This document shows, in pieces, positions 1 to 64,000 of a stretch of 64,000 bases of DNA. Origin of the DNA: Streptomyces sp. PCS3-D2 (lineage in GTDB: Bacteria; Actinomycetota; Actinomycetes; Streptomycetales; Streptomycetaceae); NCBI RefSeq assembly GCF_000612545.2, contig NZ_CP097800.1, positions 558,001 to 622,000 of the forward strand, written 5' to 3'. The position numbers were made by a program, and so were the translations under genes. Under the pieces are notes generated by a model. That model was given only the letters and a program-made list of their open reading frames with translations. It searched no databases and was not told the DNA's origin. Positions within the stretch are counted from its first letter, which is position 1, and every line of letters begins with the position of its first letter.

Positions 1-706
1 CCGGAGCGGCCTCCCGTGCCACCACCGCCTGGAGCCGGGTCACCACGTGCGCCGCCGCCACCACCGGGTCCACGGCGAGGTGCGGAGCCCCGGCGTGCCC
101 GCCGCGGCCGTGCACCACCACCCGGAGCGTGACACTGCCCGCCGTCATGGGCCCGTATCCGTGGGCGACCATGCCGGCCGGCAGCGGCGCCGCGTGCTGG
201 GCCAGGACGTCGTCGGGCCGGCCGCACCGCCGGTAGAGGCCGTCGGCCAGCATCGCCCGGGCCCCCTCCAGCGTCTCCTCGGCCGGCTGCCCGGCCACGA
301 CGAGGGTGCCGCGCCAGGCCCGGGGAGTCCGGGCGAGCAGCAGCGCCGTGCCCGCGGCCGCCGCGAGGTGCAGGTCGTGCCCGCAGGCGTGCGCCGCCTC
401 CCCGCGGGCCGCGTACGGCAGTCCGGTCGTCTCCCGGACCGGCAGGGCGTCGAGTTCGGCCCGCAGCAGGACCGTGGGACCGTCCCCGTTGCGCAGCACG
501 CCGGCCACACCGTGCCCGCCGATGCCGCGCGTGGTCGTGTACCCGGCGGACTCCAGCCTGCCGGCGAAGCGGTCCGCCGTGCGCCGCTCCTCCCCCGACA
601 GCTCCGGATCGTGGTGCAGTTCCAGGTACCAGGCCGTCAGGTCGCGCAGGTGCGCCCCGAGTCGGCTGAGCGGTGCGGCGGGCGATTCGGGTGCGTGGCC
701 GGTCAT
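1..706 (-). CDS. M20-family amidohydrolase/peptidase (partial, cut by window edge)
   Basis: This is an N-terminal fragment of about 235 residues whose 3' end lies beyond position 1. The family consists of metal-dependent amidohydrolases that cleave acylated amino acids or aminobenzoyl conjugates. The protein shows the early HHDPELSGEE stretch, the HACGHD metal-binding motif and the GHAGAP motif of the dimerisation domain, in the expected order. The ATG at 706 is the first good start. The gene is divergent from the RiPP precursor gene with about 170 bp between them. Nothing in the sequence ties it to the RiPP pathway, and it may simply be the flanking gene. The substrate cannot be told from the fragment. 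Confidence 0.85.
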   Translation of the reverse strand, partial: MTGHAPESPAAPLSRLGAHLRDLTAWYLELHHDPELSGEERRTADRFAGRLESAGYTTTRGIGGHGVAGVLRNGDGPTVLLRAELDALPVRETTGLPYAARGEAAHACGHDLHLAAAAGTALLLARTPRAWRGTLVVAGQPAEETLEGARAMLADGLYRRCGRPDDVLAQHAAPLPAGMVAHGYGPMTAGSVTLRVVVHGRGGHAGAPHLAVDPVVAAAHVVTRLQAVVAREAAP

Positions 707-748
707 GGAGCCATGATCGGACGGCGGGCCGGAGGCGGCTCCGGCAGG

Positions 749-782
749 GCGCTGACACCTCGTGACAGCGGAGTGTCAGCGC
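749..782. promoter_or_regulatory. Candidate SARP-type operator upstream of the RiPP precursor gene
   Basis: A perfect 10-bp inverted repeat, GCGCTGACAC (749-758) and GTGTCAGCGC (773-782), has a 14-bp spacer. Inside it the heptamers CTGACAC (752), GTGACAG (762) and GTGTCAG (773) recur every 10-11 bp. SARP regulators bind heptamer repeats spaced about one helical turn apart, and a SARP gene closes this cluster at 17.4 kb. The site lies 93-126 bp before the precursor ATG. Binding is inferred; it could instead serve the divergent amidohydrolase gene. Confidence 0.45.
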
Positions 783-874
783 TGCGACGGGTCCGGTGAC
801 GGCGGTACCCGCTGTGATGGGAGCAGACCCGGCACGGCGCGACCCGCGCCGTCCGCCCACCCGAAGGAGCCACC

Positions 875-1048
875 ATGCAGAAGTCGCCCCTCGCCTCGCT
901 CGCGGACGAGATCCTGGAGCTGGAGTCCGAGACGTTCGAGATCTCCGACTACTCGGACGCCAGCGAGGTCGTGCTCGCCGGTTCCACGAGCTGCAGCTCC
1001 ACCTCGACCTGCTCGTCGACCACCAGCACCACCTCCTGCTCCGCCTGA
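875..1048 (+). CDS. Ser/Thr/Cys-rich RiPP precursor peptide (thiopeptide/azole-peptide type)
   Basis: This 57-aa gene was found by reading the sequence. An AAGGAG ribosome site (864-869) precedes the ATG. The leader is acidic, with LADEILELESETFEISDYSD at residues 9-28, and closely recalls the nosiheptide-type leader (EIS followed by acidic residues and SEVV). After VVLAG (32-36) the last 21 residues are only Ser, Thr, Cys (C40, C46, C55) and a final Ala. Such a core suits conversion of Cys/Ser/Thr to thiazoles and oxazoles and of Ser/Thr to Dha/Dhb. All the enzymes needed lie in the facing operon. Counting S39 as core position 1 puts a Ser at position 13 (S51), as in 35-membered berninamycin-like rings, but no clear ring-forming enzyme is present. 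The exact cleavage site is inferred. Confidence 0.9.
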   Translation: MQKSPLASLADEILELESETFEISDYSDASEVVLAGSTSCSSTSTCSSTTSTTSCSA

Positions 1049-1070
1049 CCCGTCGGGCCGCGGACGCGGC

Positions 1071-1108
1071 GATGCCCCGGCCCCCGCATCTGCGGGGGCC
1101 GGGGCATC
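1071..1108. terminator. Bidirectional terminator between precursor and biosynthetic operon
   Basis: A perfect 18-bp stem (1071-1088 paired with 1091-1108) has almost no loop and reads GATGCCCCGGCCCCCGCA on the left arm. It lies 22 bp after the precursor stop and 16 bp after the end of the minus-strand YcaO gene. It should stop both convergent transcripts. Confidence 0.85.
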
Positions 1109-1124
1109 GGCCGTTGCGGGCCTC

Positions 1125-3062
1125 CTACGGGAAGGGGTGCGGGATCCTGCGGACGTCGGCGTCCGCGAGGTCGGCCGTGCGCATCCCCGCCCGCCGGGGC
1201 GCGGTGCGCAGCCGTGGCAGGTGGGGGGCGCGCTGCCGGGCCCAGCCGAAGTCGATCGGCAGCAGCCCGGGCACCACGGCGCAGACCGTGTGCAGGCCGA
1301 TCCGCCGCTGCTCCGGGGTGGTCTGGTCGACGGTGACGACGTCGTGTCCGGCGCGTACCAGCTCGTCCACGACGCACCGCAGATCGTCGCGGAGGTCTCC
1401 GGTGCGGGGCCGTCCGTACTCCGTCCAGGACCGGTAGAGCTCGTCCATCGTGCGTACGGCGAGCGGTTCCCGGTAGGGGCGGACGTGCTCCGCCATCGCG
1501 GGCAGCCCGTACAGCTGGGCGTGGTCCTTCAGGTGCAGCACCTTGTCGAAGTCGGCGGCCATCTCCTCCAGTTCGCCGCGCCGCTCCTCGACCTGGCGGG
1601 GCAGGTGCGGGATGTAGGTGAGCACCTCCGACAGGGCGGCCTCCACCGCCGCCGCCGGGTCGAGCGCGGCGCCCGCGCCGAAGGAGTACAGCCCGGGGCC
1701 GCCGTCGCGGCGCACCGCGAGCCCGGTGACGACCGGGACGGCCAGGTCGACGCGGTTGTCGAAGGCGTGCACGTCGTAACCCTGGAGCGCGGCCCGGTCG
1801 GCCATCGCGCGCACGGCGGTCCCCGGCACGCTCGCCAGGTCGATCTCGGTCAGCCGCAGTCCGCCGTACCAGGCGAGCAGGAACGCGTCCCGCTCCACGA
1901 GTTCGAGCAGGGCGCCGAGCAGCGCCTCTTCCTCGCAGCTGCCGATGGCACAGCCGTTGGAGCACTCGAAGACGAAGTTGTCGGCGGCGACGCCGGCGCT
2001 GTAGTGCACCAGCCGGGCCGGGACCAGCACGGGGCGGTCGTCGCGCAGCGAGTGCCCGTACACCCACGGGATGGGCCGTTCGGGGTCGAAGGGGGACACC
2101 AGCGGGTCGTCCCGGTAGGTCTCGGCCGCGTAGAACCCGCACGCGGCCGGGTCCAGGGCCCGCTCGCCCAGTTCGGCGTACGCGGCGGTGAGCAGGGTCT
2201 TGCCGGTGCGGCGGTGGGTTCCGGCGTACCGCTCCAGTCCTTCCAGGTGGGCGAGGTCGCGGCTGGCGGCGAAGCTGTTGGCCTGCCCGCTCCACGTCAC
2301 GTCCGTCAGTCCCGCGTACCCCCGCATGAAGACGCTGCCCGCAACCGGTGCGGTGGTGGGCGAGGTGACGTTCTGCCAGGTCCCCCCGCCCAGCACCCCC
2401 GTCACCGGATTGGCCAGCGCCGCGTACGGCATCGGGTAGGAGGACGCGGCGCGCAGCCGCTGGGCGCCGGGAGCGGGCTTGGGCCTGGAGGTGGGGGTGA
2501 AGGGGCGCGGTGCGTCGGCGCCCCGGGGCCCGCAGTCCGGGCACAGCGGATCGGCCAGCAGCGGATACGTCCGTACGCGCAGTGTCTCCAGGTCCAGCCG
2601 GGACACCTGGGGCAGGGCCCGGTCGGCGGCCGCACCGGCGGGTGCGGCGACCCGGCCGCCGTGGACCGCCTCGTGCAGGGCGTACACCGCGTCGTGCGCG
2701 TACGGGGACAGCCGGGGCCACTCGGAGCCGGTGGGCGTACCCGGCCCGCGGCCGGTCTCCAGCGCGTCGCGCTCGCTCCGGCTGCGCAGCCGCTGGCGGC
2801 GCATGGCCAGGCACTGGCCGCACGCCGGTGCGCCGCCGTCTCCGCCCCAGGGGCCGACGAGCACCTCCCGCGCGCTGAGGTGGACGGTGGCCCGGGGCCG
2901 GACGGCGGCGAACGGGTCGGCGGCGCGCGGCCCCAGGGCATCGTGCACGCCCAGGGTCACCACGACGGCGCCGAGCGGGACCAGCGCCTCGGCGAGGTCC
3001 CGCCGGGCGGATTCGAGGGGTGTCCCGTCGGGGGCGGGCGGACACGGCGGGGTCGTGGTCAT
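1125..3062 (-). CDS. YcaO-domain azoline cyclodehydratase, copy 1
   Basis: This 645-aa protein belongs to the TOMM YcaO cyclodehydratases, which use ATP to phosphorylate the peptide amide and close Cys/Ser/Thr side chains into azolines. The N-terminal part is E1-like with a four-cysteine zinc site (C81xxC84, C174xxC177). The YcaO domain starts near residue 200 and has the nucleotide-binding stretches SFAASRDLAHLEGLERYAG and EEEALLGALLELVERDA. The C-terminus is PHPFP, fitting the PxPxP tail of azoline-forming members. The ATG at 3062 overlaps the permease stop (ATGA), so this is the last gene of the operon. A second YcaO of identical length lies at 11404-13341. One possible split is thiazoline versus (methyl)oxazoline formation; this is inference. 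Confidence 0.93.
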   Translation of the reverse strand: MTTTPPCPPAPDGTPLESARRDLAEALVPLGAVVVTLGVHDALGPRAADPFAAVRPRATVHLSAREVLVGPWGGDGGAPACGQCLAMRRQRLRSRSERDALETGRGPGTPTGSEWPRLSPYAHDAVYALHEAVHGGRVAAPAGAAADRALPQVSRLDLETLRVRTYPLLADPLCPDCGPRGADAPRPFTPTSRPKPAPGAQRLRAASSYPMPYAALANPVTGVLGGGTWQNVTSPTTAPVAGSVFMRGYAGLTDVTWSGQANSFAASRDLAHLEGLERYAGTHRRTGKTLLTAAYAELGERALDPAACGFYAAETYRDDPLVSPFDPERPIPWVYGHSLRDDRPVLVPARLVHYSAGVAADNFVFECSNGCAIGSCEEEALLGALLELVERDAFLLAWYGGLRLTEIDLASVPGTAVRAMADRAALQGYDVHAFDNRVDLAVPVVTGLAVRRDGGPGLYSFGAGAALDPAAAVEAALSEVLTYIPHLPRQVEERRGELEEMAADFDKVLHLKDHAQLYGLPAMAEHVRPYREPLAVRTMDELYRSWTEYGRPRTGDLRDDLRCVVDELVRAGHDVVTVDQTTPEQRRIGLHTVCAVVPGLLPIDFGWARQRAPHLPRLRTAPRRAGMRTADLADADVRRIPHPFP

Positions 3063-3814
3063 GTCCGGTTGCTCCAGCGGAAGGTCTTGAGCCCGATCGC
3101 CCCGAACAGGACGGCGAAGCCGAGGAGCGCCGCGCAGCCGGTGCCGATGGCGGCCAGGGATCCGGTGCCGGTGAGCGCGCCGGTCGCCGCGTCGTTGAGG
3201 TAGCGCAGCGGCAGGACGCGGGAGACCGACTGCAGCCAGGCCGGCATCATGTCCAACGGCAGGAAGGAGCCGGACAGGAACGCCATCGGCACCATCAGGC
3301 AGTTGGCGATGGCGGCGACGGCTTCCGGGGTGTTCGCGTAGCTTCCGACGATCACTCCGATGGCGAGGAAGGCGGTGATCCCGAGCAGCAGGGCGGGCAG
3401 CACGAGCGGCCAGCGGCCGTCCAGGACCAGTCCGAAGCCGGGGAGCACGGCCACCGCGACGAACACCGCGGCCTGCACTGCGCCCACGGCCAGGGCCAGT
3501 ACGTACCGCGAGGCGAGCACGGTCGTCAGCGGGGTCGGCGTCAGCCGGATCAGCCTCAGCAGGTCGTCGCGGCGCCACTGCATGAGGGTGAAGGCGATCC
3601 CGAAGACGGCCGCGTTGGCGACGCCCCAGGACATCACTCCGGGCGCGATGTAGGAAATGTACGGGCGGCCGGTCTCCTCGACGTCCTGGCCGCTGAAGAT
3701 CAGGCCGAAGACGACCAGGAAGAGCAGCGGGAAGGCGAAGGTGAAGAAGAGGGTTGCCTTGTCCCGGACCTGCGCCCGGTAGCCGGCGGCGGTCAGGGCC
3801 GTGTATGCGCTCAT
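3059..3814 (-). CDS. ABC-2 type exporter permease of the RiPP cluster
   Basis: This 251-aa integral membrane protein has about six hydrophobic spans. The first is near LFFTFAFPLLFLVVFGLIF and the last near residue 235. It has the SGSFLPLDMMP stretch typical of ABC-2/DrrB-like permeases. The start at 3814 forms an ATGA overlap with the ATPase gene, and the stop overlaps the next YcaO start in the same way, so the three are translationally coupled. It probably exports the mature peptide or gives self-resistance, working as a dimer with the ATPase. The cargo is inferred from context only. Confidence 0.9.
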   Translation of the reverse strand: MSAYTALTAAGYRAQVRDKATLFFTFAFPLLFLVVFGLIFSGQDVEETGRPYISYIAPGVMSWGVANAAVFGIAFTLMQWRRDDLLRLIRLTPTPLTTVLASRYVLALAVGAVQAAVFVAVAVLPGFGLVLDGRWPLVLPALLLGITAFLAIGVIVGSYANTPEAVAAIANCLMVPMAFLSGSFLPLDMMPAWLQSVSRVLPLRYLNDAATGALTGTGSLAAIGTGCAALLGFAVLFGAIGLKTFRWSNRT

Positions 3815-4779
3815 GCCTGGTACTCCGTCTGCGGGTGGGGGCCGGCCTGCGGGCCGGGGTGTGCGGCTCCGGTGAGTTCGAGGTAGACGTCCTCCAGCGT
3901 CGCCGTGCGGGTCATCACCCCGTCCAGTCCGGTGAGCGCGTCGACGGCCTGGAGCACCTTGCCCGGCGTCGCGGTCTCCAGGACGAGGGAGCCGCCCTGG
4001 AGGACGGCCCGGTCCACACCGGGCAGCGCCGCCGCCTCCTCGACACCGAGCCGGCCGACGGGCAGCAGCAGGCGCGAGGGGGCGCCGGCCGCGGTGACCA
4101 GCCGGTGCGGCGAGTCGAGGGCGGCGATCCGGCCGGCGACGAGTATCGCGACGCGGTCGCACAGGGCTTCGGCCTCGTCGAGGTGGTGGGTGGTGTAGAC
4201 GATCGTGCGGCCCTGGCTCTTGAGAGCGCGCAGTACCTCCCACAGGTCGCGGCGGGCCTGCGGGTCCAGGGCGGCCGTCGGTTCGTCGAGGAAAATCAGC
4301 TCGGGTTCGTGGACGAGTGCGGAGGCGATGGCCAGCCGCTGGCGCTGGCCCCCGGAGAGGTTCTCCACCAGGACGTCGCGCTGCTCGGTGAGTCCGACGC
4401 TCTCCAGGGTGCGGTCCGCGGCAGCCGGATCACGCCGGTACAGGCCGGCGACGGTGGCGAGGTGCTCGCGCGCGCTCTGCCGCACGAAGAAGGCCGAGGC
4501 CTGGGTCTGTACGCCCATCCGGGGCAGCAGGGCGGTGTTGCGGGGCCAGGGGCTCTGGCCGAGGACGGTGACCGTGCCGCCGTCGGCCTGGCGGAGCCCC
4601 TCCATGATCTCGATGAGGGTGGTCTTGCCCGCTCCGTTCGGGCCGAGGAGCCCGAAGAACTCGCCGCGGCGCACCTCGAGGGAGACCCCGTCCACCGCCC
4701 GGCGGTCGCCGTAGCGTTTGTGGACGTCCTCAACGGCGATGGCCGGGGAGTCGGGCGGTTGGGTGCTGTCTGTCGTCAT
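3811..4779 (-). CDS. ABC transporter ATP-binding protein (DrrA-like) of the RiPP cluster
   Basis: This 322-aa protein has a Walker A GPNGAGKTT near residue 46, signature LSGGQRQRL, Walker B LIFLDEPTAALD and the switch histidine in VYTTHHLDEA. After the nucleotide-binding domain comes the C-terminal region seen in drug-export ATPases of the DrrA type. It pairs with the adjacent permease (ATGA overlap). The start is the ATG at 4779, with GAGGGACG as a possible ribosome site. About 93 bp of partly repetitive DNA separates it from the upstream M50 gene, the largest gap inside the operon, so an internal promoter or mRNA processing site is possible there. Confidence 0.93.
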   Translation of the reverse strand: MTTDSTQPPDSPAIAVEDVHKRYGDRRAVDGVSLEVRRGEFFGLLGPNGAGKTTLIEIMEGLRQADGGTVTVLGQSPWPRNTALLPRMGVQTQASAFFVRQSAREHLATVAGLYRRDPAAADRTLESVGLTEQRDVLVENLSGGQRQRLAIASALVHEPELIFLDEPTAALDPQARRDLWEVLRALKSQGRTIVYTTHHLDEAEALCDRVAILVAGRIAALDSPHRLVTAAGAPSRLLLPVGRLGVEEAAALPGVDRAVLQGGSLVLETATPGKVLQAVDALTGLDGVMTRTATLEDVYLELTGAAHPGPQAGPHPQTEYQA

Positions 4780-4823
4780 GGGTCGTGCGTCCCTCTGTGT
4801 CTGTCGTGTGTCTGTCGTGCAGT

Positions 4824-4877
4824 GGGTTCGGGCCGGGTGGGTTCGGGCTGGGTGGGTTCAGGCTGGGTGGGTTCAGG
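4824..4877. repeat. 15-bp tandem repeat, 3.6 copies
   Basis: The unit GGGTTCGGGCTGGGT repeats at 4824, 4839 and 4854, with a partial copy from 4869. Copies differ only at one or two positions (C/T and G/A). It begins in the gap between the ABC ATPase and M50 genes and runs through the M50 stop codon at 4873-4875, so slippage could change the end of that protein or the intercistronic spacing. No known regulatory element matches it. Confidence 0.85.
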
Positions 4878-5973
4878 CGGTGGCGGCGTACCAGACGGCT
4901 GTCGTGAGGCCTGCCGCCAGGAGCAGGACGAGGGCGGCGGAGCCGGCGGCGTAGCCGAGGTAGAGCCTCCTGGCGCGCGGCGGATAGGCGGCAGCGGCCG
5001 TCCGGTCGCGCATCCGGAGGCGGAGATACCCCGAACTGGCGGGTGCCAGCCGTGTGACGCGCAGGCCGTGTCCGAGCATCGTGTAACCGTCCAGCGGGGG
5101 CAGGGGGATCAGGTTGACGAGCGCCTGGGCGCTGCCGATGAGCAGCAGTGCGGCGAGGGTGCGCCGGACGGGGTCGTCGCCCGCGGGCAGCAGGGTCCAC
5201 CAGAGCCAGAACGGCAGCAGGAACAGCAGGTTGGCGAAGGCGCCCGCGGCGGCGACCGCAAGTTGCTGCCGACGCCTTTCCAGAAAACGGTAGTTGTCGA
5301 CGGTGCAGTACATGATGGCGACGGGCAGCCGCCAGCGCAGCCCGATCTCGCCCACGGTGCCGCCGACATGGCGGGCGGCCACCCCGTGCGCGAACTCGTG
5401 CAGGGCCGTGCTCAGCCACATGAGGGTGGCCACCGCCAGCAGCGGGACCGGTTGGCGCAGCAACCAGCCGAAGGAGGACACGAGTTCGCCGGCGGACCGG
5501 ACGAGCGCGGTCTCCATGGCGAGGCAGCCGAGCAGCAGGGCGCCGAGCACCGCCGGGTGCAGGAGCGGGCGCAGGACGCGGTGCAGCCGGGCCGTCGTGG
5601 CATCGGCGTCCGCGACCAGCCGCAGCGTACCGCGGAGCAGGCCGCCCGTGAGCGGTGGTCCGGCCGGGGCGGGCGCGGGGGGCGGCGGGCCACCGGCGAG
5701 CAGCCGGCGGCTGCCGAGGAGTGCCAGCAACTGCTGCCAGTTGGCCTCGCCGAGCCGCCGCCCGAAGGTCCGGCCGTACTCGGTCCCGATCTCCGCCAGG
5801 CTGCGGGTGCCGTCGAGCCGGGAGACGAGGAAGTGCTCCTTGGGGCCGATCTCGAACGAGGCCCCCGACACGGGGTCCTTGACCAGGTGGACGGTCGCCG
5901 GCCCGGCGAGGAGCGGAGGGGACAGCAGGACCTCCGGGCGCAGGGCGGGCCGGTGGTCCAGCAGCCCGGTCAT
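4873..5973 (-). CDS. M50-family membrane zinc protease with PqqD-like N-terminal domain
   Basis: This is a 366-aa protein. Residues about 25-95 resemble a PqqD/RRE-type peptide-recognition domain (VSRLDGTRSLAEIGTEYGR). After a Pro/Ala linker come hydrophobic helices carrying the zinc motif H192-EFA-H196 and, further on, the second site-2-protease motif LIPLPPLDG. The fold class is the site-2 or peptide zinc metalloprotease group of membrane proteases. In this operon the likely job is removal of the precursor leader at the membrane, next to the exporter. The front domain would hold the leader. The ATG at 5973 overlaps the stop of the eliminase gene (ATGA). A role in immunity cannot be excluded. 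Confidence 0.85.
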   Translation of the reverse strand: MTGLLDHRPALRPEVLLSPPLLAGPATVHLVKDPVSGASFEIGPKEHFLVSRLDGTRSLAEIGTEYGRTFGRRLGEANWQQLLALLGSRRLLAGGPPPPAPAPAGPPLTGGLLRGTLRLVADADATTARLHRVLRPLLHPAVLGALLLGCLAMETALVRSAGELVSSFGWLLRQPVPLLAVATLMWLSTALHEFAHGVAARHVGGTVGEIGLRWRLPVAIMYCTVDNYRFLERRRQQLAVAAAGAFANLLFLLPFWLWWTLLPAGDDPVRRTLAALLLIGSAQALVNLIPLPPLDGYTMLGHGLRVTRLAPASSGYLRLRMRDRTAAAAYPPRARRLYLGYAAGSAALVLLLAAGLTTAVWYAATA

Positions 5974-7055
5974 GTGGCGACCGCCGGGCTGCCGGCCGGG
6001 ACCTCGCCCTCGCGCAGCACCCGCCCCAGCAGGTGGGCCAGGTACGCCTCGTCGCGGATGGTGACGTGCAGCCGGTTGTTGGTCATGTGCATGTACGGGG
6101 AGAGCAGCAGGGGGAGCGCCTCGGCGGGGTCCGTCACCCGTTCGTCGCGGGTGCCGTCCCAGGAGCGGAAGACCAGTTCCCCGTCGGCGGCCAGCGCCTC
6201 GGCGCGCTCGCGCAGCTCGTGGCAGTGTTCCGCCCACCCGGCCAGGAAGGCGGGGAGCCGGCCCGTCTCGCCCGAGGCCAGCGCGTCGCGCACGGCGGCG
6301 AAACGGCGGCCGAGCCCGGGGGCGGTCTGCCCGTAGGTCCGGTCGTACTCCTGGGAACCGATGAACCCGGTGCCGGGGAAGGCCTGGTGCCAGAACTCGT
6401 AGTACCGGTCGAGGTATCCGGCGAGTTCGTCCCGGTCGGGCAGGAAGACGCCCGCCATGACCATCATCAGCTGGGCGGAGGTACCCAGCAGGACGGTGCG
6501 CAGGTGCAGGTTCATGCGGTGCAGCGCGTCGATGACCAGGTCGCTGGAGCGGGCGAAGTGCCATTCGGCGAGTTCGACGCCGGCGGGACCGCCGTACTTC
6601 CCGAATTCGGGCTCGTACGGCTCGCGGGAGTACGAGTTGTTCGGGCGCAGGTTCATCCGGCCGTCGGGTCCCATGAAGGCCGCCCGGTCGCCCTCCGGGA
6701 ACTCGATGTCGAAGAGCGTGTTGTAGAACTCGTTGAGGAATCCGGAGTCGACCTCGTAGAGGGCCGGCCGGGCCCGCAGGAAGGCTGCCACGGCCTCCTC
6801 CGCGCGGCGCCGCACCTCGGGTTCCGCCTCCGGAGTGGCCGGGCGCAGCCGCAGCCGCACGTGCGGTCCCTCCAGCCAGTAGTTGATGAAGAAGTGCCCG
6901 GCGAGGAGCCCGTCGGCGGTGAGGCCGGCGATCAGCGGCCGGACGCACTGCACCAGCAGCGGCTGCGGGTTGGCGGCGTAGAAGATGTGCAGGGCCTGCC
7001 AGGCTCCGCGGGTGTCGCCGGGGGCGCCGGGGGTGGACGGGGTCATCTCGGCCAT
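5970..7055 (-). CDS. SpaB_C/thiopeptide-type protein, probable glutamate elimination (split LanB C-domain)
   Basis: This 361-aa protein belongs to the thiopeptide-type bacteriocin biosynthesis family, which includes LanB glutamate-elimination domains and the related pyridine synthases. Elimination-type residues are visible: HVRLR (R67, R69), YEPEFGKYGG (147-156) and HMTNNR (323-328). In nisin dehydratase the position of K153 is an arginine, so one active-site residue is conservatively changed. The protein would release glutamate from glutamylated Ser/Thr to leave Dha/Dhb. It is the only member of this family in the window, so either the product lacks a pyridine ring or this enzyme does more than eliminate. 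The second in-frame ATG at 7046 gives an ATGA overlap with the LanB gene and is an equally good start. Confidence 0.85.
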   Translation of the reverse strand: MAEMTPSTPGAPGDTRGAWQALHIFYAANPQPLLVQCVRPLIAGLTADGLLAGHFFINYWLEGPHVRLRLRPATPEAEPEVRRRAEEAVAAFLRARPALYEVDSGFLNEFYNTLFDIEFPEGDRAAFMGPDGRMNLRPNNSYSREPYEPEFGKYGGPAGVELAEWHFARSSDLVIDALHRMNLHLRTVLLGTSAQLMMVMAGVFLPDRDELAGYLDRYYEFWHQAFPGTGFIGSQEYDRTYGQTAPGLGRRFAAVRDALASGETGRLPAFLAGWAEHCHELRERAEALAADGELVFRSWDGTRDERVTDPAEALPLLLSPYMHMTNNRLHVTIRDEAYLAHLLGRVLREGEVPAGSPAVAT

Positions 7056-9799
7056 CGCGTGCCGCCTTCCTGGTCTTCGGGGTCCGTTGCGTGCCGGTGG
7101 GTGGTGGTGAAGGTCTCGACGGCCAGTTCGGCGACGTGCGCGCCGTCCGCCGAGCGCACGTGCAGGCCTCCGGGGTCGGGGAGCATCTCCCGGAAGACAA
7201 CCCGGTGGGCCGGATCGCGCAGCAGGGTCTCGAAGGCCGCGAGCGACAGCAGGCTCGCGAAGTCGACGTAGGTCGGTTTGGCCCCGGCTGCCGACGGGCC
7301 GGCCGACACCGTCGCGAACACCTGTTCCGGCAGTCCGTGGGCCCGGCGCCAGCGCTGCCAGTCCAGGAAGTTACCCGCTTCCAGTGCCCCTCGGACGGGC
7401 AGGTCGCCGGCCGCGGTGGTCCAGCTGCGGCGGCTCAGGACGACATCGCCGTGGACCACTCTGGGCCGGGTGGTCACGCTGTCGCGGGCGGGGCCCTCGG
7501 GTACGCCGGCCCACACGTCGAGCGGTGACATCGAGGACGGGGACAGCAGCAGGAGCGTGCGCGGGATCGCAGGCAGGGCGAGCGGCACCAGGTAGCCGAG
7601 GTAGACGGGGACCACCTCGCGCCCGAGGCTGCGCGACCGCAGCACCACGCGCCCGGTGGCCGGCACGTGTTCGGCGTACAGGTCGTCCAGGTGCAGCCGG
7701 TGCTCCGGCGGGAGGGTGCCGCTCTCGCCGGGGCAGACGATCTCGTAGTCGGTCAGCCGGCCGTGCAGGTTCAGGTTGGTGGTGACCGGGCCGCCCGTCA
7801 CCTCGGCGAGGACCGCGCCGGGCGGGGTGATCCGGTTCGCCGTGGCCCGCAGGGCGTCCGAGAGGCCGGCGCCCGGCCCGTCGTACACGTGGGTGAAGCG
7901 GCTGAAGGGGAAGGACAGCCCGCCGTACGAGCGGTTCAGCACGGTCAGCGGCGTGCCGTCGGCCGGGTCGCGGCCGAGCTGGAGGTGGTGGCAGCGCGGC
8001 GCGAACGGCGCTGCGATCGGGCCCAGTTCGTCCGCGACCGCCGCGAGGTCCGCCTCGTCGAGACGCAGGACGGCCGCCGTGTCACGGCCGTGCGCGTCCC
8101 CGTACGCCGTCCAGGCCCGCCGCATCCGTCCGGTGAAGGCACGGCGCGCCGCGTCCAGGGCGCGGATGCCGGGCAGGCCGAGCCAGTTCTCCTCGGGCAC
8201 GTACTCGCCGCGTTCGTCGAAGGGTCTGCGCCGGGCGGTGAACGACAGGTACTGGTCGAAGAAGTCCTCGTGGAAGTCGTGCACCAGCCCGAGGAGGTCC
8301 TCGCAGCGGCCCCCGGCGCCGTAGCGGGCGGCGAAGAACCCTTCGAAGGTGATCCGCTGGGCCAGTGTGAGGTCGAAGGCGGGCAGGATCCGCTCGACCG
8401 ACCGCAGCGCGGTCCAGTCGGGCGGCGGGCAGGGCAGTTCAGCGCCGGCGCTCACGTCCTCGTACAGCAGGGTCTGCGGCAGGGCCGCGTCCGGTGCCCC
8501 GAGCTCCTCCTGGGCGCGGCGCAGGCCGCTGCGCAGCGCCCGCAGCAGTTCGGCCCGTTGTGCGCGGTCGGCGGCCGGGTAGCCCGCCAGAGCGGCGGCG
8601 GGCGCTTCGAGCAGGGCGGCGAGCCGGTCCGCCCAGGGGCGCTCCAGCGAGGTCAGCGCCTGCCGGAAGGAGCTCAGCGGGTCGCCGCTGTGCACCTGGG
8701 TGTCCAGGCGGGGCGCGTGCACCATGCCGAGCTGGAGGAGGGCGGAGACGTACGCCTCGCACTCCTCGGGGCCGGCGGCGTGCTCGGCCGCCAGCCAGTC
8801 GGTCAGGTCCCGGTGGCGCAGCTCGGGACGCTCGGCGAACAGGCCGAGGATCCGCTCCAGGGTGCCGCTGCGGCGCAGGAAGAACAGCCGGTCCTGGACC
8901 GCGTCGAAGGTGACGGCGGCCGCGTCGTCGCCCGCCGTGACCGAGCGCCGCACATAGCGGATCCGGTCGTCCTCGTGGCCCCAGCCGGAGGCCAGGCGCA
9001 GCGGCAGGTCCCGGCGGCGTTCCGGGTCGGCCTGGATCAGCTCGGCGATCCGGGCGAGGACGACGACGTTGAGCCGTACGCTGCTGCTCCACGCGTCGGC
9101 CACCCGCGTCCCGCCCGGTACGCCCCCGCCGGTGCTGTCGGTGAAGCGTCCGGTGGCGACGGCGGTGAGGGTGCTGAACGGGCTCGTCTTGCAGGCCGTG
9201 CGGTACACGTAGGACAGCAGGGACCGTTCGGCCTTGCGGGCCCGCCCGTTCGGCGCGTTCCCGGCGCGGGCGTATCCGTCGAGCTGCCCTTCGAGCACCG
9301 GTGAGGCCAGCAGCAGCCCGGCGCGCAGCCGCTCGTCGCGGACCAGGCCGCGCAGCGCGGACCGATTGCGGGCCAGGTCCGCGGTGAGCAGTTGCGGCCC
9401 TTCGGCCAGCAGTTTGTCCAGCAGGCGGCGCCGGTGCAGCCAGCCTGCCAGGTCTTCGGCGGCGGCCTCGTCCACGGCGGCGACGGCTTCGACGGCGGCT
9501 TCCGTCGAGGCGTCGGGCCGGGCCGGCAGCCGGTCGTTGTGGATCTGGCGGCGCAGCTTCAGCAGCGCGCGGCGCCGGGCCGCGCCCGGGCCGTCCGGGG
9601 CCGGGTCGGTGGCCCCGACGGCCGCGTGGAGCGCGTCTCCCAGTCGCGCGGCGCCCTGGCGCAGACCGGTCTCGGCGGTGAGGACCTCCTCGACCCAGCC
9701 GCGGGTGCGGTCGGCGCGCAGGACGTCGACCGCGGACAGCGGGAGCCCTGCGACGCGCAGCATGAAGCGGTCGCCCGCGTGCCACTCGGTGGTGTTCAT
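7043..9799 (-). CDS. LanB N-domain type dehydratase (tRNA-Glu-dependent glutamylation)
   Basis: This 918-aa protein belongs to the lantibiotic dehydratase N-terminal family, in which Ser/Thr side chains of the precursor are glutamylated using glutamyl-tRNA. The family landmark, an aromatic/Arg run followed by TACKTSPFSTL (201-211), corresponds to the RxxxRPTPFG region. SYGGLSFPFSRFTHVYDG appears later, as in thiopeptide members. The elimination domain is absent from its C-terminus and is supplied by the next gene, the usual split arrangement of thiopeptide and goadsporin systems. It lies 13 bp after the SagB-type gene and overlaps the eliminase gene, so the group is one transcription unit. 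Confidence 0.93.
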   Translation of the reverse strand: MNTTEWHAGDRFMLRVAGLPLSAVDVLRADRTRGWVEEVLTAETGLRQGAARLGDALHAAVGATDPAPDGPGAARRRALLKLRRQIHNDRLPARPDASTEAAVEAVAAVDEAAAEDLAGWLHRRRLLDKLLAEGPQLLTADLARNRSALRGLVRDERLRAGLLLASPVLEGQLDGYARAGNAPNGRARKAERSLLSYVYRTACKTSPFSTLTAVATGRFTDSTGGGVPGGTRVADAWSSSVRLNVVVLARIAELIQADPERRRDLPLRLASGWGHEDDRIRYVRRSVTAGDDAAAVTFDAVQDRLFFLRRSGTLERILGLFAERPELRHRDLTDWLAAEHAAGPEECEAYVSALLQLGMVHAPRLDTQVHSGDPLSSFRQALTSLERPWADRLAALLEAPAAALAGYPAADRAQRAELLRALRSGLRRAQEELGAPDAALPQTLLYEDVSAGAELPCPPPDWTALRSVERILPAFDLTLAQRITFEGFFAARYGAGGRCEDLLGLVHDFHEDFFDQYLSFTARRRPFDERGEYVPEENWLGLPGIRALDAARRAFTGRMRRAWTAYGDAHGRDTAAVLRLDEADLAAVADELGPIAAPFAPRCHHLQLGRDPADGTPLTVLNRSYGGLSFPFSRFTHVYDGPGAGLSDALRATANRITPPGAVLAEVTGGPVTTNLNLHGRLTDYEIVCPGESGTLPPEHRLHLDDLYAEHVPATGRVVLRSRSLGREVVPVYLGYLVPLALPAIPRTLLLLSPSSMSPLDVWAGVPEGPARDSVTTRPRVVHGDVVLSRRSWTTAAGDLPVRGALEAGNFLDWQRWRRAHGLPEQVFATVSAGPSAAGAKPTYVDFASLLSLAAFETLLRDPAHRVVFREMLPDPGGLHVRSADGAHVAELAVETFTTTHRHATDPEDQEGGTRWPR

Positions 9800-9812
9800 C
9801 GTGCCGCTCCCT

Positions 9813-11363
9813 TCAGGCGATCTCGTGACGGAAGTCGGCCGGCCGGGGACGTTCGTGGCCCAGCAGCATGATCAGCAGGGGAGCCTCGTCGGTGCCGGTC
9901 AGGCCCAGCTCCTCGATGTAGGAGATGTTGTCGAAGCCGAGGGCCACCCCGGCGCCCAGGCCGAAGGCCGCGGCCGTGGTGTAGAAGGTCTGGGCGACGG
10001 CTCCGACGGTGCCGCCCACGAGCCGGTAGCCGCGGTCGCCGACTCCGTCCAGCACTGCGGTGGTGCGGACCGTCGGGACGAGCACCGCACCGGCCTGCTC
10101 CAGGTTGTAGTTGGAGAGGAAGTAGGTGCGCTGCAGGAAGGGGCCGGGCGGTCCTGCCGTGATCAGCCGCAGGGTGTGCGCGGCCGGGTCGTAGGCGTAC
10201 GCGCCCGGGTCGATGCCCCGGACGTGGTTGACGAAGGCGTACAGCGAGGTGAGGGAGGGGCCGCCGGGGCTCTCGGCCTCGGTCCCGTACCGGGTGGCCG
10301 CGCAGTCGGCGAGTGCCGCGGCGAGCTGTTCGGCGGCGACGGGCCGGGAGGCGTCGAAGCGGCCGAAGCTGCTGCGGCGTTCGCGTAGGGCGCGGGGGGC
10401 CGGGACCGGCGGCGCGGGGGGCCGGGGCAGCGCCAGCGGTTGCGCGCCGCGGGGCGGGTGGGCGGCCGCCGCGTCCAGCGCTCCGGGCGCCGGGCGGTCG
10501 GCGGCCCGCCCCTCGGTGGCCCGGTGGACGCGCCGCAGGGTCTCGAACTCCAGGACACGGCGCGAACGTTCGGCGTCCCGGTGCCGCGTGGTGGCGCCCG
10601 TCGCCCCGCCCGCACCGGGCTCGCGCCCGCCCTCCCAGGTCAGCGGGACGACGGCGAAGACGCCCTCCTCCTCGGGGGCCACGCCCAGCAGCCGGGCCAG
10701 GCGCTCCTCGTCGAACCACAGCACGGGGTCGATCCGCAGCCCGTACTGCGCCGCCCACAGCCGCCAGGTCTGTACGAGGGCGCCGACGTCCATGCTGACG
10801 GCGTGGAAGGAGAAGCTGTTGTACTTGAAGGCGTTCTGCCAGTACTTGACGCCGAGGACGAGGTACTGCGTGGCCCGTCCGGCCGGGCCCGCGCCCGGAC
10901 CGAGGGCCTCCCGGACGTCGCCGGTGACGTCGCCGGCGAGCAGTCGGCGCAGCCCGTGCTGGTGGGGAGCGTAGTGGTAGAGCCCGGGTGTCAGCGGTCC
11001 GCCGGGTCCGGCCGCCCAGTGGACCGTCACCGGGTAGAGGCCGCCGCCCGAGGCGGTACCGCGCGACCAGTTCGCGTGGTGGTAGTGCGGGAGCGCCGCC
11101 AGGTCGGTGTTGGCCTGGACCGCGAGGCGCCGGCCGGTCAGCCCGTAGGAGTCCCGCAGCATCCCGGACAGCAGCGGCAGGGTGAAGCCCGGCAGGAGCC
11201 CCGGCGGCGTGTGCGGCGGCACCGGTAGGGGGAGCGTCTCGGCATCCGGGTGGAACTTGGCCTTGCGGGGCCGGTCGGCCCAGTCGGGGACGAAGTCGGC
11301 GGGCTCCATCGGCACCCGGCCGCGGTGCATGATCTCGTGGGCGTAGACATGGGCGTGGCCCAT
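9813..11363 (-). CDS. SagB-type FMN-dependent azoline dehydrogenase (two-domain)
   Basis: This 516-aa protein has two nitroreductase-like halves. The first half carries R101GTASGGGLYP, matching the SagB PSGGALYP substrate/flavin motif. The second half begins near RERRSSFGRFD, the FMN-binding RxS region, and contains a degenerate copy of the same motif (AESPGGPSLTSLYAF). Enzymes of this family oxidise thiazolines and oxazolines to thiazoles and oxazoles. The product of this cluster should therefore contain aromatic azoles, not only azolines. It lies 40 bp after YcaO copy 2 and 13 bp before the LanB gene. The start at 11363 follows an AGGAGG ribosome site. Confidence 0.92.
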   Translation of the reverse strand: MGHAHVYAHEIMHRGRVPMEPADFVPDWADRPRKAKFHPDAETLPLPVPPHTPPGLLPGFTLPLLSGMLRDSYGLTGRRLAVQANTDLAALPHYHHANWSRGTASGGGLYPVTVHWAAGPGGPLTPGLYHYAPHQHGLRRLLAGDVTGDVREALGPGAGPAGRATQYLVLGVKYWQNAFKYNSFSFHAVSMDVGALVQTWRLWAAQYGLRIDPVLWFDEERLARLLGVAPEEEGVFAVVPLTWEGGREPGAGGATGATTRHRDAERSRRVLEFETLRRVHRATEGRAADRPAPGALDAAAAHPPRGAQPLALPRPPAPPVPAPRALRERRSSFGRFDASRPVAAEQLAAALADCAATRYGTEAESPGGPSLTSLYAFVNHVRGIDPGAYAYDPAAHTLRLITAGPPGPFLQRTYFLSNYNLEQAGAVLVPTVRTTAVLDGVGDRGYRLVGGTVGAVAQTFYTTAAAFGLGAGVALGFDNISYIEELGLTGTDEAPLLIMLLGHERPRPADFRHEIA

Positions 11364-11403
11364 GGGTCCTCCTGCGTTCGGGTCGGACGCCGGCGGTGGC
11401 CGG

Positions 11404-13341
11404 TCAGGGGAAGGGGTGCGGTGCCGGGTTGAGGTCGCCGGGCTCCAGCGGGCGCTCGCGCAGCCCGGCGGCGAACAGGCCGGTCCGCATCCGCGGCATG
11501 CCGAGCGCCCGCTGCCGCGACCAGCCGAAGTCGATGGGGAGCAGGCCGGGGACGAGCACGCTCACCGTGTGCAGTCCGAGGGCTCGCTGCTCGGGCATCG
11601 TCTGGTCGACGAGGACGATGTCGAACCCCTCGGCGGTGACCGCCGACACACACCGCTCCAGATCGGTGCGCACGTCGTCGGAGGCGGTCGCGCCCCGCTG
11701 GTCGGGCCACCGCAGTTCGGCGACGGTCCGCGGGCGTTCGCGGCCGGAGCTGCGCAGCAGGAAGTCCGCGTGGGCTCCCATCTCCGGGATCCCGTAGACG
11801 AGCGGATGGTCGTGCAGTGCCGTGACCAGGTCGAAATCGGCCGCCATGGCGCGCAGCCGGGCCTCGTCGCGCTCGGTGCGCCCGGGCAGGTTGACGGCGT
11901 CCGTGGCGATCTCGCACAGCGCCGAGGCCAGGGCGGACTCCGGGTCGAGGCCGGCGCCCGCGCCGAAGCACATCCGGCCGGGTCCACCGTCGAAGCGTTC
12001 GGCGACCGCGGTCACGACGGGGACCGGGAAGGTGATCCGCGTGTCGAAGAACCGGGCCCGGTAGCCGTACATCGCCAGCCGGTCGACCATCGCGCGGGTG
12101 GTCGGGCGGGAACTGCTCGCCGGGTCGATCTCCGGGAGCGGCTGACGTCCGTACCAGCTGAGCAGGAAGGCGTCGCGCTCGACGACCTCCATCAGGCCGA
12201 AGTAGGCCGCCTCGGCCAGACTGCCGCCCGAGGCGCAGCCGTTGGAGCTCTCCTGCACGAACCGGTTCTCCAGGCCGGGGGCGTGGTAGTACGTCAGGAT
12301 CTCCGGGACCAGGCGGGGCGTCCGGTCGCGCAGCGACCAGCCCCAGACCCAGGCGATCTCCCGGTCCGGGTCGAAGGGGCGCACGCGCGGGTTGTCGCGG
12401 TGGAAGGCCTCGTCGTACAGCCCGACGTCCCTCGGGTCCACCGCGTCGGCGCCGAACCGGTTCAGCGTGCCGGTGACGCTCGTGGTGCGGGCCCGGGCCC
12501 GCATCCCCGCGTAGCGCTCCAGGCCCTCCAGGACGCCCACGTGCGCGCTGCGCGCGAAGGAGTCCGTGTGTCCGCCCCAGAAGGTCTCGCGCAGGTACGC
12601 ACCCGAGCGCATGGAGAAGCAGCCGATGGTGGCGGAGGTGGAGGTGGAGGAGACGTCCTGGACGAGCGAGGGGCCCAGTGCCCCGCACAGCGGGTTGGCG
12701 AAGGCGGCCACGTCGATCCCGTACGACTCGACGGGCCGGGTGCGGAACACCCCGGGCCGGTGCTTCGGCGCGGGCGGCAGTTCGGGCACGGCCGCTGCGG
12801 CGGTGTCCTCCTGCGGGGCGGCGCAGACCGGGCACTCCGGGTCGGGCACCAGCGGGTAGCTGCGTACGCGGCCGGTCCGCAGGTCCAGCAGCCGGACGGC
12901 GGGGAAGACGCCGCCCGCTGCGGGAGCGCCGGGGCGGGGCTCCCGGGCGGCCGTGACGAGCGCGGCCAGCGCCGAGGCCGCGAAGGGGTGCGCGTAGGGC
13001 CAGTCCCCCGCGGCCCGGGTGGCGCCGCCGAGTTCGAGGGCGTCCCGGAGCGCCACGGACCGTACCGCCTGCCAGCGGCGTTCCAGGCAACGGGCGCAGC
13101 CGCCGGCCGGCCCGACGACCGCCTGGTGGCCGTAGAGGTGCACGGGCACGGTCGCGCCGTCGAGGGGCTCGGGCACGGGGCGGGTGAAGGCGTCGGCGAG
13201 ACCGAGCGGGGTGAGCGTGACCGGGGGGCCTCCGAGCGCCGCGAGGTCGCGGTCGAGCCGGGCGGTGAAGCGGGCCGCCGCGTCGGGGCCGAGCGCGTCG
13301 GGGAGGCCGGAGAGGCCGGGCGCCAGGGGCTCAGTGGTCAT
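11404..13341 (-). CDS. YcaO-domain azoline cyclodehydratase, copy 2
   Basis: This protein has 645 aa, exactly the length of copy 1 at the other end of the operon. It has the same plan: an E1-like front with zinc cysteines (C82xxC85 and ECPVC later), then the YcaO domain with SFARSAHVGVLEGLERYAG and NGCASGGSLAEAAYFG, and a C-terminal PHPFP tail. Its start overlaps the stop of the ThiF-like leader-binding gene by 11 bp, so this copy is the one most tightly coupled to the leader-binding partner and is probably the main thiazoline former. Both copies keep the ATP-site glutamates, so neither looks dead. A role in thioamide formation is unlikely because no TfuA partner is present and the proline tail is kept. 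Confidence 0.93.
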   Translation of the reverse strand: MTTEPLAPGLSGLPDALGPDAAARFTARLDRDLAALGGPPVTLTPLGLADAFTRPVPEPLDGATVPVHLYGHQAVVGPAGGCARCLERRWQAVRSVALRDALELGGATRAAGDWPYAHPFAASALAALVTAAREPRPGAPAAGGVFPAVRLLDLRTGRVRSYPLVPDPECPVCAAPQEDTAAAAVPELPPAPKHRPGVFRTRPVESYGIDVAAFANPLCGALGPSLVQDVSSTSTSATIGCFSMRSGAYLRETFWGGHTDSFARSAHVGVLEGLERYAGMRARARTTSVTGTLNRFGADAVDPRDVGLYDEAFHRDNPRVRPFDPDREIAWVWGWSLRDRTPRLVPEILTYYHAPGLENRFVQESSNGCASGGSLAEAAYFGLMEVVERDAFLLSWYGRQPLPEIDPASSSRPTTRAMVDRLAMYGYRARFFDTRITFPVPVVTAVAERFDGGPGRMCFGAGAGLDPESALASALCEIATDAVNLPGRTERDEARLRAMAADFDLVTALHDHPLVYGIPEMGAHADFLLRSSGRERPRTVAELRWPDQRGATASDDVRTDLERCVSAVTAEGFDIVLVDQTMPEQRALGLHTVSVLVPGLLPIDFGWSRQRALGMPRMRTGLFAAGLRERPLEPGDLNPAPHPFP

Positions 13342-15583
13342 CGCCCGGCTCCTGAGCGGAGGTCAGCAGCACTCTGGCGGTGTGGAGTCCGGCCGAGGCC
13401 AGGTCCGGGGTGCCGGTGGACACGGCGTAGACGTCGCGGCCCGCCGACCGCAGCCGGTCGAGCACCTCGGACCAACCGTCGGCGGACCGGCCGTCGGCGG
13501 ACCGGCCGTCGGTCGCGACGGTGAGCGTGCGGGCGTCGAGGTCGGCCAGCAGGGGATCACCCGTGTCGGCCGGTCCGCCGGGCGCGTCCTCGTCCCGCTC
13601 GAACTGCACGGCGCCCAGCAGGTCCCGCAGCGCGGTCACCGTCGCCGTTCGTCGGTCCAGGCAGGCGCCCACGGCCCAGCGTTCCCCGGCCCGGGCGAGG
13701 AGCACCTGGACACCGGAGTGCGCGGCCTCGCCGAGGTCGAGGAGCTCGACGGCGAGCCCGAGCCGGTCCGCCGACCGTACGAGGAAAACGAGTTCGGCGT
13801 CGCCGGTGTCGCCGCTGTCGTCGCTGCCGTCCGGCAGCGGCACCGGCAGGGCCGCCGCCCCGCGGACGGCCCGCAGCAGGGCGTCGTGGGCCAGGGCGGA
13901 GAGCAGGCCCGCGGCGGCCGCGTCGGCGGGCGAGGGTCCGGCGCCGGCGCCGGCGCGGGTCCGCTCGAAGAGCCGGTCGCCGTTGTGCGGGCCGAAGGGG
14001 CGTACGGCGCCCGCCGGCACGAGGGCGGGTTCCTTCGTGACCAGGGAGACGGCCGGCTGCCAGGCGGCGGCCGTACCGGGCAGCCCGGAGGCGATGGTCA
14101 GCGAGCCTTCCGCGACCGCGGCTTCGCCACGGGCGGCTACACCGTACGCGGGGACGACGTGCTCGGCGTAGACCACGGCCGCCGCGTCGAGCGCCCGCAT
14201 CCGGGCCCCGGCGACGTGGTGGACGTCGAAGGCCGCGATCGCCCGGGAGGCCGCGGGTCCGGTGCCGAACTCGACCACGCTCAGCTTGAGGGGGATCTGG
14301 GTCAGCGGCTCGTCGGCGTAGCGCGTGAAGACGCCGGTGTACGGACGGACGAGCGCGGAGCGCCGGTTCAGCTCCTCCACCAGGGCCTCCGCCGCACGTG
14401 CGGTGTCCAGGGTGGGCAGGGCGGGGGTGCAGGTGGTACCGGCTTCGGCGAGGTCCACGGGGGCCGTGGCCCGGCTCGTCGCCTCTTCGTCCGGGGCGCA
14501 GAACGGGCAGCGCGGGTGGGCCAGGAGCGGTTCGGCCGTCACGTCCAGCGAAGCCATGTCCTGCACGATCACCTGGCCTGCGGTCTCGGCGGGCAGCGCC
14601 CCGCTGGTGGTGCGGAAGACCTCGTAGCCGAGGAGGTTGCCGATCATCGCGGCCAGTGGCCGCCCGGGCTCCGGGCCGGACGCGGCCGGCCCGCCCGGCA
14701 GGGCCAGGGCGCTCCAGAGCTCGGCCGCCGCGGCACCGTCGCGGCCCGCGGCCGCGCCGAGCCGGAGCGCGGCGCAGGCCCAGCAGCCGGTGGCGGTGGA
14801 GGTCATGAGCGGGCCGATGACGGCGTCGGCCCCGTAGGACCAGGCCGGCAGGAGGGTGCGGCCGGCCGGGATGCCGGTGCGCAGCAGCGGCAGCAGGCGT
14901 GCGGGCGCGGTGCGCCCGCCGGTGACGACCACGAGGTCGTACTCGGACAGTTCGGACCAGGAGGGCTGCCGGTCCGGGGCCGTCGGCAGGGTACGCAGCT
15001 CCACCGGGCAGCCGTCGGCGACGGCCTCGGCCGCCTCGGCGTCGAGCTCGGGCGTGCCGGGCGGTGAGGTGCGGAGGGCCGGTGTCACGCCGACGAGCGC
15101 GCAGCCGTTGCGTATCAGGCTCGATGCGCACCAGCGGGCGACGTCGTCGTCGCCGAGGACGGCCACGCGGGTGTCGCGGAAGCGCAGGAACCGTGCTTCG
15201 GCGTCGTCGGCGTAGTGGTCGGCGTAGGCGATCTGCGGGGCGTACCGGCGGGCCACGTCGGGGGCGGGCGCCGGCTTCTCGGCCGCGGATGCGTCGGGGG
15301 CGGCGACAGGACGGGCGAAGTCCCTTTCGTACAGGGTCCGCACGAGTTCGCCGACCATGGCCTGCTGTGCCTCGCCGAGCCCCCGGCACAGGTCGGCGAC
15401 CGAGTGCTCGCCGGTGAGGTGGGGGACGATCAGCGTCGCGAAGCGGTAGGCGGACTTGGCCGTGAGCCGGAAGCCGCCGTCCGCGTTGTGGAACAGCACG
15501 CCGTCGGGCGTCTCGGTGAACAGCACGTCCCGGCGGATCCGGGGACGGGTCTCGGCAACGGCGTGATAGCTGGCGTGGGCCAT
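13331..15583 (-). CDS. ThiF-like (ocin-ThiF) TOMM leader-binding partner protein
   Basis: This 750-aa protein begins at the ATG at 15583, just after GGGGTG. Residues about 18-90 look like a RiPP recognition element (wHTH, with LFTETPDGVLFHNADGGFRL). A ThiF/E1-like Rossmann region follows near residue 136, with VLGDDDVARWCASSLIRNG. Four zinc cysteines are in CWAC and CPFC, but no adenylating motif is obvious. The family delivers the precursor leader to the YcaO enzyme. A short DNA repeat gives DGRSADGRSADGW near the C-terminus. It is the first gene of the biosynthetic operon, with 97 bp upstream to the regulator gene. The C-terminal 350 residues are unusually long compared with minimal F-proteins and their role is unclear. 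Confidence 0.88.
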   Translation of the reverse strand: MAHASYHAVAETRPRIRRDVLFTETPDGVLFHNADGGFRLTAKSAYRFATLIVPHLTGEHSVADLCRGLGEAQQAMVGELVRTLYERDFARPVAAPDASAAEKPAPAPDVARRYAPQIAYADHYADDAEARFLRFRDTRVAVLGDDDVARWCASSLIRNGCALVGVTPALRTSPPGTPELDAEAAEAVADGCPVELRTLPTAPDRQPSWSELSEYDLVVVTGGRTAPARLLPLLRTGIPAGRTLLPAWSYGADAVIGPLMTSTATGCWACAALRLGAAAGRDGAAAAELWSALALPGGPAASGPEPGRPLAAMIGNLLGYEVFRTTSGALPAETAGQVIVQDMASLDVTAEPLLAHPRCPFCAPDEEATSRATAPVDLAEAGTTCTPALPTLDTARAAEALVEELNRRSALVRPYTGVFTRYADEPLTQIPLKLSVVEFGTGPAASRAIAAFDVHHVAGARMRALDAAAVVYAEHVVPAYGVAARGEAAVAEGSLTIASGLPGTAAAWQPAVSLVTKEPALVPAGAVRPFGPHNGDRLFERTRAGAGAGPSPADAAAAGLLSALAHDALLRAVRGAAALPVPLPDGSDDSGDTGDAELVFLVRSADRLGLAVELLDLGEAAHSGVQVLLARAGERWAVGACLDRRTATVTALRDLLGAVQFERDEDAPGGPADTGDPLLADLDARTLTVATDGRSADGRSADGWSEVLDRLRSAGRDVYAVSTGTPDLASAGLHTARVLLTSAQEPGDDH

Positions 15584-15680
15584 GGGGACACCCCTGGGTG
15601 CGGTCTGGGCGGGATCGGGGAGAGAATCTGAGCGGGAGGTGCGGGGGCAGGCGCGGCGGGGCTGCGCGAGCCGGGAGGGG

Positions 15681-17459
15681 TCAGCGGGGTGCGGCCGCGG
15701 CCGCCGTCTCGTGCGCGCGCAGGCGCCAACGCGCGTAGATGCGGAGCAGGCCGTGGAGGCGGTACGGGCCGGGCGGCCCGTCCTCCAGCAGCCCGGCCTC
15801 CACGAGCTGTTCGAGTACGGACTCGCTCTCACCGGCCGCGAGGTCGGGGGCCGGCGGGCTTGCGTCCTCGGCGCGCCCGGCCAGCCGGAGGAACGCCTCC
15901 CGCAGCTCGGGGGCGAGCGCGTCGAGCGCCTGCCCCAGGACACCGGGCACGGAGAGCCCCGCGTCCTCCGCGAGCGCCAGGCGGGCGACGGGATCCGCCG
16001 CGAGCCAGGCAGCGCAGTCGGCGACCGACAGGCCGGGCCGGGTCAGCAGCCGTCCCGCGGCGATCCGCAGGGCGAGCGGGAAGTGGCCGCACACAAAGGC
16101 CAGTTCGCGGGTCGCCGCGGGCTCGGCCGCGATGCGTTCGGTGCCGACGAGCCCGGCGAGCAGGGCGTGTGCCTCGGCGGAGCGGAGCACGTCGAGCCGG
16201 TGCACGGCGCCGCCGTGGGTGGCGACGACGGCGGCCAGCTGGCGCCTGCTGGTCACGAGGACGGCGGCGCCGTCCGCGGCGGGCAGCAGCGGCAGCACCT
16301 GCCAGGCGCCGGCCGCGCCGTCGAGGACGATCAGGCGGCGGCCGGGGGCGGGCTCGGGCATGAGCCGCGCCGCCTCCTCGACGGCGACCGGGGTCCCATC
16401 GGGCCGGGTCAGCTGGAGGGTCGACACACCTCCGGGGAAGGACTCCTGGACCTCGTGCGCGGTCTGGCGGGCGAGCGCGGACTTGCCGATGCCCGGCGCT
16501 CCCGAGATGACGACCAGGCGCGGGCCGTCGGCGGCGGTGAGCCGGGCGGCCACGGCCCTGCGGTCGGCGTCGCGGCCGGCGAAGGCGGGTACGGGCGGCA
16601 CCGCGTGCGCCGTCCGGACCGGGGCGGACGGGCCGGCGGGCAGCGCGGCGGGCTCCGCCGCGGCCGCGGCGCGCGGGGGTTCCGGCGGGGCGGGCGAGAG
16701 CTCTTCGGCGCGCAGGATGGCCAGTTCCAGGCGGCGCAGTCCCGGTCCGGGGTCGATGCCGAGTTCGTCCCGCAGCCGGTCGCGGACCGTGCGGTACTCG
16801 GCGAGGGCTTCGGCCTGCCGTCCGGTGCGGTAGAGCGCCTCGACGAGCTGTTCGGTGAAGCGTTCGCGTACCGGGTGGCGGCGTGCGCTCTCGTACAGGT
16901 CGACCAGGACCTGATGGCAGTTGCCGGCGGCGAGTTCAAGGTCGCATACCCGTTCCAGCACCCGCAGGCGCTCCTGTTCCAGGACGGGTACCGCGTCCTC
17001 CTGGAGCAGGTGCGAGGCGACGTTGGCGAGGGGCTGCCCCTGCCAGAGGGCGAGCGCCTCGCGCAGCCGGTAGAGCTCCTCCCCCGGGTCCCCCGCCGAT
17101 CCGGCCCGGGCCGCGAGTGCGCGGAACCGGACGAGATCGAGCGTCTCGGTGTCGCAGCGCATCCGGTATCCGCCGGGAACGGCCTCGATGACGGTGGCGG
17201 ATATGCCGTACTTGGCGAACAGCCGGCGCAGCCGGAGGACGCACGTCTGCAGTGCGGCGCGCGCCGTGGCGGGCGGCTCTTCGTCCCATACGGCACGCAG
17301 CAGGTAGGCGGTCGAAACCACCGCGTTCGGGTGGAGCAGCAGTGCGGCGAGAAGGCTCGTTGGCTTGGACGGTTTGAGAACGACGGAATCCGGGCCGTGC
17401 GCAATGCTCAGGGGCCCCAAAAGCTGGAACCGGATGACTGATCCCCCGTGTCGGGACAC
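15681..17459 (-). CDS. SARP/BTAD-family regulator with NB-ARC ATPase domain
   Basis: This protein is about 592 aa. Residues 1-95 are an OmpR-type winged helix (RFQLLGPLSI, LLAALLLHPNAVVS). The bacterial transcriptional activation domain follows to about 245 (DLVRFRALAARAG, LYESARRHPVRERFTEQL). After a Pro/Ala linker comes an ATPase with Walker A ISGAPGIGKSALA. The TPR part of AfsR-type proteins is missing. It is likely the pathway activator of the RiPP cluster, acting at heptamer repeats such as those at 749-782. In-frame starts are GTG 17459 (after GGGGGAA) and TTG 17471; I chose the GTG. It is transcribed in the same direction as the biosynthetic operon, 97 bp upstream. Confidence 0.9.
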   Translation of the reverse strand: MSRHGGSVIRFQLLGPLSIAHGPDSVVLKPSKPTSLLAALLLHPNAVVSTAYLLRAVWDEEPPATARAALQTCVLRLRRLFAKYGISATVIEAVPGGYRMRCDTETLDLVRFRALAARAGSAGDPGEELYRLREALALWQGQPLANVASHLLQEDAVPVLEQERLRVLERVCDLELAAGNCHQVLVDLYESARRHPVRERFTEQLVEALYRTGRQAEALAEYRTVRDRLRDELGIDPGPGLRRLELAILRAEELSPAPPEPPRAAAAAEPAALPAGPSAPVRTAHAVPPVPAFAGRDADRRAVAARLTAADGPRLVVISGAPGIGKSALARQTAHEVQESFPGGVSTLQLTRPDGTPVAVEEAARLMPEPAPGRRLIVLDGAAGAWQVLPLLPAADGAAVLVTSRRQLAAVVATHGGAVHRLDVLRSAEAHALLAGLVGTERIAAEPAATRELAFVCGHFPLALRIAAGRLLTRPGLSVADCAAWLAADPVARLALAEDAGLSVPGVLGQALDALAPELREAFLRLAGRAEDASPPAPDLAAGESESVLEQLVEAGLLEDGPPGPYRLHGLLRIYARWRLRAHETAAAAAPR

Positions 17460-18259
17460 GCATTCCCCCAATGGGGAGCGTGGGCGGGGGCGGTGGTCAG
17501 CCGGTTCTTCGGGTTCGCCACACGCCGGAAATAGTCCGGACCAATCCCGAAGTCGCCGTCCGCCCCCGTTGGGCGGTGAATAACCGGAACACTACATAGA
17601 GAATCTCGCGGAAGTCGAGCCGGCGGACACTCCTTTCCTTCCCGCAGGCTTTTTCTCCCTTCTCCGTAACCCGGACGCTTCACGCTGTTACCGCCGGTTC
17701 GTCAAAACCGTTAAGCGGTAAACGAATTGCTACCGCTGCGCCATCCAAGCATGATGCCGTGATCCAATTAAGGTGTATATCGCGCCACTGATATGGCCGA
17801 TCCTTTACTCCTCTCCCGCAGGAGCGGCCCGTGCCCCCGCGCCCGCGGTGCGATGGCGGGCAAGTCCTCTGGCAAGGAAGGGCCATCGGGCCGATCGGAG
17901 CGGACCTGCGGTGACGGGACCGCGCGCCGCGACACCCCCGCGGCCGCCACCCCCTTCCGCCCCAGGCCATCTCCGGTCGGGCACGCCCGTGTTCGACGAA
18001 TGCGGCCCGGTCCGTGGACCGAAGGTCAGCCCGCTGGAGCTCCGGCGCGTACGGCCTGGCTGCCGTCTGCGCGCAGACGGTCCTCGGCACGCCGCCGTCA
18101 CCCCGCGGGGACGCGGTCGGCGCCACCGTGCCCGCCCTCCTCGGCCGAGCGGGTCCCGCTCCGGCGCGCCGACGGCCCTCTCCCGCCCGGGAGCAGCCGC
18201 CGGCATGATCCTGGGCGCCGTAGCGGCCACCACCCACCGCGTCCCCCAGGAGTCCCGCC
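17460..18259. other. 800-bp gene-free region upstream of the SARP gene
   Basis: No convincing gene is present. The part at 17570-17790 is clearly more A/T-rich than its surroundings and probably carries the SARP promoter. It contains a hairpin with arms TTACCGC (17688-17694) and GCGGTAA (17715-17721) and a nested CGGTT/AACCG pair, which could be an operator. The rest, up to the esterase ribosome site, shows only low-quality overlapping frames. Confidence 0.6.
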
Positions 18260-19213
18260 ATGCCCGACCGCCCCGTCCTGGAGCCCGCCGCCCAGGCCTT
18301 CGCCGACGCCACCGCCGAGCCGCCGTTCCTCTACGAGATCCCCGTCGCCGACGGCCGCAAGGCCGTGGACGACGTCCAAAGCGGCGACGGCGTCACCCTG
18401 CCGCCCGTGGACCAGGAGTGGCTCACCGTCCCCGGCGGCCCGACCGGCGAGGTCCGCACCCGGATCGTCCGCCCGCGCGGCGCCACCGGCCCGCTCCCCG
18501 TGGTCCTCTACCTCCACGGCGCCGGCTGGGTCTTCGGCAACGCCCACACCCACGACCGCCTCGTGCGCGAACTCGCCGTGGGCGCCGGGGCGGCCCTGGT
18601 CTTCCCCGAGTACGACCTCTCCCCCGAGGCCCGCTACCCGGTGGCCATCGAGCAGAACTACGCCGTCGCCCGCTGGATCACCGCAGACGGCGGCCGGCAT
18701 GGTCTCGACGGCGGCCGTCTCGCCGTCGCCGGAGACTCGGTGGGCGGCAACATGAGCGCCGCCCTCACCCTGATGGCCAAGGAGCGCGGCGACGTCCGCC
18801 TCGTCCAGCAGGTCCTCTTCTACCCGGTGACCGACGCCGCCTTCGACAGCGCGTCCTACCAGGAGTTCGCGGAGGGCTACTTCCTGCGGCGCGACGCCAT
18901 GCGCTGGTTCTGGGACCAGTACACGACCGACCCGGCCCAGCGCGCCGAGATCACCGCCTCCCCGCTGCGGGCCGGCACCGATCAGCTCACCGGGCTGCCT
19001 CCGGCCCTGGTCATCACGGCCGAGGCCGATGTGCTGCGCGACGAGGGCGAGGCGTACGCGGCCAAGCTCCGGGCGGCCGGGGTGCCGGTCACCGCGCTGC
19101 GCGCGCTGGGGACCATCCACGACTTCGTCATGCTGAACGCCCTGCGGGAGACCGCGGCTGCGAACCTGGCCATCGGACTCGCCGTCGACACCCTGCGCGA
19201 GGCCCTGGCCTGA
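18260..19213 (+). CDS. Alpha/beta hydrolase of the hormone-sensitive lipase (esterase) family
   Basis: This 317-aa cytosolic esterase has the oxyanion-hole motif HGAGW near residue 90 and the nucleophile elbow GDSVGG near residue 158. The acid is probably in ITAEADVLRDEGE and the catalytic His in GTIHDF. This pattern is that of HSL-family carboxylesterases acting on short acyl esters. The ATG at 18260 follows CAGGAG. It is not clearly part of the RiPP cluster, being divergent from the SARP gene across an 800-bp gap. The natural substrate is unknown. Confidence 0.9.
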   Translation: MPDRPVLEPAAQAFADATAEPPFLYEIPVADGRKAVDDVQSGDGVTLPPVDQEWLTVPGGPTGEVRTRIVRPRGATGPLPVVLYLHGAGWVFGNAHTHDRLVRELAVGAGAALVFPEYDLSPEARYPVAIEQNYAVARWITADGGRHGLDGGRLAVAGDSVGGNMSAALTLMAKERGDVRLVQQVLFYPVTDAAFDSASYQEFAEGYFLRRDAMRWFWDQYTTDPAQRAEITASPLRAGTDQLTGLPPALVITAEADVLRDEGEAYAAKLRAAGVPVTALRALGTIHDFVMLNALRETAAANLAIGLAVDTLREALA

Positions 19214-19478
19214 GCGCGCCGCCCGGCCCGCCCGAGGTGGGCCTGCGCCCGGCTCCGGGCCCGATGCCGGCACGCGTGCCGAGCCCGGGCCCATCCGACC
19301 TCCGGACGGACGGCGGCCCGGGGCGGGTCCTCGCCCGCGGCGCGGCGAACGGCTCGACGGCCGCCGGACGGGCCCGGGCCCCGGGCCGGCACAGGACGAG
19401 CCGGCGCGTGCGTAGCGGCAGGGGCACCGGTCGGGGTGTCGGTCCCGGTCATGACGCGCAGCCCGTCCCGCGGGCCGG

Positions 19479-19745
19479 TCAGTCCGGCCAGGTGCCCGTC
19501 AGGCGCCTGACGGCCACGGCTCCGCCCCGGTCGATCGCCGCCTTGACCGCGGCGAAGACGGCGCCCTGCAGGACCGCGGCGATGAGGACCTCCCGCCACG
19601 ACCGGTCCTCGTCGGTGGCGTTCGGTGCGTCGTCCTCGTGGCCGAGCCGCTTCCACACCTGCCTGAACGCGATGCCGGCCAGCGCGCCTCCGAGGGCGCC
19701 GAGGGCCATCCCGGCGGGCTTGTACGCGACGGTCGAGGCCTTCAT
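19479..19745 (-). CDS. DUF4235 small membrane protein
   Basis: This 88-aa protein has two hydrophobic segments. The first contains GMALGALGGALAGIAFRQVWKRL and the second VLIAAVLQGAVFAAVKAAI. They are joined by a charged loop (GHEDDAPNATDEDRSW). This is the DUF4235 pattern, common in Streptomyces and of unknown function. The ATG at 19745 follows GGAGG. The 265 bp between it and the esterase gene hold no gene. Confidence 0.85.
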   Translation of the reverse strand: MKASTVAYKPAGMALGALGGALAGIAFRQVWKRLGHEDDAPNATDEDRSWREVLIAAVLQGAVFAAVKAAIDRGGAVAVRRLTGTWPD

Positions 19746-19793
19746 CGGTGCCTCCTCCGCGATTGCGGTTCCGCTTCTTCCTGCCCTGCGCCT

Positions 19794-19832
19794 GCCCGGT
19801 CCGGCGCACGGCTAACGCGGGCCGGACAGGGC
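19794..19832. terminator. Hairpin after the APC transporter gene
   Basis: The arms GCCCGGTCCGGC (19794-19805) and GCCGGACAGGGC (19821-19832) pair with one mismatch. The hairpin lies just downstream of the minus-strand APC gene and upstream of the DUF4235 gene, fitting a terminator for the transporter. Confidence 0.6.
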
Positions 19833-19854
19833 GGGCGCCCGCCGGTCGGCCGGA

Positions 19855-21384
19855 TCACTCTCCGGTGGTGGAGGCGACGGGGCGCCGGGGCGAGGCCTCG
19901 GGCCGGTACGGGGCGGGGTCCGGGGCGGTGGTGGGACGTTCGGTCCAGAACGCGCCGGACGCCGCGCGCCGGACGAGCATCAGGAGCACTCCGACGAGGC
20001 TCAGCCCAAGGGCGATCACCAGCGGCGGACCCATGCCGAACCAGGGCGTTCCGCCGTAGGAGTTCGCCGGGTCCGCCATGTCGGCCACCGACTCCGCCAG
20101 CAGCCAGACCAGCATGCCCGCGCCGACGAGCGGCCCGACCCCGATGAGCAGGAACTCGCGCAGGCCAGCGGTGAGCCGGCGCCGGTGGTAGACCGCGCAG
20201 GCGATGCCGGTGAGGGCGTAGTAGAAGGCGATCAGCAGGGACAGGGCGGTCAGGGAGTCGGCGAGGGCGTTCTCGCTGATCCGGTGGATGAGCAGGTACC
20301 AGACGGTGGCCGTGCCCGCGACCCACCAGGTGCTGACGGCGGGGGTGCGGAACCGGGGGTGGATCAGGCCGAAGCGGCTGGGCAGGGCGTGCCGACGCGC
20401 CATGGACAGGGCGGTGCGCGACGCCGGGATGATCGTCGTCTGGGTCGACGCGAGCGCCGAGGTGGCGACGGCCAGGAGGACGATCCAGTCCCAGCCGCCG
20501 AGGGCCTCGCGGGCCAGGGAGGCGAAGACGGCCTCCTCGTCGTCGGCGTGCGCGGCGAGGTAGCCGGTGCCGGCGTAGGCGACGACCGCGAAGGCCACGC
20601 AGACGTAGGTGGCCAGGAGCACCACGGTCGACCAGATGCCGGCCCGGCCCGGCGCCGAGGAGGGGTCCTTCGTCTCCTCGGTGAGGTTCACGGCCGACTC
20701 CCAGCCCCAGTAGACGAAGACGCCGAGGAGCAGGCCGCCGGTCAGTGCCGTCCCGCCGGCCCCGAACGGGTCGAGCCAGTCGGCGGCCGGACGCAGGGCT
20801 CCCGGGGAGGCGGTGCCGGCGTGGACCCGGTAGAGGGCCACGCCCGCGAAGACGAACAGGCAGGCGGTCTGCAGGAGGACCAGGACGTTCTGCAGCCGGG
20901 CCGCGGCCTGCGTGTCCCGTACGCACAGCGCCGCCATCACCACGATCACGAGCACGGTCAGCGCCTGGCGGATCACGGTGTCGCCCGCCCAGCCGTCCAG
21001 ACCGACGGCCAGCAGCCCGAAGGTCACGGCCACGTCCGCGAGCGAGCCGACGACCAGGACCCCGGCCATCGTGATCGCCCAGCCGCCCAGCCAGCCGGCC
21101 GTGGGACCCAGCGCGCGGGTCACCCAGGAGAAGGTCGTGCCGCAGTCGGGGTCGGCGCGGTTGAGGTAGTAGAAAGCGGATGCGATGAGAACCATCGGTA
21201 CGAACGAAGCGAGCATCACCCCGGGAGCGTGCACGCCGACCAGCGCGACGATCGGCCCGATCACCGCGGCCAGGGAGTACGCCGGCGAAGTGGCGTTGAG
21301 CCCGACGGCGAGCGCGTCGACGAACCCGATCGCGTCCGGTCTGAGCGTGGCGGCCTGCGGCGTCCGCGGGGTGTCTTCGACCAT
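19855..21384 (-). CDS. APC-superfamily amino acid/polyamine permease
   Basis: This 509-aa membrane protein has about twelve hydrophobic helices. It starts with an APC-type first helix region, VGLNATSPAYSLAAVIG, close to the GxSxxxxG substrate-backbone site of the superfamily. A conserved loop, YWGWESAVNLTEETKDPS, follows helix 6 and is typical of APC permeases. The tail is short and hydrophilic. The ATG at 21384 is 64 bp downstream of a 24-bp element that also precedes the saccharopine-dehydrogenase-like gene at exactly the same distance. Transporter and enzyme are therefore probably co-regulated by the TetR protein between them. The substrate is unknown; an amino acid or amine acted on by that enzyme is a reasonable guess. 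Confidence 0.9.
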   Translation of the reverse strand: MVEDTPRTPQAATLRPDAIGFVDALAVGLNATSPAYSLAAVIGPIVALVGVHAPGVMLASFVPMVLIASAFYYLNRADPDCGTTFSWVTRALGPTAGWLGGWAITMAGVLVVGSLADVAVTFGLLAVGLDGWAGDTVIRQALTVLVIVVMAALCVRDTQAAARLQNVLVLLQTACLFVFAGVALYRVHAGTASPGALRPAADWLDPFGAGGTALTGGLLLGVFVYWGWESAVNLTEETKDPSSAPGRAGIWSTVVLLATYVCVAFAVVAYAGTGYLAAHADDEEAVFASLAREALGGWDWIVLLAVATSALASTQTTIIPASRTALSMARRHALPSRFGLIHPRFRTPAVSTWWVAGTATVWYLLIHRISENALADSLTALSLLIAFYYALTGIACAVYHRRRLTAGLREFLLIGVGPLVGAGMLVWLLAESVADMADPANSYGGTPWFGMGPPLVIALGLSLVGVLLMLVRRAASGAFWTERPTTAPDPAPYRPEASPRRPVASTTGE

Positions 21385-21448
21385 GTTCCCTCACTGGTGC
21401 GGTGTGAACGGGGCGTGAATGCGATGAGGAAACCCGTGCGTCACCCGG

Positions 21449-21472
21449 AAGGTCAATGGTGTTGGCATAAGA
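21449..21472 (-). promoter_or_regulatory. 24-bp operator/-35 element, copy A (APC gene promoter)
   Basis: This is identical to the element at 22263-22286 read in the opposite direction. Read toward the APC gene it contains TTATGCCAACACCATTGACC, that is an operator-like core followed by a TTGACC -35 box. Its inner edge is 64 bp from the APC start. The core has a short ATG...CAT dyad. It is most simply a binding site of the intervening TetR regulator. Confidence 0.8.
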
Positions 21473-21528
21473 GCTCTGGCTCATGTCCGGCCCCAGGCGC
21501 CCCTCCGGACCCCGGCCACCGCGCCGGC

Positions 21529-22236
21529 TCAGCCGCGGGCATCCGCCAGCTGCCGCTCCGCCGTGTCCAGCAGCATCTCCAACGCGACGGGGTAGGCGCT
21601 GTGCGGCATCCGGGCGGCGAGCAGCCCTGCGGTGGCGGCGATGTTCGGGTAGGCGTCGGCCGGCAGACGGGCGTACGTCGACTCCCAGCGTTCCTCGTCC
21701 GACGCGCGCGCCTCGGCCGACAGGGCGAGCGGGCCCGCGTCGAGGGCCGCGAAGGCCAGGCTCTGGTCGATGTAGGCGTGGTAGATCCGCACCGCGTCCT
21801 CGTCCGCGAAGCCCGCTCCGCGCAGGATGCCCAGGATCGCCTCGTCGGCCGCGATCTCACGCGGCCGTCCGGTCACCCGGCTCGCGGTCAGCAGGGCGGC
21901 CTGCGGGTGGGCGAGATAGGCGCCGTGGATCCGCAGGCCGAGGGTGCGCAGGTCGTCGCGCCACCTGCCGGTGGGAGCCCAGCCGGCCAGTGCCCGGCCG
22001 ATCAGCTCCTCGCCGATGGCGAGGGTGAGGCCGTCCATGCCCTCGAAGTACCGGTAGAGGGTGCTGGGGTCCGCGCCCAGGGCGGCGCCGAGCCGCCGGG
22101 CGGACAGGCCCGCGCTGCCGTGCTCGCGCACCATCCGCAGCGCCGTCTCGACGATCAGCCGCTCGGAGAGCACCGTCCCCTGCCGGGTTGGCCGCCGTCG
22201 CCTGCGCGCCTCCTCGGGAACCACGTCCTTCGCCAT
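21529..22236 (-). CDS. TetR-family regulator of the APC/saccharopine-dehydrogenase-like genes
   Basis: This 235-aa protein has the N-terminal HTH LIVETALRMVREHGSAGLSA followed by RRLGAALGADPSTLYRYF, with typical TetR spacing, then a helical C-terminal ligand domain. Two starts are possible. The ATG at 22236 has GGAGG nine bases upstream, while the ATG at 22254 itself overlaps that ribosome site, so I prefer 22236. A perfect 24-bp operator copy lies just upstream (22263) and another lies beyond its stop (21449). It thus sits between two identical sites and probably represses the transporter, the dehydrogenase and itself. Confidence 0.9.
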   Translation of the reverse strand: MAKDVVPEEARRRRRPTRQGTVLSERLIVETALRMVREHGSAGLSARRLGAALGADPSTLYRYFEGMDGLTLAIGEELIGRALAGWAPTGRWRDDLRTLGLRIHGAYLAHPQAALLTASRVTGRPREIAADEAILGILRGAGFADEDAVRIYHAYIDQSLAFAALDAGPLALSAEARASDEERWESTYARLPADAYPNIAATAGLLAARMPHSAYPVALEMLLDTAERQLADARG

Positions 22237-22262
22237 CGCCGCCCGCCTCCGCATCCAGTCGG

Positions 22263-22286
22263 TCTTATGCCAACACCATTGACCTT
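22263..22286 (+). promoter_or_regulatory. 24-bp operator/-35 element, copy B (divergent tetR/dehydrogenase promoter)
   Basis: This is the second perfect copy of the element, in the 110-bp region between the TetR gene and the saccharopine-dehydrogenase-like gene. It reads toward the dehydrogenase gene and ends 64 bp before its ATG, the same distance as copy A from the APC gene. TTGACC at its end can serve as a -35 box, so repressor binding would block polymerase directly. Confidence 0.8.
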
Positions 22287-22350
22287 AACTCGGAGCGACC
22301 GGTTCCATCAGCCCTCAGAGGCGGACGCCTCGCCGAGAAAGGACCAAGAC

Positions 22351-23598
22351 ATGCGTGTTCTGCTTGTGGGTGCCGGCGGTGTCGGAAGCGCGATCACCAA
22401 GATCGCCGCTCGCCGCGACTTCTTCGACCACTTCGTCGTAGCCGACTACGATCTGGCCCGCGCGCAGGCCGCGGTCGCCGCCCTGGGTGCCGACGAGAAG
22501 CGCTTCGGCGCTCGCCGCGTCGACGCCTCCGACGAGGCGGCGGTGACCGCGCTGCTCGCCGAGCACGCGTGCGACGTACTGATGAACGCCACCGATCCGC
22601 GCTTTGTGATGCCCCTGTTCAACGCCGCATTGGCGGCGGGCAGCCACTACGTCGACATGGCCATGTCCCTCTCCCGCCCGCACCCGGAGCACCCGCACAG
22701 CGAGTGCGGGGTCAAGCTCGGCGACGAGCAGTTCGAACAGGCCGCGCAGTGGGAGAAGTCGGGCCGCCTGGCGCTCGTCGGCATGGGCGTCGAGCCCGGC
22801 CTGTCGGACGTCTTCGCCCGCTACGCGGCCGACGAGCTCTTCGACGACATCGAGGAGATCGGCATCCGCGACGGCGCGAACCTGACCGTCGAGGGCCATG
22901 ACTTCGCCCCGTCCTTCAACATCTGGACGACGATCGAGGAGTGTCTGAACCCTCCGGTGGTCTACGAGAGCGAGCGCGGCTGGTTCACCACCGAGCCGTT
23001 CAGCGAGCCTGAGGTCTTCGACTTCCCCGAGGGCATCGGGCCGGTCGAGTGCGTCAACGTCGAACACGAGGAGGTCCTCCTCGTACCGCGCTGGGTCGGC
23101 GCCCGCCGGGTGACCTTCAAGTACGGCCTCGGCGAGGACTTCATCGGCAAGCTCAGGACGCTGCACGCCCTGGGGCTGGACTCCACCGTCCGGGTGCCGG
23201 TCCGCGGGGAGGACGGCGCAGAGGTCCGGGTCTCGCCGCGCGACGTGGTGGCTGCCTGCCTGCCCGACCCGGCGACGCTCGGGGACCGGATGACGGGGAA
23301 GACCTGCGCCGGGACCTGGGTCAAGGGCACCAAGGAGGGCCTGCCGCGCGAGGTGTACCTCTACCACGTGGTCGACAACCAGTGGTCGATGCGCGAGTAC
23401 GGTTCCCAGGCCGTCGTCTGGCAGACCGCCGTCAACCCGGTGGTGGCCCTCGAACTGCTCGCGACCGGGGCGTGGTCCGGTTCCGGTGTCCTGGGCCCCG
23501 AGGCCCTGCCGCCGCTGCCGTTCCTGGACCTGCTGACGGCGTACGGCTCCCCCTGGGCCCTGCGCGAGCAGGACCCCGCCCCGGCCGCAGGCCACTGA
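22351..23598 (+). CDS. Saccharopine dehydrogenase-family oxidoreductase
   Basis: This 415-aa protein begins with a Rossmann NAD(P) site, VLLVGAGGVGSAITKIAARR. It continues with the family pattern DVLMNATDPRFVMPLFNAALAAGSHYVDMA and GMGVEPGLSDVFARYAADEL. The family includes saccharopine and carboxynorspermidine reductases and lysine dehydrogenase-like enzymes that work on amino-acid-derived imines. It starts at ATG 22351 after AAAGG. The TetR regulator and APC permease share its 24-bp promoter element, suggesting use of an imported amino acid or amine. The precise substrate cannot be read from the sequence. Confidence 0.88.
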   Translation: MRVLLVGAGGVGSAITKIAARRDFFDHFVVADYDLARAQAAVAALGADEKRFGARRVDASDEAAVTALLAEHACDVLMNATDPRFVMPLFNAALAAGSHYVDMAMSLSRPHPEHPHSECGVKLGDEQFEQAAQWEKSGRLALVGMGVEPGLSDVFARYAADELFDDIEEIGIRDGANLTVEGHDFAPSFNIWTTIEECLNPPVVYESERGWFTTEPFSEPEVFDFPEGIGPVECVNVEHEEVLLVPRWVGARRVTFKYGLGEDFIGKLRTLHALGLDSTVRVPVRGEDGAEVRVSPRDVVAACLPDPATLGDRMTGKTCAGTWVKGTKEGLPREVYLYHVVDNQWSMREYGSQAVVWQTAVNPVVALELLATGAWSGSGVLGPEALPPLPFLDLLTAYGSPWALREQDPAPAAGH

Positions 23599-23679
23599 CC
23601 CGGCCGACGCACGGAACCGAAATGATCTCCTTTGGCGTCCTTGTCACCACGTGACCGTCCAAGGGAGAGGAGAGGCGAC

Positions 23680-24582
23680 GTGGAGCAGACCCGTCGTGCC
23701 GTACTGACTCTGGGAGCCGGGGTGGCGCTGAGCGCGGCGCTGCCCGCGGGCGCGGCTCGCGCGGCGGCGCCCGGAGGGGGTGGGGAGGCCGTCCGACGGC
23801 TGCGCGCACTGGAGCGCGAGTACGGCGCGCGGGTGGGGGCGTACGCCCGGGACACCCGCTCGGGCCGGACGGTGCGGTACCGGGCGAACGAGCTGTTCCC
23901 CATGTGCTCGGTGTTCAAGACGCCGGCCGTGGCGGCCGTGCTGCGGGACCTGGACCGAGACGGCGGGTTCCTCGCCCGGCGGATCCACTACACGCAGGAG
24001 GACGTCACCTCCGCGGGCGGCGGCTTGGTGACCGGCCGGCCCGAGAACGTCGCCGGCGGTCTGACGGTGGCCGAGCTGTGCTCGGCCGCCATCGCCCAGA
24101 GCGACAACGGCGCCGCGAACCTGCTGCTGCGCGAGCTGGGAGGGCCCACGGCGGTCACCCGGTTCTGCCGTTCCCTCGGGGACCGCACGACGCGACTCGA
24201 CCGCTGGGAGCCGGAGCTCAACTCGGCCGAGCCGTCGCGGGTGACCGACACGACCACTCCGCGGGCCATCGCGCGCACCTACGGGCGTCTCGTGCTCGGC
24301 GACGCGCTCGTTCCGCGGCACCGGGAGCTCCTGACCCGGTGGCTGGTGTCGAACACGACGAGCGACGAACGGTTCCGCGCGGGCCTGCCCCGCGACTGGG
24401 TGATCGGGGACAAGACGGGCGCCGGGTCGTACGGGACCAACAACAACGTGGGCATCGCCTGGCCTCCCGGGCGGCCGCCCGTGGAGCTGGCGGTGCTGAC
24501 CACCCGGCCGGACGCCGCCGCGCCGCACGAGAACGCACTGGTCGCCAAGGCCGCCGAGGTGCTGGCGGCGGCGCTCTCCTGA
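23680..24582 (+). CDS. Class A beta-lactamase, Tat-exported
   Basis: This 300-aa protein starts at GTG 23680, just after GGGAGAGGAGAGG. The twin-arginine front TRRAVLTLGAG and the Ala-rich stretch ending GAARA predict a Tat signal peptide. All class A motifs are present: S77-VFK80, S141-DN143, E177-PELN and K245-TG247. The enzyme should hydrolyse penicillin-type beta-lactams outside the cell membrane, as in many Streptomyces with no production pathway nearby. The neighbours give no regulator of the BlaI/BlaR type, so expression is probably constitutive or globally controlled. Confidence 0.95.
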   Translation: MEQTRRAVLTLGAGVALSAALPAGAARAAAPGGGGEAVRRLRALEREYGARVGAYARDTRSGRTVRYRANELFPMCSVFKTPAVAAVLRDLDRDGGFLARRIHYTQEDVTSAGGGLVTGRPENVAGGLTVAELCSAAIAQSDNGAANLLLRELGGPTAVTRFCRSLGDRTTRLDRWEPELNSAEPSRVTDTTTPRAIARTYGRLVLGDALVPRHRELLTRWLVSNTTSDERFRAGLPRDWVIGDKTGAGSYGTNNNVGIAWPPGRPPVELAVLTTRPDAAAPHENALVAKAAEVLAAALS

Positions 24583-24708
24583 CGGAGGGGTCGCTTCGGT
24601 CCGTACCGCGGGCGGGCCCGCGGTACGGCAGCCGGCCTCCGCGCCGGGCTCCCCGCCCGAACGGGGCCCCTGAGGTGTGCCGGACCTCGTGCGGGGCAGG
24701 CGGATGGC

Positions 24709-25548
24709 ATGACCGTGTACGTCGGCACGTCCGGGTGGCAGTACCGGGACTGGTCGGGTGTCCTCTATCCGCCGGACCGGCCGCGGCGCCTGTGGCTGGA
24801 GGAGTACACCGGTCATTTCCGCACGGTGGAGATCAACGGCGCCTTCTACCGGCTGCCGTCACCGGAGACGTTCGCCCGGTGGCGCGCCCGCACCCCGCCC
24901 GGTTTCGTGATGGCGGTCAAGGCGAGCCGTTTCCTGACGCACGTCAAACGCTTGCACGAGCCGGCCGAGCCGGTCGCCCGGCTCATGGCACACGCCTCGG
25001 CCCTGGGCGACCGGCTCGGGCCGATCCTGCTCCAGCTGCCGCCGACCCTGCGCGCGGACCCGGCCGCACTCGACGCGTGCCTCGCCCGCTTCCCCGCCGA
25101 CGTCCGTGTGGCGGTCGAGCCCCGGCACGCGTCCTGGTGGACGCCCTCCGTGCGCTCGGTCCTCGCCGATCACGGTGCGGCCCTGTGCTGGGCCGACCGC
25201 GGGTCGCGGCCGGTGACCCCGCTGTGGCGCACCACGGACTGGGGGTACGTGCGGTTCCACGGGGGCCGTGCCCGGCCCGCGCCGCGCTACGGCCGGACGG
25301 CGCTGCGCACCTGGGCGGCCCGGATCTCGGACACCTGGCCCGGGGACGGCGACGGGGCCGGGGACGTCTTCGCGTACTTCAACAACGACCGGGGCGGAGC
25401 GGCCGTGGGCGACGCCCGGACGCTCATCCGGCTGCTGCGGGCACGGGCATCGTCCCAGTTGCCCGACCGGGGTACCGACGCCGCCGCGGCGGCCGCGCAC
25501 CCGAGCGGCTTCTCCACCTCCAACCAGGCTACGCGGCAAGGATCTTGA
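24709..25548 (+). CDS. DUF72 family protein
   Basis: This 279-aa protein starts with VYVGTSGWQYRDWSGVLYPP and contains VEINGAFYRLPS, GPILLQLPP, VAVEPRHASWW and VFAYFNNDRGGAAVGDA. These are the conserved blocks of the YecE/DUF72 TIM-barrel family, whose reaction is not established. The C-terminal 35 residues are low complexity. Its ribosome site is weak (GCAGGCGG), and the gene stands alone between the beta-lactamase and the terpene genes. Confidence 0.88.
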   Translation: MTVYVGTSGWQYRDWSGVLYPPDRPRRLWLEEYTGHFRTVEINGAFYRLPSPETFARWRARTPPGFVMAVKASRFLTHVKRLHEPAEPVARLMAHASALGDRLGPILLQLPPTLRADPAALDACLARFPADVRVAVEPRHASWWTPSVRSVLADHGAALCWADRGSRPVTPLWRTTDWGYVRFHGGRARPAPRYGRTALRTWAARISDTWPGDGDGAGDVFAYFNNDRGGAAVGDARTLIRLLRARASSQLPDRGTDAAAAAAHPSGFSTSNQATRQGS

Positions 25549-25698
25549 CGGTACCGTGCTGCTCCAGCGGGCTGACGCGGCGCCCATGAAATGCCACGAT
25601 GGTCCGTGCTTCAACCGTGTGCCTTTTTCGGGACGCTACGAGAGCGGCGCCGGCGCGTCCCGGAGGGCAGCCCTACCCCACGAAAGGGCGGACTCCCC

Positions 25699-26616
25699 AT
25701 GCGCGTTGCACCGTTCGCATCTCCGTTAGGCGGCGACCGCGGATCGGCCGCGGAGGACCCGGTGCGGCTCTACTACAGCCGCAAGACAGAGGAGATACTG
25801 CACAAGTACGGTCCGGGACCGCGGGTCCACTTCCATGTGGGGCTGTACCCGGACGGCCCACCGGACACCACCGTCTCCCAGGACACGCTGCAACAGGGCC
25901 TCTTCCGCTCGCAGGAACGCATAGTCGAGCACGCGGCCCGCACCTGGGGCGCGTACGGGACGCCTCCCCGGCGGCTGCTCGACATCGGCTGCGGACTGGG
26001 CGGCACCTCGCTCTACTGGGCGCAGGAGCACGGGGCTTCGGTCACCAGCCTCACCGTCGCCCCCGAGCACCTGCCCGTCGTGCGACGCTTCGCCCGTGAC
26101 GCCGGGGTGGCCGAGCGGGTGAGGCCCGTACTGGCGGACGTCCACGACCTGGACGAGACCCGCGCCTACGATGCCGTCTACGCCAACGAGAGCAGCGGCT
26201 ACACCGACCGGACCCGCCTGTTCGAAGTCGTCGCCAGGGCCTTGGTTCCGGGCGGCTGGTTCGGGATCCAGGAACACTTCGCGGGTGCTTCCGCCTGGCG
26301 GGAGTTCATGGACGGCTACTACAGAACACGGCTCGGCCGGCGCGGGGAGTACCTGGCCGCGGCCGAGGCGGCCGGCTTCGAGCTGGTGCAGGACGAGGAC
26401 GTGACGGAGTCGGTGGCGGAGTTCTGGGTGCAGTCCATGGCGTGGAACACCGCCGAACTCGACCGGCTCCGTGCGGACCCCGCCGCCCGGCCCGGCGCCT
26501 GGACCGACGACCGGCTCGAACAGTCGACGATCGCCCACAGCAGGTTCTTCCGGCTCTGGCGGGAGCACGCGGTGGAGACGCGGCTGCTGCGCTTCCGGAT
26601 CGGCGGTGGCCGATGA
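25699..26616 (+). CDS. SAM-dependent methyltransferase paired with a terpene cyclase
   Basis: This 305-aa class I methyltransferase has SAM motif [11 protein letters not shown] and the N-terminal pattern [20 protein letters not shown]. That pattern is shared with prenyl-diphosphate C-methyltransferases such as the geranyl diphosphate enzyme of 2-methylisoborneol synthesis and related FPP enzymes. Its stop overlaps the start of the terpene synthase gene (ATGA), so the two proteins are made together and very likely act in sequence: methylation of a prenyl diphosphate, then cyclisation. The start at 25699 is chosen because GAAAGGGCGG lies upstream and the longer frame has no family similarity. 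Chain length (C10 or C15) is not decided by the sequence. Confidence 0.82.
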
Positions 26617-27719
26617 CGGCGCCGCCCCGGCCTTCACTCCTCGGTCCGGAACTGCCCCCCTTCTACTGCCCCCTGCCGCGCGATCTCGTCCATCCACAGG
26701 CCAAGGAGGTGGAATCCAGGGCGGTCGAATGGCTGGACGCCTTCGCCATCTACCCCGATCCCGTCGAACGTGCCTGGGGGCTGGCCACCCACAGCGCCGA
26801 CTTCTCCTGCCGCATCATCCCCGACGGGGACGTGGAGGCCGTCCTGCTGTTCACCCAGTGGAACTACTGGGCCAACGCCGTCGACGACTGGCAGGACTCA
26901 GGGTCCGATGAGGTGGGAACGGCAGCCGTCGTCGAACACGGGGTGCGGCTGCTGCGCACCGTCGAGGACCCCGGGGCGTCCGTCCTGCCCGACGGACCCA
27001 TGACCCGCGCCCTGCTGGACCTGGTGCACCGCACCCACGCAATGCTCGGCCCCGGCGAGCTGCGCAGGTTCGCCGAGGGGACCAGGGACTGGCTGCTCGG
27101 CGCGGCCTGGCGGGCCTCCCGGACGGAGGCGGGGTCGATGCCGGGGCTGAACGACTTCGTCGCGATGGGGCCGCTGGCGAACGGCACCCGGTTCTCACTG
27201 ACCTGGTCCGAGGTCGCGCGCGGGGGCGGGCTGCCGGCCGACGTCCTCTGCTCCCCCGCCCTGACGGCCCTCACGGACGCGGCCGGATTCGTCGTCAGCG
27301 CGGACAACGACCTGTTCTCCTACGACAAGGACGACCACCTGGAACCCCGCGAGATCAACCTCGTCAACGTCCTCGCCCATCAGGAGAGCTGCTCCCCCGC
27401 CGAGGCGGTCCCGCTCGCCGTGGGCCTGCGCGACCGGGTGATGGCCTTGTTCACCGGGGTGCGGGCACGGCTGGAGGACGACGCGGGCGACGAGGACGTC
27501 GCACTGCGCCGCCACCTGGCGGGGCTGGGCCACTACGTGGCCGGCTCCATCGCCTGGCAGGCCCGGGCACCCCGGTACGCCAGTCCCCGCAACCGATACG
27601 AACTGCCGCTCGGCGAAGCCGGGTTCATGATCCGGTACGCCGAGGGGCCCAGCGCCAGCGGCACCGAGCCGCCGGATCTTCCGGCCCTGGCGTCCTGGTG
27701 GCGGCACCTGCGTGACTAA
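26613..27719 (+). CDS. Class I terpene synthase
   Basis: This 368-aa protein has the metal-binding aspartate motif D91-DWQD95 and the second metal triad N232-DLFSYDKD240. The usual final Glu of the NSE triad is replaced by Asp or shifted to D240/E244. A late Arg-Tyr pair (RNRYELP) is as expected for bacterial sesquiterpene-type cyclases. The protein is shorter than 2-methylisoborneol synthase, which carries a long Pro-rich N-terminus and a different Asp motif. The product is therefore probably another methylated (C11 or C16) terpene. It is coupled to the methyltransferase and converges on the conservon P450 gene. Confidence 0.88.
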
Positions 27720-27729
27720 CGGGAAGGGA

Positions 27730-27764
27730 CTGGGGTCCCCGGCCGGTACGGCCGGGGACCCCAG
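27730..27764. terminator. Bidirectional terminator between terpene synthase and P450 genes
   Basis: A perfect 16-bp stem, CTGGGGTCCCCGGCCG (27730-27745), pairs with 27749-27764 around a 3-base loop. It sits 10 bp past the terpene synthase stop and 15 bp past the P450 stop, so it serves both convergent transcripts. Confidence 0.85.
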
Positions 27765-27779
27765 CACGAGGGTGCCGGC

Positions 27780-29192
27780 TCAGCGGCGGCCGAGCAGCCG
27801 CCGCCACCAGCTCACGCCACGGCGCCTGCGGCCGTCTGCGACCGGGGGCGGGGGCGCCGTCGGCTGCGGCGGGACCACCGGGTGGACGGGGTGCCCGGCC
27901 GGCTGCTCCACCGGAAGCTGCGGGGCCGGGGCGGGGGCCGGGGCGGAGCGCGGGGCGAACCGCACGGGCAGCGACAGCAGGTGACGGGACATCAGAGTGC
28001 CCCGCCACTGGAGCTCGCTCGGGTCGACCGCCAGCTGGAGGTCGGGCAGCCGGTCCAGCAGGACCTCGATGCCGGTGTCCGCGATGGCACGCCCGATGTC
28101 CTGGCCGGGGCATTCGTGCGGGCCGCTGCTGAAGGCCAGGTGGGAGCGGTTGCCGTGGACGGACACCGACGGGTCGGGCCGGATCTGGGGGTCGGCGTTG
28201 CCCGCCGCGAGGGCGAGCAGGAGCATGTCCCCGGCCTTGATCTGCCGGCCGCCGAGCACGGTGTCCCCGGTGGCCCAGCGCCCGATGATCGTGTTGATCG
28301 GCGGGTCGTCCCAGAGGACCTGCTCCAATGCGTCCGGCAGGGTCATGTGACCGCCGGAGAGGCTGGCCCGGAAGCGCGGGTCGGTCAGGACGGTGCGCAG
28401 CGTGTTGGCGATCAGGTTGGCGGTGGTCTCGTAGGCCGCGATCAGCACGACGCGCAGGTGCATGAGGACTTCGGTGTCGGTCAGCTCCGCGGGGTGCTCG
28501 ATCAGCCAGGAGGCGAGGTCGCGGGCCGGCTTGGCCTTGCGCTCGACGACCAGGTTCTCCAGCGTGGTCGTGACGTAGCGGTCGCTCTGGAGGGCCGTTT
28601 CCGTCCCCTGGAGCATGTCGCGCGCCGCGTTGACCAGCAGCGGCCCGTGTTCGTCGGGGGCCCCGATGAGCTGGGTCATGACCAGCATGGGGAGCTGGTC
28701 GGAGAAGGCGGACACCAGGTCGGCGTACCCTTGGGCCGCGATCTGGTCGACGAGTTGGTTGGCGAAGCGCGTCACGTAGCGGCGGATGCCGCGCTTGTCG
28801 AAGCGCTCCAGGGACTCCACGACGGCCGCGCGCAGCCGCTCGTGGACGGGGCCGTCGGTGAAGTTGCACACCGGTACCCACGTGACCATGGGACCGAGCG
28901 GTGTGTCGGCCGGCACCCGGCCCTCTCTCATGTCGCGCCAGCCGCGGGGGTCGCGGGCGAACCGCGACGAGGTGCGGGCGACGTCCAGGTTCTCCCGGTG
29001 ACCGAGGACCAGCCACGCCGGCAGGTCCCCGCTCACGAGCACCGGAGCCACCGGGCCGTACTCGGCCCGCAGCTTCTCGTACAGGGCGAAGGGGTCCGCC
29101 TGGGCTTCCGCCCCGTGCAAGCGGTACAGGCCGCTCGGGGCCGCCGCGGCGTGGGCGGGGCACCCGGGCGGTGGGGTGGGGGTGGTGCTCAC
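27780..29192 (-). CDS. cvnE: Conservon cytochrome P450, CYP157 type without ExxR
   Basis: This 470-aa P450 has heme ligand C361 in FSSGPHECPG and an I-helix AAYETT (252-257). The K-helix ExxR motif, nearly universal in P450s, is replaced by EQVLW (290-294). The CYP157 family of Streptomyces conservons is known for this loss (EQSLW in CYP157C1). The C-terminus carries a 60-residue Pro-rich, then Arg-rich tail (SWWRRLLGRR) that may contact membrane or partner proteins. The GTG start at 29192 overlaps the GTPase stop, so it is the last gene of the conservon. Its substrate is unknown; the convergent terpene genes are candidate partners but not shown to be so. Confidence 0.9.
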   Translation of the reverse strand: MSTTPTPPPGCPAHAAAAPSGLYRLHGAEAQADPFALYEKLRAEYGPVAPVLVSGDLPAWLVLGHRENLDVARTSSRFARDPRGWRDMREGRVPADTPLGPMVTWVPVCNFTDGPVHERLRAAVVESLERFDKRGIRRYVTRFANQLVDQIAAQGYADLVSAFSDQLPMLVMTQLIGAPDEHGPLLVNAARDMLQGTETALQSDRYVTTTLENLVVERKAKPARDLASWLIEHPAELTDTEVLMHLRVVLIAAYETTANLIANTLRTVLTDPRFRASLSGGHMTLPDALEQVLWDDPPINTIIGRWATGDTVLGGRQIKAGDMLLLALAAGNADPQIRPDPSVSVHGNRSHLAFSSGPHECPGQDIGRAIADTGIEVLLDRLPDLQLAVDPSELQWRGTLMSRHLLSLPVRFAPRSAPAPAPAPQLPVEQPAGHPVHPVVPPQPTAPPPPVADGRRRRGVSWWRRLLGRR

Positions 29193-29809
29193 ATTGCCTC
29201 CTGGGTGGCTGCCTGGGAGTGCAGGTAGCGCATGAGGGTCAGCAGGACGTCGCGGGAGGAGTCCCGCCTTCTGGCGTCGCAGACGAGGATGGGGACGGCG
29301 GGGGGCAGGTCGAGGGCCTCGCGCAGCTCCTCCAGGGGATGTTCGGGTGCGCCGGGGAAGGAGTTGACGGCCACGACGAAGGGGACGCCGCGCTCCTCCA
29401 GGCGTCCGATGACGTCGAAGCTGATCTCCAGCCGACGGGTGTCGAGGAGCACGACGGCGCCGAGCGCGCCCTCGAAGAGCCCGCGCCACAGGAACCAGAA
29501 GCGCTCCTGCCCCGGTGTCCCGAACAGGTACAGCACGAGCTCGTCATTGATGCTGATGCGGCCGAAGTCCATGGCCACGGTCGTGGTGATCTTGTGGGAG
29601 ACCCCCCAGGTGTCGTCGACGCCGACGCCTGCCCGGGTCATCGTCTCCTCGGTCGTCAGCGGTTTGATCTCGCTCACCGCACCGACCATCGTCGTCTTGC
29701 CCACGCCGAACCCGCCGACGACCACGACCTTCACGGCCGCCGCGGCCGTCTGCGGCAGTACGTCCGCCTCGCGCGGCCCGGAGGGCGGGTCAGAGCTTCT
29801 GAAGTCCAT
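29189..29809 (-). CDS. cvnD: Conservon small GTPase-like ATP/GTP-binding protein
   Basis: This 206-aa Ras/Rab-like G protein has a P-loop GGFGVGKTT near residue 32, a switch region with TTTVAMDFGRI, LYLFGTPGQERFWFLWRGLF as the DxxG-like segment, and VAVNSF in place of NKxD. This is the CvnD pattern. In conservons the G protein works with the kinase-like CvnA, the roadblock protein CvnB and the DUF742 protein CvnC at the membrane, in a scheme compared to eukaryotic G-protein signalling. It overlaps the DUF742 gene by 20 bp and the P450 gene by 4 bp. Confidence 0.93.
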   Translation of the reverse strand: MDFRSSDPPSGPREADVLPQTAAAAVKVVVVGGFGVGKTTMVGAVSEIKPLTTEETMTRAGVGVDDTWGVSHKITTTVAMDFGRISINDELVLYLFGTPGQERFWFLWRGLFEGALGAVVLLDTRRLEISFDVIGRLEERGVPFVVAVNSFPGAPEHPLEELREALDLPPAVPILVCDARRRDSSRDVLLTLMRYLHSQAATQEAM

Positions 29810-30149
29810 CGATCACTGCCTCGATCAGAGCAAGGTCGGGTAGCTGCGCGGCGGGGACGGGCGGGCGGACGTGCACGCGCTGGGCGGCCATCAGGTCTCC
29901 GACCAACACGGTGACGACGCTCACGGGCAGTCCCACGTACGCGGAGATCTCGGCCACCGACAGCGGTGACCGGCACATCCGCAGGATGGAGGCCTGCTCG
30001 GGCTGCATCTCGGGCCGGGGAGGTCCTTTGGCCACCACCAGGGTCACGAGGTCCAGGCGGACGGAGGTGGAGGGCCCACTGCGTCCGCCGGTGATCACGT
30101 AGAGCCGTTCGGGACTGCTGTCCTCCCAGCTCACGGGCGGCTCTTTCAC
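29790..30149 (-). CDS. cvnC: Conservon DUF742 protein
   Basis: This 119-aa protein has RLYVITGGRSGPS near the start and EQASILRMCRSPLSVAEISAYVGLPVSVVTVLVGDL, a winged-helix-like region of the DUF742 family. The GTG start at 30149 overlaps the roadblock gene stop (GTGA). The frame is open far upstream, but that part is out of register with the neighbour gene and has no family match. CvnC proteins bind the other conservon members; DNA binding has not been assumed here. Confidence 0.92.
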   Translation of the reverse strand: MKEPPVSWEDSSPERLYVITGGRSGPSTSVRLDLVTLVVAKGPPRPEMQPEQASILRMCRSPLSVAEISAYVGLPVSVVTVLVGDLMAAQRVHVRPPVPAAQLPDLALIEAVIDGLQKL

Positions 30150-30553
30150 GCGGGCTGCCCGTCGTGCCGCGGCGGGCTGCTCAGGTGGTCCCCCATTCGG
30201 GTCACCAGGTTGCGCATCTGCGCACCCATCAGGCCCGCGTCGACGCCCTCGTCGGCGAGGACCGCGAGGTAGGAGCCGTCTCCGGCGGCCATGAGGTAGA
30301 AGAAGCCGCCGTCCATCTCGATCACGACCAGCCGCATTCTGCCCTCGGAGCTGGGCAGTTCGGCGGCCACCGCTCCGGCGAGGCTCTGCAGGCCCGCGCA
30401 CGCGGCCGCCAGGCGGTCGGCCGTGTCCGTCTCGGCTCCGTACTGCGCCACGCACAGCCCGTCCGCCGACAGCACGATCACGTGCCGCGTCTGCGGCACT
30501 CCGGCGGCCAGGTCCTTGAGCATCCAGTCCATGCTGCTTCGCTGAGTCATCAC
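30146..30553 (-). CDS. cvnB: Conservon roadblock/LC7 protein
   Basis: This 134-135-aa roadblock/LC7-domain protein contains LDWML-like DWMLKDLAAGVPQTRHVIVLSADGL and AAGDGSYLAVLADEGVDAGLMGAQM, the typical pattern of MglB-like regulators of small GTPases. It is the expected partner of the CvnD GTPase. GTG 30553 and ATG 30550 are both possible starts, with AAAGGGG upstream. It lies 3 bp after the sensor kinase gene. Confidence 0.93.
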   Translation of the reverse strand: MMTQRSSMDWMLKDLAAGVPQTRHVIVLSADGLCVAQYGAETDTADRLAAACAGLQSLAGAVAAELPSSEGRMRLVVIEMDGGFFYLMAAGDGSYLAVLADEGVDAGLMGAQMRNLVTRMGDHLSSPPRHDGQPA

Positions 30554-30556
30554 TGT

Positions 30557-32095
30557 TTACGCCCCTTTGGTCGCTGAACCCGACGCGTCCTGGCCGCCCG
30601 GCGGGTCCTCGCCGGGCTCACCCGACAGCCCGCTGTGAAACGCCTCCAGCCACATCCCCGGGCCGTTGTCGTGCGTCGGCTGCGGCCTCGCGGCCGGCCG
30701 GACGTCGGAGGTGGTGACACGGTCCTTCCGGCGCCGTTGCGGCAGACCGGTCGCCGTGCGTTCGGTGGTCGGCCCGCCATCGGCGGGCATCGGGCCGGAC
30801 AGGGGTCCGGGTGCCGGAGCGGGCCGGGGCACGGACGGGCCGGCCGACGGTGCGTCGACGGGGTGCTCACGCGGTGTGGCGGACACCGCCCTGGGACCCG
30901 AGGAGGAGCCGATGCCGTGGGCGAGACCGGTCGCCGCGGACGCCGTGGTGATCAGGTGCTGCGGCACGATGACCACCGCGCGGACACCGCCGTACGCGGA
31001 GGAGCGCAGGGAGACCTGGAACCCGTACGCCTGCGCCAGCCGGCCGACTACCGCCAGGCCCAGCCTCGGCGTCTCGCCCAGGTCGTTGAGGTCGATGCCG
31101 GACTGCGCCTGCGCGAGCATCTTCTCGGCCCGCGCACGGGCCTCCTCGCTCATGCTCAGGCCGCCGTCCTCGATCTCCACCGCGATGCCCGACTGCACCT
31201 CGACGGCGGTCAGGTGGACCCGGGTGTGCGGCGGGGAGTAGCGGGTGGCGTTGTCCAGCAGTTCGGCGAGGGTGTGGATGAGCGGCTCGACGACCGGGCC
31301 GAGGACGGCGACCTCGGTGACCGAGTGGAGCTCGACCCGCTGATAGTCGATGATCCGTGACATCGCGCCGCGCATGACGCTGTAGAGGGTCACTGCCCTG
31401 CTCCACTGCCGGCCGGGGCGCGCGCCGCCGAGGACGGAGATGGAGTCGGCGAGCCGGCCGATCAGGGCGGTGCCGTGGTCCAGACGCAGGAGGTCGCCGA
31501 ACACGTCCGGGTTGCGGCCGTGCCGGTCCTCCATCTCGCGCATCTCGTGGGCCTGCTGATGGACGATCGCCTGGACGCGGCGGGCGACGTTCACGAAGGC
31601 CCGCTGCGCCGAGTCGCGCAGGCTCTCCTCGTTGTCGACGGCGTCGATGACATGGGCCAGTACGGCTTGCAGGGCGGCCCTGAAGCGGGGGGTGAGCGCG
31701 GCGTCGCTGCCCCAGCGGTTGCCGTTGCCGGCACGGCCGCCCAGGGAGGTGAGCACCTCCTCGGCCGCCTCGCCCCGGCGCAGCCGCTCGATGGCCTCGG
31801 GGAGCACCACCGCGGACAGGCGGGTGGCCTCGGTCTCCTGCCGGGACAGGGTGTGATGGAGCGCGGCGATCTCGGCGGTTCGGGCAGCGAGCGCGCGGCC
31901 GCGCCGTAGGGCTTCGACGACGACAGCAGCGGTGCACAGGCCGCCCGCGGCGATCAGGATCGTGCCGACCGGTTCGGAGGAGGAAACAAGCGCCCCGACC
32001 AGGCAGACGGCGGCCAGGGACCCGATCACGGGCAGCGCCCGGCTTGCCCCCGCCTCCGGACGGGCTGTTTTGGGCGGAATGTCTCTATGCTCCAT
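30557..32095 (-). CDS. cvnA: Conservon sensor histidine kinase-like protein
   Basis: This 512-aa protein has two hydrophobic spans (about 20-65), a helical region with the HTLSRQETEATRL segment, an extended dimerisation part and a HATPase domain with N-box LAELLDNATRYSPP and G-box LGLAVVGRLAQAYGF. The last 130 residues are Pro/Gly-rich and disordered. In CvnA proteins the usual His-kinase phosphoacceptor is not clear and no response regulator is encoded nearby, as here. It heads the five-gene conservon. Confidence 0.92.
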   Translation of the reverse strand: MEHRDIPPKTARPEAGASRALPVIGSLAAVCLVGALVSSSEPVGTILIAAGGLCTAAVVVEALRRGRALAARTAEIAALHHTLSRQETEATRLSAVVLPEAIERLRRGEAAEEVLTSLGGRAGNGNRWGSDAALTPRFRAALQAVLAHVIDAVDNEESLRDSAQRAFVNVARRVQAIVHQQAHEMREMEDRHGRNPDVFGDLLRLDHGTALIGRLADSISVLGGARPGRQWSRAVTLYSVMRGAMSRIIDYQRVELHSVTEVAVLGPVVEPLIHTLAELLDNATRYSPPHTRVHLTAVEVQSGIAVEIEDGGLSMSEEARARAEKMLAQAQSGIDLNDLGETPRLGLAVVGRLAQAYGFQVSLRSSAYGGVRAVVIVPQHLITTASAATGLAHGIGSSSGPRAVSATPREHPVDAPSAGPSVPRPAPAPGPLSGPMPADGGPTTERTATGLPQRRRKDRVTTSDVRPAARPQPTHDNGPGMWLEAFHSGLSGEPGEDPPGGQDASGSATKGA

Positions 32096-32212
32096 CGGCG
32101 TCCTTGAATTATCGGAAAAGGGTCACCTTCTGACCGGTCGGCGGGAGCATAACTACGCCCAACTGCCCGTACGCGCACTTTCGTTGGAGTTCATCGGACC
32201 GGAGGAACCGTT

Positions 32213-32278
32213 ATGCGCCATCGACGGCGACGAATTCCGGCCCCCCTGATGGGCACCCCCGGACAGTCGGCGGCGTAA
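32213..32278 (+). CDS. Possible 21-aa small ORF
   Basis: MRHRRRRIPAPLMGTPGQSA plus Ala is preceded by GGAGGAACCGTT, a good ribosome site with suitable spacing. It is very basic at the N-terminus and has no recognisable relative. It lies in the upstream region of the conservon on the opposite strand. Reality as a gene is uncertain. Confidence 0.25.
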   Translation: MRHRRRRIPAPLMGTPGQSAA

Positions 32279-32393
32279 CAGGAGGTCGAAGGCCCGCCGA
32301 CGCCTCGGCAGCGCGAGCCTTCACCCCTCGGCACCCTCCGGCACCCGGCGCGCAGCGCGGCCACGAGGTGGCGCCGCGGACCCGAATGCGCTA

Positions 32394-32450
32394 GGGGCCT
32401 GTCCGGCGGATCGCGGCCAGGGGCCGACCCGGCTCCGCAGGACAGGCCCC
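32394..32450. terminator. Long hairpin after the TetR gene (terminator or inverted-repeat remnant)
   Basis: The 17-bp arms, 32394-32410 starting GGGGCCTGTCC and 32434-32450 ending GGACAGGCCCC, pair with one mismatch around a 23-base spacer. It is 34 bp past the end of the minus-strand TetR gene, so a terminator role fits. The left arm is preceded by CTA and resembles inverted-repeat ends of small Streptomyces insertion remnants; that is only an impression. Confidence 0.55.
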
Positions 32451-32483
32451 GAGCGGCACCGACGGGGTCACCGTTTCGAGCGG

Positions 32484-33107
32484 TCAGGCATCGGGCCGTA
32501 CCGCGCCGCCGCCGGGGGCGGCGAGGCCGGTGATCAGGACGTCGAGGGCGAGGTCGGTCGCCTCGGACAGCGGGGTGCCCTCCAGGAGGGAGCCGACCGC
32601 CAGGGCCGCGAGGCCGTGGACGGTGGAGAAGGCGACCTGGGCGAGACGGTCCGGCTCCCCGGCCCGCACGACGCCCTCCCGCTGCGCGAGGGCGACGAGC
32701 CCGGCGGCGATGTCCAGGCTCTGATGTCCGAGCTCGCGCAGTTCGGCGCTGGAGTCGTCGGCGTGCTTGACCGTGAACATCAGGCTCAGCAGCGGGGCGT
32801 TCGCCACGGCGAAGTCGATGTAGGCGCGCCCCATGCCCGCAAGCCGGGCGGTGACGGGGCCGGGTGCCTCGACGGCGGCCCGCAGGTCGTCGTTGAGGCG
32901 GGTGAAGCCGCCCACGGCGAGCGCGTCGAGCAGCGCCTGCCGGTCGCGGAAGTGGCGCCCGGGCGCCGCGTGGCTGACGCCGAGGTCCCGGGCGAGGGCG
33001 CGCAGGGACAGGCTGTCCGCCCCCGACGCCGCGAGGACCTCCTCCGCGCGCGCCAGCAGCGCTTCCCGGAGGTTGCCGTGGTGGTAGGGCGGATCGGTGT
33101 CGGCCAA
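32484..33107 (-). CDS. TetR-family regulator, divergent from an SDR gene
   Basis: This protein is about 207 aa. The N-terminal HTH is NLREALLARAEEVLAASGADSLSLRALARDLGVSHAAPGRHF. This PYHHGNLREALL opening is common in regulators with the TetR_C_13-like ligand domain. A TTG start at 33107 is preferred because GAGGGGAGG lies just upstream and leaves the 17-bp palindrome at 33128-33144 outside the gene. Starting at ATG 33179 would place the operator inside the reading frame. It probably represses itself and the neighbouring short-chain dehydrogenase. Confidence 0.85.
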   Translation of the reverse strand: MADTDPPYHHGNLREALLARAEEVLAASGADSLSLRALARDLGVSHAAPGRHFRDRQALLDALAVGGFTRLNDDLRAAVEAPGPVTARLAGMGRAYIDFAVANAPLLSLMFTVKHADDSSAELRELGHQSLDIAAGLVALAQREGVVRAGEPDRLAQVAFSTVHGLAALAVGSLLEGTPLSEATDLALDVLITGLAAPGGGAVRPDA

Positions 33108-33127
33108 AGCGGCCTCCCCTCGCTCGA

Positions 33128-33144
33128 TGTTGTCATTGACAACA
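33128..33144. promoter_or_regulatory. 17-bp palindromic operator between tetR and SDR genes
   Basis: TGTTGTCATTGACAACA is a perfect palindrome around one central base in an A/T-rich intergenic stretch. It is placed between the divergent TetR and SDR starts, the standard location for TetR autoregulation, and overlaps likely -35/-10 sequences. Confidence 0.75.
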
Positions 33145-33209
33145 ATGTTTACTCTGTCTACATTCACGGTATCGCCCATCAACCTGACCACAGGAACGGA
33201 ACGCCAACC

Positions 33210-33998
33210 GTGTCTATGACATACCGCGGAACCACAGCCCTGATCACCGGGGCCAGCGCCGGCCTCGGCGTCGAGTTCGCCGAGCAGTGGGCCGCGCGCG
33301 GAGCGGACGTCGTGCTCGTCGCCCGCCGCGCCGACCGGCTGGAGCAGATCGCGGCGGACCTCCGGAGCCGGCACGGGGTGCGGGCCCGCGCGGTCGCCGC
33401 CGACCTCGCCCGGCCGGGCGCAGCGGCCGGGCTGCACGCGGAGCTCGACGCACTCGGGCTGCGCGTCCAGACACTGGTCAACAACGCGGGGTTCGGCAGC
33501 CACGGGTCGTTCGCCGACCAAGACCCCGCGCGGATCAGCGAGATGATCCAGCTCAACGTGACGGCGCTGACGGAGCTGACCAGGCAGTTCCTGCCGGACC
33601 TGGCGGCCGACGGCCGGGGCGCCCTCGTCACCGTCGCCAGCTCGGCCGCGTACCAGCCGACCCCTGCGATGGCGGTGTACGGGGCCACCAAGGCATTCGT
33701 CCTGAACTTCACCGAGGCCGTCGCCTACGAGACGCGCTCCTCCTCGCTACGGGTCCTCGCCGTCTCGCCCGGCCCGGTCAGCACCGAGTTCTTCGACGTC
33801 GTCGGCAGCCGGGACGCCGCCGTCGGGCGGATGGCCACCCCCGAGCAGGTCGTCACGGCGACCCGCCGGGCGCTGGAACGCGACAGGACACCGCCCAGCA
33901 TCGTCGTCGGCCTCCGCAACCGGCTCTCGGCGACGGCGTCCACGCTGGCTCCGCGCCGCCTGGCCCTGACGGTGGCGGGCCGGGTCCTCAAGGCCTGA
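33210..33998 (+). CDS. Short-chain dehydrogenase/reductase
   Basis: This 262-aa classical SDR has the nucleotide motif TGASAGLGVEFAEQWA, LVNNAGFG, catalytic Ser in VASSAAYQP and YxxxK as Y-GATK. An Arg-rich segment after the first Asp suggests NADP(H). The GTG at 33210 follows AGGAACGGA; ATG 33216 is an alternative. It is similar in overall plan to SDRs annotated as dehydrogenases of fatty acyl or aldehyde substrates, but the substrate is not clear. The divergent TetR gene and palindrome suggest induction by a small molecule. Confidence 0.92.
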   Translation: MSMTYRGTTALITGASAGLGVEFAEQWAARGADVVLVARRADRLEQIAADLRSRHGVRARAVAADLARPGAAAGLHAELDALGLRVQTLVNNAGFGSHGSFADQDPARISEMIQLNVTALTELTRQFLPDLAADGRGALVTVASSAAYQPTPAMAVYGATKAFVLNFTEAVAYETRSSSLRVLAVSPGPVSTEFFDVVGSRDAAVGRMATPEQVVTATRRALERDRTPPSIVVGLRNRLSATASTLAPRRLALTVAGRVLKA

Positions 33999-34021
33999 CC
34001 CGCCCGGCTCGTCCGGGCGGG
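33999..34021 (+). terminator. Terminator after the SDR gene
   Basis: CCCGCCCGG (33999-34007) and CCGGGCGGG (34013-34021) form a perfect 9-bp stem with a 5-base loop, directly after the SDR stop codon. Confidence 0.75.
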
Positions 34022-34097
34022 CCTGCTGCCGCACACTGGGATCCGGAGACCCCGACGGCGGGGTGCCCGGATCCCGGCGGGTGCGGGGAGGCTCGAC

Positions 34098-34427
34098 ATG
34101 GTCATCAGTCACCACATCGCCGACGGAACGCTGCGGGTACGGATCCTGCACGAGCTGCACGTCACCGACCGGGCCGCGGCAGCCCTGGAGATCGAGTCCC
34201 TCGTGCACACGCACCGCCCGACTCGGGTCACCGTCGAACTGCCCAGCCGGTCCCCCTCCCCCATGACCCTCAGCGCGCTGGCCCGCGCCCGGCGGATGTG
34301 CCAGAGCCTGCACATCCCCCTCACCGCGTCGGGACCCGGCGAGCAAGCTCCCCTGCCCCTCTTCGGCCGCGAGGCCGGCGCGGACGGGCCCCGGCCGATG
34401 GAGCACGGCGCGCGCCACGACCACTGA
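34098..34427 (+). CDS. Small STAS-like hypothetical protein
   Basis: This 109-aa protein starts at ATG 34098 with GGGGAGG upstream. The first 75 residues alternate strand and helix in the manner of anti-sigma-factor antagonist (STAS) domains: LRVRILHELHVTDRAAAALEIE, then RPTRVTVELP and ALARARRMCQSLHIPL. The usual phosphorylated Ser in the DxSG motif is not present; PSRSPSPMT stands in that place. The last 30 residues are charged and low complexity. It may be a degenerate regulator domain. No partner gene is adjacent. Confidence 0.55.
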   Translation: MVISHHIADGTLRVRILHELHVTDRAAAALEIESLVHTHRPTRVTVELPSRSPSPMTLSALARARRMCQSLHIPLTASGPGEQAPLPLFGREAGADGPRPMEHGARHDH

Positions 34428-34457
34428 GGCCCGCTGACCGGCCGGCCGCACACGGGA

Positions 34458-35645
34458 TCAGCCGAGGGGCTCCAGCGTCATGAAGGCCTCCCGCGGATCG
34501 GCCTCGTGCACGAGCGACTCGTGGGCTCCCACGTCGTCGAAGGCGAAGCCGTACGCCCTGCCGTCGGCCATCTGCGCGTGGATGAGGCGGGAGTAGTGGT
34601 TGGTGACGGCGTCGCGGTAGAAGCCGGATCCGTTCACGTCGGGCTGGTTCGGGTTGGTCAGGAGCGTCGAACGGTTGAAGCCCGCGCACAGGGTGCGCGA
34701 GATCGGGCCGCGTACGGTGTCGTTGGGGGCGTCGAGGAGCTTGTAGCAGCCGAAGACGCTGTCGGAGTCGGGCTTGCGGAAGCTGGTGACCACCGCTCCC
34801 GAACCGTTGGTGACGTTCATGACGCCGCCCGAGACCCGGCCGTAGTAGGTGGTGCCCGGTTCGTTCGCGAACGGCTTCACGGTGAGCGTGGTGGAGCTGT
34901 ACTTGCTCCAGACGCGGTCGATGTAGTCGTTCATCACTCCGGCCGGGATTCCACCCGCCTCGATGCCGTGGCCGGGCGCCAGCGCCCGCAGCGGGGTGCC
35001 GTCGGCGCGGCTCTGGATCAGGCCGCCCCAGCCGGCCGCACGCAGCCCGCCGAAGACGGCGTCGTAGCCCCCGGCCTTGAGGCGGCCGGTGGTCTTCACC
35101 GCGCCGTCGGCGGCCTTGGCACCCACCGCGTAAGGAGCGGAGAACATGTCGACCTGGGTGCTGTTGATCCACAGGCCGGCGTCGTTGAGCGTGTACTCGG
35201 ACCAGTTGAACAGGATGTCGTGGTTGGGGTCGGCGGGGTTCTGGACGGCCGGCTGCACCAGGCCGCCGGTGGTGAGCCGGAAGACGAGCTTGCGTCCGAC
35301 GGAGAAGTAGACGCGTCCGGAGAACTTGGGCATGCGGATCGTCCTGGTCTGCCCGTCGGCCGGACCGGCGATCGACGCGTCGGGGGCGGGGGTGGGCGGG
35401 TTTCCGCCCGCGGGCCAGGGGTGGAAGGTTCCGTCGGCGTCGGCCCAGCCCTGCCGGCCCGTCGCGAGCTGTGTGCCCAGGTTGTAGATGTAGACGGGCT
35501 CGCCGCGTCCCGAGGTGTTCTTGACAGTGAGCGGGATGGTGGCCGGAACGGCCCCGGCGGACGGCGGCGGGCCGAAGAACAGCACACCGGCGCCGACGGA
35601 CAGGGCCGCGACGCCGAACGCCAGCACTCTCGACAAGCGCAACAC
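34458..35645 (-). CDS. Secreted GH64-type endo-beta-1,3-glucanase
   Basis: This 395-aa protein has an N-terminal signal peptide (hydrophobic stretch AFGVAALSVGAGVLFF, cleavage near AGA). The mature part begins ATIPLTVKNTSGRGEPVYIYNLG and contains FSGRVYFSVGRKLVFRLTTGG and LFNWSEYTLNDAGLWINSTQVDMFS, hallmarks of the thaumatin-like GH64 glucanase family, which cleave laminarin to pentasaccharides. The catalytic acids of the family are probably the Glu in FNWSEYT and Asp in QVDMFS. Only the catalytic domain is present, without a carbohydrate-binding module. GTG 35645 follows AAGGAGGAG, and a 16-bp palindrome lies about 70 bp upstream. Confidence 0.9.
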   Translation of the reverse strand: MLRLSRVLAFGVAALSVGAGVLFFGPPPSAGAVPATIPLTVKNTSGRGEPVYIYNLGTQLATGRQGWADADGTFHPWPAGGNPPTPAPDASIAGPADGQTRTIRMPKFSGRVYFSVGRKLVFRLTTGGLVQPAVQNPADPNHDILFNWSEYTLNDAGLWINSTQVDMFSAPYAVGAKAADGAVKTTGRLKAGGYDAVFGGLRAAGWGGLIQSRADGTPLRALAPGHGIEAGGIPAGVMNDYIDRVWSKYSSTTLTVKPFANEPGTTYYGRVSGGVMNVTNGSGAVVTSFRKPDSDSVFGCYKLLDAPNDTVRGPISRTLCAGFNRSTLLTNPNQPDVNGSGFYRDAVTNHYSRLIHAQMADGRAYGFAFDDVGAHESLVHEADPREAFMTLEPLG

Positions 35646-35715
35646 TCTCTCTCCTCCTTGTGTGGGGGGGACCTGCCGACGGAGAGGTGTGGGCAGGGGG
35701 TGCGTTCATTGAAGC

Positions 35716-35731
35716 CTGAGAGCGCTCTCAG
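35716..35731. promoter_or_regulatory. 16-bp palindromic operator upstream of the GH64 gene
   Basis: CTGAGAGCGCTCTCAG is a perfect palindrome 71-86 bp upstream of the glucanase start. It resembles LacI-family operators such as the CebR box (TGGGAGCGCTCCCA) that control polysaccharide-degrading enzymes in Streptomyces. No LacI gene is in the window, so the regulator would act in trans. Confidence 0.75.
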
Positions 35732-35780
35732 CGTCCGATCGTGTGCGACTTCTGTCAATGTGCTTGACACCGGCGCCCGG

Positions 35781-36971
35781 TCAGAAGGCGTACCGGATCC
35801 GCAGCCACGGGGCGTGTGCCGCGACGAGGTCGCGCATCGCCACGACGGCCCCGGCCTTGACGCCACTGCGGTAGCGGACGTTCCAGCTGCCGTTCTCCGA
35901 ACGCTTCGGCTCCTGGAGACGCGGCTGCCACAGGACGTCCTCCGCGCGGGGGTGCCAGCCCAGGTTGAGCTCGTGCAGGTCCTTGTTGTGCGTCAGCATG
36001 ATGACCTCGGCGGCCGCCTGTGCCTTCACCCGCGCGGGCAGCACGTCGTCCATGTGCCGCAGCAGCAGGGACCAGTCCCGTTCCCAGCCGGGCCGCAGCA
36101 CGACCGGCGAGAGGTTGAAGTGGACCTCGTAGCCCGCGTCCAGGAAGTCCGAGGCGGCGGCGATGCGGCTCTCCACCGGGCTGGTACGGATGTCCAGCAG
36201 CCGGGAATCGCTCTGCGGCATGAGGGAGAAGCGCACTCGGGTCCGACCGCGGGGCTCCAGGCGGAGCAGGTCCGGGTTGACGAACTTGGTGGCGAAGGAC
36301 GCCTTGGCGGCGGGCCATCCCGCGAAGGCGTGCACCAGGTCGGCCACGTTGTCGCTGATCAACGCATCGACGGAGCAGTCGCTGTTCTCGCCGATGTCGT
36401 AGACCCAGGCGGTCGGATCGCACTGGTTGGGCTCGGGTTTGGGGCCGAGGCGCACCAGGTGCCGGGAGAGGTGGGCGATGATGCGCTCGATGTTGGTGAA
36501 GACGGTGACCGGGTTGGCGTAGCCCTTGCGGCGCGGCACGTAGCAGTAGGCGCAGGCCATGGCGCAGCCGTTGGCCGGACCGGGGGCGATCCAGTCCGCG
36601 GAGCGGCCGTTGGGGCGGGTGGTGAGCGTCTTCTTCTCTCCCAGGACCAGGGTCTCGGTCTTGATGCGGACCCAGCGGTCGACGTTCCCCTCGTTCCCGT
36701 GGAGGTCGGGGATCCGCCAGTGCGAGTCGACGGGGACGATCTCGGCGTCCGGGTACCGGGCGAGGACCTGCCTGCCGCGTGGCGAGGCGGCGGCCGCGGG
36801 CTCGGCGAAGACGGCCCGTACGGACAGCAGCCGGCGGGCGGTGGGGCTGTCGCGGAACAGCGGACCGGCGTCCGCCGGGGCGCGGGAAGCCCGCCCCGGG
36901 TCGATGTCCTCCAGGCCGAACAGGGCGTCTGCGCCGTCGTCCGGTCGGCCCGCGGACGGCTGGGCTCGCAT
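35781..36971 (-). CDS. Spore photoproduct lyase-family radical SAM protein
   Basis: This 396-aa protein has the radical-SAM cluster motif CAMACAYC (CxxxCxxC) near residue 136. It is preceded by the SplB-like segment RIKTETLVLGEKKTLTTRPNGRSADWIAPGPANGC. Blocks such as VYDIGENSDCSVDALI, VRFSLMPQSDSRLLD and EVHFNLSPVV follow the family. In Bacillus the relative repairs the spore thymine dimer; Streptomyces copies are widespread and their substrate is not settled. The gene stands alone, downstream of nothing co-oriented, and ends 50 bp from the glucanase operator. Confidence 0.85.
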   Translation of the reverse strand: MRAQPSAGRPDDGADALFGLEDIDPGRASRAPADAGPLFRDSPTARRLLSVRAVFAEPAAAASPRGRQVLARYPDAEIVPVDSHWRIPDLHGNEGNVDRWVRIKTETLVLGEKKTLTTRPNGRSADWIAPGPANGCAMACAYCYVPRRKGYANPVTVFTNIERIIAHLSRHLVRLGPKPEPNQCDPTAWVYDIGENSDCSVDALISDNVADLVHAFAGWPAAKASFATKFVNPDLLRLEPRGRTRVRFSLMPQSDSRLLDIRTSPVESRIAAASDFLDAGYEVHFNLSPVVLRPGWERDWSLLLRHMDDVLPARVKAQAAAEVIMLTHNKDLHELNLGWHPRAEDVLWQPRLQEPKRSENGSWNVRYRSGVKAGAVVAMRDLVAAHAPWLRIRYAF

Positions 36972-37181
36972 GTCGGTCTCCTGCGGATCGCGGAGGGTCC
37001 ACTGTAGGGCAGTCGGCGGGGCGCCGGAGGAGGACTCCCGGCGGGCGCGCGCAGAAGACGGCCGTCTTCGAGCGCGCCGCCGCCCGGCCCGGATATCGGG
37101 CTCGGCCGGCCTCCGGGCCGCTCACCGGCCCGGCCGACCCGCACACCCGGTGGAGCAAGGACTCTGCCTTAAGCTGCTGCC

Positions 37182-37877
37182 GTGCCCGGCAAACCGATGA
37201 TCCGCCCCGGCGGCCGCAGCGCCCGCGTCCAGGAGGCGGTCCACACGGCGGTGCGCGCACTCCAGGCGGAGGCGGGCCGGACCGAGTTGACCATTCCGCT
37301 GATCGCGGCGCGCGCCGGTGTCACCCCGTCGACGGTGTACCGGCGCTGGGGCGGCCTCCAGGAGCTGCTGTCGGACGTCGCCGTGGAGAAGCTGCGGCCG
37401 GACGGACCGCCGCGGGACCACGGCAGCCTGGCCGCGGACCTGCGGCACTGGGCCGAGCAGTTCATCGAGGAGATGGCCTCGCCGGTCGGCCGCGCCTACC
37501 TCCGCGACGCCCTGCTCGGGGCCCCCGACGGCGCCAACGCCGCGCGGTGCTCGCAGTACGCGGCGGAGCAGATCGAGGTCGTGCTCGCCCGGGCCGCGGT
37601 GCGCGGCGAGGACGCCCCCGGGGTGGAGCTGGTCCTCGACCGGGTCGTGGCGCCCATGATGTACCGCATCCTCTTCCGCTCGGGGAACCCCGCGGAGCGC
37701 GTGGATCCCGCAGATCCTCCGGGTCTCACCGCCGCGTACGCGCGCACGCTCGTGCGGGACCTCCTGGACGGCCTCGACGCCCCCCGCCGGGCCGCCGCGC
37801 CGTCCCGTACCGCCGCCCGCTCGGCACGTCAGGACGCGGCGTCCGCCGGCCGGCCGGGAACGGGTTCGAGCCGGTAG
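37182..37877 (+). CDS. TetR-family regulator, convergent with a metallo-beta-lactamase gene
   Basis: This 231-aa protein has HTH RTELTIPLIAARAGVTPSTVYRRWGGLQELLSDVAVE, a form of TetR domain with a WGG motif, and a TetR_C-type C-domain. The first codon is GTG 37182; ATG 37197 is an alternative. Its last 49 bp overlap the 3' end of the minus-strand metallo-beta-lactamase gene. The regulator may bind the imperfect palindrome upstream of that gene (38789-38813), giving a regulated but convergent pair. Confidence 0.88.
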   Translation: MPGKPMIRPGGRSARVQEAVHTAVRALQAEAGRTELTIPLIAARAGVTPSTVYRRWGGLQELLSDVAVEKLRPDGPPRDHGSLAADLRHWAEQFIEEMASPVGRAYLRDALLGAPDGANAARCSQYAAEQIEVVLARAAVRGEDAPGVELVLDRVVAPMMYRILFRSGNPAERVDPADPPGLTAAYARTLVRDLLDGLDAPRRAAAPSRTAARSARQDAASAGRPGTGSSR

Positions 37878-38746
37878 GCGCCCCCGTCGGTGACCACGCG
37901 GCCGGCGGTGGGCGGGGGGAAGTGCGTACCGAGGAGGAGTGCGTCCGTGTCGGCGAGCGAGGCGAGCAGCGAGCGGCGCGTCGCCTCGGCCAGCTCCGGG
38001 TCGATGTCGACACAGCTGCCGATCTCCGGCCGCGCCAGCTGCACGGGGTGGTGGATGCAGTCCCCGGTGATCAGGGCCGTGGCGTCACCACTGGTCACCC
38101 GTACGGCCACGTGGCCGGGCGTGTGGCCCGGAGCCGGCACCAGCTCCAGGCCGGCGGCGACGGTGACGCCGGCGGCGGGCACGTCCACCGCTTCCAGCAG
38201 CCCCGCGGCGTCGACCGGGTGTACGGAGTCGCGGAACATCGCCGCCCGCGCCTCGTCCATGTCGCGGGCCGCCCAGAAGTCGTATTCGGCCTTCGAGGTG
38301 AGGTAGCGGGCGCGGGGGAAGGTCGGGACCCAGGCGCCGTCGACCTCGCGCGTGTTCCAGCCGACGTGGTCGGTGTGCAGGTGGGTCAGCAGGACCAGGT
38401 CGACGGACTCCGGCGGGAACCCCGCCCGCGCGAGGCGTTCGAGGTAGTCGGTGCGCAGGTCGTGCCAGGCCGGGTTGGCCCGCGTCTTGCCGTTGCCGAT
38501 ACCGGTGTCGACGAGGACGCGCAGCCCGTCCACGACCATCGCGAAGCTGTGGCTGTCCAGCCGCAGGACACCGTCCCGGCTCGCGAAGTCGGGCCGCAGC
38601 CAGTCCCGTTCGGAGACGACGTCGGCGGTGGCGGCCGGCAGGAGCCACGGGCCGGTCTGCGGCGGCAGGGGGATCTCGTCGATGCGTCGGACGACGACGG
38701 AGCCGACCGTCCAGGACGGTGCGACGGCGGGCGGTGCTGGGTGCAC
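37829..38746 (-). CDS. Metallo-beta-lactamase-fold hydrolase
   Basis: This 305-aa protein has the zinc motif THLHTDHVGW (HxHxDH), the later metal ligands in PAPGHTPGHVAV and TGDCIHHP, and a terminal GTHFPPP. It is a lactonase/hydrolase-type MBL protein rather than a true beta-lactamase, since it has no secretion signal. The GTG start at 38746 has GAAGGC upstream. The closest functional class cannot be fixed from sequence; quorum-signal lactonase is one option. It overlaps the regulator gene tail to tail. Confidence 0.87.
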   Translation of the reverse strand: MHPAPPAVAPSWTVGSVVVRRIDEIPLPPQTGPWLLPAATADVVSERDWLRPDFASRDGVLRLDSHSFAMVVDGLRVLVDTGIGNGKTRANPAWHDLRTDYLERLARAGFPPESVDLVLLTHLHTDHVGWNTREVDGAWVPTFPRARYLTSKAEYDFWAARDMDEARAAMFRDSVHPVDAAGLLEAVDVPAAGVTVAAGLELVPAPGHTPGHVAVRVTSGDATALITGDCIHHPVQLARPEIGSCVDIDPELAEATRRSLLASLADTDALLLGTHFPPPTAGRVVTDGGAYRLEPVPGRPADAAS

Positions 38747-38788
38747 GGGGGAAGCCTTCCTTGTCGTCCACGGAGGGCAAGCGCCCCC

Positions 38789-38813
38789 CTAAACGCAATT
38801 GATTTGCTTTTAG
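38789..38813. promoter_or_regulatory. Imperfect palindromic operator upstream of the metallo-beta-lactamase gene
   Basis: The outer arms CTAAACGCAA (38789-38798) and TTGCTTTTAG (38804-38813) match as an inverted repeat except at one position. They lie in a short A/T-rich block 43-67 bp upstream of the GTG start. This is a good candidate site for the TetR protein encoded at 37182. Confidence 0.6.
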
Positions 38814-38968
38814 GGACGATAGGCTCTGCCGCCGACCCACGCAAACCACCGGCTCGCGGCCGCGGCGCACGTCCATCACCCCCCGCTCCGGGACCCGTTC
38901 ACGACGGACGTCCGTGCCCACCCCCCTCGTCCTGCGGAGCCGAGGTGCCCCGCCGGCGGGGGCGGAGC

Positions 38969-39940
38969 TCAGCCCGCGCCCCCCGGGGCGCCACCGCCTC
39001 CGGCGGACCGCTGCGGGCCGCGCGCTTCGTGGGCCCGGGCGCCCTCGCGGGAGTGCAGGGCGTCCAGCAGGGCCAGTTCGGCCGTCGACAGGCGCAGGGC
39101 GCCGGCGGCCACATTGGCCGCGAGGTGCTCCGGGTCGCCCGTGCCGGGGATCGCCAGGACGTGCGGTCCCCGCTGCAGCGTCCAGGCCAGCCTGACCTGA
39201 GCGGTGCTCGCCCGGTGCGCCGACGCGATCTCGCGCACCTCGGCGCTGTCCTCCCCCGACGCGCCGGCCTCCCGGCCGCCGCCGGCGATCGAGTAGAACG
39301 GCACGAAAGCGATGCCCTGTTCACCACAGGAGCGCAGGAACGCGTCCTGTCCGGGCTGTACCCCCAGGCCGTACATGTTCTGCACGCACACCACCGGTGC
39401 GATGGCCAGTGCCTCGGCCAGGTGGTGGGGCCGTACGTTGGACAGCCCCAGGTGCCGGACGAGACCGGCCTGCCGCAGCTCCGCCAGCACTCCGAAGCGT
39501 TCGGCGATCGAATCGGCGCCGACGATCCGCAGGTTCACCACGTCCAGGTGGTCGCGGCCGAGCTGCCGGAGGTTCTCCTCCACCTGACCGCGCAACTGTT
39601 CCGGCCGGGCGTGGGGCGTCCATTCACCCGAGGGATCACGGCCGGGCCCCACCTTGGTGGCGATCACCAGGTCCTCGGGATACGGGGCCAGGGCGCGGTT
39701 GATCAGCTCGTTGGCGGAGCGCAGCGGGGAGAAGTAGAACGCCGCGGTGTCGATGTGGTTCACGCCGAGGTCCACCGCGCGGCGCAGGACGTCGACGGCC
39801 TGGCCGCGGTCGCGCGGGACGGCGTCTTTGACGAGGGCCTCGCCGCTCTGGGCCAGGCGCATCGCGCCGAAACCGATCCGGTGGACCGTGCGGTCGCCGA
39901 GCTTCCAGGTGCCTGCCGCTGTGATCGTCTGTGAGGTCAT
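38969..39940 (-). CDS. Aldo/keto reductase
   Basis: This 323-aa TIM-barrel oxidoreductase has the AKR signature GVNHIDTAAFYFSP with catalytic Asp and Tyr, VIATKVGPGRDPSG with Lys, then DVVNLRIVG and VPFYSIAGGG. The usual catalytic His in the HxHW region is replaced in DVVNLRI, so the reaction may differ from classical aldehyde reduction. The ATG at 39940 is used because upstream residues have no family similarity. It is divergent from an ArsR-like regulator with 65 bp between. Confidence 0.9.
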   Translation of the reverse strand: MTSQTITAAGTWKLGDRTVHRIGFGAMRLAQSGEALVKDAVPRDRGQAVDVLRRAVDLGVNHIDTAAFYFSPLRSANELINRALAPYPEDLVIATKVGPGRDPSGEWTPHARPEQLRGQVEENLRQLGRDHLDVVNLRIVGADSIAERFGVLAELRQAGLVRHLGLSNVRPHHLAEALAIAPVVCVQNMYGLGVQPGQDAFLRSCGEQGIAFVPFYSIAGGGREAGASGEDSAEVREIASAHRASTAQVRLAWTLQRGPHVLAIPGTGDPEHLAANVAAGALRLSTAELALLDALHSREGARAHEARGPQRSAGGGGAPGGAG

Positions 39941-40005
39941 GCACCGGATGATCGTCGGCGGGTAGGCTGCCTGCCCATCGGTTCGGACATGTGTGAATCC
40001 TCGGG

Positions 40006-41001
40006 GTGGCGGTGCGGGCTGAACTGGCGTTCTCGGTGGGCGACCTGGCGCGGATGAGGTTCGCCGTCTCACCGATGTGGGAGGTCGGGCCCAGCATGCG
40101 CCTGCTCCGGTCGGGGCACGAGCACGCCGTGCACCGGGCCTGGACCGCGCAGGTGCGGCCACGGCTGGCGGCCGCGGGGCTCGACCGGGGCCGGCTCGCC
40201 GAGCTGGTACCACCCTCGGGGTACGTCCCCGACTTCCTCAATCCCGCGCCCGCCGGGCCGTCCCCCACGCTGGAGGAGGAACTCGCGGCGATCCGGGCCA
40301 CGCCCGCCGACCGGGTACGCGGGGAGCTCGACCGGCTGTGGGGCGAGCAGGGCCGTAGCGGCCCCGGGCTCCGCGGCCTGTACGACGACGTGCCGCGCCT
40401 TCTGGAGCGGGTGGCGGAGGAGATCGAGGCCTACTGGGCCGTCGCTCTGGCGCCCTACTGGGTGCGGATCCGGGCGGTGCTCGACGCCGACGTCTTCCAC
40501 CGGGCCCGGCAGGTGGCCGAGCACGGCGCGGGGCGCCTCCTGAGCGAGCTCCACTCCTCGGTGAGCTGGGACGACAGTGCCCTCCGGCTGGCCGGCCGGC
40601 GCGCGCCGCTGTCCCGGCAGCAGGCCGGCGCCGGCTTACTGCTGATCCCGTCGGTGTTCACCGGACCGGTCCCGTTCACCCGCCTGGCGCCGCCGGACCC
40701 ACCGCAACTGGCCTATCCGGCCCGCGGGATCGGCTCCCTGTGGGAGCCCCGTACGGCCGCCCGGGACGGCGTCCTGGCCGCCGTACTCGGCCGCTCGCGG
40801 TCCCTGCTGCTGGCCGAGTTGGACTCGCCCGCCACCACGACCGAACTCGCCGGCCGTACCGGGCTGTCGGCGGCGGGAGTGTCCCAGTGCCTCACCGCGC
40901 TCCGCGACGCCGGCCTGGTCAGCGCCCACCGGACCGGCCGCTTCGTGCTGTACGCCCGTACGTCCGTGGCCGAGGCACTGCTGACCGGCGGGGCCCCCTG
41001 A
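40006..41001 (+). CDS. DUF5937/ArsR-like winged-helix regulator
   Basis: This 331-aa protein has an N-terminal 190-residue DUF5937-like region, beginning RAELAFSVGDLARMRFAVSPMWEV, that is frequent in Streptomyces regulators. The C-terminal ArsR-type HTH is RSLLLAELDSPATTTELAGRTGLSAAGVSQCLTALRDAGLVSAHRTGRFVLYART. GTG 40006 and GTG 40012 are both possible starts, and neither has a strong ribosome site, which suggests near-leaderless translation. It probably controls the divergent aldo/keto reductase. Confidence 0.85.
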   Translation: MAVRAELAFSVGDLARMRFAVSPMWEVGPSMRLLRSGHEHAVHRAWTAQVRPRLAAAGLDRGRLAELVPPSGYVPDFLNPAPAGPSPTLEEELAAIRATPADRVRGELDRLWGEQGRSGPGLRGLYDDVPRLLERVAEEIEAYWAVALAPYWVRIRAVLDADVFHRARQVAEHGAGRLLSELHSSVSWDDSALRLAGRRAPLSRQQAGAGLLLIPSVFTGPVPFTRLAPPDPPQLAYPARGIGSLWEPRTAARDGVLAAVLGRSRSLLLAELDSPATTTELAGRTGLSAAGVSQCLTALRDAGLVSAHRTGRFVLYARTSVAEALLTGGAP

Positions 41002-41423
41002 CGGCGCCCCGTGCGCGGCGCGCGCCCGGGGCGGCCCCGCCGCCGGTCCGGATCGGCCGGCATGGGCGGGCTCCTGCTTGACCGATGAACCTGCGGCAAC
41101 GTACCTTCGACCGCACCCCGCTCGTGAGCTGCTGGAAGGAGGCGAAACCGGATGTCGACCGTCTCCGCGCTGATTCGCCTCGCACACCAGATCGCCTGGG
41201 CTCCGGGCCGTGTAGCACACGGCTGCTGAGCAGCCCCCTCGCCGGCGTGCCGATTGCGGCCCCGGCGTCTTCTCATCTATGTCACCCCTTACGGCACGCC
41301 GTCGCGTGCCGACGCGTCGCGCTGCGGTACCGCGGTGTGCCCGGCTGCGACCACGGAAGAGAAAGCACCTGACATGGCGACTTGGACAGTCCGATCGACC
41401 GTGCGCCGGAATGAGGCCGCGCG
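41002..41423. other. Upstream region of the xdh operon with two small ORFs
   Basis: This 420-bp stretch holds no large gene. Two short frames, 41152-41229 and 41374-41430, are listed separately; the first has a very strong ribosome site. The block 41255-41400 is A/T-richer and may hold the operon promoter. Confidence 0.6.
41152..41229 (+). CDS. Possible 25-aa leader peptide upstream of xdhA
   Basis: ATG 41152 follows GGAAGGAGGCG, the strongest ribosome site in this region. It encodes MSTVSALIRLAHQIAWAPGR followed by VAHGC and TGA. No family is recognised. Its position 195 bp before the molybdoenzyme operon suggests an upstream leader ORF. Confidence 0.4.
   Translation: MSTVSALIRLAHQIAWAPGRVAHGC

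Positions 41424-41430
<7 letters not shown>
41374..41430 (+). CDS. Possible 18-aa ORF overlapping the xdhA start
   Basis: ATG 41374 follows GAGAAAGCACCTGAC and encodes MATWTVRSTVRRNEAARW. Its stop (41428-41430) lies just past the xdhA ATG at 41424, in another frame. This geometry fits translational coupling, since xdhA itself has a poor ribosome site. Confidence 0.4.
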
Positions 41431-45275
<3,845 letters not shown>

Positions 45276-45283
<8 letters not shown>

Positions 45284-46097
45284 CATGTGCTGGGTGGCCG
45301 CGGTCGCGCGGTTGCGGGCACGCCGGGAGCCCGGCGTGCTGGTGACCGTCGCGGCGGTGCGCGGCCACGCCCCGCGCCGGGCCGGTGCCAAGCTCGTCGT
45401 GGGACGCACCGAGACCTGGGGGTCGATCGGCGGCGGCAACATCGAGGCCGTCGCCATCGACCGGGCACGCGAGCTGACCGGTGCGGCCCGTCCCGAGCCG
45501 GAGATCCTGGAGTTCGCCCTCAACGACAAGGTCACCGGCCCGCACGGGGTGCAGTGCTGCGGCGGCTCCGTCACGGTGCTACTCGAACCGCTGCCGGTGG
45601 TCGAGGCGGTGGCGGTCTTCGGCGTCGGGCACGTCGGGCTGGAGCTGGCGCGCATCCTGGCCCGCCACGACCTCGATCTGCACCTGGTCGACACCCGCCC
45701 GGACATGCTGTCCGGCGAGCGGCTCGGGGTGCTCGCGGACGCGGTGGCGCAGATCCGGGTGCACCACACGCCGCTGCTCCCGGAGGAGGTCCTCGCCGAG
45801 CTGCCGCCCGGTGCGCACGTGCTGATCATGACGCACGACCACGCCGAGGACGCCGCGCTGTGCGACGCCGCACTGCGCACCGCCGGCCTCGGCTCGATCG
45901 GTCTGATCGGCTCCTCGGCGAAGTGGGCGCGGTTCCGGCAGCGCCTGGCCACCGAGGGCGGTCACGCCCCGGCTGCCATCGACCGGATCAAGACCCCGAT
46001 CGGGATCCCCGGCATCGGCGGCAAGGAGCCCGCCACGATCGCGGTGAGCGTGGCGGCGGACCTGCTCCGCAGCTTCGAACAGGACAGCGGCATCTGA
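45276..46097 (+). CDS. xdhC: XdhC-type molybdenum cofactor insertion/sulfuration protein
   Basis: This protein is about 273 aa from ATG 45276; GTG 45264 is an alternative. It has the XdhC front (GVLVTVAAVRGHAPRRAGAKLVV, WGSIGGGNIE), a QCCGG motif with the conserved Cys residues, and a Rossmann segment VFGVGHVGLELARIL. The C-terminus has SIGLIGSSAKWARFRQRL and IGIPGIGGKEPATIAVSVAAD. The family binds Moco, helps add its terminal sulfur and inserts it into the XdhB subunit. The gene overlaps the xdhB 3' end and closes the operon. Confidence 0.93.
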
Positions 46098-46128
46098 ACG
46101 TCCTGGGCCGCTACAGTTTCACCGCCTC

Positions 46129-46773
46129 TCAGCCGGTCGACGGCCTGCGCCCGCTGCGCGACCCGGATGCCGTCGGCCCCGACGACGATGACGACGGCAA
46201 CGACGAGCGAGGTGGATACGGACCGCTCCGTCCGCCACCTCGATGTGCTACTCGGGAGACACGGAAGTCGGGGCAGCCCAGAACGCGCACGAACTTGGTG
46301 GAGTCCAGCGGGTAGGGGATGGTTTTCCCGAGGTCGTGGAACCCGATGCGTCGGTAAAAGGCCATGGCGCGGTGATTGTCCTCGCGTACCCCCAGGGTGA
46401 GCCAGGTGTAATCGGTGTACTCGCGTGCGAAGTCGATTGCCGCTTCCATCAGCGCCCGCGCCGGACCGGCCGGACCGCGGTGCGCCGGGGCGACATAGAC
46501 GGCGTGCACGTGTGCGGTGTCGGGGATGCCGTCCAGGGGTGCGACCCCGGCGGTTCCGGCCCAGGAGCCGATCTCGTCGATGGCCACGAACAGTGCGTCG
46601 TCGGCCGCGGCCGCGGCCCTTTCTGTCTGCTTCCGCCACGTGCGGTCGGAGAGCGCGACAGCGTCGGCGTGACAGACGCCGAAGGCGTCCGGCGAGTTCA
46701 GCAGGGACTCAAGTCGTATCGCTCGCAGCTCGCGCCACTCCTCCGCCGCGATCCGGCGTATGACGTACTTCAT
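46129..46773 (-). CDS. GNAT-family N-acetyltransferase
   Basis: This 214-aa protein has a GNAT fold: N-terminal YVIRRIAAEEWRELRAIRLESL, acetyl-CoA loop VYVAPAHRGPAGPARALMEAAIDFA (a modified RxxGxA), and C-terminal LGVREDNHRAMAFYRRIGF. The last 45 residues are Ser/Gly/Arg-rich and of low complexity, perhaps from a loss of the original stop codon. It starts 23 bp after the histidine kinase gene and may be the last gene of that operon. The substrate is unknown. Confidence 0.85.
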   Translation of the reverse strand: MKYVIRRIAAEEWRELRAIRLESLLNSPDAFGVCHADAVALSDRTWRKQTERAAAAADDALFVAIDEIGSWAGTAGVAPLDGIPDTAHVHAVYVAPAHRGPAGPARALMEAAIDFAREYTDYTWLTLGVREDNHRAMAFYRRIGFHDLGKTIPYPLDSTKFVRVLGCPDFRVSRVAHRGGGRSGPYPPRSSLPSSSSSGPTASGSRSGRRPSTG

Positions 46774-46796
46774 GGTTCTCGCTCTGTTCGGGGCGG

Positions 46797-48497
46797 TCAG
46801 GGGCGGCGTGCGGGCACGATGTCCTTCGTCATGAGCGTGTTGCCGGACCAGCAGAGCCGGTAGAGGTCCACTTCGCCCAGCAGGTCGCGGCCCGAACGGT
46901 AGAACTCGCAATATGTGCCGGGCGGTCGGGATGCGGAACGGGCCTGGTCGGACGGGTAGGGATAGGCGCGGGCCGGCAGGAGAGCGGCGAGTTCGACGCG
47001 AGGCCGGCCGGTGGTCAACTCCTCGTACCGGGAGGGCGGCAGCACGCTCGTGGTCAGTTGCCAGGCCAGGTAGAAGGCGGATGGTACGAAGAAGACGGCT
47101 GCGACGACAGGTGCCACGAGGGCGACGGCGGAGCGGCGACGGGCGTCGCTCCGTACGGAGGCGAGCCGCTTGGCGGACTCCGGTACGACGGTGCCCGGTG
47201 CTGCGTCTGTCTCCGGGTCCAGGTGGGGAGCGGATTCGGACGTCGACGCGGGCCCTCGGTTCCCGACCGGCGTTCCATCCGCCGATCCTGGTTCTGGCGC
47301 CGGCGTCCAGCGCCGGGCGGTGGCAGTGGCCTGATGCGGGAGGACAGCGGTGACGTGGAACCCGCCTTCGCCGGGCCCGGCGCGCATCGAGCCGCCGAGG
47401 ACCGTCACCCGCTCCCGAAGCCCCGTCAGCCCCCGGCCGCCGACGCCGCTTGCCGAGCTCTCACGTGCGTGTGACGGTCCGCCAGCCGACGGAGCGGCGT
47501 TCGCGACGCTCACGACGGTACGGTCGGGCTCATGGGTGATCCGCACCCTGATCGAACAGTCCGGCGCATGTTTCACCGCGTTGGTGAGGGCCTCCTGCAC
47601 CACCCGGTGCATCCCGCGTTCGACGAGAGGGGACATCTCGGGCACCGCCCCGCGCCGCTCCCATTGCACTGGCACCCCGGAAGCGGCCGCCCGTGAGAGG
47701 AGATCCTCGACGGTGCCATTGACGGGCAGCACCGCATCCTTGTCCGTGCCGGGCGGGTCGTGCAGGACGGCGACGGTCTCCCGCAGTTGCTCCACCGCAT
47801 CCGCGATCGTCCTGCGCAGCTCGGCGAGGTCGGCGCGGTCGCGGTCGGTGAGGTCGGGCGAGAGTTCCAGGGCCCCGGCCCGCAGGGCGACCAGGCTCAG
47901 GGCGTGGCCGAGGGAATCGTGCATGTCGGCCGCGATATCCGCGCGCTCTGTCAGCCGCGCCCGCTCCGCAACCAGATGCTGGCGCTCTTCCAGGCTCCGG
48001 GCCAGCCGCCAGCCCTCCCTCACGAGATCCCGCCGGCCACGCCAATGCCGTCCAACCAGCCAGGGCAGCAAAAGGGCTGCGGGGAGCACGGTCATCGCGT
48101 AGAGCCACCATGCGGGAGGCGTTCGCAGCACCGCGCATGTCGCGAGATCGACCGCTGCGCACCCGGCGAGCACCAGGAGCGGGCGCCATGCCGCGGCGAC
48201 CCGGGCACCCAGCAGACAGCTCACGGCGACCAACGACAGGACGTGGGCATTGCCGGGAGTCGCGGAGTCGGACAGGCCCAACACGCACAGCCCGTTGACC
48301 AACACGACGGCGGCCGCCGGCTGGCGGCGGGACCACGGCACCGCCACCACCAGCACGGCCAAGGGGAGGAACAGATCCAGAACCAGGGAGGCCGAACCCG
48401 CGTCCCAGAACCCGAAGCCGGTGGCGGCTGCGAGCACACCCCACAGAGCCACGTCGCCGAACACGGGCCTGGCTGAGGTGATACGCGTGTGCAGCAT
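46797..48497 (-). CDS. NarL-type sensor histidine kinase with an extra C-terminal membrane segment
   Basis: This protein is about 566 aa. Five or six N-terminal membrane helices are followed by the HisKA_3 domain with MHDSLGHALSLVALRAGALEL (phospho-His) and a HATPase domain with RVVQEALTNAVKHAPD and GVGGRGLTGLRERV. Unlike usual members, the chain goes on for another 160 residues: a disordered linker, one hydrophobic helix (VALVAPVVAAVFFVPSAFYLAW) and a tail with Cys residues, likely outside the membrane. ATG 48497 follows GAAGGA; GTG 48629 is an in-frame alternative that overlaps the permease stop by 11 bp. The cognate regulator is at 50636. Confidence 0.88.
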   Translation of the reverse strand: MLHTRITSARPVFGDVALWGVLAAATGFGFWDAGSASLVLDLFLPLAVLVVAVPWSRRQPAAAVVLVNGLCVLGLSDSATPGNAHVLSLVAVSCLLGARVAAAWRPLLVLAGCAAVDLATCAVLRTPPAWWLYAMTVLPAALLLPWLVGRHWRGRRDLVREGWRLARSLEERQHLVAERARLTERADIAADMHDSLGHALSLVALRAGALELSPDLTDRDRADLAELRRTIADAVEQLRETVAVLHDPPGTDKDAVLPVNGTVEDLLSRAAASGVPVQWERRGAVPEMSPLVERGMHRVVQEALTNAVKHAPDCSIRVRITHEPDRTVVSVANAAPSAGGPSHARESSASGVGGRGLTGLRERVTVLGGSMRAGPGEGGFHVTAVLPHQATATARRWTPAPEPGSADGTPVGNRGPASTSESAPHLDPETDAAPGTVVPESAKRLASVRSDARRRSAVALVAPVVAAVFFVPSAFYLAWQLTTSVLPPSRYEELTTGRPRVELAALLPARAYPYPSDQARSASRPPGTYCEFYRSGRDLLGEVDLYRLCWSGNTLMTKDIVPARRP

Positions 48498-48618
48498 GGC
48501 CCGTCGGCCGTCCTTCCGCTGGATGTCCTCACCGGTCAGGGGCGATTCTGTGGGACGAACCCGGACGCCCGACGCGGCGGGGTACACGGCGAGGGCGTTC
48601 GGCCGGTTGCGCCGCTGT

Positions 48619-49425
48619 TCAGGCGTCACGCCGTCGCAGCACGAAGAGACCAGCCCCCTGCGCGATGACTGCCCACACCAGCAGGATCAGCAAGCTCACG
48701 ACATCCGGGAACGGGGCTTTGCCATCACCCAGCATGAAATAACCACCCACGGTTTGCGGCATGTACTTGTTGATGGCCAGCAGCACCGGGCCCCCCAGTC
48801 CGACCAGCATGCTGGGCAGCGCGGAGACCACGAAGAAAATCATGGCCACGGAGCCCGCCGCCGTCCGCAAGGCGAACGACACCCCCACCGTCATCACACA
48901 GACGAGGGCGGAATAGACGCCCATGGCAACGGTTTGGTACACCACCTTTGACAGCGCGAAGCTGGCGTGACCCTGGAAGGGCCCCCAGGCCAGGGCGATG
49001 CCCAGCACAGCCCATCCCACTGCGGTGACGAAGCCCACCAAGGCGCTCAGGAGCGCCTTGGCCAGCTGCACGCGGGGCCTGACCGGCACCCACAGCAGCG
49101 AGGTGCGCACGCTGCTCGTGGAGTACTCGCTCGTCACCATCGTCATCGCAAGAATCACCAGGGCGAACTGGGTGAGGATGACCGAGGACACCGAGGCGTT
49201 GCCGACCGGCTGGATCGGCTTGTCGTTGATCCGAGCGATCGACCCGTAGTAAAAGGTGAAGATCGCAGTCACGATCAGGCCAACCAGCAGGCAGACGTAC
49301 GGCGTGCGGATGGTCCACAGTTTGGTCCACTCCGAGGTGAACGCGCCAACGAATCCGCCACCGGTGTGGCCGGAGACCATGCGCCCACGGCGGCCGTCGC
49401 TCACGTCAGCCGACATGGCGCTCAT
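48619..49425 (-). CDS. ABC transporter permease (ABC-2 type)
   Basis: This 268-aa protein has six predicted membrane spans. It opens with FVGAFTSEWTKLWTIRTPYVCLLVGLIVTAIFTFYYG, the typical ABC-2 permease start near EWTKL, and later MTMVTSEYSTSSVRTSLLWVP, also family-typical. The ATG at 49425 overlaps the ATPase stop. Together they form an exporter of unknown cargo, linked to a sensor kinase and a divergent response regulator in the manner of antibiotic- or envelope-stress-sensing modules. Confidence 0.9.
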   Translation of the reverse strand: MSAMSADVSDGRRGRMVSGHTGGGFVGAFTSEWTKLWTIRTPYVCLLVGLIVTAIFTFYYGSIARINDKPIQPVGNASVSSVILTQFALVILAMTMVTSEYSTSSVRTSLLWVPVRPRVQLAKALLSALVGFVTAVGWAVLGIALAWGPFQGHASFALSKVVYQTVAMGVYSALVCVMTVGVSFALRTAAGSVAMIFFVVSALPSMLVGLGGPVLLAINKYMPQTVGGYFMLGDGKAPFPDVVSLLILLVWAVIAQGAGLFVLRRRDA

Positions 49426-50387
49426 GCTCCCTCTCCCCGCGTCCCCTTGGAATTCGTGCCACCGAACACAGGGGCGCCCGTTGCGTACTCCACGCTCTGC
49501 GCGGTCAGTTCCATATAGACCTGTTCCAGCGAAGCGGAGACGGTCCGCAGTTCGTGCAGCCGCAGCCCCAGCCGGTAGGCCAAGTCGCCTATCTGCTCGA
49601 CACTACGGCCCTTCACCACAAGCTCGTCGGCCGCGGGCGACTCCACGTTCACGTCGCCGTCCTTCCGGAGATGGTCGATCAGCGTGCGCAGGTGTGCCAC
49701 GTCCGGGGTGCGCATCCGCACCGACGACAGCGAGCTGCTGGCCAACAGGTTGGCCATCGGCGTGTCGGCCAGAAGCTTGCCCCGTCCGATAATGACCAGC
49801 TGGTCGGCGGTCAGCTGCATCTCACTCATCAGGTGACTGGACAGGAAGACCGTCCGGCCCTCTGCGGCCAGGGACCGCACGAGTTCACGCACCCAGCGGA
49901 CACCGTCGGGGTCGAGGCCGTTGACCGGCTCGTCGAAGACGAGTACCTGTGGATCGCCGAGCAGCGCGCCCGCCACGCCCAGCCGCTGGTACATACCGAG
50001 GGAGAACGCCCCAGCGGAGCGCCGCGCAACCTTCGCCAGGCCGACCGTCTCCAGCACCTCATCCACCCGGCGCAGCGGAATGCCGTTGCTACGCGCCTGC
50101 GCCACCAGGTGGCTGCGTGCGGAACGGGCCGGGTGCAGCGCCTTGGCGTCCAGAAGCGCGCCGACCTCGCGGATCGGGTGGCGCATCGAGGAGTACGGCT
50201 TGCCATCGATGAGCGCCTCACCCCCGGACGGATGGTCAAGGCCGAGAATCATGCGCATCGTGGTCGACTTTCCGGCACCGTTGGGCCCCAGAAAGCCGGT
50301 CACTTGCCCACTCTTGATGTCAAGACTCAGACCGTCCACGGCGATGGTCTCGCCGTAACGCTTGGTCAGTCCTCGAAGGGTGATCAC
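49422..50387 (-). CDS. ABC transporter ATP-binding protein
   Basis: This 321-aa protein starts at GTG 50387, just after AAGGAG; the upstream extension of the frame is rejected. Walker A is GPNGAGKST. The signature is degenerate (FSLGMYQRLGVAGAL), as in many BcrA-type ATPases. Walker B is VLVFDEPVNGLD and the switch region SSHLMSEM. The C-terminal 100 residues form a regulatory extension. It heads the operon that is divergent from the NarL-type response regulator. Confidence 0.92.
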   Translation of the reverse strand: MITLRGLTKRYGETIAVDGLSLDIKSGQVTGFLGPNGAGKSTTMRMILGLDHPSGGEALIDGKPYSSMRHPIREVGALLDAKALHPARSARSHLVAQARSNGIPLRRVDEVLETVGLAKVARRSAGAFSLGMYQRLGVAGALLGDPQVLVFDEPVNGLDPDGVRWVRELVRSLAAEGRTVFLSSHLMSEMQLTADQLVIIGRGKLLADTPMANLLASSSLSSVRMRTPDVAHLRTLIDHLRKDGDVNVESPAADELVVKGRSVEQIGDLAYRLGLRLHELRTVSASLEQVYMELTAQSVEYATGAPVFGGTNSKGTRGEGA

Positions 50388-50635
50388 GAAACTCCTTCGT
50401 GTCGGTCGCCGAACGCGGAAGCCGACGGCGGCGCGCACCGACCGACGCATGGTGCGCAGCCCTGGGCGGCCACCGCGCTTCCTGTACGAGAGCGACGCTA
50501 GAAGCCCGCGGCGCCGGCGCCCATGGGTCGAACGACAGCAGCGTCCTGCCGTTCGTCAGGGGTGTGCCCGGACTCGGGACTGAATCTGTGGAGCCCGCCC
50601 TTCGCACGGCTGTGCGTCGGCCGTAGGCTCGCCGC

Positions 50636-51346
50636 GTGGAAAAGACAACACCGGGCAGTCGGCCGGTCCGGGTCCTGGTGGCCGACGACGAGGCGATGGT
50701 CCGGGCGGGGGTGCTGGCCATCCTCGCCCGGGACGAGCACGTTGAGGTGGTCGCCGAGGCAAGCGACGGGCACGAGGCCCTCGCGCTCAGCCGCCTGCAC
50801 CGGCCGGACGTGGTCTTGCTGGACATCCAGATGCCTGGCCTGGACGGGCTGACGGCAGCGGCGCGGCTCCACCGGGAGTCGACAGCGATCGGTGTGATCA
50901 TGCTGACGACCTTCGGCCAGGACGAGTACGTCACCCGTGCCCTGGAAGAGGGCGCCGACGGCTTCCTGCTGAAGGCGGACGACCCGAGAGAACTCCTCAA
51001 CGGGGTAAGGGCGGTGGGAGCCGGCGGGGCCTACCTGTCCCCGCGGGTCGCTGGCCGGGTCATCGCCGGGCTGCGCGCCCACCGGGCGGCGCACCCTCAC
51101 CGCTCACTGGAGCGGCTCACCGAACGGGAGCGCGAGGTGCTCGCCGGACTCGGGACGGGACTGTCCAACGCGGAGATCGCGAGTCGGCTGCACCTCGTCG
51201 AGGGCACGGTGAAGGCACACGTCAGCGCGGTATTCGCGAAGCTGGGCGCACGCAACCGGGTGGAGGCGGCCATCTCCGCGTACGAGGCAGGCCTGGTCCC
51301 GTCGGGCCCCCGCTGGCCTGGGGCCGGCAACCCAGGTACAGAGTGA
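50636..51346 (+). CDS. NarL/FixJ-type response regulator
   Basis: This 236-aa protein has receiver residues D17, D18 and phospho-acceptor D63 (VVLLDIQMPGLDG), the Thr in LTTF and the Lys in LLKAD. The LuxR-type HTH is LTEREREVLAGLGTGLSNAEIASRLHLVEGTVKAHVSAVFAKLGARNRVEA. GTG 50636 is the start. It lies divergent from the ABC transporter/histidine kinase operon (249 bp apart) and is the natural partner of that kinase. Confidence 0.93.
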   Translation: MEKTTPGSRPVRVLVADDEAMVRAGVLAILARDEHVEVVAEASDGHEALALSRLHRPDVVLLDIQMPGLDGLTAAARLHRESTAIGVIMLTTFGQDEYVTRALEEGADGFLLKADDPRELLNGVRAVGAGGAYLSPRVAGRVIAGLRAHRAAHPHRSLERLTEREREVLAGLGTGLSNAEIASRLHLVEGTVKAHVSAVFAKLGARNRVEAAISAYEAGLVPSGPRWPGAGNPGTE

Positions 51347-51395
51347 TCGTGTCCCATCAAGCAACGTTGACCCTGTCGACGACGGCGCACAGGCG

Positions 51396-51893
51396 CCGTG
51401 TACGAGATGAAGCGGCTCGGCCGCGACGCAGCCGAACTCACTGCGCTGGCCGACCACCTGACCGCCCACGGGCCTGGTCTTGGAGATGCTGGCCGGCCCG
51501 CTGCCCGGCATACGACCCGTCCGGCCCGCGGCCGGATGCTGTTCGGGTTCTTCGCCGCGATGGCCGAGACCGAGCGGGAGAGCATCCGTGAAGCCACCCT
51601 CGAAGGGCTCGACGCCGCCTCCCGCAAGGGCAAGCACGGCGGCCGGCCCCCGTCATCACCGACGACATGCTGCACACCGTGCTGCGGCGCCGCGCGGCGG
51701 GCGAGTCCGTCGAGAAGATCCGGCCCGACCTGATCACCCCACTGGCAAGCGCAAGGGACAGAACCCCGGCCTGGCCAGCATCTACCGGGCGCTCGCCGAG
51801 CACGAGAAGCGCCAGGCGTACCCCGAAGCCGTCGGAGCGGCCCACGCCGACTTCGCTGCCCTCCATGCCGAAGGCGCCGACCGGTCGCTCTGA
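51396..51893 (+). pseudogene. Serine recombinase (resolvase/invertase) pseudogene
   Basis: Segments of a resolvase-type protein follow each other in changing frames. MKRLGRDAAELTALADHLTAHG is followed after a frame change by LEMLAGPLPGI. GRMLFGFFAAMAETERESIREATLEGLDAA and GKHGGRPP are back in the first frame, then ITDDMLHTVLRRRAAGESVEKIRPDL, and after another change GQNPGLASIYRALAEHEKRQ. The catalytic Ser region is missing. It is a decayed copy with at least three frameshifts and marks the left side of a mobile-element region. Confidence 0.85.
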
Positions 51894-51939
51894 GCTACTG
51901 GTCACTTCGCCGGACCTTTGGGAGGACAGGGCACAGATC

Positions 51940-51986
51940 CCCGTGGGTTCAAGGAAACCGAAGGTCCTTCAGCCTGAACCCACGGG
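51940..51986. repeat. 12-bp inverted repeat near the edge of the mobile region
   Basis: CCCGTGGGTTCA (51940-51951) and TGAACCCACGGG (51975-51986) are perfect inverted repeats with a 23-bp spacer. A third copy of CCGTGGGTTC occurs at 52015-52024 in direct orientation. It may be a terminator of the following minus-strand gene or a recombination site. Confidence 0.6.
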
Positions 51987-52000
51987 TCCACCGGTGTGCT

Positions 52001-52510
52001 TCAGGTCGGTGCATCCGTGGGTTCGGTTGGAACACGAGGACGCTGTGCGAGCCGAAGAGCTTCGGCCGTGACATCGGCATCGACCTGTGCTGGTGTTCTG
52101 TCGCCGTATTCGAGGATGTCGTACTCGTCGTCCAGCTCGGCGAGTCGTTCGGCCAGGGCCAGTTCGTGCCCGAAGCGCTGGTGGACCCGGAAGGCCAGCT
52201 CCCGTGGTGTCAGCTCGCCGGCCAGCATCCGGGCGGCGAGTGCTCGTGCGGCGGCTTCCTGTCCGGCAACACTGCCAACCTCGTAGAAGGTCAGGCCCAG
52301 TTCGTCGAGAGCCGGGGGAAGGAGGTCGGGGACGTCGTAGTCCGCCTCGGCGCGTGTGCAAGCGGCCAAGATCCTCAGGGCAGGAGTGTCGAGGCCAGCA
52401 ACGAGTGCATCACAGGCAGCGGTGACGACGTCGGTTGCGCGGATCTCGCCCATGCTCCAGAGAACGGCGCGGTCCTGAAGCTCGCGGGCGGCTGATTCGG
52501 TCGACGGCAT
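52001..52510 (-). CDS. Hypothetical protein in the mobile region
   Basis: This 169-aa protein is acidic and helical. It has no signal peptide, membrane segment or motif I recognise. Recurrent patterns are AALVAGLDTPALRILAACTRAEADYDVPDLLPPALDELGL and AGQEAAARALAARMLAGELTPRELAFRVHQRFGHE, which suggest an all-helical cytosolic fold. It is oriented like the recombinase trio upstream (43 bp gap) and may be cargo of that element. Function unknown. Confidence 0.7.
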   Translation of the reverse strand: MPSTESAARELQDRAVLWSMGEIRATDVVTAACDALVAGLDTPALRILAACTRAEADYDVPDLLPPALDELGLTFYEVGSVAGQEAAARALAARMLAGELTPRELAFRVHQRFGHELALAERLAELDDEYDILEYGDRTPAQVDADVTAEALRLAQRPRVPTEPTDAPT

Positions 52511-52553
52511 GGGGCCATGATCTCGTCATGGGGTTAAGCAGGTCGAGCGGGTT

Positions 52554-54128
52554 TCACTGCGATGCCTGCTCGGCAGATTCTCCCAGAAGCACGCGTGCTG
52601 AGTCCGCGTAGCGAATGGCGGTCTTCTCGTCGATGCCGAAAACGAGCGCGAGGTGGAGGGGGTCGGCGCCGTGGGTGAGGGCCTCTTCGAGCTGACGGTC
52701 AACGCGCAGCCGCTCCAGGGTGGCGGTGAGGTTGCGGGTGGCCCGGGTGGTCCAGAGCTTGCCGGCCGGGCCGAGTTCGACGGCGGTCTTCTGGGTGATC
52801 AGCAGGTGGGGGTTGGCCGTGTTCGGCCAGCGGCTGCGGCGGTGGTCGAGCCAGTCCAGGACAGCACGGCGGGTGAGGTCGTCGAGCGGGCGGACGTGGC
52901 CGCCGACGGTGATGCGTCGGTTGCCCAGGTCGATGTCTTCCAGCTGCATGGTGCGGATCATCTTCGGCCGTGCCGCGTGGATGGCGGCCAGGGCGACGAT
53001 GAGCCGGAGGTCCGGGGTGGTGGCGGTGGCGATGGCCTCGTCGATGTCCGCCTGGACGAGGGCTTGGAGGACGCCGCCGGTCTGCCGGGGGACACGGATG
53101 CGGATCGTGGGGTTGCGGAAGATCTGGCCGTTCTTCTTCGCGTGCCGGAACAGTGACCGCAGGGCGACGATCCGGCTTTCACGCTGTTTGCCGGTGACAG
53201 CGTCCCGGGCCGAGATGATGTCCTCCCGGGTGACCTCTCGCAGGTGGTCGTAGCGGCTGGACCACTCCAGCAGCACCGGCTGGATTTCCCCCAGGTAGGC
53301 CCATGCGGTATGCCGGGAGCGGGGCTCAGACCGGGGGCCACCGTCGAGGAGAGTGCGAACCCAGGCTTCGACGGCGCGATGAATGCCCGGGGGCATCCCG
53401 TCGAGTTTCCGTTCCAGCCACTGGTCGACGGCTGGGGCCCGGTCGTCGGCGAACAGGCCGAGACGGTCGAGGACTTCGGCAGTCCGCACGACCGGAAGCC
53501 CACGGACTCGCAGGGCCGGGAAGAGCTCGGAGTACCGGATCGACTCGCCGTCGCGGAAGCCGGACATCACGATGACCAGGGCTCGGTTCACGTCGCTGGC
53601 GATCCAGCGGCTCCAGCCGCGGGACTCTCCCAGCGCCCGAGCGGCCTGCCGGGCCCGGACCAGCCAGGGGTTGGCCAGGTCGGCATGGAGTTCCCGGTCG
53701 AACCGGCGGAAGTCCCGAGTGGCAGTGAACAGCGTCAGTTGCGTCGACGTGGTGATCACGCAGTGTGGTTCGGGAACTGGGGGCGGCTTCAGCATGCGAC
53801 GCCCGGCCTTGCCGACCCGCGGACCGCCGTTCTTGGGCCGCTGGAGGTTCGCGAAGAACAGCTGCTGGCAGGTCACCCGCCGCAGGTACGGCTCGATCAC
53901 CGAAGCCCTGCCGCTGGCCTTGATCGCCCAGGTCGCCTGAGCCCGGCAGAGGCGGCAGTAGCCGTGCTTGTCATCGACCGGGACCTGCCGCCGGCAGCCG
54001 ATGCACTCGCCGACGGCGTGCAGCTGGCCGTAGGTATAGCAGCCGCGGCAGAACCGGCCGGGCAGCTGCCCCCAGGCGAAACAGCCCGAGCAGGAAGCTG
54101 CCGGCTTGTTCTCGCTGATCTTCCCCAT
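52554..54128 (-). CDS. Zinc-ribbon tyrosine-recombinase-like protein
   Basis: This 524-aa protein has four or five CxxC pairs in its first 65 residues (CSGCF, CRGCY, CIGCR, CRLC), predicting two zinc ribbons. The C-terminal 250 residues look like the core-binding and catalytic domains of a phage integrase (TAWAYLGEIQPVLLEWSSRYDHLREVT, then AARPKMIRTMQLEDIDLGNRRI). The HxxR box is not evident, while a Tyr in AIRYADSAR could be the nucleophile or a relic. It may thus be a partner that binds DNA without cutting it. It begins 17 bp after the HTH gene and belongs to the integrase/HTH/recombinase set. Confidence 0.75.
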   Translation of the reverse strand: MGKISENKPAASCSGCFAWGQLPGRFCRGCYTYGQLHAVGECIGCRRQVPVDDKHGYCRLCRAQATWAIKASGRASVIEPYLRRVTCQQLFFANLQRPKNGGPRVGKAGRRMLKPPPVPEPHCVITTSTQLTLFTATRDFRRFDRELHADLANPWLVRARQAARALGESRGWSRWIASDVNRALVIVMSGFRDGESIRYSELFPALRVRGLPVVRTAEVLDRLGLFADDRAPAVDQWLERKLDGMPPGIHRAVEAWVRTLLDGGPRSEPRSRHTAWAYLGEIQPVLLEWSSRYDHLREVTREDIISARDAVTGKQRESRIVALRSLFRHAKKNGQIFRNPTIRIRVPRQTGGVLQALVQADIDEAIATATTPDLRLIVALAAIHAARPKMIRTMQLEDIDLGNRRITVGGHVRPLDDLTRRAVLDWLDHRRSRWPNTANPHLLITQKTAVELGPAGKLWTTRATRNLTATLERLRVDRQLEEALTHGADPLHLALVFGIDEKTAIRYADSARVLLGESAEQASQ

Positions 54129-54144
54129 GGTGATGGTGACCAGG

Positions 54145-54474
54145 TCACATCGGCGGCAGAGAACGGCCGTCGCGGCGCTTGGGCACGACGGCCGGAGCCA
54201 CCATCAAGCCGGTCGTGGCCTCCTGGACTCCAGCCTGCTGACCTGGGCGGCTGACCTTCCCGGGCTCGGGAATCAGCAGATCGCCGATCTCGCAGCCGAG
54301 CACGACACAGATCACGTCCAGGTCCTCCAGCTTGAGCGAGACCGGCTGGCCGGACCACAGACCGGACATCTTCCCGGCCGAGATCACCAAGCCGTGCTCG
54401 GCCAGGCTCCGCTGGAGCTCGGACGCCTTCCAGATCCCCTTGTTCGCGGCGGTCAGCCGCAGGTTCCACTTCAT
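54145..54474 (-). CDS. XRE-like HTH protein of the integrase cassette
   Basis: This 109-aa protein starts MKWNLRLTAANKGIWKASELQRSLAEHGLVISAGKMSGLWSG, followed by LKLEDLDVICVVLGCEIGDLL, the Cro/C1-type HTH with its usual last helix. The ATG at 54474 overlaps the integrase stop (ATGA), which decides the start. It may control the cassette or act as a directionality factor. Confidence 0.88.
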   Translation of the reverse strand: MKWNLRLTAANKGIWKASELQRSLAEHGLVISAGKMSGLWSGQPVSLKLEDLDVICVVLGCEIGDLLIPEPGKVSRPGQQAGVQEATTGLMVAPAVVPKRRDGRSLPPM

Positions 54475-55577
54475 CCCATCAGTCCTTCCAGCCGCTTCGC
54501 GGCCCGCTGCTGCCCGGCCACCCAAGCGTCCTCGACCCGGGTCTGCTGGACGTGGATGTACCGCATCGTGGTGGCGATCCAGGAGTGTCCGAGGACCTCT
54601 TGGATCCCGAGCAGATCAAGCCCTCCGAGGTAAAGCTCGGACGCGCAGAAGTGCCGCAGAACGTGCGGCGTCAGCGTGTCGGCCCAGCGAGGCAGATGAG
54701 CTTCCGCCGCGGCGGCCAGACCGTTGCGCAACGCGTCGTCGCCGACGCGGCGCGAGGAACCGTCGGTGTTCTTGCGCTCGGACGGGAACAGCGGGGCCCC
54801 GGGCCGGGTGTGGTCGTCGTCGAACTGGCCCCACACGTCCTCGATGAACCACCGCAGCGTGCGGTCGGCACCGTTGATCAGCGGCACCATCCGCTCACGC
54901 GGGCCCGAGCCACGGGAGCCCTTGCCGTGGCGCACATGGAGCTTGCCGAAGCGGCCCAGCTCCCACTTGATGTCGGCCAGGTCGAGCTTGCATGCCTCGC
55001 TCACCCTGAGTCCGACCTGCGACATCAGCTTCGATGCGGTGTAGTTCCGCGCGGTCGGCGCGAACTTGCGACAGGTCGCCAGCTCGCCGCCCCAGCCGGT
55101 GAACAACGTCTTGATCTCCGGCTCGGTCGGCGGGATCCGCAAAGCCGCGTCCTTGGATCCCCGCGGCCGGTTCATCTCGTCGATCGGGCACTCGACGACC
55201 CGACCGGTCATCCGATGGATCTCGACCTTGTGCCGCAGCTCCAAGAACAAGAAGTAGGTGGTCAGCGCCTGCGCGCGAGCCAGCCGGGTGCCGCTCGGCG
55301 AGCCCCGCAGCACCTTCCCGAAGTACCCGTCGGCGTCGGCCGGATCCATATCCCACAGCGGCCGACCGAACCATGCCCGCATCTGGTCCAGGTGCCCGAC
55401 ATCCCCGCGGATGGTGCCGTCCGCAAGACCCGCCGAAGCCCGCGCCAAGACGAACCCGGCGAGCACGTCGGTCTCGAACTGCTCCAGCTCCTCCGCCGAG
55501 ACCGGATCGCGGAACTCGCGCAGATCGCGTACGGCCGCCAGCCCCAACCCGAGCCTCCTCGCCTTCACCCCGAGCAC
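54471..55577 (-). CDS. Tyrosine recombinase/integrase
   Basis: This 368-aa phage-type integrase has a SAM-like N-terminal core-binding domain (DGTIRGDVGHLDQMRAWFG) and a complete catalytic set: Arg in LMSQVGLRVSEACKL, Lys in HVRHGKGS, HxxR in TPHVLRHFCAS, His in LGHSWI and the nucleophile Tyr in TTMRYIHV. It is the first gene of the cassette and probably the active enzyme. No flanking tRNA gene or obvious att duplication was seen, so the target site is unknown. Confidence 0.92.
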   Translation of the reverse strand: MLGVKARRLGLGLAAVRDLREFRDPVSAEELEQFETDVLAGFVLARASAGLADGTIRGDVGHLDQMRAWFGRPLWDMDPADADGYFGKVLRGSPSGTRLARAQALTTYFLFLELRHKVEIHRMTGRVVECPIDEMNRPRGSKDAALRIPPTEPEIKTLFTGWGGELATCRKFAPTARNYTASKLMSQVGLRVSEACKLDLADIKWELGRFGKLHVRHGKGSRGSGPRERMVPLINGADRTLRWFIEDVWGQFDDDHTRPGAPLFPSERKNTDGSSRRVGDDALRNGLAAAAEAHLPRWADTLTPHVLRHFCASELYLGGLDLLGIQEVLGHSWIATTMRYIHVQQTRVEDAWVAGQQRAAKRLEGLMG

Positions 55578-56219
55578 AGATCGATCGGACGAAGTGAGAA
55601 CGCTTCAAGAATCCCGAAGTTACGTCACCAGCTCGAAGAACACCCCAAGGAGACAGAACACCCTGGCCACGGGGGCAAGGACTCAACAGGGCTCAGAGGA
55701 ACTCATGGGATGTCGCACATCAGGGAGATCGAACTGGGTGCCGTCCAGGGCGCGGAGCCGCAGACCAGTCGCGCAGGTAGGAGGCGACGCCGCTGCTCGG
55801 CCCGGCTGTGCTTGGCTATCGCCGCGTCGACCAGCTCGATGGTGAACACCTTCGTCAGAATCCCGATGCGCACCCGCTGCCCTGCCCTGCCCCCGTCACA
55901 CCCGGGGCAGCATCCTCCGCGCCCCACAAGCAACTGCATGGGGCGGAGGCGGCCCTTGGCCCCGGACCCGGGTCGCGTCCTCCGGTGACCGCCGCCGGTG
56001 TGCCTGCGGTGTGCGGCCCGGGGGCCGGGCCGCGCGCCGGGTGGCGGTGTCGGCTCCGACCCCTGCCGTACGCGACGCCGGGACACGGTCGGGATCTTTG
56101 TGGCTTCTGCCAGTACGGAGGCGGGCCCGGGTCCGTAGAGACTTCCCCACACGGGCCGCGGCAGCGCGCACCCGGCATGGGGGGCGGCCGTGGAATGTCG
56201 CAACGGGGAGGACACCACC
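55578..56219. other. Gene-poor region with IS remnant upstream of a methyltransferase gene
   Basis: This 640-bp region contains the IS4-type transposase fragment listed separately and otherwise no gene. The segment 55880-56190 shows overlapping open frames on both strands with no family features. Confidence 0.6.
55700..55870 (-). pseudogene. IS4-family transposase remnant
   Basis: On the minus strand the frame gives GILTKVFTIELVDAAIAKHSRAEQRRRLLPARLV, which matches the N-terminal domain of IS4-type transposases. After a frame change and an evident deletion comes LRLRALDGTQFDLPD, the catalytic-domain start with its first Asp. About 170 bp remain of a gene of more than 1 kb. It lies 125 bp from the integrase start and shows that this spot has taken up several mobile elements. 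Confidence 0.7.
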
Positions 56220-56963
56220 ATGAGCGCACAGCAGCAGTACGACGAAATCGGCGAGGCCTACGAGGGGTTCAAGGCCCTGCCCCTGGAACAGTACGTGGTG
56301 ATACCCAGCTTCCTGGGTCTGGTCGGTGAAGTCTCCGGAAAGTCGGTCATCGACCTGGCCTGCGGAACCGGCTTCTACAGCCGGGAGTTGAAGCGGCGCG
56401 GCGCCTCAGAGGTGCTCGGTGTCGACATCTCCGGTGAGATGATCGCCGTGGCACGGCAGTTGGAGGACGCCGATCCGCTCGGTGTGCGCTACCAGGTCGG
56501 CGACGTGGCCGAACTACCGCCCGTCGCAAGGCCCTTCGATGTCGCCCTGGCCGTCCAGCTGCTCAACTACGCGCCGGACATGGCCACCACGGAGCGCATG
56601 TGCCGCGCACTGCACCGCGCATTGAAGCCCGGCGGCGAGCTCTTCCTGCTCAACCAGTCGCCCGACTTCCGCTTCGACGGGCCCAGCCCGGAGCCCTACG
56701 GTTTCCGCAGCGAGCTCACGGGTGTGGAGGTGGAGACCGGGCCGCAGGTGCGGACCACGGCGCTGCTCGACCCGCCGGTCTCCTTCATCGCCAACCGCCC
56801 GCGCCGCGAGGTGTACGAGAAGTGCCTGCAGGCGGCCGGATTCAGCGAGCCGGCCTGGGTGCCGATGGCGGTGTCGGCGGCCGGTGAGCGCGCCTTCGGC
56901 GCGGAGTTCTGGGCGGACCACCACGCCAACCCGCCGCTGGAGATGCTGCACTGCCGGGCCTGA
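56220..56963 (+). CDS. Class I SAM-dependent methyltransferase
   Basis: This 247-aa protein has SAM motif I VIDLACGTGFYSRELKRRG, VLGVDISGEM (acidic loop) and VAELPPVARPFDVALAVQLLNY. It belongs to the ubiE/small-molecule methyltransferase group. The front region SAQQQYDEIGEAYEGFKALP forms the lid. The ATG at 56220 follows GGGGAGGAC. The substrate is not clear, and the gene is flanked by mobile-element debris on one side and a strong terminator on the other. Confidence 0.9.
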   Translation: MSAQQQYDEIGEAYEGFKALPLEQYVVIPSFLGLVGEVSGKSVIDLACGTGFYSRELKRRGASEVLGVDISGEMIAVARQLEDADPLGVRYQVGDVAELPPVARPFDVALAVQLLNYAPDMATTERMCRALHRALKPGGELFLLNQSPDFRFDGPSPEPYGFRSELTGVEVETGPQVRTTALLDPPVSFIANRPRREVYEKCLQAAGFSEPAWVPMAVSAAGERAFGAEFWADHHANPPLEMLHCRA

Positions 56964-56964
56964 C

Positions 56965-57021
56965 GGCGACGTGGCGGCGCGGCCCCGCCGCGGGGGGACG
57001 GGGCCGTGCCGCCACGTCGCC
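56965..57021. terminator. Terminator after the methyltransferase gene
   Basis: GGCGACGTGGCGGC (56965-56978) pairs perfectly with GCCGCCACGTCGCC (57008-57021), and the GCGGCCCC/GGGGCCG segments extend the stem. It lies 2 bp past the stop codon. Confidence 0.85.
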
Positions 57022-57137
57022 GCGCCGCCGGTTCAGTCCGCGCATCGCGCGGCGACCGTGCGGACGGCCGTGGGGTCGGCGGCGTCCGGGCGCCGCCGAC
57101 CCCACGCCGTCACCGGCACGGCCTCGACGGCCGGCCT

Positions 57138-57620
57138 TCACACCGTGGCCGGCTCCTTTCGGACCTCCCGGACCTCCCGGGCCTCGCCGCCGCCGCCGCG
57201 CGACAGTCGGGCGTGCAGGACGGGACCGCCAAGGGTCACCGCGGCGAACAGGATCCCGGCGGTGATCAGCGCCGGGTCGGAGAACCACAGGCCGACCACC
57301 TGGTCGACGACCAGTGCCACCGCCACCAGGAGGACCTTCGCCGCCGCCAGGCCGAGGAAGAGGCGCCGGTCGAGCTGCGCCCTGCCGCTGCGGGCGAGGC
57401 GGCGGCCGACGAGACGGCCGACGACGCTGACGCAGAGCACCAGCACGAGGACGCGCAGCGCGTGCTCCCACGCGGGGGTGTCCCCGCCGAAGGCCCACAC
57501 CACGCCCATGGCCGCGCCCGCGGCGGCGTAGGCGATCAATGCGCGTACGGACCCGGCCGTCGTGCGCCGTTCGCGGACAGGGCTGTGCCCGGCACACGCT
57601 CGGGCGCTGTAGACGGACAT
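57138..57620 (-). CDS. Small integral membrane protein of unknown function
   Basis: This 160-aa protein has four hydrophobic helices: ALIAYAAAGAAMGVVWAFG, LRVLVLVLCVSVVGRLVG, LFLGLAAAKVLLVAVALVV and ALITAGILFAAVTLGGPVL. Short charged loops lie between them and the tail is Arg/Glu-rich. The ATG at 57620 lies beside an A/T-rich promoter-like stretch (57640-57700). No family was recognised with confidence; it resembles small actinobacterial membrane proteins of unknown role. Confidence 0.7.
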   Translation of the reverse strand: MSVYSARACAGHSPVRERRTTAGSVRALIAYAAAGAAMGVVWAFGGDTPAWEHALRVLVLVLCVSVVGRLVGRRLARSGRAQLDRRLFLGLAAAKVLLVAVALVVDQVVGLWFSDPALITAGILFAAVTLGGPVLHARLSRGGGGEAREVREVRKEPATV

Positions 57621-57747
57621 GTCTCGCCTTTCCTTACACAGATCACATATCTTGATGAACAACGCAAAACAACTTGCACTTCGAGTGTCATATGTTCGGG
57701 GGCGGCCGTCAAGCCCCTCCCTGCGTCCGCCGTCGTTTCTGCCCCGG

Positions 57748-59034
57748 TCAGTCCCCCTCGGCGGCGGCCTCGGCCTTGTCGGCCAGGTCCTCCAAGACCG
57801 CCTTCGGGTCGGCGTCCGGGGCGACGACACGGCCGATGTTGCGCTTGATGGTGTCGCTGACCGCCACCCACGACGGGTCGTCCACCGGGTAGAGGCGGGC
57901 CGTGCGCAGCGCGCTCAGGAAGTCCTCGTCCGTCGCGCTGAGGCCGCCGCCGGCCGGGGTGCGGGCGGCGGAGACGGTGGCCGGCAGCAGGTGGTAGCGA
58001 CCCACGAAGTCCGACAGGTTCTTGTCCTGGTAGACGAACTCCAGGAAGCTGCCGATCTCCGCCCGCTTGTCGTTCTGTTTGAACGCCACCATCCAGTCCG
58101 CGACGCCCACCGTCGGCGGGGCCTCCTCGCTGCGCAGCGCGTCGGAGACCGGCATGGCGACGGTGCCGACACGGATGCCCTTCGCGGCCGCCTCGTGGGC
58201 GAGTGACGGATAGCCGTTGAGCATGCCGACCTCGCCCCGCAGGAAGGCCGCGAACGCGTCGGCGCGGTTCATCTCGGACGGGGCCGTGGGCCCGACGAGG
58301 CCGGGAGCGACCAGGTTGTCCCGGACCCACTGCCAGGTCTCGACGTTCTTGTCGGAGGCCAGGCTGTAGTTGCCGCTGCTGTCGGCGTAGCCGCCGCCGT
58401 TGCTGAGCTCCCAGATCAGCGCCTCGGCGTGGGCCTCCTCGGGCCCCAGCGGCAGGGCGTACGGGTACGTCACCCCCTTCTCCTTGAGCGCCTTGGCGGC
58501 GGCCTTGAGGTCGGACCAGGTCTTGGGGGCCCCCTTGACGCCGGCCTTGGCGAACAGCGCCTCGTTGTAGAAGAGGAGGCGGCTGCTCGCCACGAAGGGC
58601 AGGCCGTACAGGCGGTTGTCGAAGGTCCCCGCCTCGGCGAGGGGCGGCAGGAAGTTCGCCTCGGCTCCGACCGAAAGGAGTTCCTCGGCGGAGTAGAGCT
58701 TCCCCTGCGCGGCGAAGTCCGAGTAGGAGCCCATGAGCGCCACGTCCGGCGCCTTGCCGGCCTTGACCATGCGGGACACCTCGCGGTCGATGTCGGCCCA
58801 GGGCAGCAGCTGGACCTCGACCCTGAGGCCGGGGTGGGCGTCGGAGAACGCGCCGGTCACCTTGTCCCAATAGGCCTTGGAGCTGGTCGCCGGGGTGTCG
58901 CCGTACTCGGCGGCCACCAGGCGGAGCGTGCCGCCGCCGGCTGCCCCGCCGTCCGCGGCACCGCATCCGGAGAGTTGCGGCAGGAGGCCGAGTACGACCG
59001 CGGTGGCGGCCGGCCCGAAGATCTTTCGTCGCAC
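57748..59034 (-). CDS. Orphan extracellular sugar-binding lipoprotein of an ABC importer
   Basis: This 428-aa protein has a lipoprotein signal with LSGC lipobox at residues 21-24. It is a family 1 (SBP_bac_1) solute-binding protein: LPWADIDREVSRMVKAGKAPDVALMGS, YGLPFVASSRLLFYNEALFAKAG and ADAFAAFLRGEVGMLNGYPS are typical of carbohydrate-binding lipoproteins. No permease or ATPase genes are adjacent, so it must use components encoded elsewhere, such as a shared MsiK-type ATPase. GTG/ATG choice is settled by ATG 59034 in front of the signal peptide. Confidence 0.9.
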   Translation of the reverse strand: MRRKIFGPAATAVVLGLLPQLSGCGAADGGAAGGGTLRLVAAEYGDTPATSSKAYWDKVTGAFSDAHPGLRVEVQLLPWADIDREVSRMVKAGKAPDVALMGSYSDFAAQGKLYSAEELLSVGAEANFLPPLAEAGTFDNRLYGLPFVASSRLLFYNEALFAKAGVKGAPKTWSDLKAAAKALKEKGVTYPYALPLGPEEAHAEALIWELSNGGGYADSSGNYSLASDKNVETWQWVRDNLVAPGLVGPTAPSEMNRADAFAAFLRGEVGMLNGYPSLAHEAAAKGIRVGTVAMPVSDALRSEEAPPTVGVADWMVAFKQNDKRAEIGSFLEFVYQDKNLSDFVGRYHLLPATVSAARTPAGGGLSATDEDFLSALRTARLYPVDDPSWVAVSDTIKRNIGRVVAPDADPKAVLEDLADKAEAAAEGD

Positions 59035-59803
59035 GAGCGTATTCCCCTGGTGTCACTTGGATGTCGCCGCGCACGGCGCACACCCTTGCGGAGGGATGCC
59101 CTGCGGCCCGGTGGCCGGAATCATCTCCCGGGATGGGAGTGATTGATTCCGCCCTGACGGCAGGTGTGGCCGATGATCCAGTCACAGACGTGCCGAGTCG
59201 TCTGTTCCCACGAGAACCCGGCCGTACGGACGCGCGTAGAGCCGACCGGGGGCGACCGGGCCTGTTCGACGGCACGGCCAACGGACCGGTCCGGGGCGGC
59301 GGCTCGTCCGGGCGAGGCCCGGTGTTCACGGTGCCCGACGGCCTTCTCCGAGGGCATGCCGCGGCCCGGGGCTCTCCTGATGCGCGTCGGGCGGGTGGCC
59401 GCCGGCGAGCCGGGGCGACGCGCCCCGTCTCGTGGGCGGTGACGACGAACTGCCCCCGGCCCCGGGCGCCCCGTGTGCCGAGCAGCCCCCTGCGGCCGCG
59501 CCCGCCGAAGGGTTAAGGCGGGGTCAACGCAGTCTTAAGGATCTGCCGAGCGCGGTCCGCCGCGCGGCGTCCCGGACGGCCGGCACGGGCTCCGTACACG
59601 TCGGCCACCCCGAGCGGCAGGGCTCCCACCTGCGGCTTCGTGCGCGACCCGGAAGCCCGGGGGCGTCCCGGCGCGCCGTTCGCAGCAGCAGGGAAGCCTG
59701 TCCCCGCCGGTTTTGTAAGACGGCGACAAGAACCGGACCCGCCCGCGACCGGGGGCGTATGCAGGACACGGGGAGCCAGTGATCATCGGATCGAGGAGTG
59801 TCC
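59035..59803. other. Gene-free 770-bp region
   Basis: I see no convincing gene. Overlapping open frames are all low-complexity Arg/Pro/Ala-rich readings. The right end, with TTAAGGCGGGG and TCTTAAGGATC at about 59513-59543, is A/T-richer and may carry the promoter of the secreted protein gene. Confidence 0.55.
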
Positions 59804-60505
59804 ATGTCCCGGAAGCGGACTATGAGTCCTACGAAGAAGCTCGTGCTTTCCGTCACCACGGGTGCCCTGGTGGCAGGCGGGGCGATCGTCACGATGGCGA
59901 CGGGCAACGCGTCCGTTCCCGATGCCGTGTGCCAGGGCTCGACGGTGACCCTGTCGGGCGAGGCCGGTCCCCCGGCGGCCACCAGCGGCACCTTCCCCAC
60001 CGGCACCAAACTCAAGGTCACCAACCTCGACAACGGCCAGGCCACGACCGTCACCGTCAACGGCCCCTCCGGCAGCTGCGTCCTGCTCAACAACGCCGCC
60101 TTCGACCAGGTCCGCGAACCCGGCAAGAACCTCATCCGACGCGCCCGCATCGAACGCGTCGGAGGCGGCAACGCTCCCGCCACGGAAGCCGGTCCGGCCG
60201 GGCCCGCCGCCGCGGCGACCGCTCCGGCGGGTGCGCAGGCAGGCGCGCCTGCCGCCGGTGACGTGGTCTGCCCGGGCTCGACGGTGACCCTGTCGGGCGA
60301 GGCCGGTCCCCCGGCGGCCACCAGCGGCACCTTCCCCACCGGCACCAAACTCAAGGTCACCAACCTCGACAACGGCCAGGCCACGACCGTCACCATCAAC
60401 GGCCCCTCCGGCAGCTGCGTCCTGCTCAACAACGCCGCCTTCGACCAGGTCCGCGAACCCGGCAAGAACCTCATCCGACGCGCCCGCATCGAACGCGTCG
60501 GCTGA
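59804..60505 (+). CDS. Secreted protein with two near-identical DPBB/RlpA-like repeats
   Basis: This 233-aa protein has an N-terminal signal (KKLVLSVTTGALVAGGAIVTMATGN). The mature part consists of two copies of a 76-residue module, each with GSTVTLSGEAGPPAATSG, LKVTNLDNGQATTV and VLLNNAAFDQVREPGKNLI, joined by a 37-residue Ala/Pro linker. VTNLDNG followed by a Pro-Ser-Gly turn and a FDQVREPG helix recalls the double-psi beta-barrel of RlpA/expansin-like proteins, but the catalytic Asp is not evident. A Cys pair per module (VCxG, GSC) suggests a disulfide. ATG 59804 follows CGAGGAG. Function unknown; a cell-wall or surface-binding role is plausible. Confidence 0.8.
   Translation: MSRKRTMSPTKKLVLSVTTGALVAGGAIVTMATGNASVPDAVCQGSTVTLSGEAGPPAATSGTFPTGTKLKVTNLDNGQATTVTVNGPSGSCVLLNNAAFDQVREPGKNLIRRARIERVGGGNAPATEAGPAGPAAAATAPAGAQAGAPAAGDVVCPGSTVTLSGEAGPPAATSGTFPTGTKLKVTNLDNGQATTVTINGPSGSCVLLNNAAFDQVREPGKNLIRRARIERVG
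59935..60162 (+). repeat. 228-bp direct repeat, copy 1
   Basis: Copy 1 of an internal duplication in the secreted protein gene. It differs from copy 2 at one base in 228 (GTC to ATC near position 60055), so even silent positions are identical. The spacing to copy 2 is 339 bp. Confidence 0.95.
60274..60501 (+). repeat. 228-bp direct repeat, copy 2
   Basis: Copy 2 of the duplication. It ends with the last sense codons of the gene. The near-identity including third codon positions points to recent duplication or ongoing gene conversion. Confidence 0.95.
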
Positions 60506-60535
60506 CCTTCCGCAAGGCCCCGTTCGGGGCCGGTC

Positions 60536-60581
60536 GGTGCTCTGGCGGGACACGGCGCCCGCCGCGTCCCGCCAGAGCACC
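60536..60581 (+). terminator. Terminator after the repeat-protein gene
   Basis: GGTGCTCTGGCGGGAC (60536-60551) pairs with GTCCCGCCAGAGCACC (60566-60581) around a GC-rich loop that can itself pair (GGC/GCC). It lies 30 bp after the stop codon. Confidence 0.85.
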
Positions 60582-60681
60582 GCCCCCTGCCCTACCGAAA
60601 GGGCCCGCAGTACCACGGCCCGACGCCGCACCGGCCTCCGTACCGGCCCGGCGTGTCGGCGGGTGCCGTTAGGCTTCGTGG

Positions 60682-62727
<2,046 letters not shown>

Positions 62728-62827
62728 CCGCACGTCGGTGTCGACGGTGTCGGGGGTTGCCAGGGATCGACAAGGAGGAACAGGCGATCATCATTCCGGT
62801 GTCGCACACGTGCCAGCAGGGGGCGCC

Positions 62828-63790
62828 ATGAGGTACGACCTGTCCGAGCGGCTGGTGATCGGGATCGCCTCCAGCGCCCTGTTCGACCTGTCCGACTGCG
62901 ACGCGGTGTTCCGGGAGCAGGGCGAGGACGCGTACCGGGCCCACCAGGAGACCCATGTGGACGACGTCCTGGCCAAGGGCGTGGCCTTCCCCTTCGTCCG
63001 GCGCCTGTTGTCGCTGAACGACCTCGCCGATCCCGCGGATCCGCTGGTCGAGGTCATCATCCTGTCGCGCAACGACCCGGACAGCGGGCTGCGCGTCATG
63101 CGTTCGATCGCCGCGCACGGCCTGCCCATCAGCCGGGCCGTCTTTCGGCAGGGCCGGTCGGCACACCGGTTCATGCGCGCCCTCAACATGTCCCTGTTCC
63201 TGTCGGCCGACGGGGCCGACGTCCGGCAGGCGGTGGCGGAGGGGCTGCCCGCCGGGCACGTGCTGCAGACGGCGCGGGTCGACGACGAGAGCGACCGCGA
63301 ACTCCGCATCGCCTTCGACTTCGACGGTGTGCTGGCGAGCGATTCCTCCGAGCGCATCTTCCAGAACGCCGGCATCGACGGCTTCCGTGCGCACGAGGTG
63401 CTCAACGCGGCCACCCCGCACGATCCGGGCCCCTTGAGCGAGTTCCTCGCGGGCATCAACCGCATCCAGCGCCGCGAGGAGGACAGGCGGCGCGAGGACC
63501 CCGCCTACCGGCTGCGGCTCCGGGTGTCCCTGGTCACCGCCCGGGACGCCCCCGCGCACGAGCGTGCCGTGCTGAGCCTGAAGAGGTGGGGGCTGCGGGT
63601 CAACGACGCGTTCTTCCTGGGCGGTATCGACAAGGCCGCCGTGATGAGCACCCTCGATCCGCACATCTTCTTCGACGACCAGGTCGCCCACCTGAACGGC
63701 ACGGCACCGGCCACCCCCAGTGTGCACGTGCCGTTCGGCGTCGTGAACACCGCCGCACCGGCCCCCGCACCCCCGTCCGCCCCCGGGTGA
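62828..63790 (+). CDS. Cytosolic 5'-nucleotidase (cN-I family)
   Basis: This 320-aa protein begins LVIGIASSALFDLSDCDAVFREQGEDAYRAHQ. It has the HAD-type catalytic motif IAFDFDGVLASDSSERIF near residue 160, LVTARDAPAHERAV and FFDDQVAHL. This matches the cytosolic 5'-nucleotidase I family, which dephosphorylates nucleoside monophosphates. ATG 62828 has a weak ribosome site (GGGGGCGCC). It follows recQ with 100 bp between. Confidence 0.9.
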   Translation: MRYDLSERLVIGIASSALFDLSDCDAVFREQGEDAYRAHQETHVDDVLAKGVAFPFVRRLLSLNDLADPADPLVEVIILSRNDPDSGLRVMRSIAAHGLPISRAVFRQGRSAHRFMRALNMSLFLSADGADVRQAVAEGLPAGHVLQTARVDDESDRELRIAFDFDGVLASDSSERIFQNAGIDGFRAHEVLNAATPHDPGPLSEFLAGINRIQRREEDRRREDPAYRLRLRVSLVTARDAPAHERAVLSLKRWGLRVNDAFFLGGIDKAAVMSTLDPHIFFDDQVAHLNGTAPATPSVHVPFGVVNTAAPAPAPPSAPG

Positions 63791-63858
63791 GGAGCGCTCC
63801 CGGGCCGTCCCGGCACCGGCCGTAGGCGCGTGGCGAGGCCTGCCGGACGCCGGGGGCG

Positions 63859-64000
63859 TCAGGCGGCCCGTACCGCCGGCCGGGCGCGCGGGGTGAGGGC
63901 GGCGTACTTCAGGGGCGCGGACGGGTCGATCGACACGTCGAGGGGCGCCGGCTCGGCACCGGAGCGGACCAGAAGGGCGCCGACGGCGGCGATCATCGCG
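63859..64000 (-). CDS. C-terminal end of an unidentified protein (partial)
   Basis: The reading frame runs from the window edge to a TGA at 63859-63861 and encodes MIAAVGALLVRSGAEPAPLD, then VSIDPSAPLKYAALTPRARP and a short tail. The codon usage is that of a real gene, and it converges on the nucleotidase gene. Too little is present to name a family. Confidence 0.5.
   Translation of the reverse strand, partial: AMIAAVGALLVRSGAEPAPLDVSIDPSAPLKYAALTPRARPAVRAA

Follow-up and report, generated by a model that had tools for sequence, protein, structure and literature searches.

The gene cluster at 875-17438 of the window (the whole 64,000-nucleotide stretch of Streptomyces sp. PCS3-D2 contig NZ_CP097800.1 that was analysed) is predicted, with a probability of about 0.75, to make a linear, hypermodified peptide of azoles and dehydroamino acids through goadsporin-like chemistry. 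Domain and profile scans recovered every gene named in a preliminary description of the locus (Table 1), and chance can be discounted, as the genes are found together in the same order in dozens of species. The M20 amidohydrolase gene, absent from that earlier list, is a further member. Scores remained below cut-off for the M50 protein against the daptide protease model NF041824 (95 bits, cut-off 300), for the ThiF-type protein against TIGR03693 (72 bits) and for the SARP protein against the AfsR model NF053617. No acetyltransferase model scored above cut-off among the scanned cluster proteins.

Table 1. Features of the cluster, with positions in the window and the supporting profile matches.
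Feature	Position	Strand	Evidence
M20 amidohydrolase, 423 aa	1..706, plus 565 bases past the left window edge	-	PF01546/PF07687, TIGR01891 above cut-off
Putative SARP operator, three TGWCA-type heptads	753..780	+	10- and 11-base spacing, divergent promoter
Precursor peptide, 57 aa	875..1048	+	TIGR03892, NF033400 above cut-off
YcaO1, second cyclodehydratase, 645 aa	1125..3062	-	PF02624, TIGR03604, TIGR03882
ABC-2 exporter permease	3059..3814	-	PF01061
ABC exporter ATPase	3811..4779	-	PF00005
M50 intramembrane metalloprotease, probable leader peptidase	4873..5973	-	PF02163 above cut-off
SpaB_C glutamate eliminase (predicted)	5970..7055	-	PF14028, TIGR03891 above cut-off
LanB N-domain, tRNA-Glu dependent glutamylation enzyme (predicted)	7043..9799	-	PF04738
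SagB-type azoline dehydrogenase	9813..11363	-	TIGR03605 above cut-off; PF00881, two nitroreductase stretches
YcaO2, 645 aa	11404..13341	-	PF02624, TIGR03604, TIGR03882
ThiF-type leader-binding protein, 750 aa, degenerate C-terminal YcaO domain	13331..15583	-	TIGR03882 above cut-off
SARP-family activator (BTAD domain, ATPase part)	15681..17438	-	PF03704, PF00486

Both YcaOs are intact and end in PHPFP, as had been described, and each is a fusion of TIGR03882 and TIGR03604 regions scoring above cut-off. In an alignment of 31 YcaOs from 21 chosen loci (L104 was excluded as short) 46 columns are invariant, and YcaO1 and YcaO2 keep all of them, including two ExxER-type motifs, four cysteines and the PHPF, which we take to be functional motifs. 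Judged from this alignment, both proteins have full active sites, and the catalytic motifs of the YcaO-like C-terminal domain of the ThiF-type protein are broken. The PHPFP terminus was rejected as a distinguishing mark because thiopeptide loci (L053, L095, L096, L108 and L109) have YcaOs that end in it too. In the tree YcaO1 forms its own clade of paralogs, and YcaO2 occupies, by tree and gene order, the place of the single YcaO of relatives. The two are, on this evidence, old paralogs that occur as a pair wherever the locus is complete.

The separateness and age of the two clades would suit a division of labour in which one YcaO does not form azolines, acting instead as a scaffold or making another backbone change such as a thioamide or amidine, and in the lactazolicin clusters, according to the available text of PMC7136475, a second YcaO lacks the PxP motif. 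Such a role appears unlikely, since both proteins retain every invariant column and end in PHPFP, and TfuA is absent from the genome; the YcaO-TfuA pair of thioamidated RiPPs is thus lacking, and the TfuA route to a thioamide was rejected. The earlier suggestion that the two YcaOs may separate Cys from Ser/Thr work fits the sequences no better than a division of sites by position or a joint YcaO complex. Paired paralogous YcaOs with one common leader binder offer a natural system for studying how two cyclodehydratases share a substrate.

The preliminary description had left the product as either a linear peptide or a macrocycle made in an unusual way, having seen no pyridine synthase. Profile searches of the locus and of the complete 7.63-Mb genome likewise found none, which makes the linear azole and Dha/Dhb peptide the better of the two; for the macrocycle there is no candidate enzyme among the scanned genes. 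The genome holds one PF14028 protein and one PF04738 protein, and the single genome-wide match to the pyridine-synthase model NF045556 is the cluster SpaB_C protein, at about 100-101.5 bits against a cut-off of 325. As controls, the partner eliminases of L053, L096 and L109 scored 97, 97 and 70 bits, whereas the second SpaB_C proteins of L053, L096, L109 and L108 scored 436, 412, 482 and 442 bits, real synthases spanning 411-482; the single SpaB_C proteins of L051, L052 and L104 gave 110, 112 and 36 bits. An HxxxNR motif near the C-terminus is present in all 26 non-synthase rows, the cluster protein included, and in none of six synthases, while LLCHLA is found in 6/6 synthases and 0/26 other SpaB_C rows. 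By score and by eliminase signature, then, the pyridine synthase expected of a thiopeptide cluster is missing, and the SpaB_C protein is best read as a glutamate eliminase.

A macrocyclic thiopeptide, with the [4+2] cycloaddition performed by the single SpaB_C protein or by an unknown enzyme, is accordingly very improbable, even though the precursor fits thiopeptide-precursor models and the best PDB match of the SpaB_C protein is the synthase TbtD. The tree was built from 32 of 86 retained SpaB_C stretches; matches spanning fewer than 250 model positions had been excluded as partial, as had a weak second match in L103. It places synthases, thiopeptide eliminases and the group of the window on separate branches. 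The cluster protein therefore does not group with thiopeptide eliminases, but it also lies outside the clade formed by the synthases. In the first tree a branch with support of 96/94 separates eight eliminase-type rows from the synthases together with the group of the window, and alternative joins gave p-AU values of 0.163 and 0.293; since the tree does not give the side to which this group is nearer, it was not retained as proof of kinship with the eliminases. One SpaB_C place was present in each of the 141 loci counted and, as the sole PF14028 protein of the genome, the cluster protein is the sole candidate eliminase, which also counts against a thiopeptide. A pyridine synthase, in this protein or elsewhere, was rejected on the scores, the signature and the genome-wide search.

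The precursor is of the thiopeptide type, scoring 49.5 bits against TIGR03892 and 41 bits against NF033400, both above cut-off. Its predicted core, STSCSSTSTCSSTTSTTSCSA, of 21 residues with boundaries that assume a putative cleavage site, consists almost exclusively of Ser, Thr and Cys, with three Cys. Under the assumed cleavage site the calculated [M+H]+ of this core is 1976.737 unmodified, 1672.442 with 8 azoles and 8 dehydrations, and 1632.390 with 10 azoles and 8 dehydrations. Searches gave 129 precursor matches, which in the region compared comprise 102 distinct DNA sequences and 28 distinct proteins; selection by length left 100 DNA sequences, among which the divergent relative L122 is the source of most singletons. 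Across these 100 genes the core is near-invariant, and interchange of Cys, Ser and Thr at positions 1, 2, 4, 10, 14 and 20 is almost the only variation; core identity is 92% for amino acids against 81% for bases. This invariance is not peculiar to the present cluster, as just two core variants occur among five loci (L053, L095-L097 and L101) that we take, from their core, to be cyclothiazomycin-like. The precursor had the lowest dN/dS (0.294, SpaB_C 0.304; pN/pS 0.355 and 0.396), a value not relied on because the method counts Ser TCN/AGY switches as amino-acid changes.

The six exchange sites and Cys19 are probable azole positions, an assignment made solely from residue exchange, and a Cys could stay unmodified. 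The fixed Ser and Thr, foremost S3, T9, T13 and S18, which directly precede such positions, are probable positions of Dha and Dhb. The exchange pattern gives an azole map that can be tested ahead of any isolated molecule. A lanthionine/azole hybrid, formed by addition of Cys to Dha or Dhb, is scarcely credible despite the LanB-type dehydration and the three core Cys, given that swaps between Cys and Ser/Thr at the six sites suit azoles more than thioethers and that the cluster has no LanC domain, the two LanC-like matches of the genome lying about 6 Mb away. A rule linking two YcaOs to Thr-rich cores and one YcaO to Cys-rich cores was dropped, the two-YcaO loci L222 and L223 also being Cys-rich.

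In the route that seems likely for the linear peptide, leader binding would fall to the ThiF-type protein, which would present the precursor to YcaO1 and YcaO2 for joint cyclisation of selected Cys, Ser and Thr; the resulting azolines would be converted to azoles by SagB. Other Ser and Thr would next be glutamylated by the LanB N-domain protein, and the SpaB_C protein would remove the glutamate to give Dha and Dhb. The M50 protease would presumably remove the leader and the ABC-2 pump export the product, while the M20 enzyme may serve in its trimming, maturation or detoxification.

Goadsporin, whose core we take to be unrelated to the present one, is made with one cyclodehydratase rather than two, and with a peptidase-ABC transporter and N-acetylation where the present cluster has M50, a plain ABC-2 pump and M20. 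In the available text of PMC5303826 and PMC4603692 the goadsporin pathway of Streptomyces sp. TP-A0584 uses the same kinds of enzymes (PMC5303826), with a fused cyclodehydratase, a dehydrogenase, a split LanB (GodF, GodG), the linear azole/Dha logic and no [4+2] enzyme. Two YcaOs with a split LanB and no pyridine synthase have already been reported, in the coryneazolisins (Cox et al. 2015, PMC4603692), which as published there combine two D proteins and lanthipeptide-like dehydratases with highly conserved precursors and lack a [4+2] enzyme; the likeness is by that description. The same account, in its available part, describes one of the coryneazolisin D proteins as discrete and the other as fused, where both are fused here, and gives a core of 10 Cys/Ser/Thr, Ile and 5-7 Cys/Ser/Thr, where the present core has no Ile; it also notes an additional fused cyclodehydratase in some thiopeptide clusters. 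An Ile after the FEI motif is absent from the window core and from the 22 listed variants. Dehydrazoles and carnazolamide share azoles, Dha and a Ser/Thr/Cys-rich core, but use a DUF4135 dehydratase in place of LanB, according to the part of PMC10676384 available.

Among sequenced loci, an Actinomyces oris plasmid cluster (L233) has a ThiF-like protein, YcaO, SagB, LanB N-domain, SpaB_C and second YcaO, with four precursors and different cores; identity is 29-39% for the YcaOs, SagB and LanB parts and 26% for the ThiF protein. Tests of a shared origin of its YcaO pair with the present pair gave p-AU values of 0.385 and 0.338, on long branches. The cyclothiazomycin-like loci share YcaO, SagB, LanB and eliminase, with a ThiF-type match in L053, L097 and L101, but each has one YcaO place and two SpaB_C proteins; in L053 and L096, the two loci scored, the second has the score of a synthase. 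The relatives L051, L226, L227 and L232 share leader type, ThiF, YcaO, SagB, LanB, SpaB_C and ABC genes, with an M50 match in the first three, but have one YcaO and a Ser/Cys-rich core. The earlier statement that no described pathway has exactly this set needs qualifying, the coryneazolisin (PMC4603692, available text) and A. oris sets being comparable. No characterised cluster with the same genes in the same order was found; the many syntenic clusters are uncharacterised as far as the literature searched extends.

The same gene order occurs in many Streptomyces and other Streptomycetaceae, and a SpaB_C match was found in 74 of 297 Streptomycetaceae genomes. A plasmid collection yielded four SpaB_C relatives and no match to the precursor, and YcaO1 had no match among phages. 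No description of the product was found in the literature searched, including the available part of PMC9247985 on pyritides. An apparently uncharacterised RiPP family with a near-fixed core, whose SpaB_C occurs in roughly one in four of the Streptomycetaceae genomes sampled, raises the question of which constant product it makes and for which target. It is conceivable, if doubtful, that the product acts throughout the family as a streptomycete signal or morphogen. Such a peptide would be linear and consist almost entirely of azoles and Dha/Dhb, with a few Ser/Thr; its chemistry would have stayed constant across much of the Streptomycetaceae to suit a conserved target or receptor, and two YcaOs with one leader binder in common would divide the sites of one core by position or residue.

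The M20 gene, divergent from the precursor gene, belongs to the cluster on the evidence of its position: it adjoins the precursor in 48/48 loci counted, these being the 48 of 80 with at least 40 precursor residues by tblastn (in two of these the M20 alignment is partial). There was no M20 match in the stretches of L051, L226 and L227. The best PDB match of the protein is the N-alpha-acyl-glutamine aminoacylase 6slf. The heptads between the two genes are probably a SARP operator, through which the SARP protein would activate the divergent precursor/M20 promoter. Upstream of 64 precursors TGWCAG was observed 108 times against 2.8 expected (200 base shuffles, highest 7), and the commonest TGWCA spacings in these regions are 10, 11, 21, 44, 23 and 34.

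Domain matches bore out the gene set of the preliminary description, a precursor, two YcaOs, a ThiF-type protein, SagB, a split LanB, SpaB_C, an M50 protease, ABC genes and a SARP, in a window at 558001-622000 on the main contig; the genome is complete, at 7.63 Mb. Several adjacent genes overlap by a few bases in an operon-like manner. The genes scanned to the left of the M20 gene had no matches in the compared loci. The right border beyond the SARP gene is less sure, as little sequence lies there in the compared loci; the esterase gene at 18260 has a match in one locus.

Features of the cluster and its surroundings (window positions); the ten genes that follow the precursor are listed in order
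Feature	Position	Strand	Remark
M20 amidohydrolase gene	-565 to 706	minus	TIGR01891; crosses the left window edge, continuing in L209:11436-12707
Three TGWCA heptads	753-780		probable SARP operator
Precursor gene	875-1048	plus	
YcaO1	1125-3062	minus	
ABC permease		minus	
ABC ATPase		minus	
M50 protease		minus	
SpaB_C	5970-7055	minus	
LanB N-domain		minus	
SagB		minus	
YcaO2	11404-13341	minus	
ThiF-type protein		minus	
SARP		minus	
Methyltransferase, terpene synthase and P450 matches, adjoining	25591-29489		perhaps a small terpene cluster

The absence of a visible pyridine synthase, claimed initially for the cluster, holds across the complete genome, where the sole match to the pyridine-synthase model NF045556 is the SpaB_C protein of the cluster itself, scoring 100 bits where the cut-off is 325. 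One PF14028 (SpaB_C) and one PF04738 (LanB N-domain) protein are encoded genome-wide, both inside the cluster. The model was calibrated on loci holding two SpaB_C proteins, of which the first adjoins LanB: the first proteins scored 97 (L053), 97 (L096) and 70 bits (L109) and the second 436 (L053), 412 (L096), 482 (L109) and 442 bits (L108), while lone SpaB_C proteins scored 110 (L051), 112 (L052) and 36 bits (L104). The score of the window protein is within the non-synthase range. Its C-terminus, YMHMTNNRL, fits HxxxNR, a motif found in 79 of 86 SpaB_C stretches overall, in 26/26 non-synthase rows and in none of six synthases; LLCHLA is present in all six synthases and in 0/26 other rows. Of the two product types considered in the preliminary description, linear and macrocyclic, the linear one is favoured, given that no pyridine synthase was found in the genome.

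A LanB-type dehydratase of this sort requires an eliminase, and the window SpaB_C protein is the genome's sole candidate for that role. Against this, a tree of 32 SpaB_C proteins leaves it with neither type: the six synthases form one clade (100/100) with the window protein outside, which is not joined to the thiopeptide eliminases either, and a 96/94 branch separates eight eliminase-type rows from the synthases together with the window's group. Alternative joins were not rejected (p-AU 0.163 and 0.293), and the tree without five long rows has three long branches. Also on the opposing side is the PDB comparison by sequence, in which the synthase TbtD is the best and sole significant match (E 5.5e-10).

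The precursor is more constant than the enzymes: its median identity to the window is 92.7% (64 loci), whereas the nine other genes for which more than two loci gave data reach 55-74%. The 129 precursor matches across all loci represent 102 different DNA sequences and, at the protein level, 28 different ones over the stretch compared. Over the last 22 residues of 100 standard-length precursors, mean identity is 92% (amino acid) and 81% (base); for the part of the leader compared it is 93% and 91%. At least 99 of the 100 share the same residue at 15 of the 21 core sites, and many fixed serines change codon type between TCN and AGC despite the constancy of the residue, a switch that goes via Thr or Cys or requires a double change. 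The core varies at site 1 (Ser 88, Cys 12), site 2 (Thr 97, Cys 3), site 4 (Cys 56, Ser 22, Thr 22), site 10 (Cys 90, Ser 9, Thr 1), site 14 (Thr 91, Cys 9) and site 20 (Ser 86, Cys 8, Thr 6), and the position directly before it is occupied by Gly (96) or Ser (4). A swap between Cys and Ser or Thr fits one between thiazole and oxazole, which makes these probable azole sites. A divergent relative, L122, accounts for the singletons at sites 5, 7, 16, 19 and 21 as well as for the Thr at site 10; an Ala seen at site 12 belongs to the second of the two L154 precursor copies. Two precursor genes per locus are seen in L152, L154, L122, L222 and L223. In L080, L082, L083, L085, L086, L088 and L121 the precursor lies at the SARP end and has the core variant GCTSTSSTSTSSSTCSTTSCSA, with shifted Cys sites. 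Near-constant cores also occur elsewhere: five cyclothiazomycin-like loci have two core variants, and in the single-YcaO group the core is constant but for a single change in one of four.

YcaO-domain matches number three in the genome, all within the cluster. YcaO1 and YcaO2 carry all 46 columns that are invariant across 31 YcaO proteins, including two ExxER-type motifs, the Gln, four Cys and the C-terminal PHPF; the motifs and the Gln are presumably catalytic, as in YcaOs generally. The ThiF protein ends in a YcaO-like tail in which both motifs are broken, Asp/His/His and Ser/Ala/His replacing Glu/Glu/Arg, and Thr replaces the Gln. YcaO1 and YcaO2 fall into separate clades, supported at 100/100 and 100/99 (82/99 and 92/99 with more distant loci added), and since each holds all 11 sampled two-YcaO loci the pair is old. 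YcaO2 sits between the ThiF and SagB genes, the place of the single YcaO in L051, L052 and L098, which makes YcaO1 the probable added copy. Nine positions differ fixedly between the clades, none of which tells the residue choice of either enzyme.

The M20 gene, absent from the initial gene list, is divergent from the precursor gene and lies beside it in all 48 loci counted, from a total of 80. The best PDB match of its product is an N-acyl-glutamine aminoacylase. The intergenic region is rich in TGWCAG repeats, 108 in 64 precursor upstream regions versus 2.8 expected from simple base shuffling, and the commonest TGWCA spacings in these regions are 10, 11, 21, 44, 23 and 34. The three heptads in the window, at 10 and 11 bases, recur in many relatives. 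SARP operators are typically direct repeats with a period of about 11 bases, and the heptads probably represent such an operator.

The cluster is notable for its abundance and constancy. Loci that combine a ThiF protein in the stretch with a SpaB_C protein at 52% identity or more numbered 59/79, 68/80 and 14/20 in three sets that overlap in species; one SpaB_C place was present in 141/141 and two YcaO places in 136/141, the exceptions reaching a contig end (L111, L144, L155, L158) or being interrupted by an N run (L166). SpaB_C matched in 85/393 genomes of the genus (E 1e-10); at a threshold of 53% identity 65 of these remain, counting the genome of the window, with G171 and G375 in split frames. 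It also matched in 74/297 genomes and 6/17 genera of the family (E 1e-50), a few of the 74 being other relatives of 41-55% identity. Across the phylum 5/396 genomes matched (E 1e-40), all Streptomyces. A scan of named genomes kept 80 of 164 relatives, among them S. virginiae, S. goshikiensis, S. lavendulae, S. griseus, S. albidoflavus, S. microflavus and S. globisporus and, outside Streptomycetaceae, Sphaerimonospora thailandensis.

No paper on the product was found in the open literature, subscription journals being mostly outside this coverage and a description there possible. Two S. albidoflavus genome papers (PMC11678301, PMC10745817) list a cluster labelled 'LAP, thiopeptide', with fluostatins M-Q as its best known match, at 4%; judging from L144, we infer that this is the same cluster. 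The preliminary description knew of no pathway with exactly this set. The combination of two YcaOs and a split LanB without a [4+2] enzyme is not new in kind, however, since the coryneazolisins, as described by Cox et al (2015; PMC4603692), have two D proteins and dehydratases, no [4+2] enzyme, and are suggested not to be macrocyclic; the same paper mentions thiopeptide clusters with an extra fused cyclodehydratase.

Among the relatives, L212-L220 and L229-L231, from other genera of the family, have a nearly identical core. L222-L224 likewise have two YcaOs but differ in their ABC neighbours, their shorter cores and the absence of an M20 match within the stretch, whereas L051, L226, L227 and the plasmid locus L232 have a single YcaO and a Ser/Cys-rich core. 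On an Actinomyces oris plasmid (L233, 3891-17240) lies a split-LanB cluster with two YcaOs and four precursors, alongside a ThiF-like protein, SagB, LanB and SpaB_C. SpaB_C relatives of 53-54% identity from another genus of the family (L221:6792-7850, L225:12056-13108) lie in stretches without YcaO or LanB matches.
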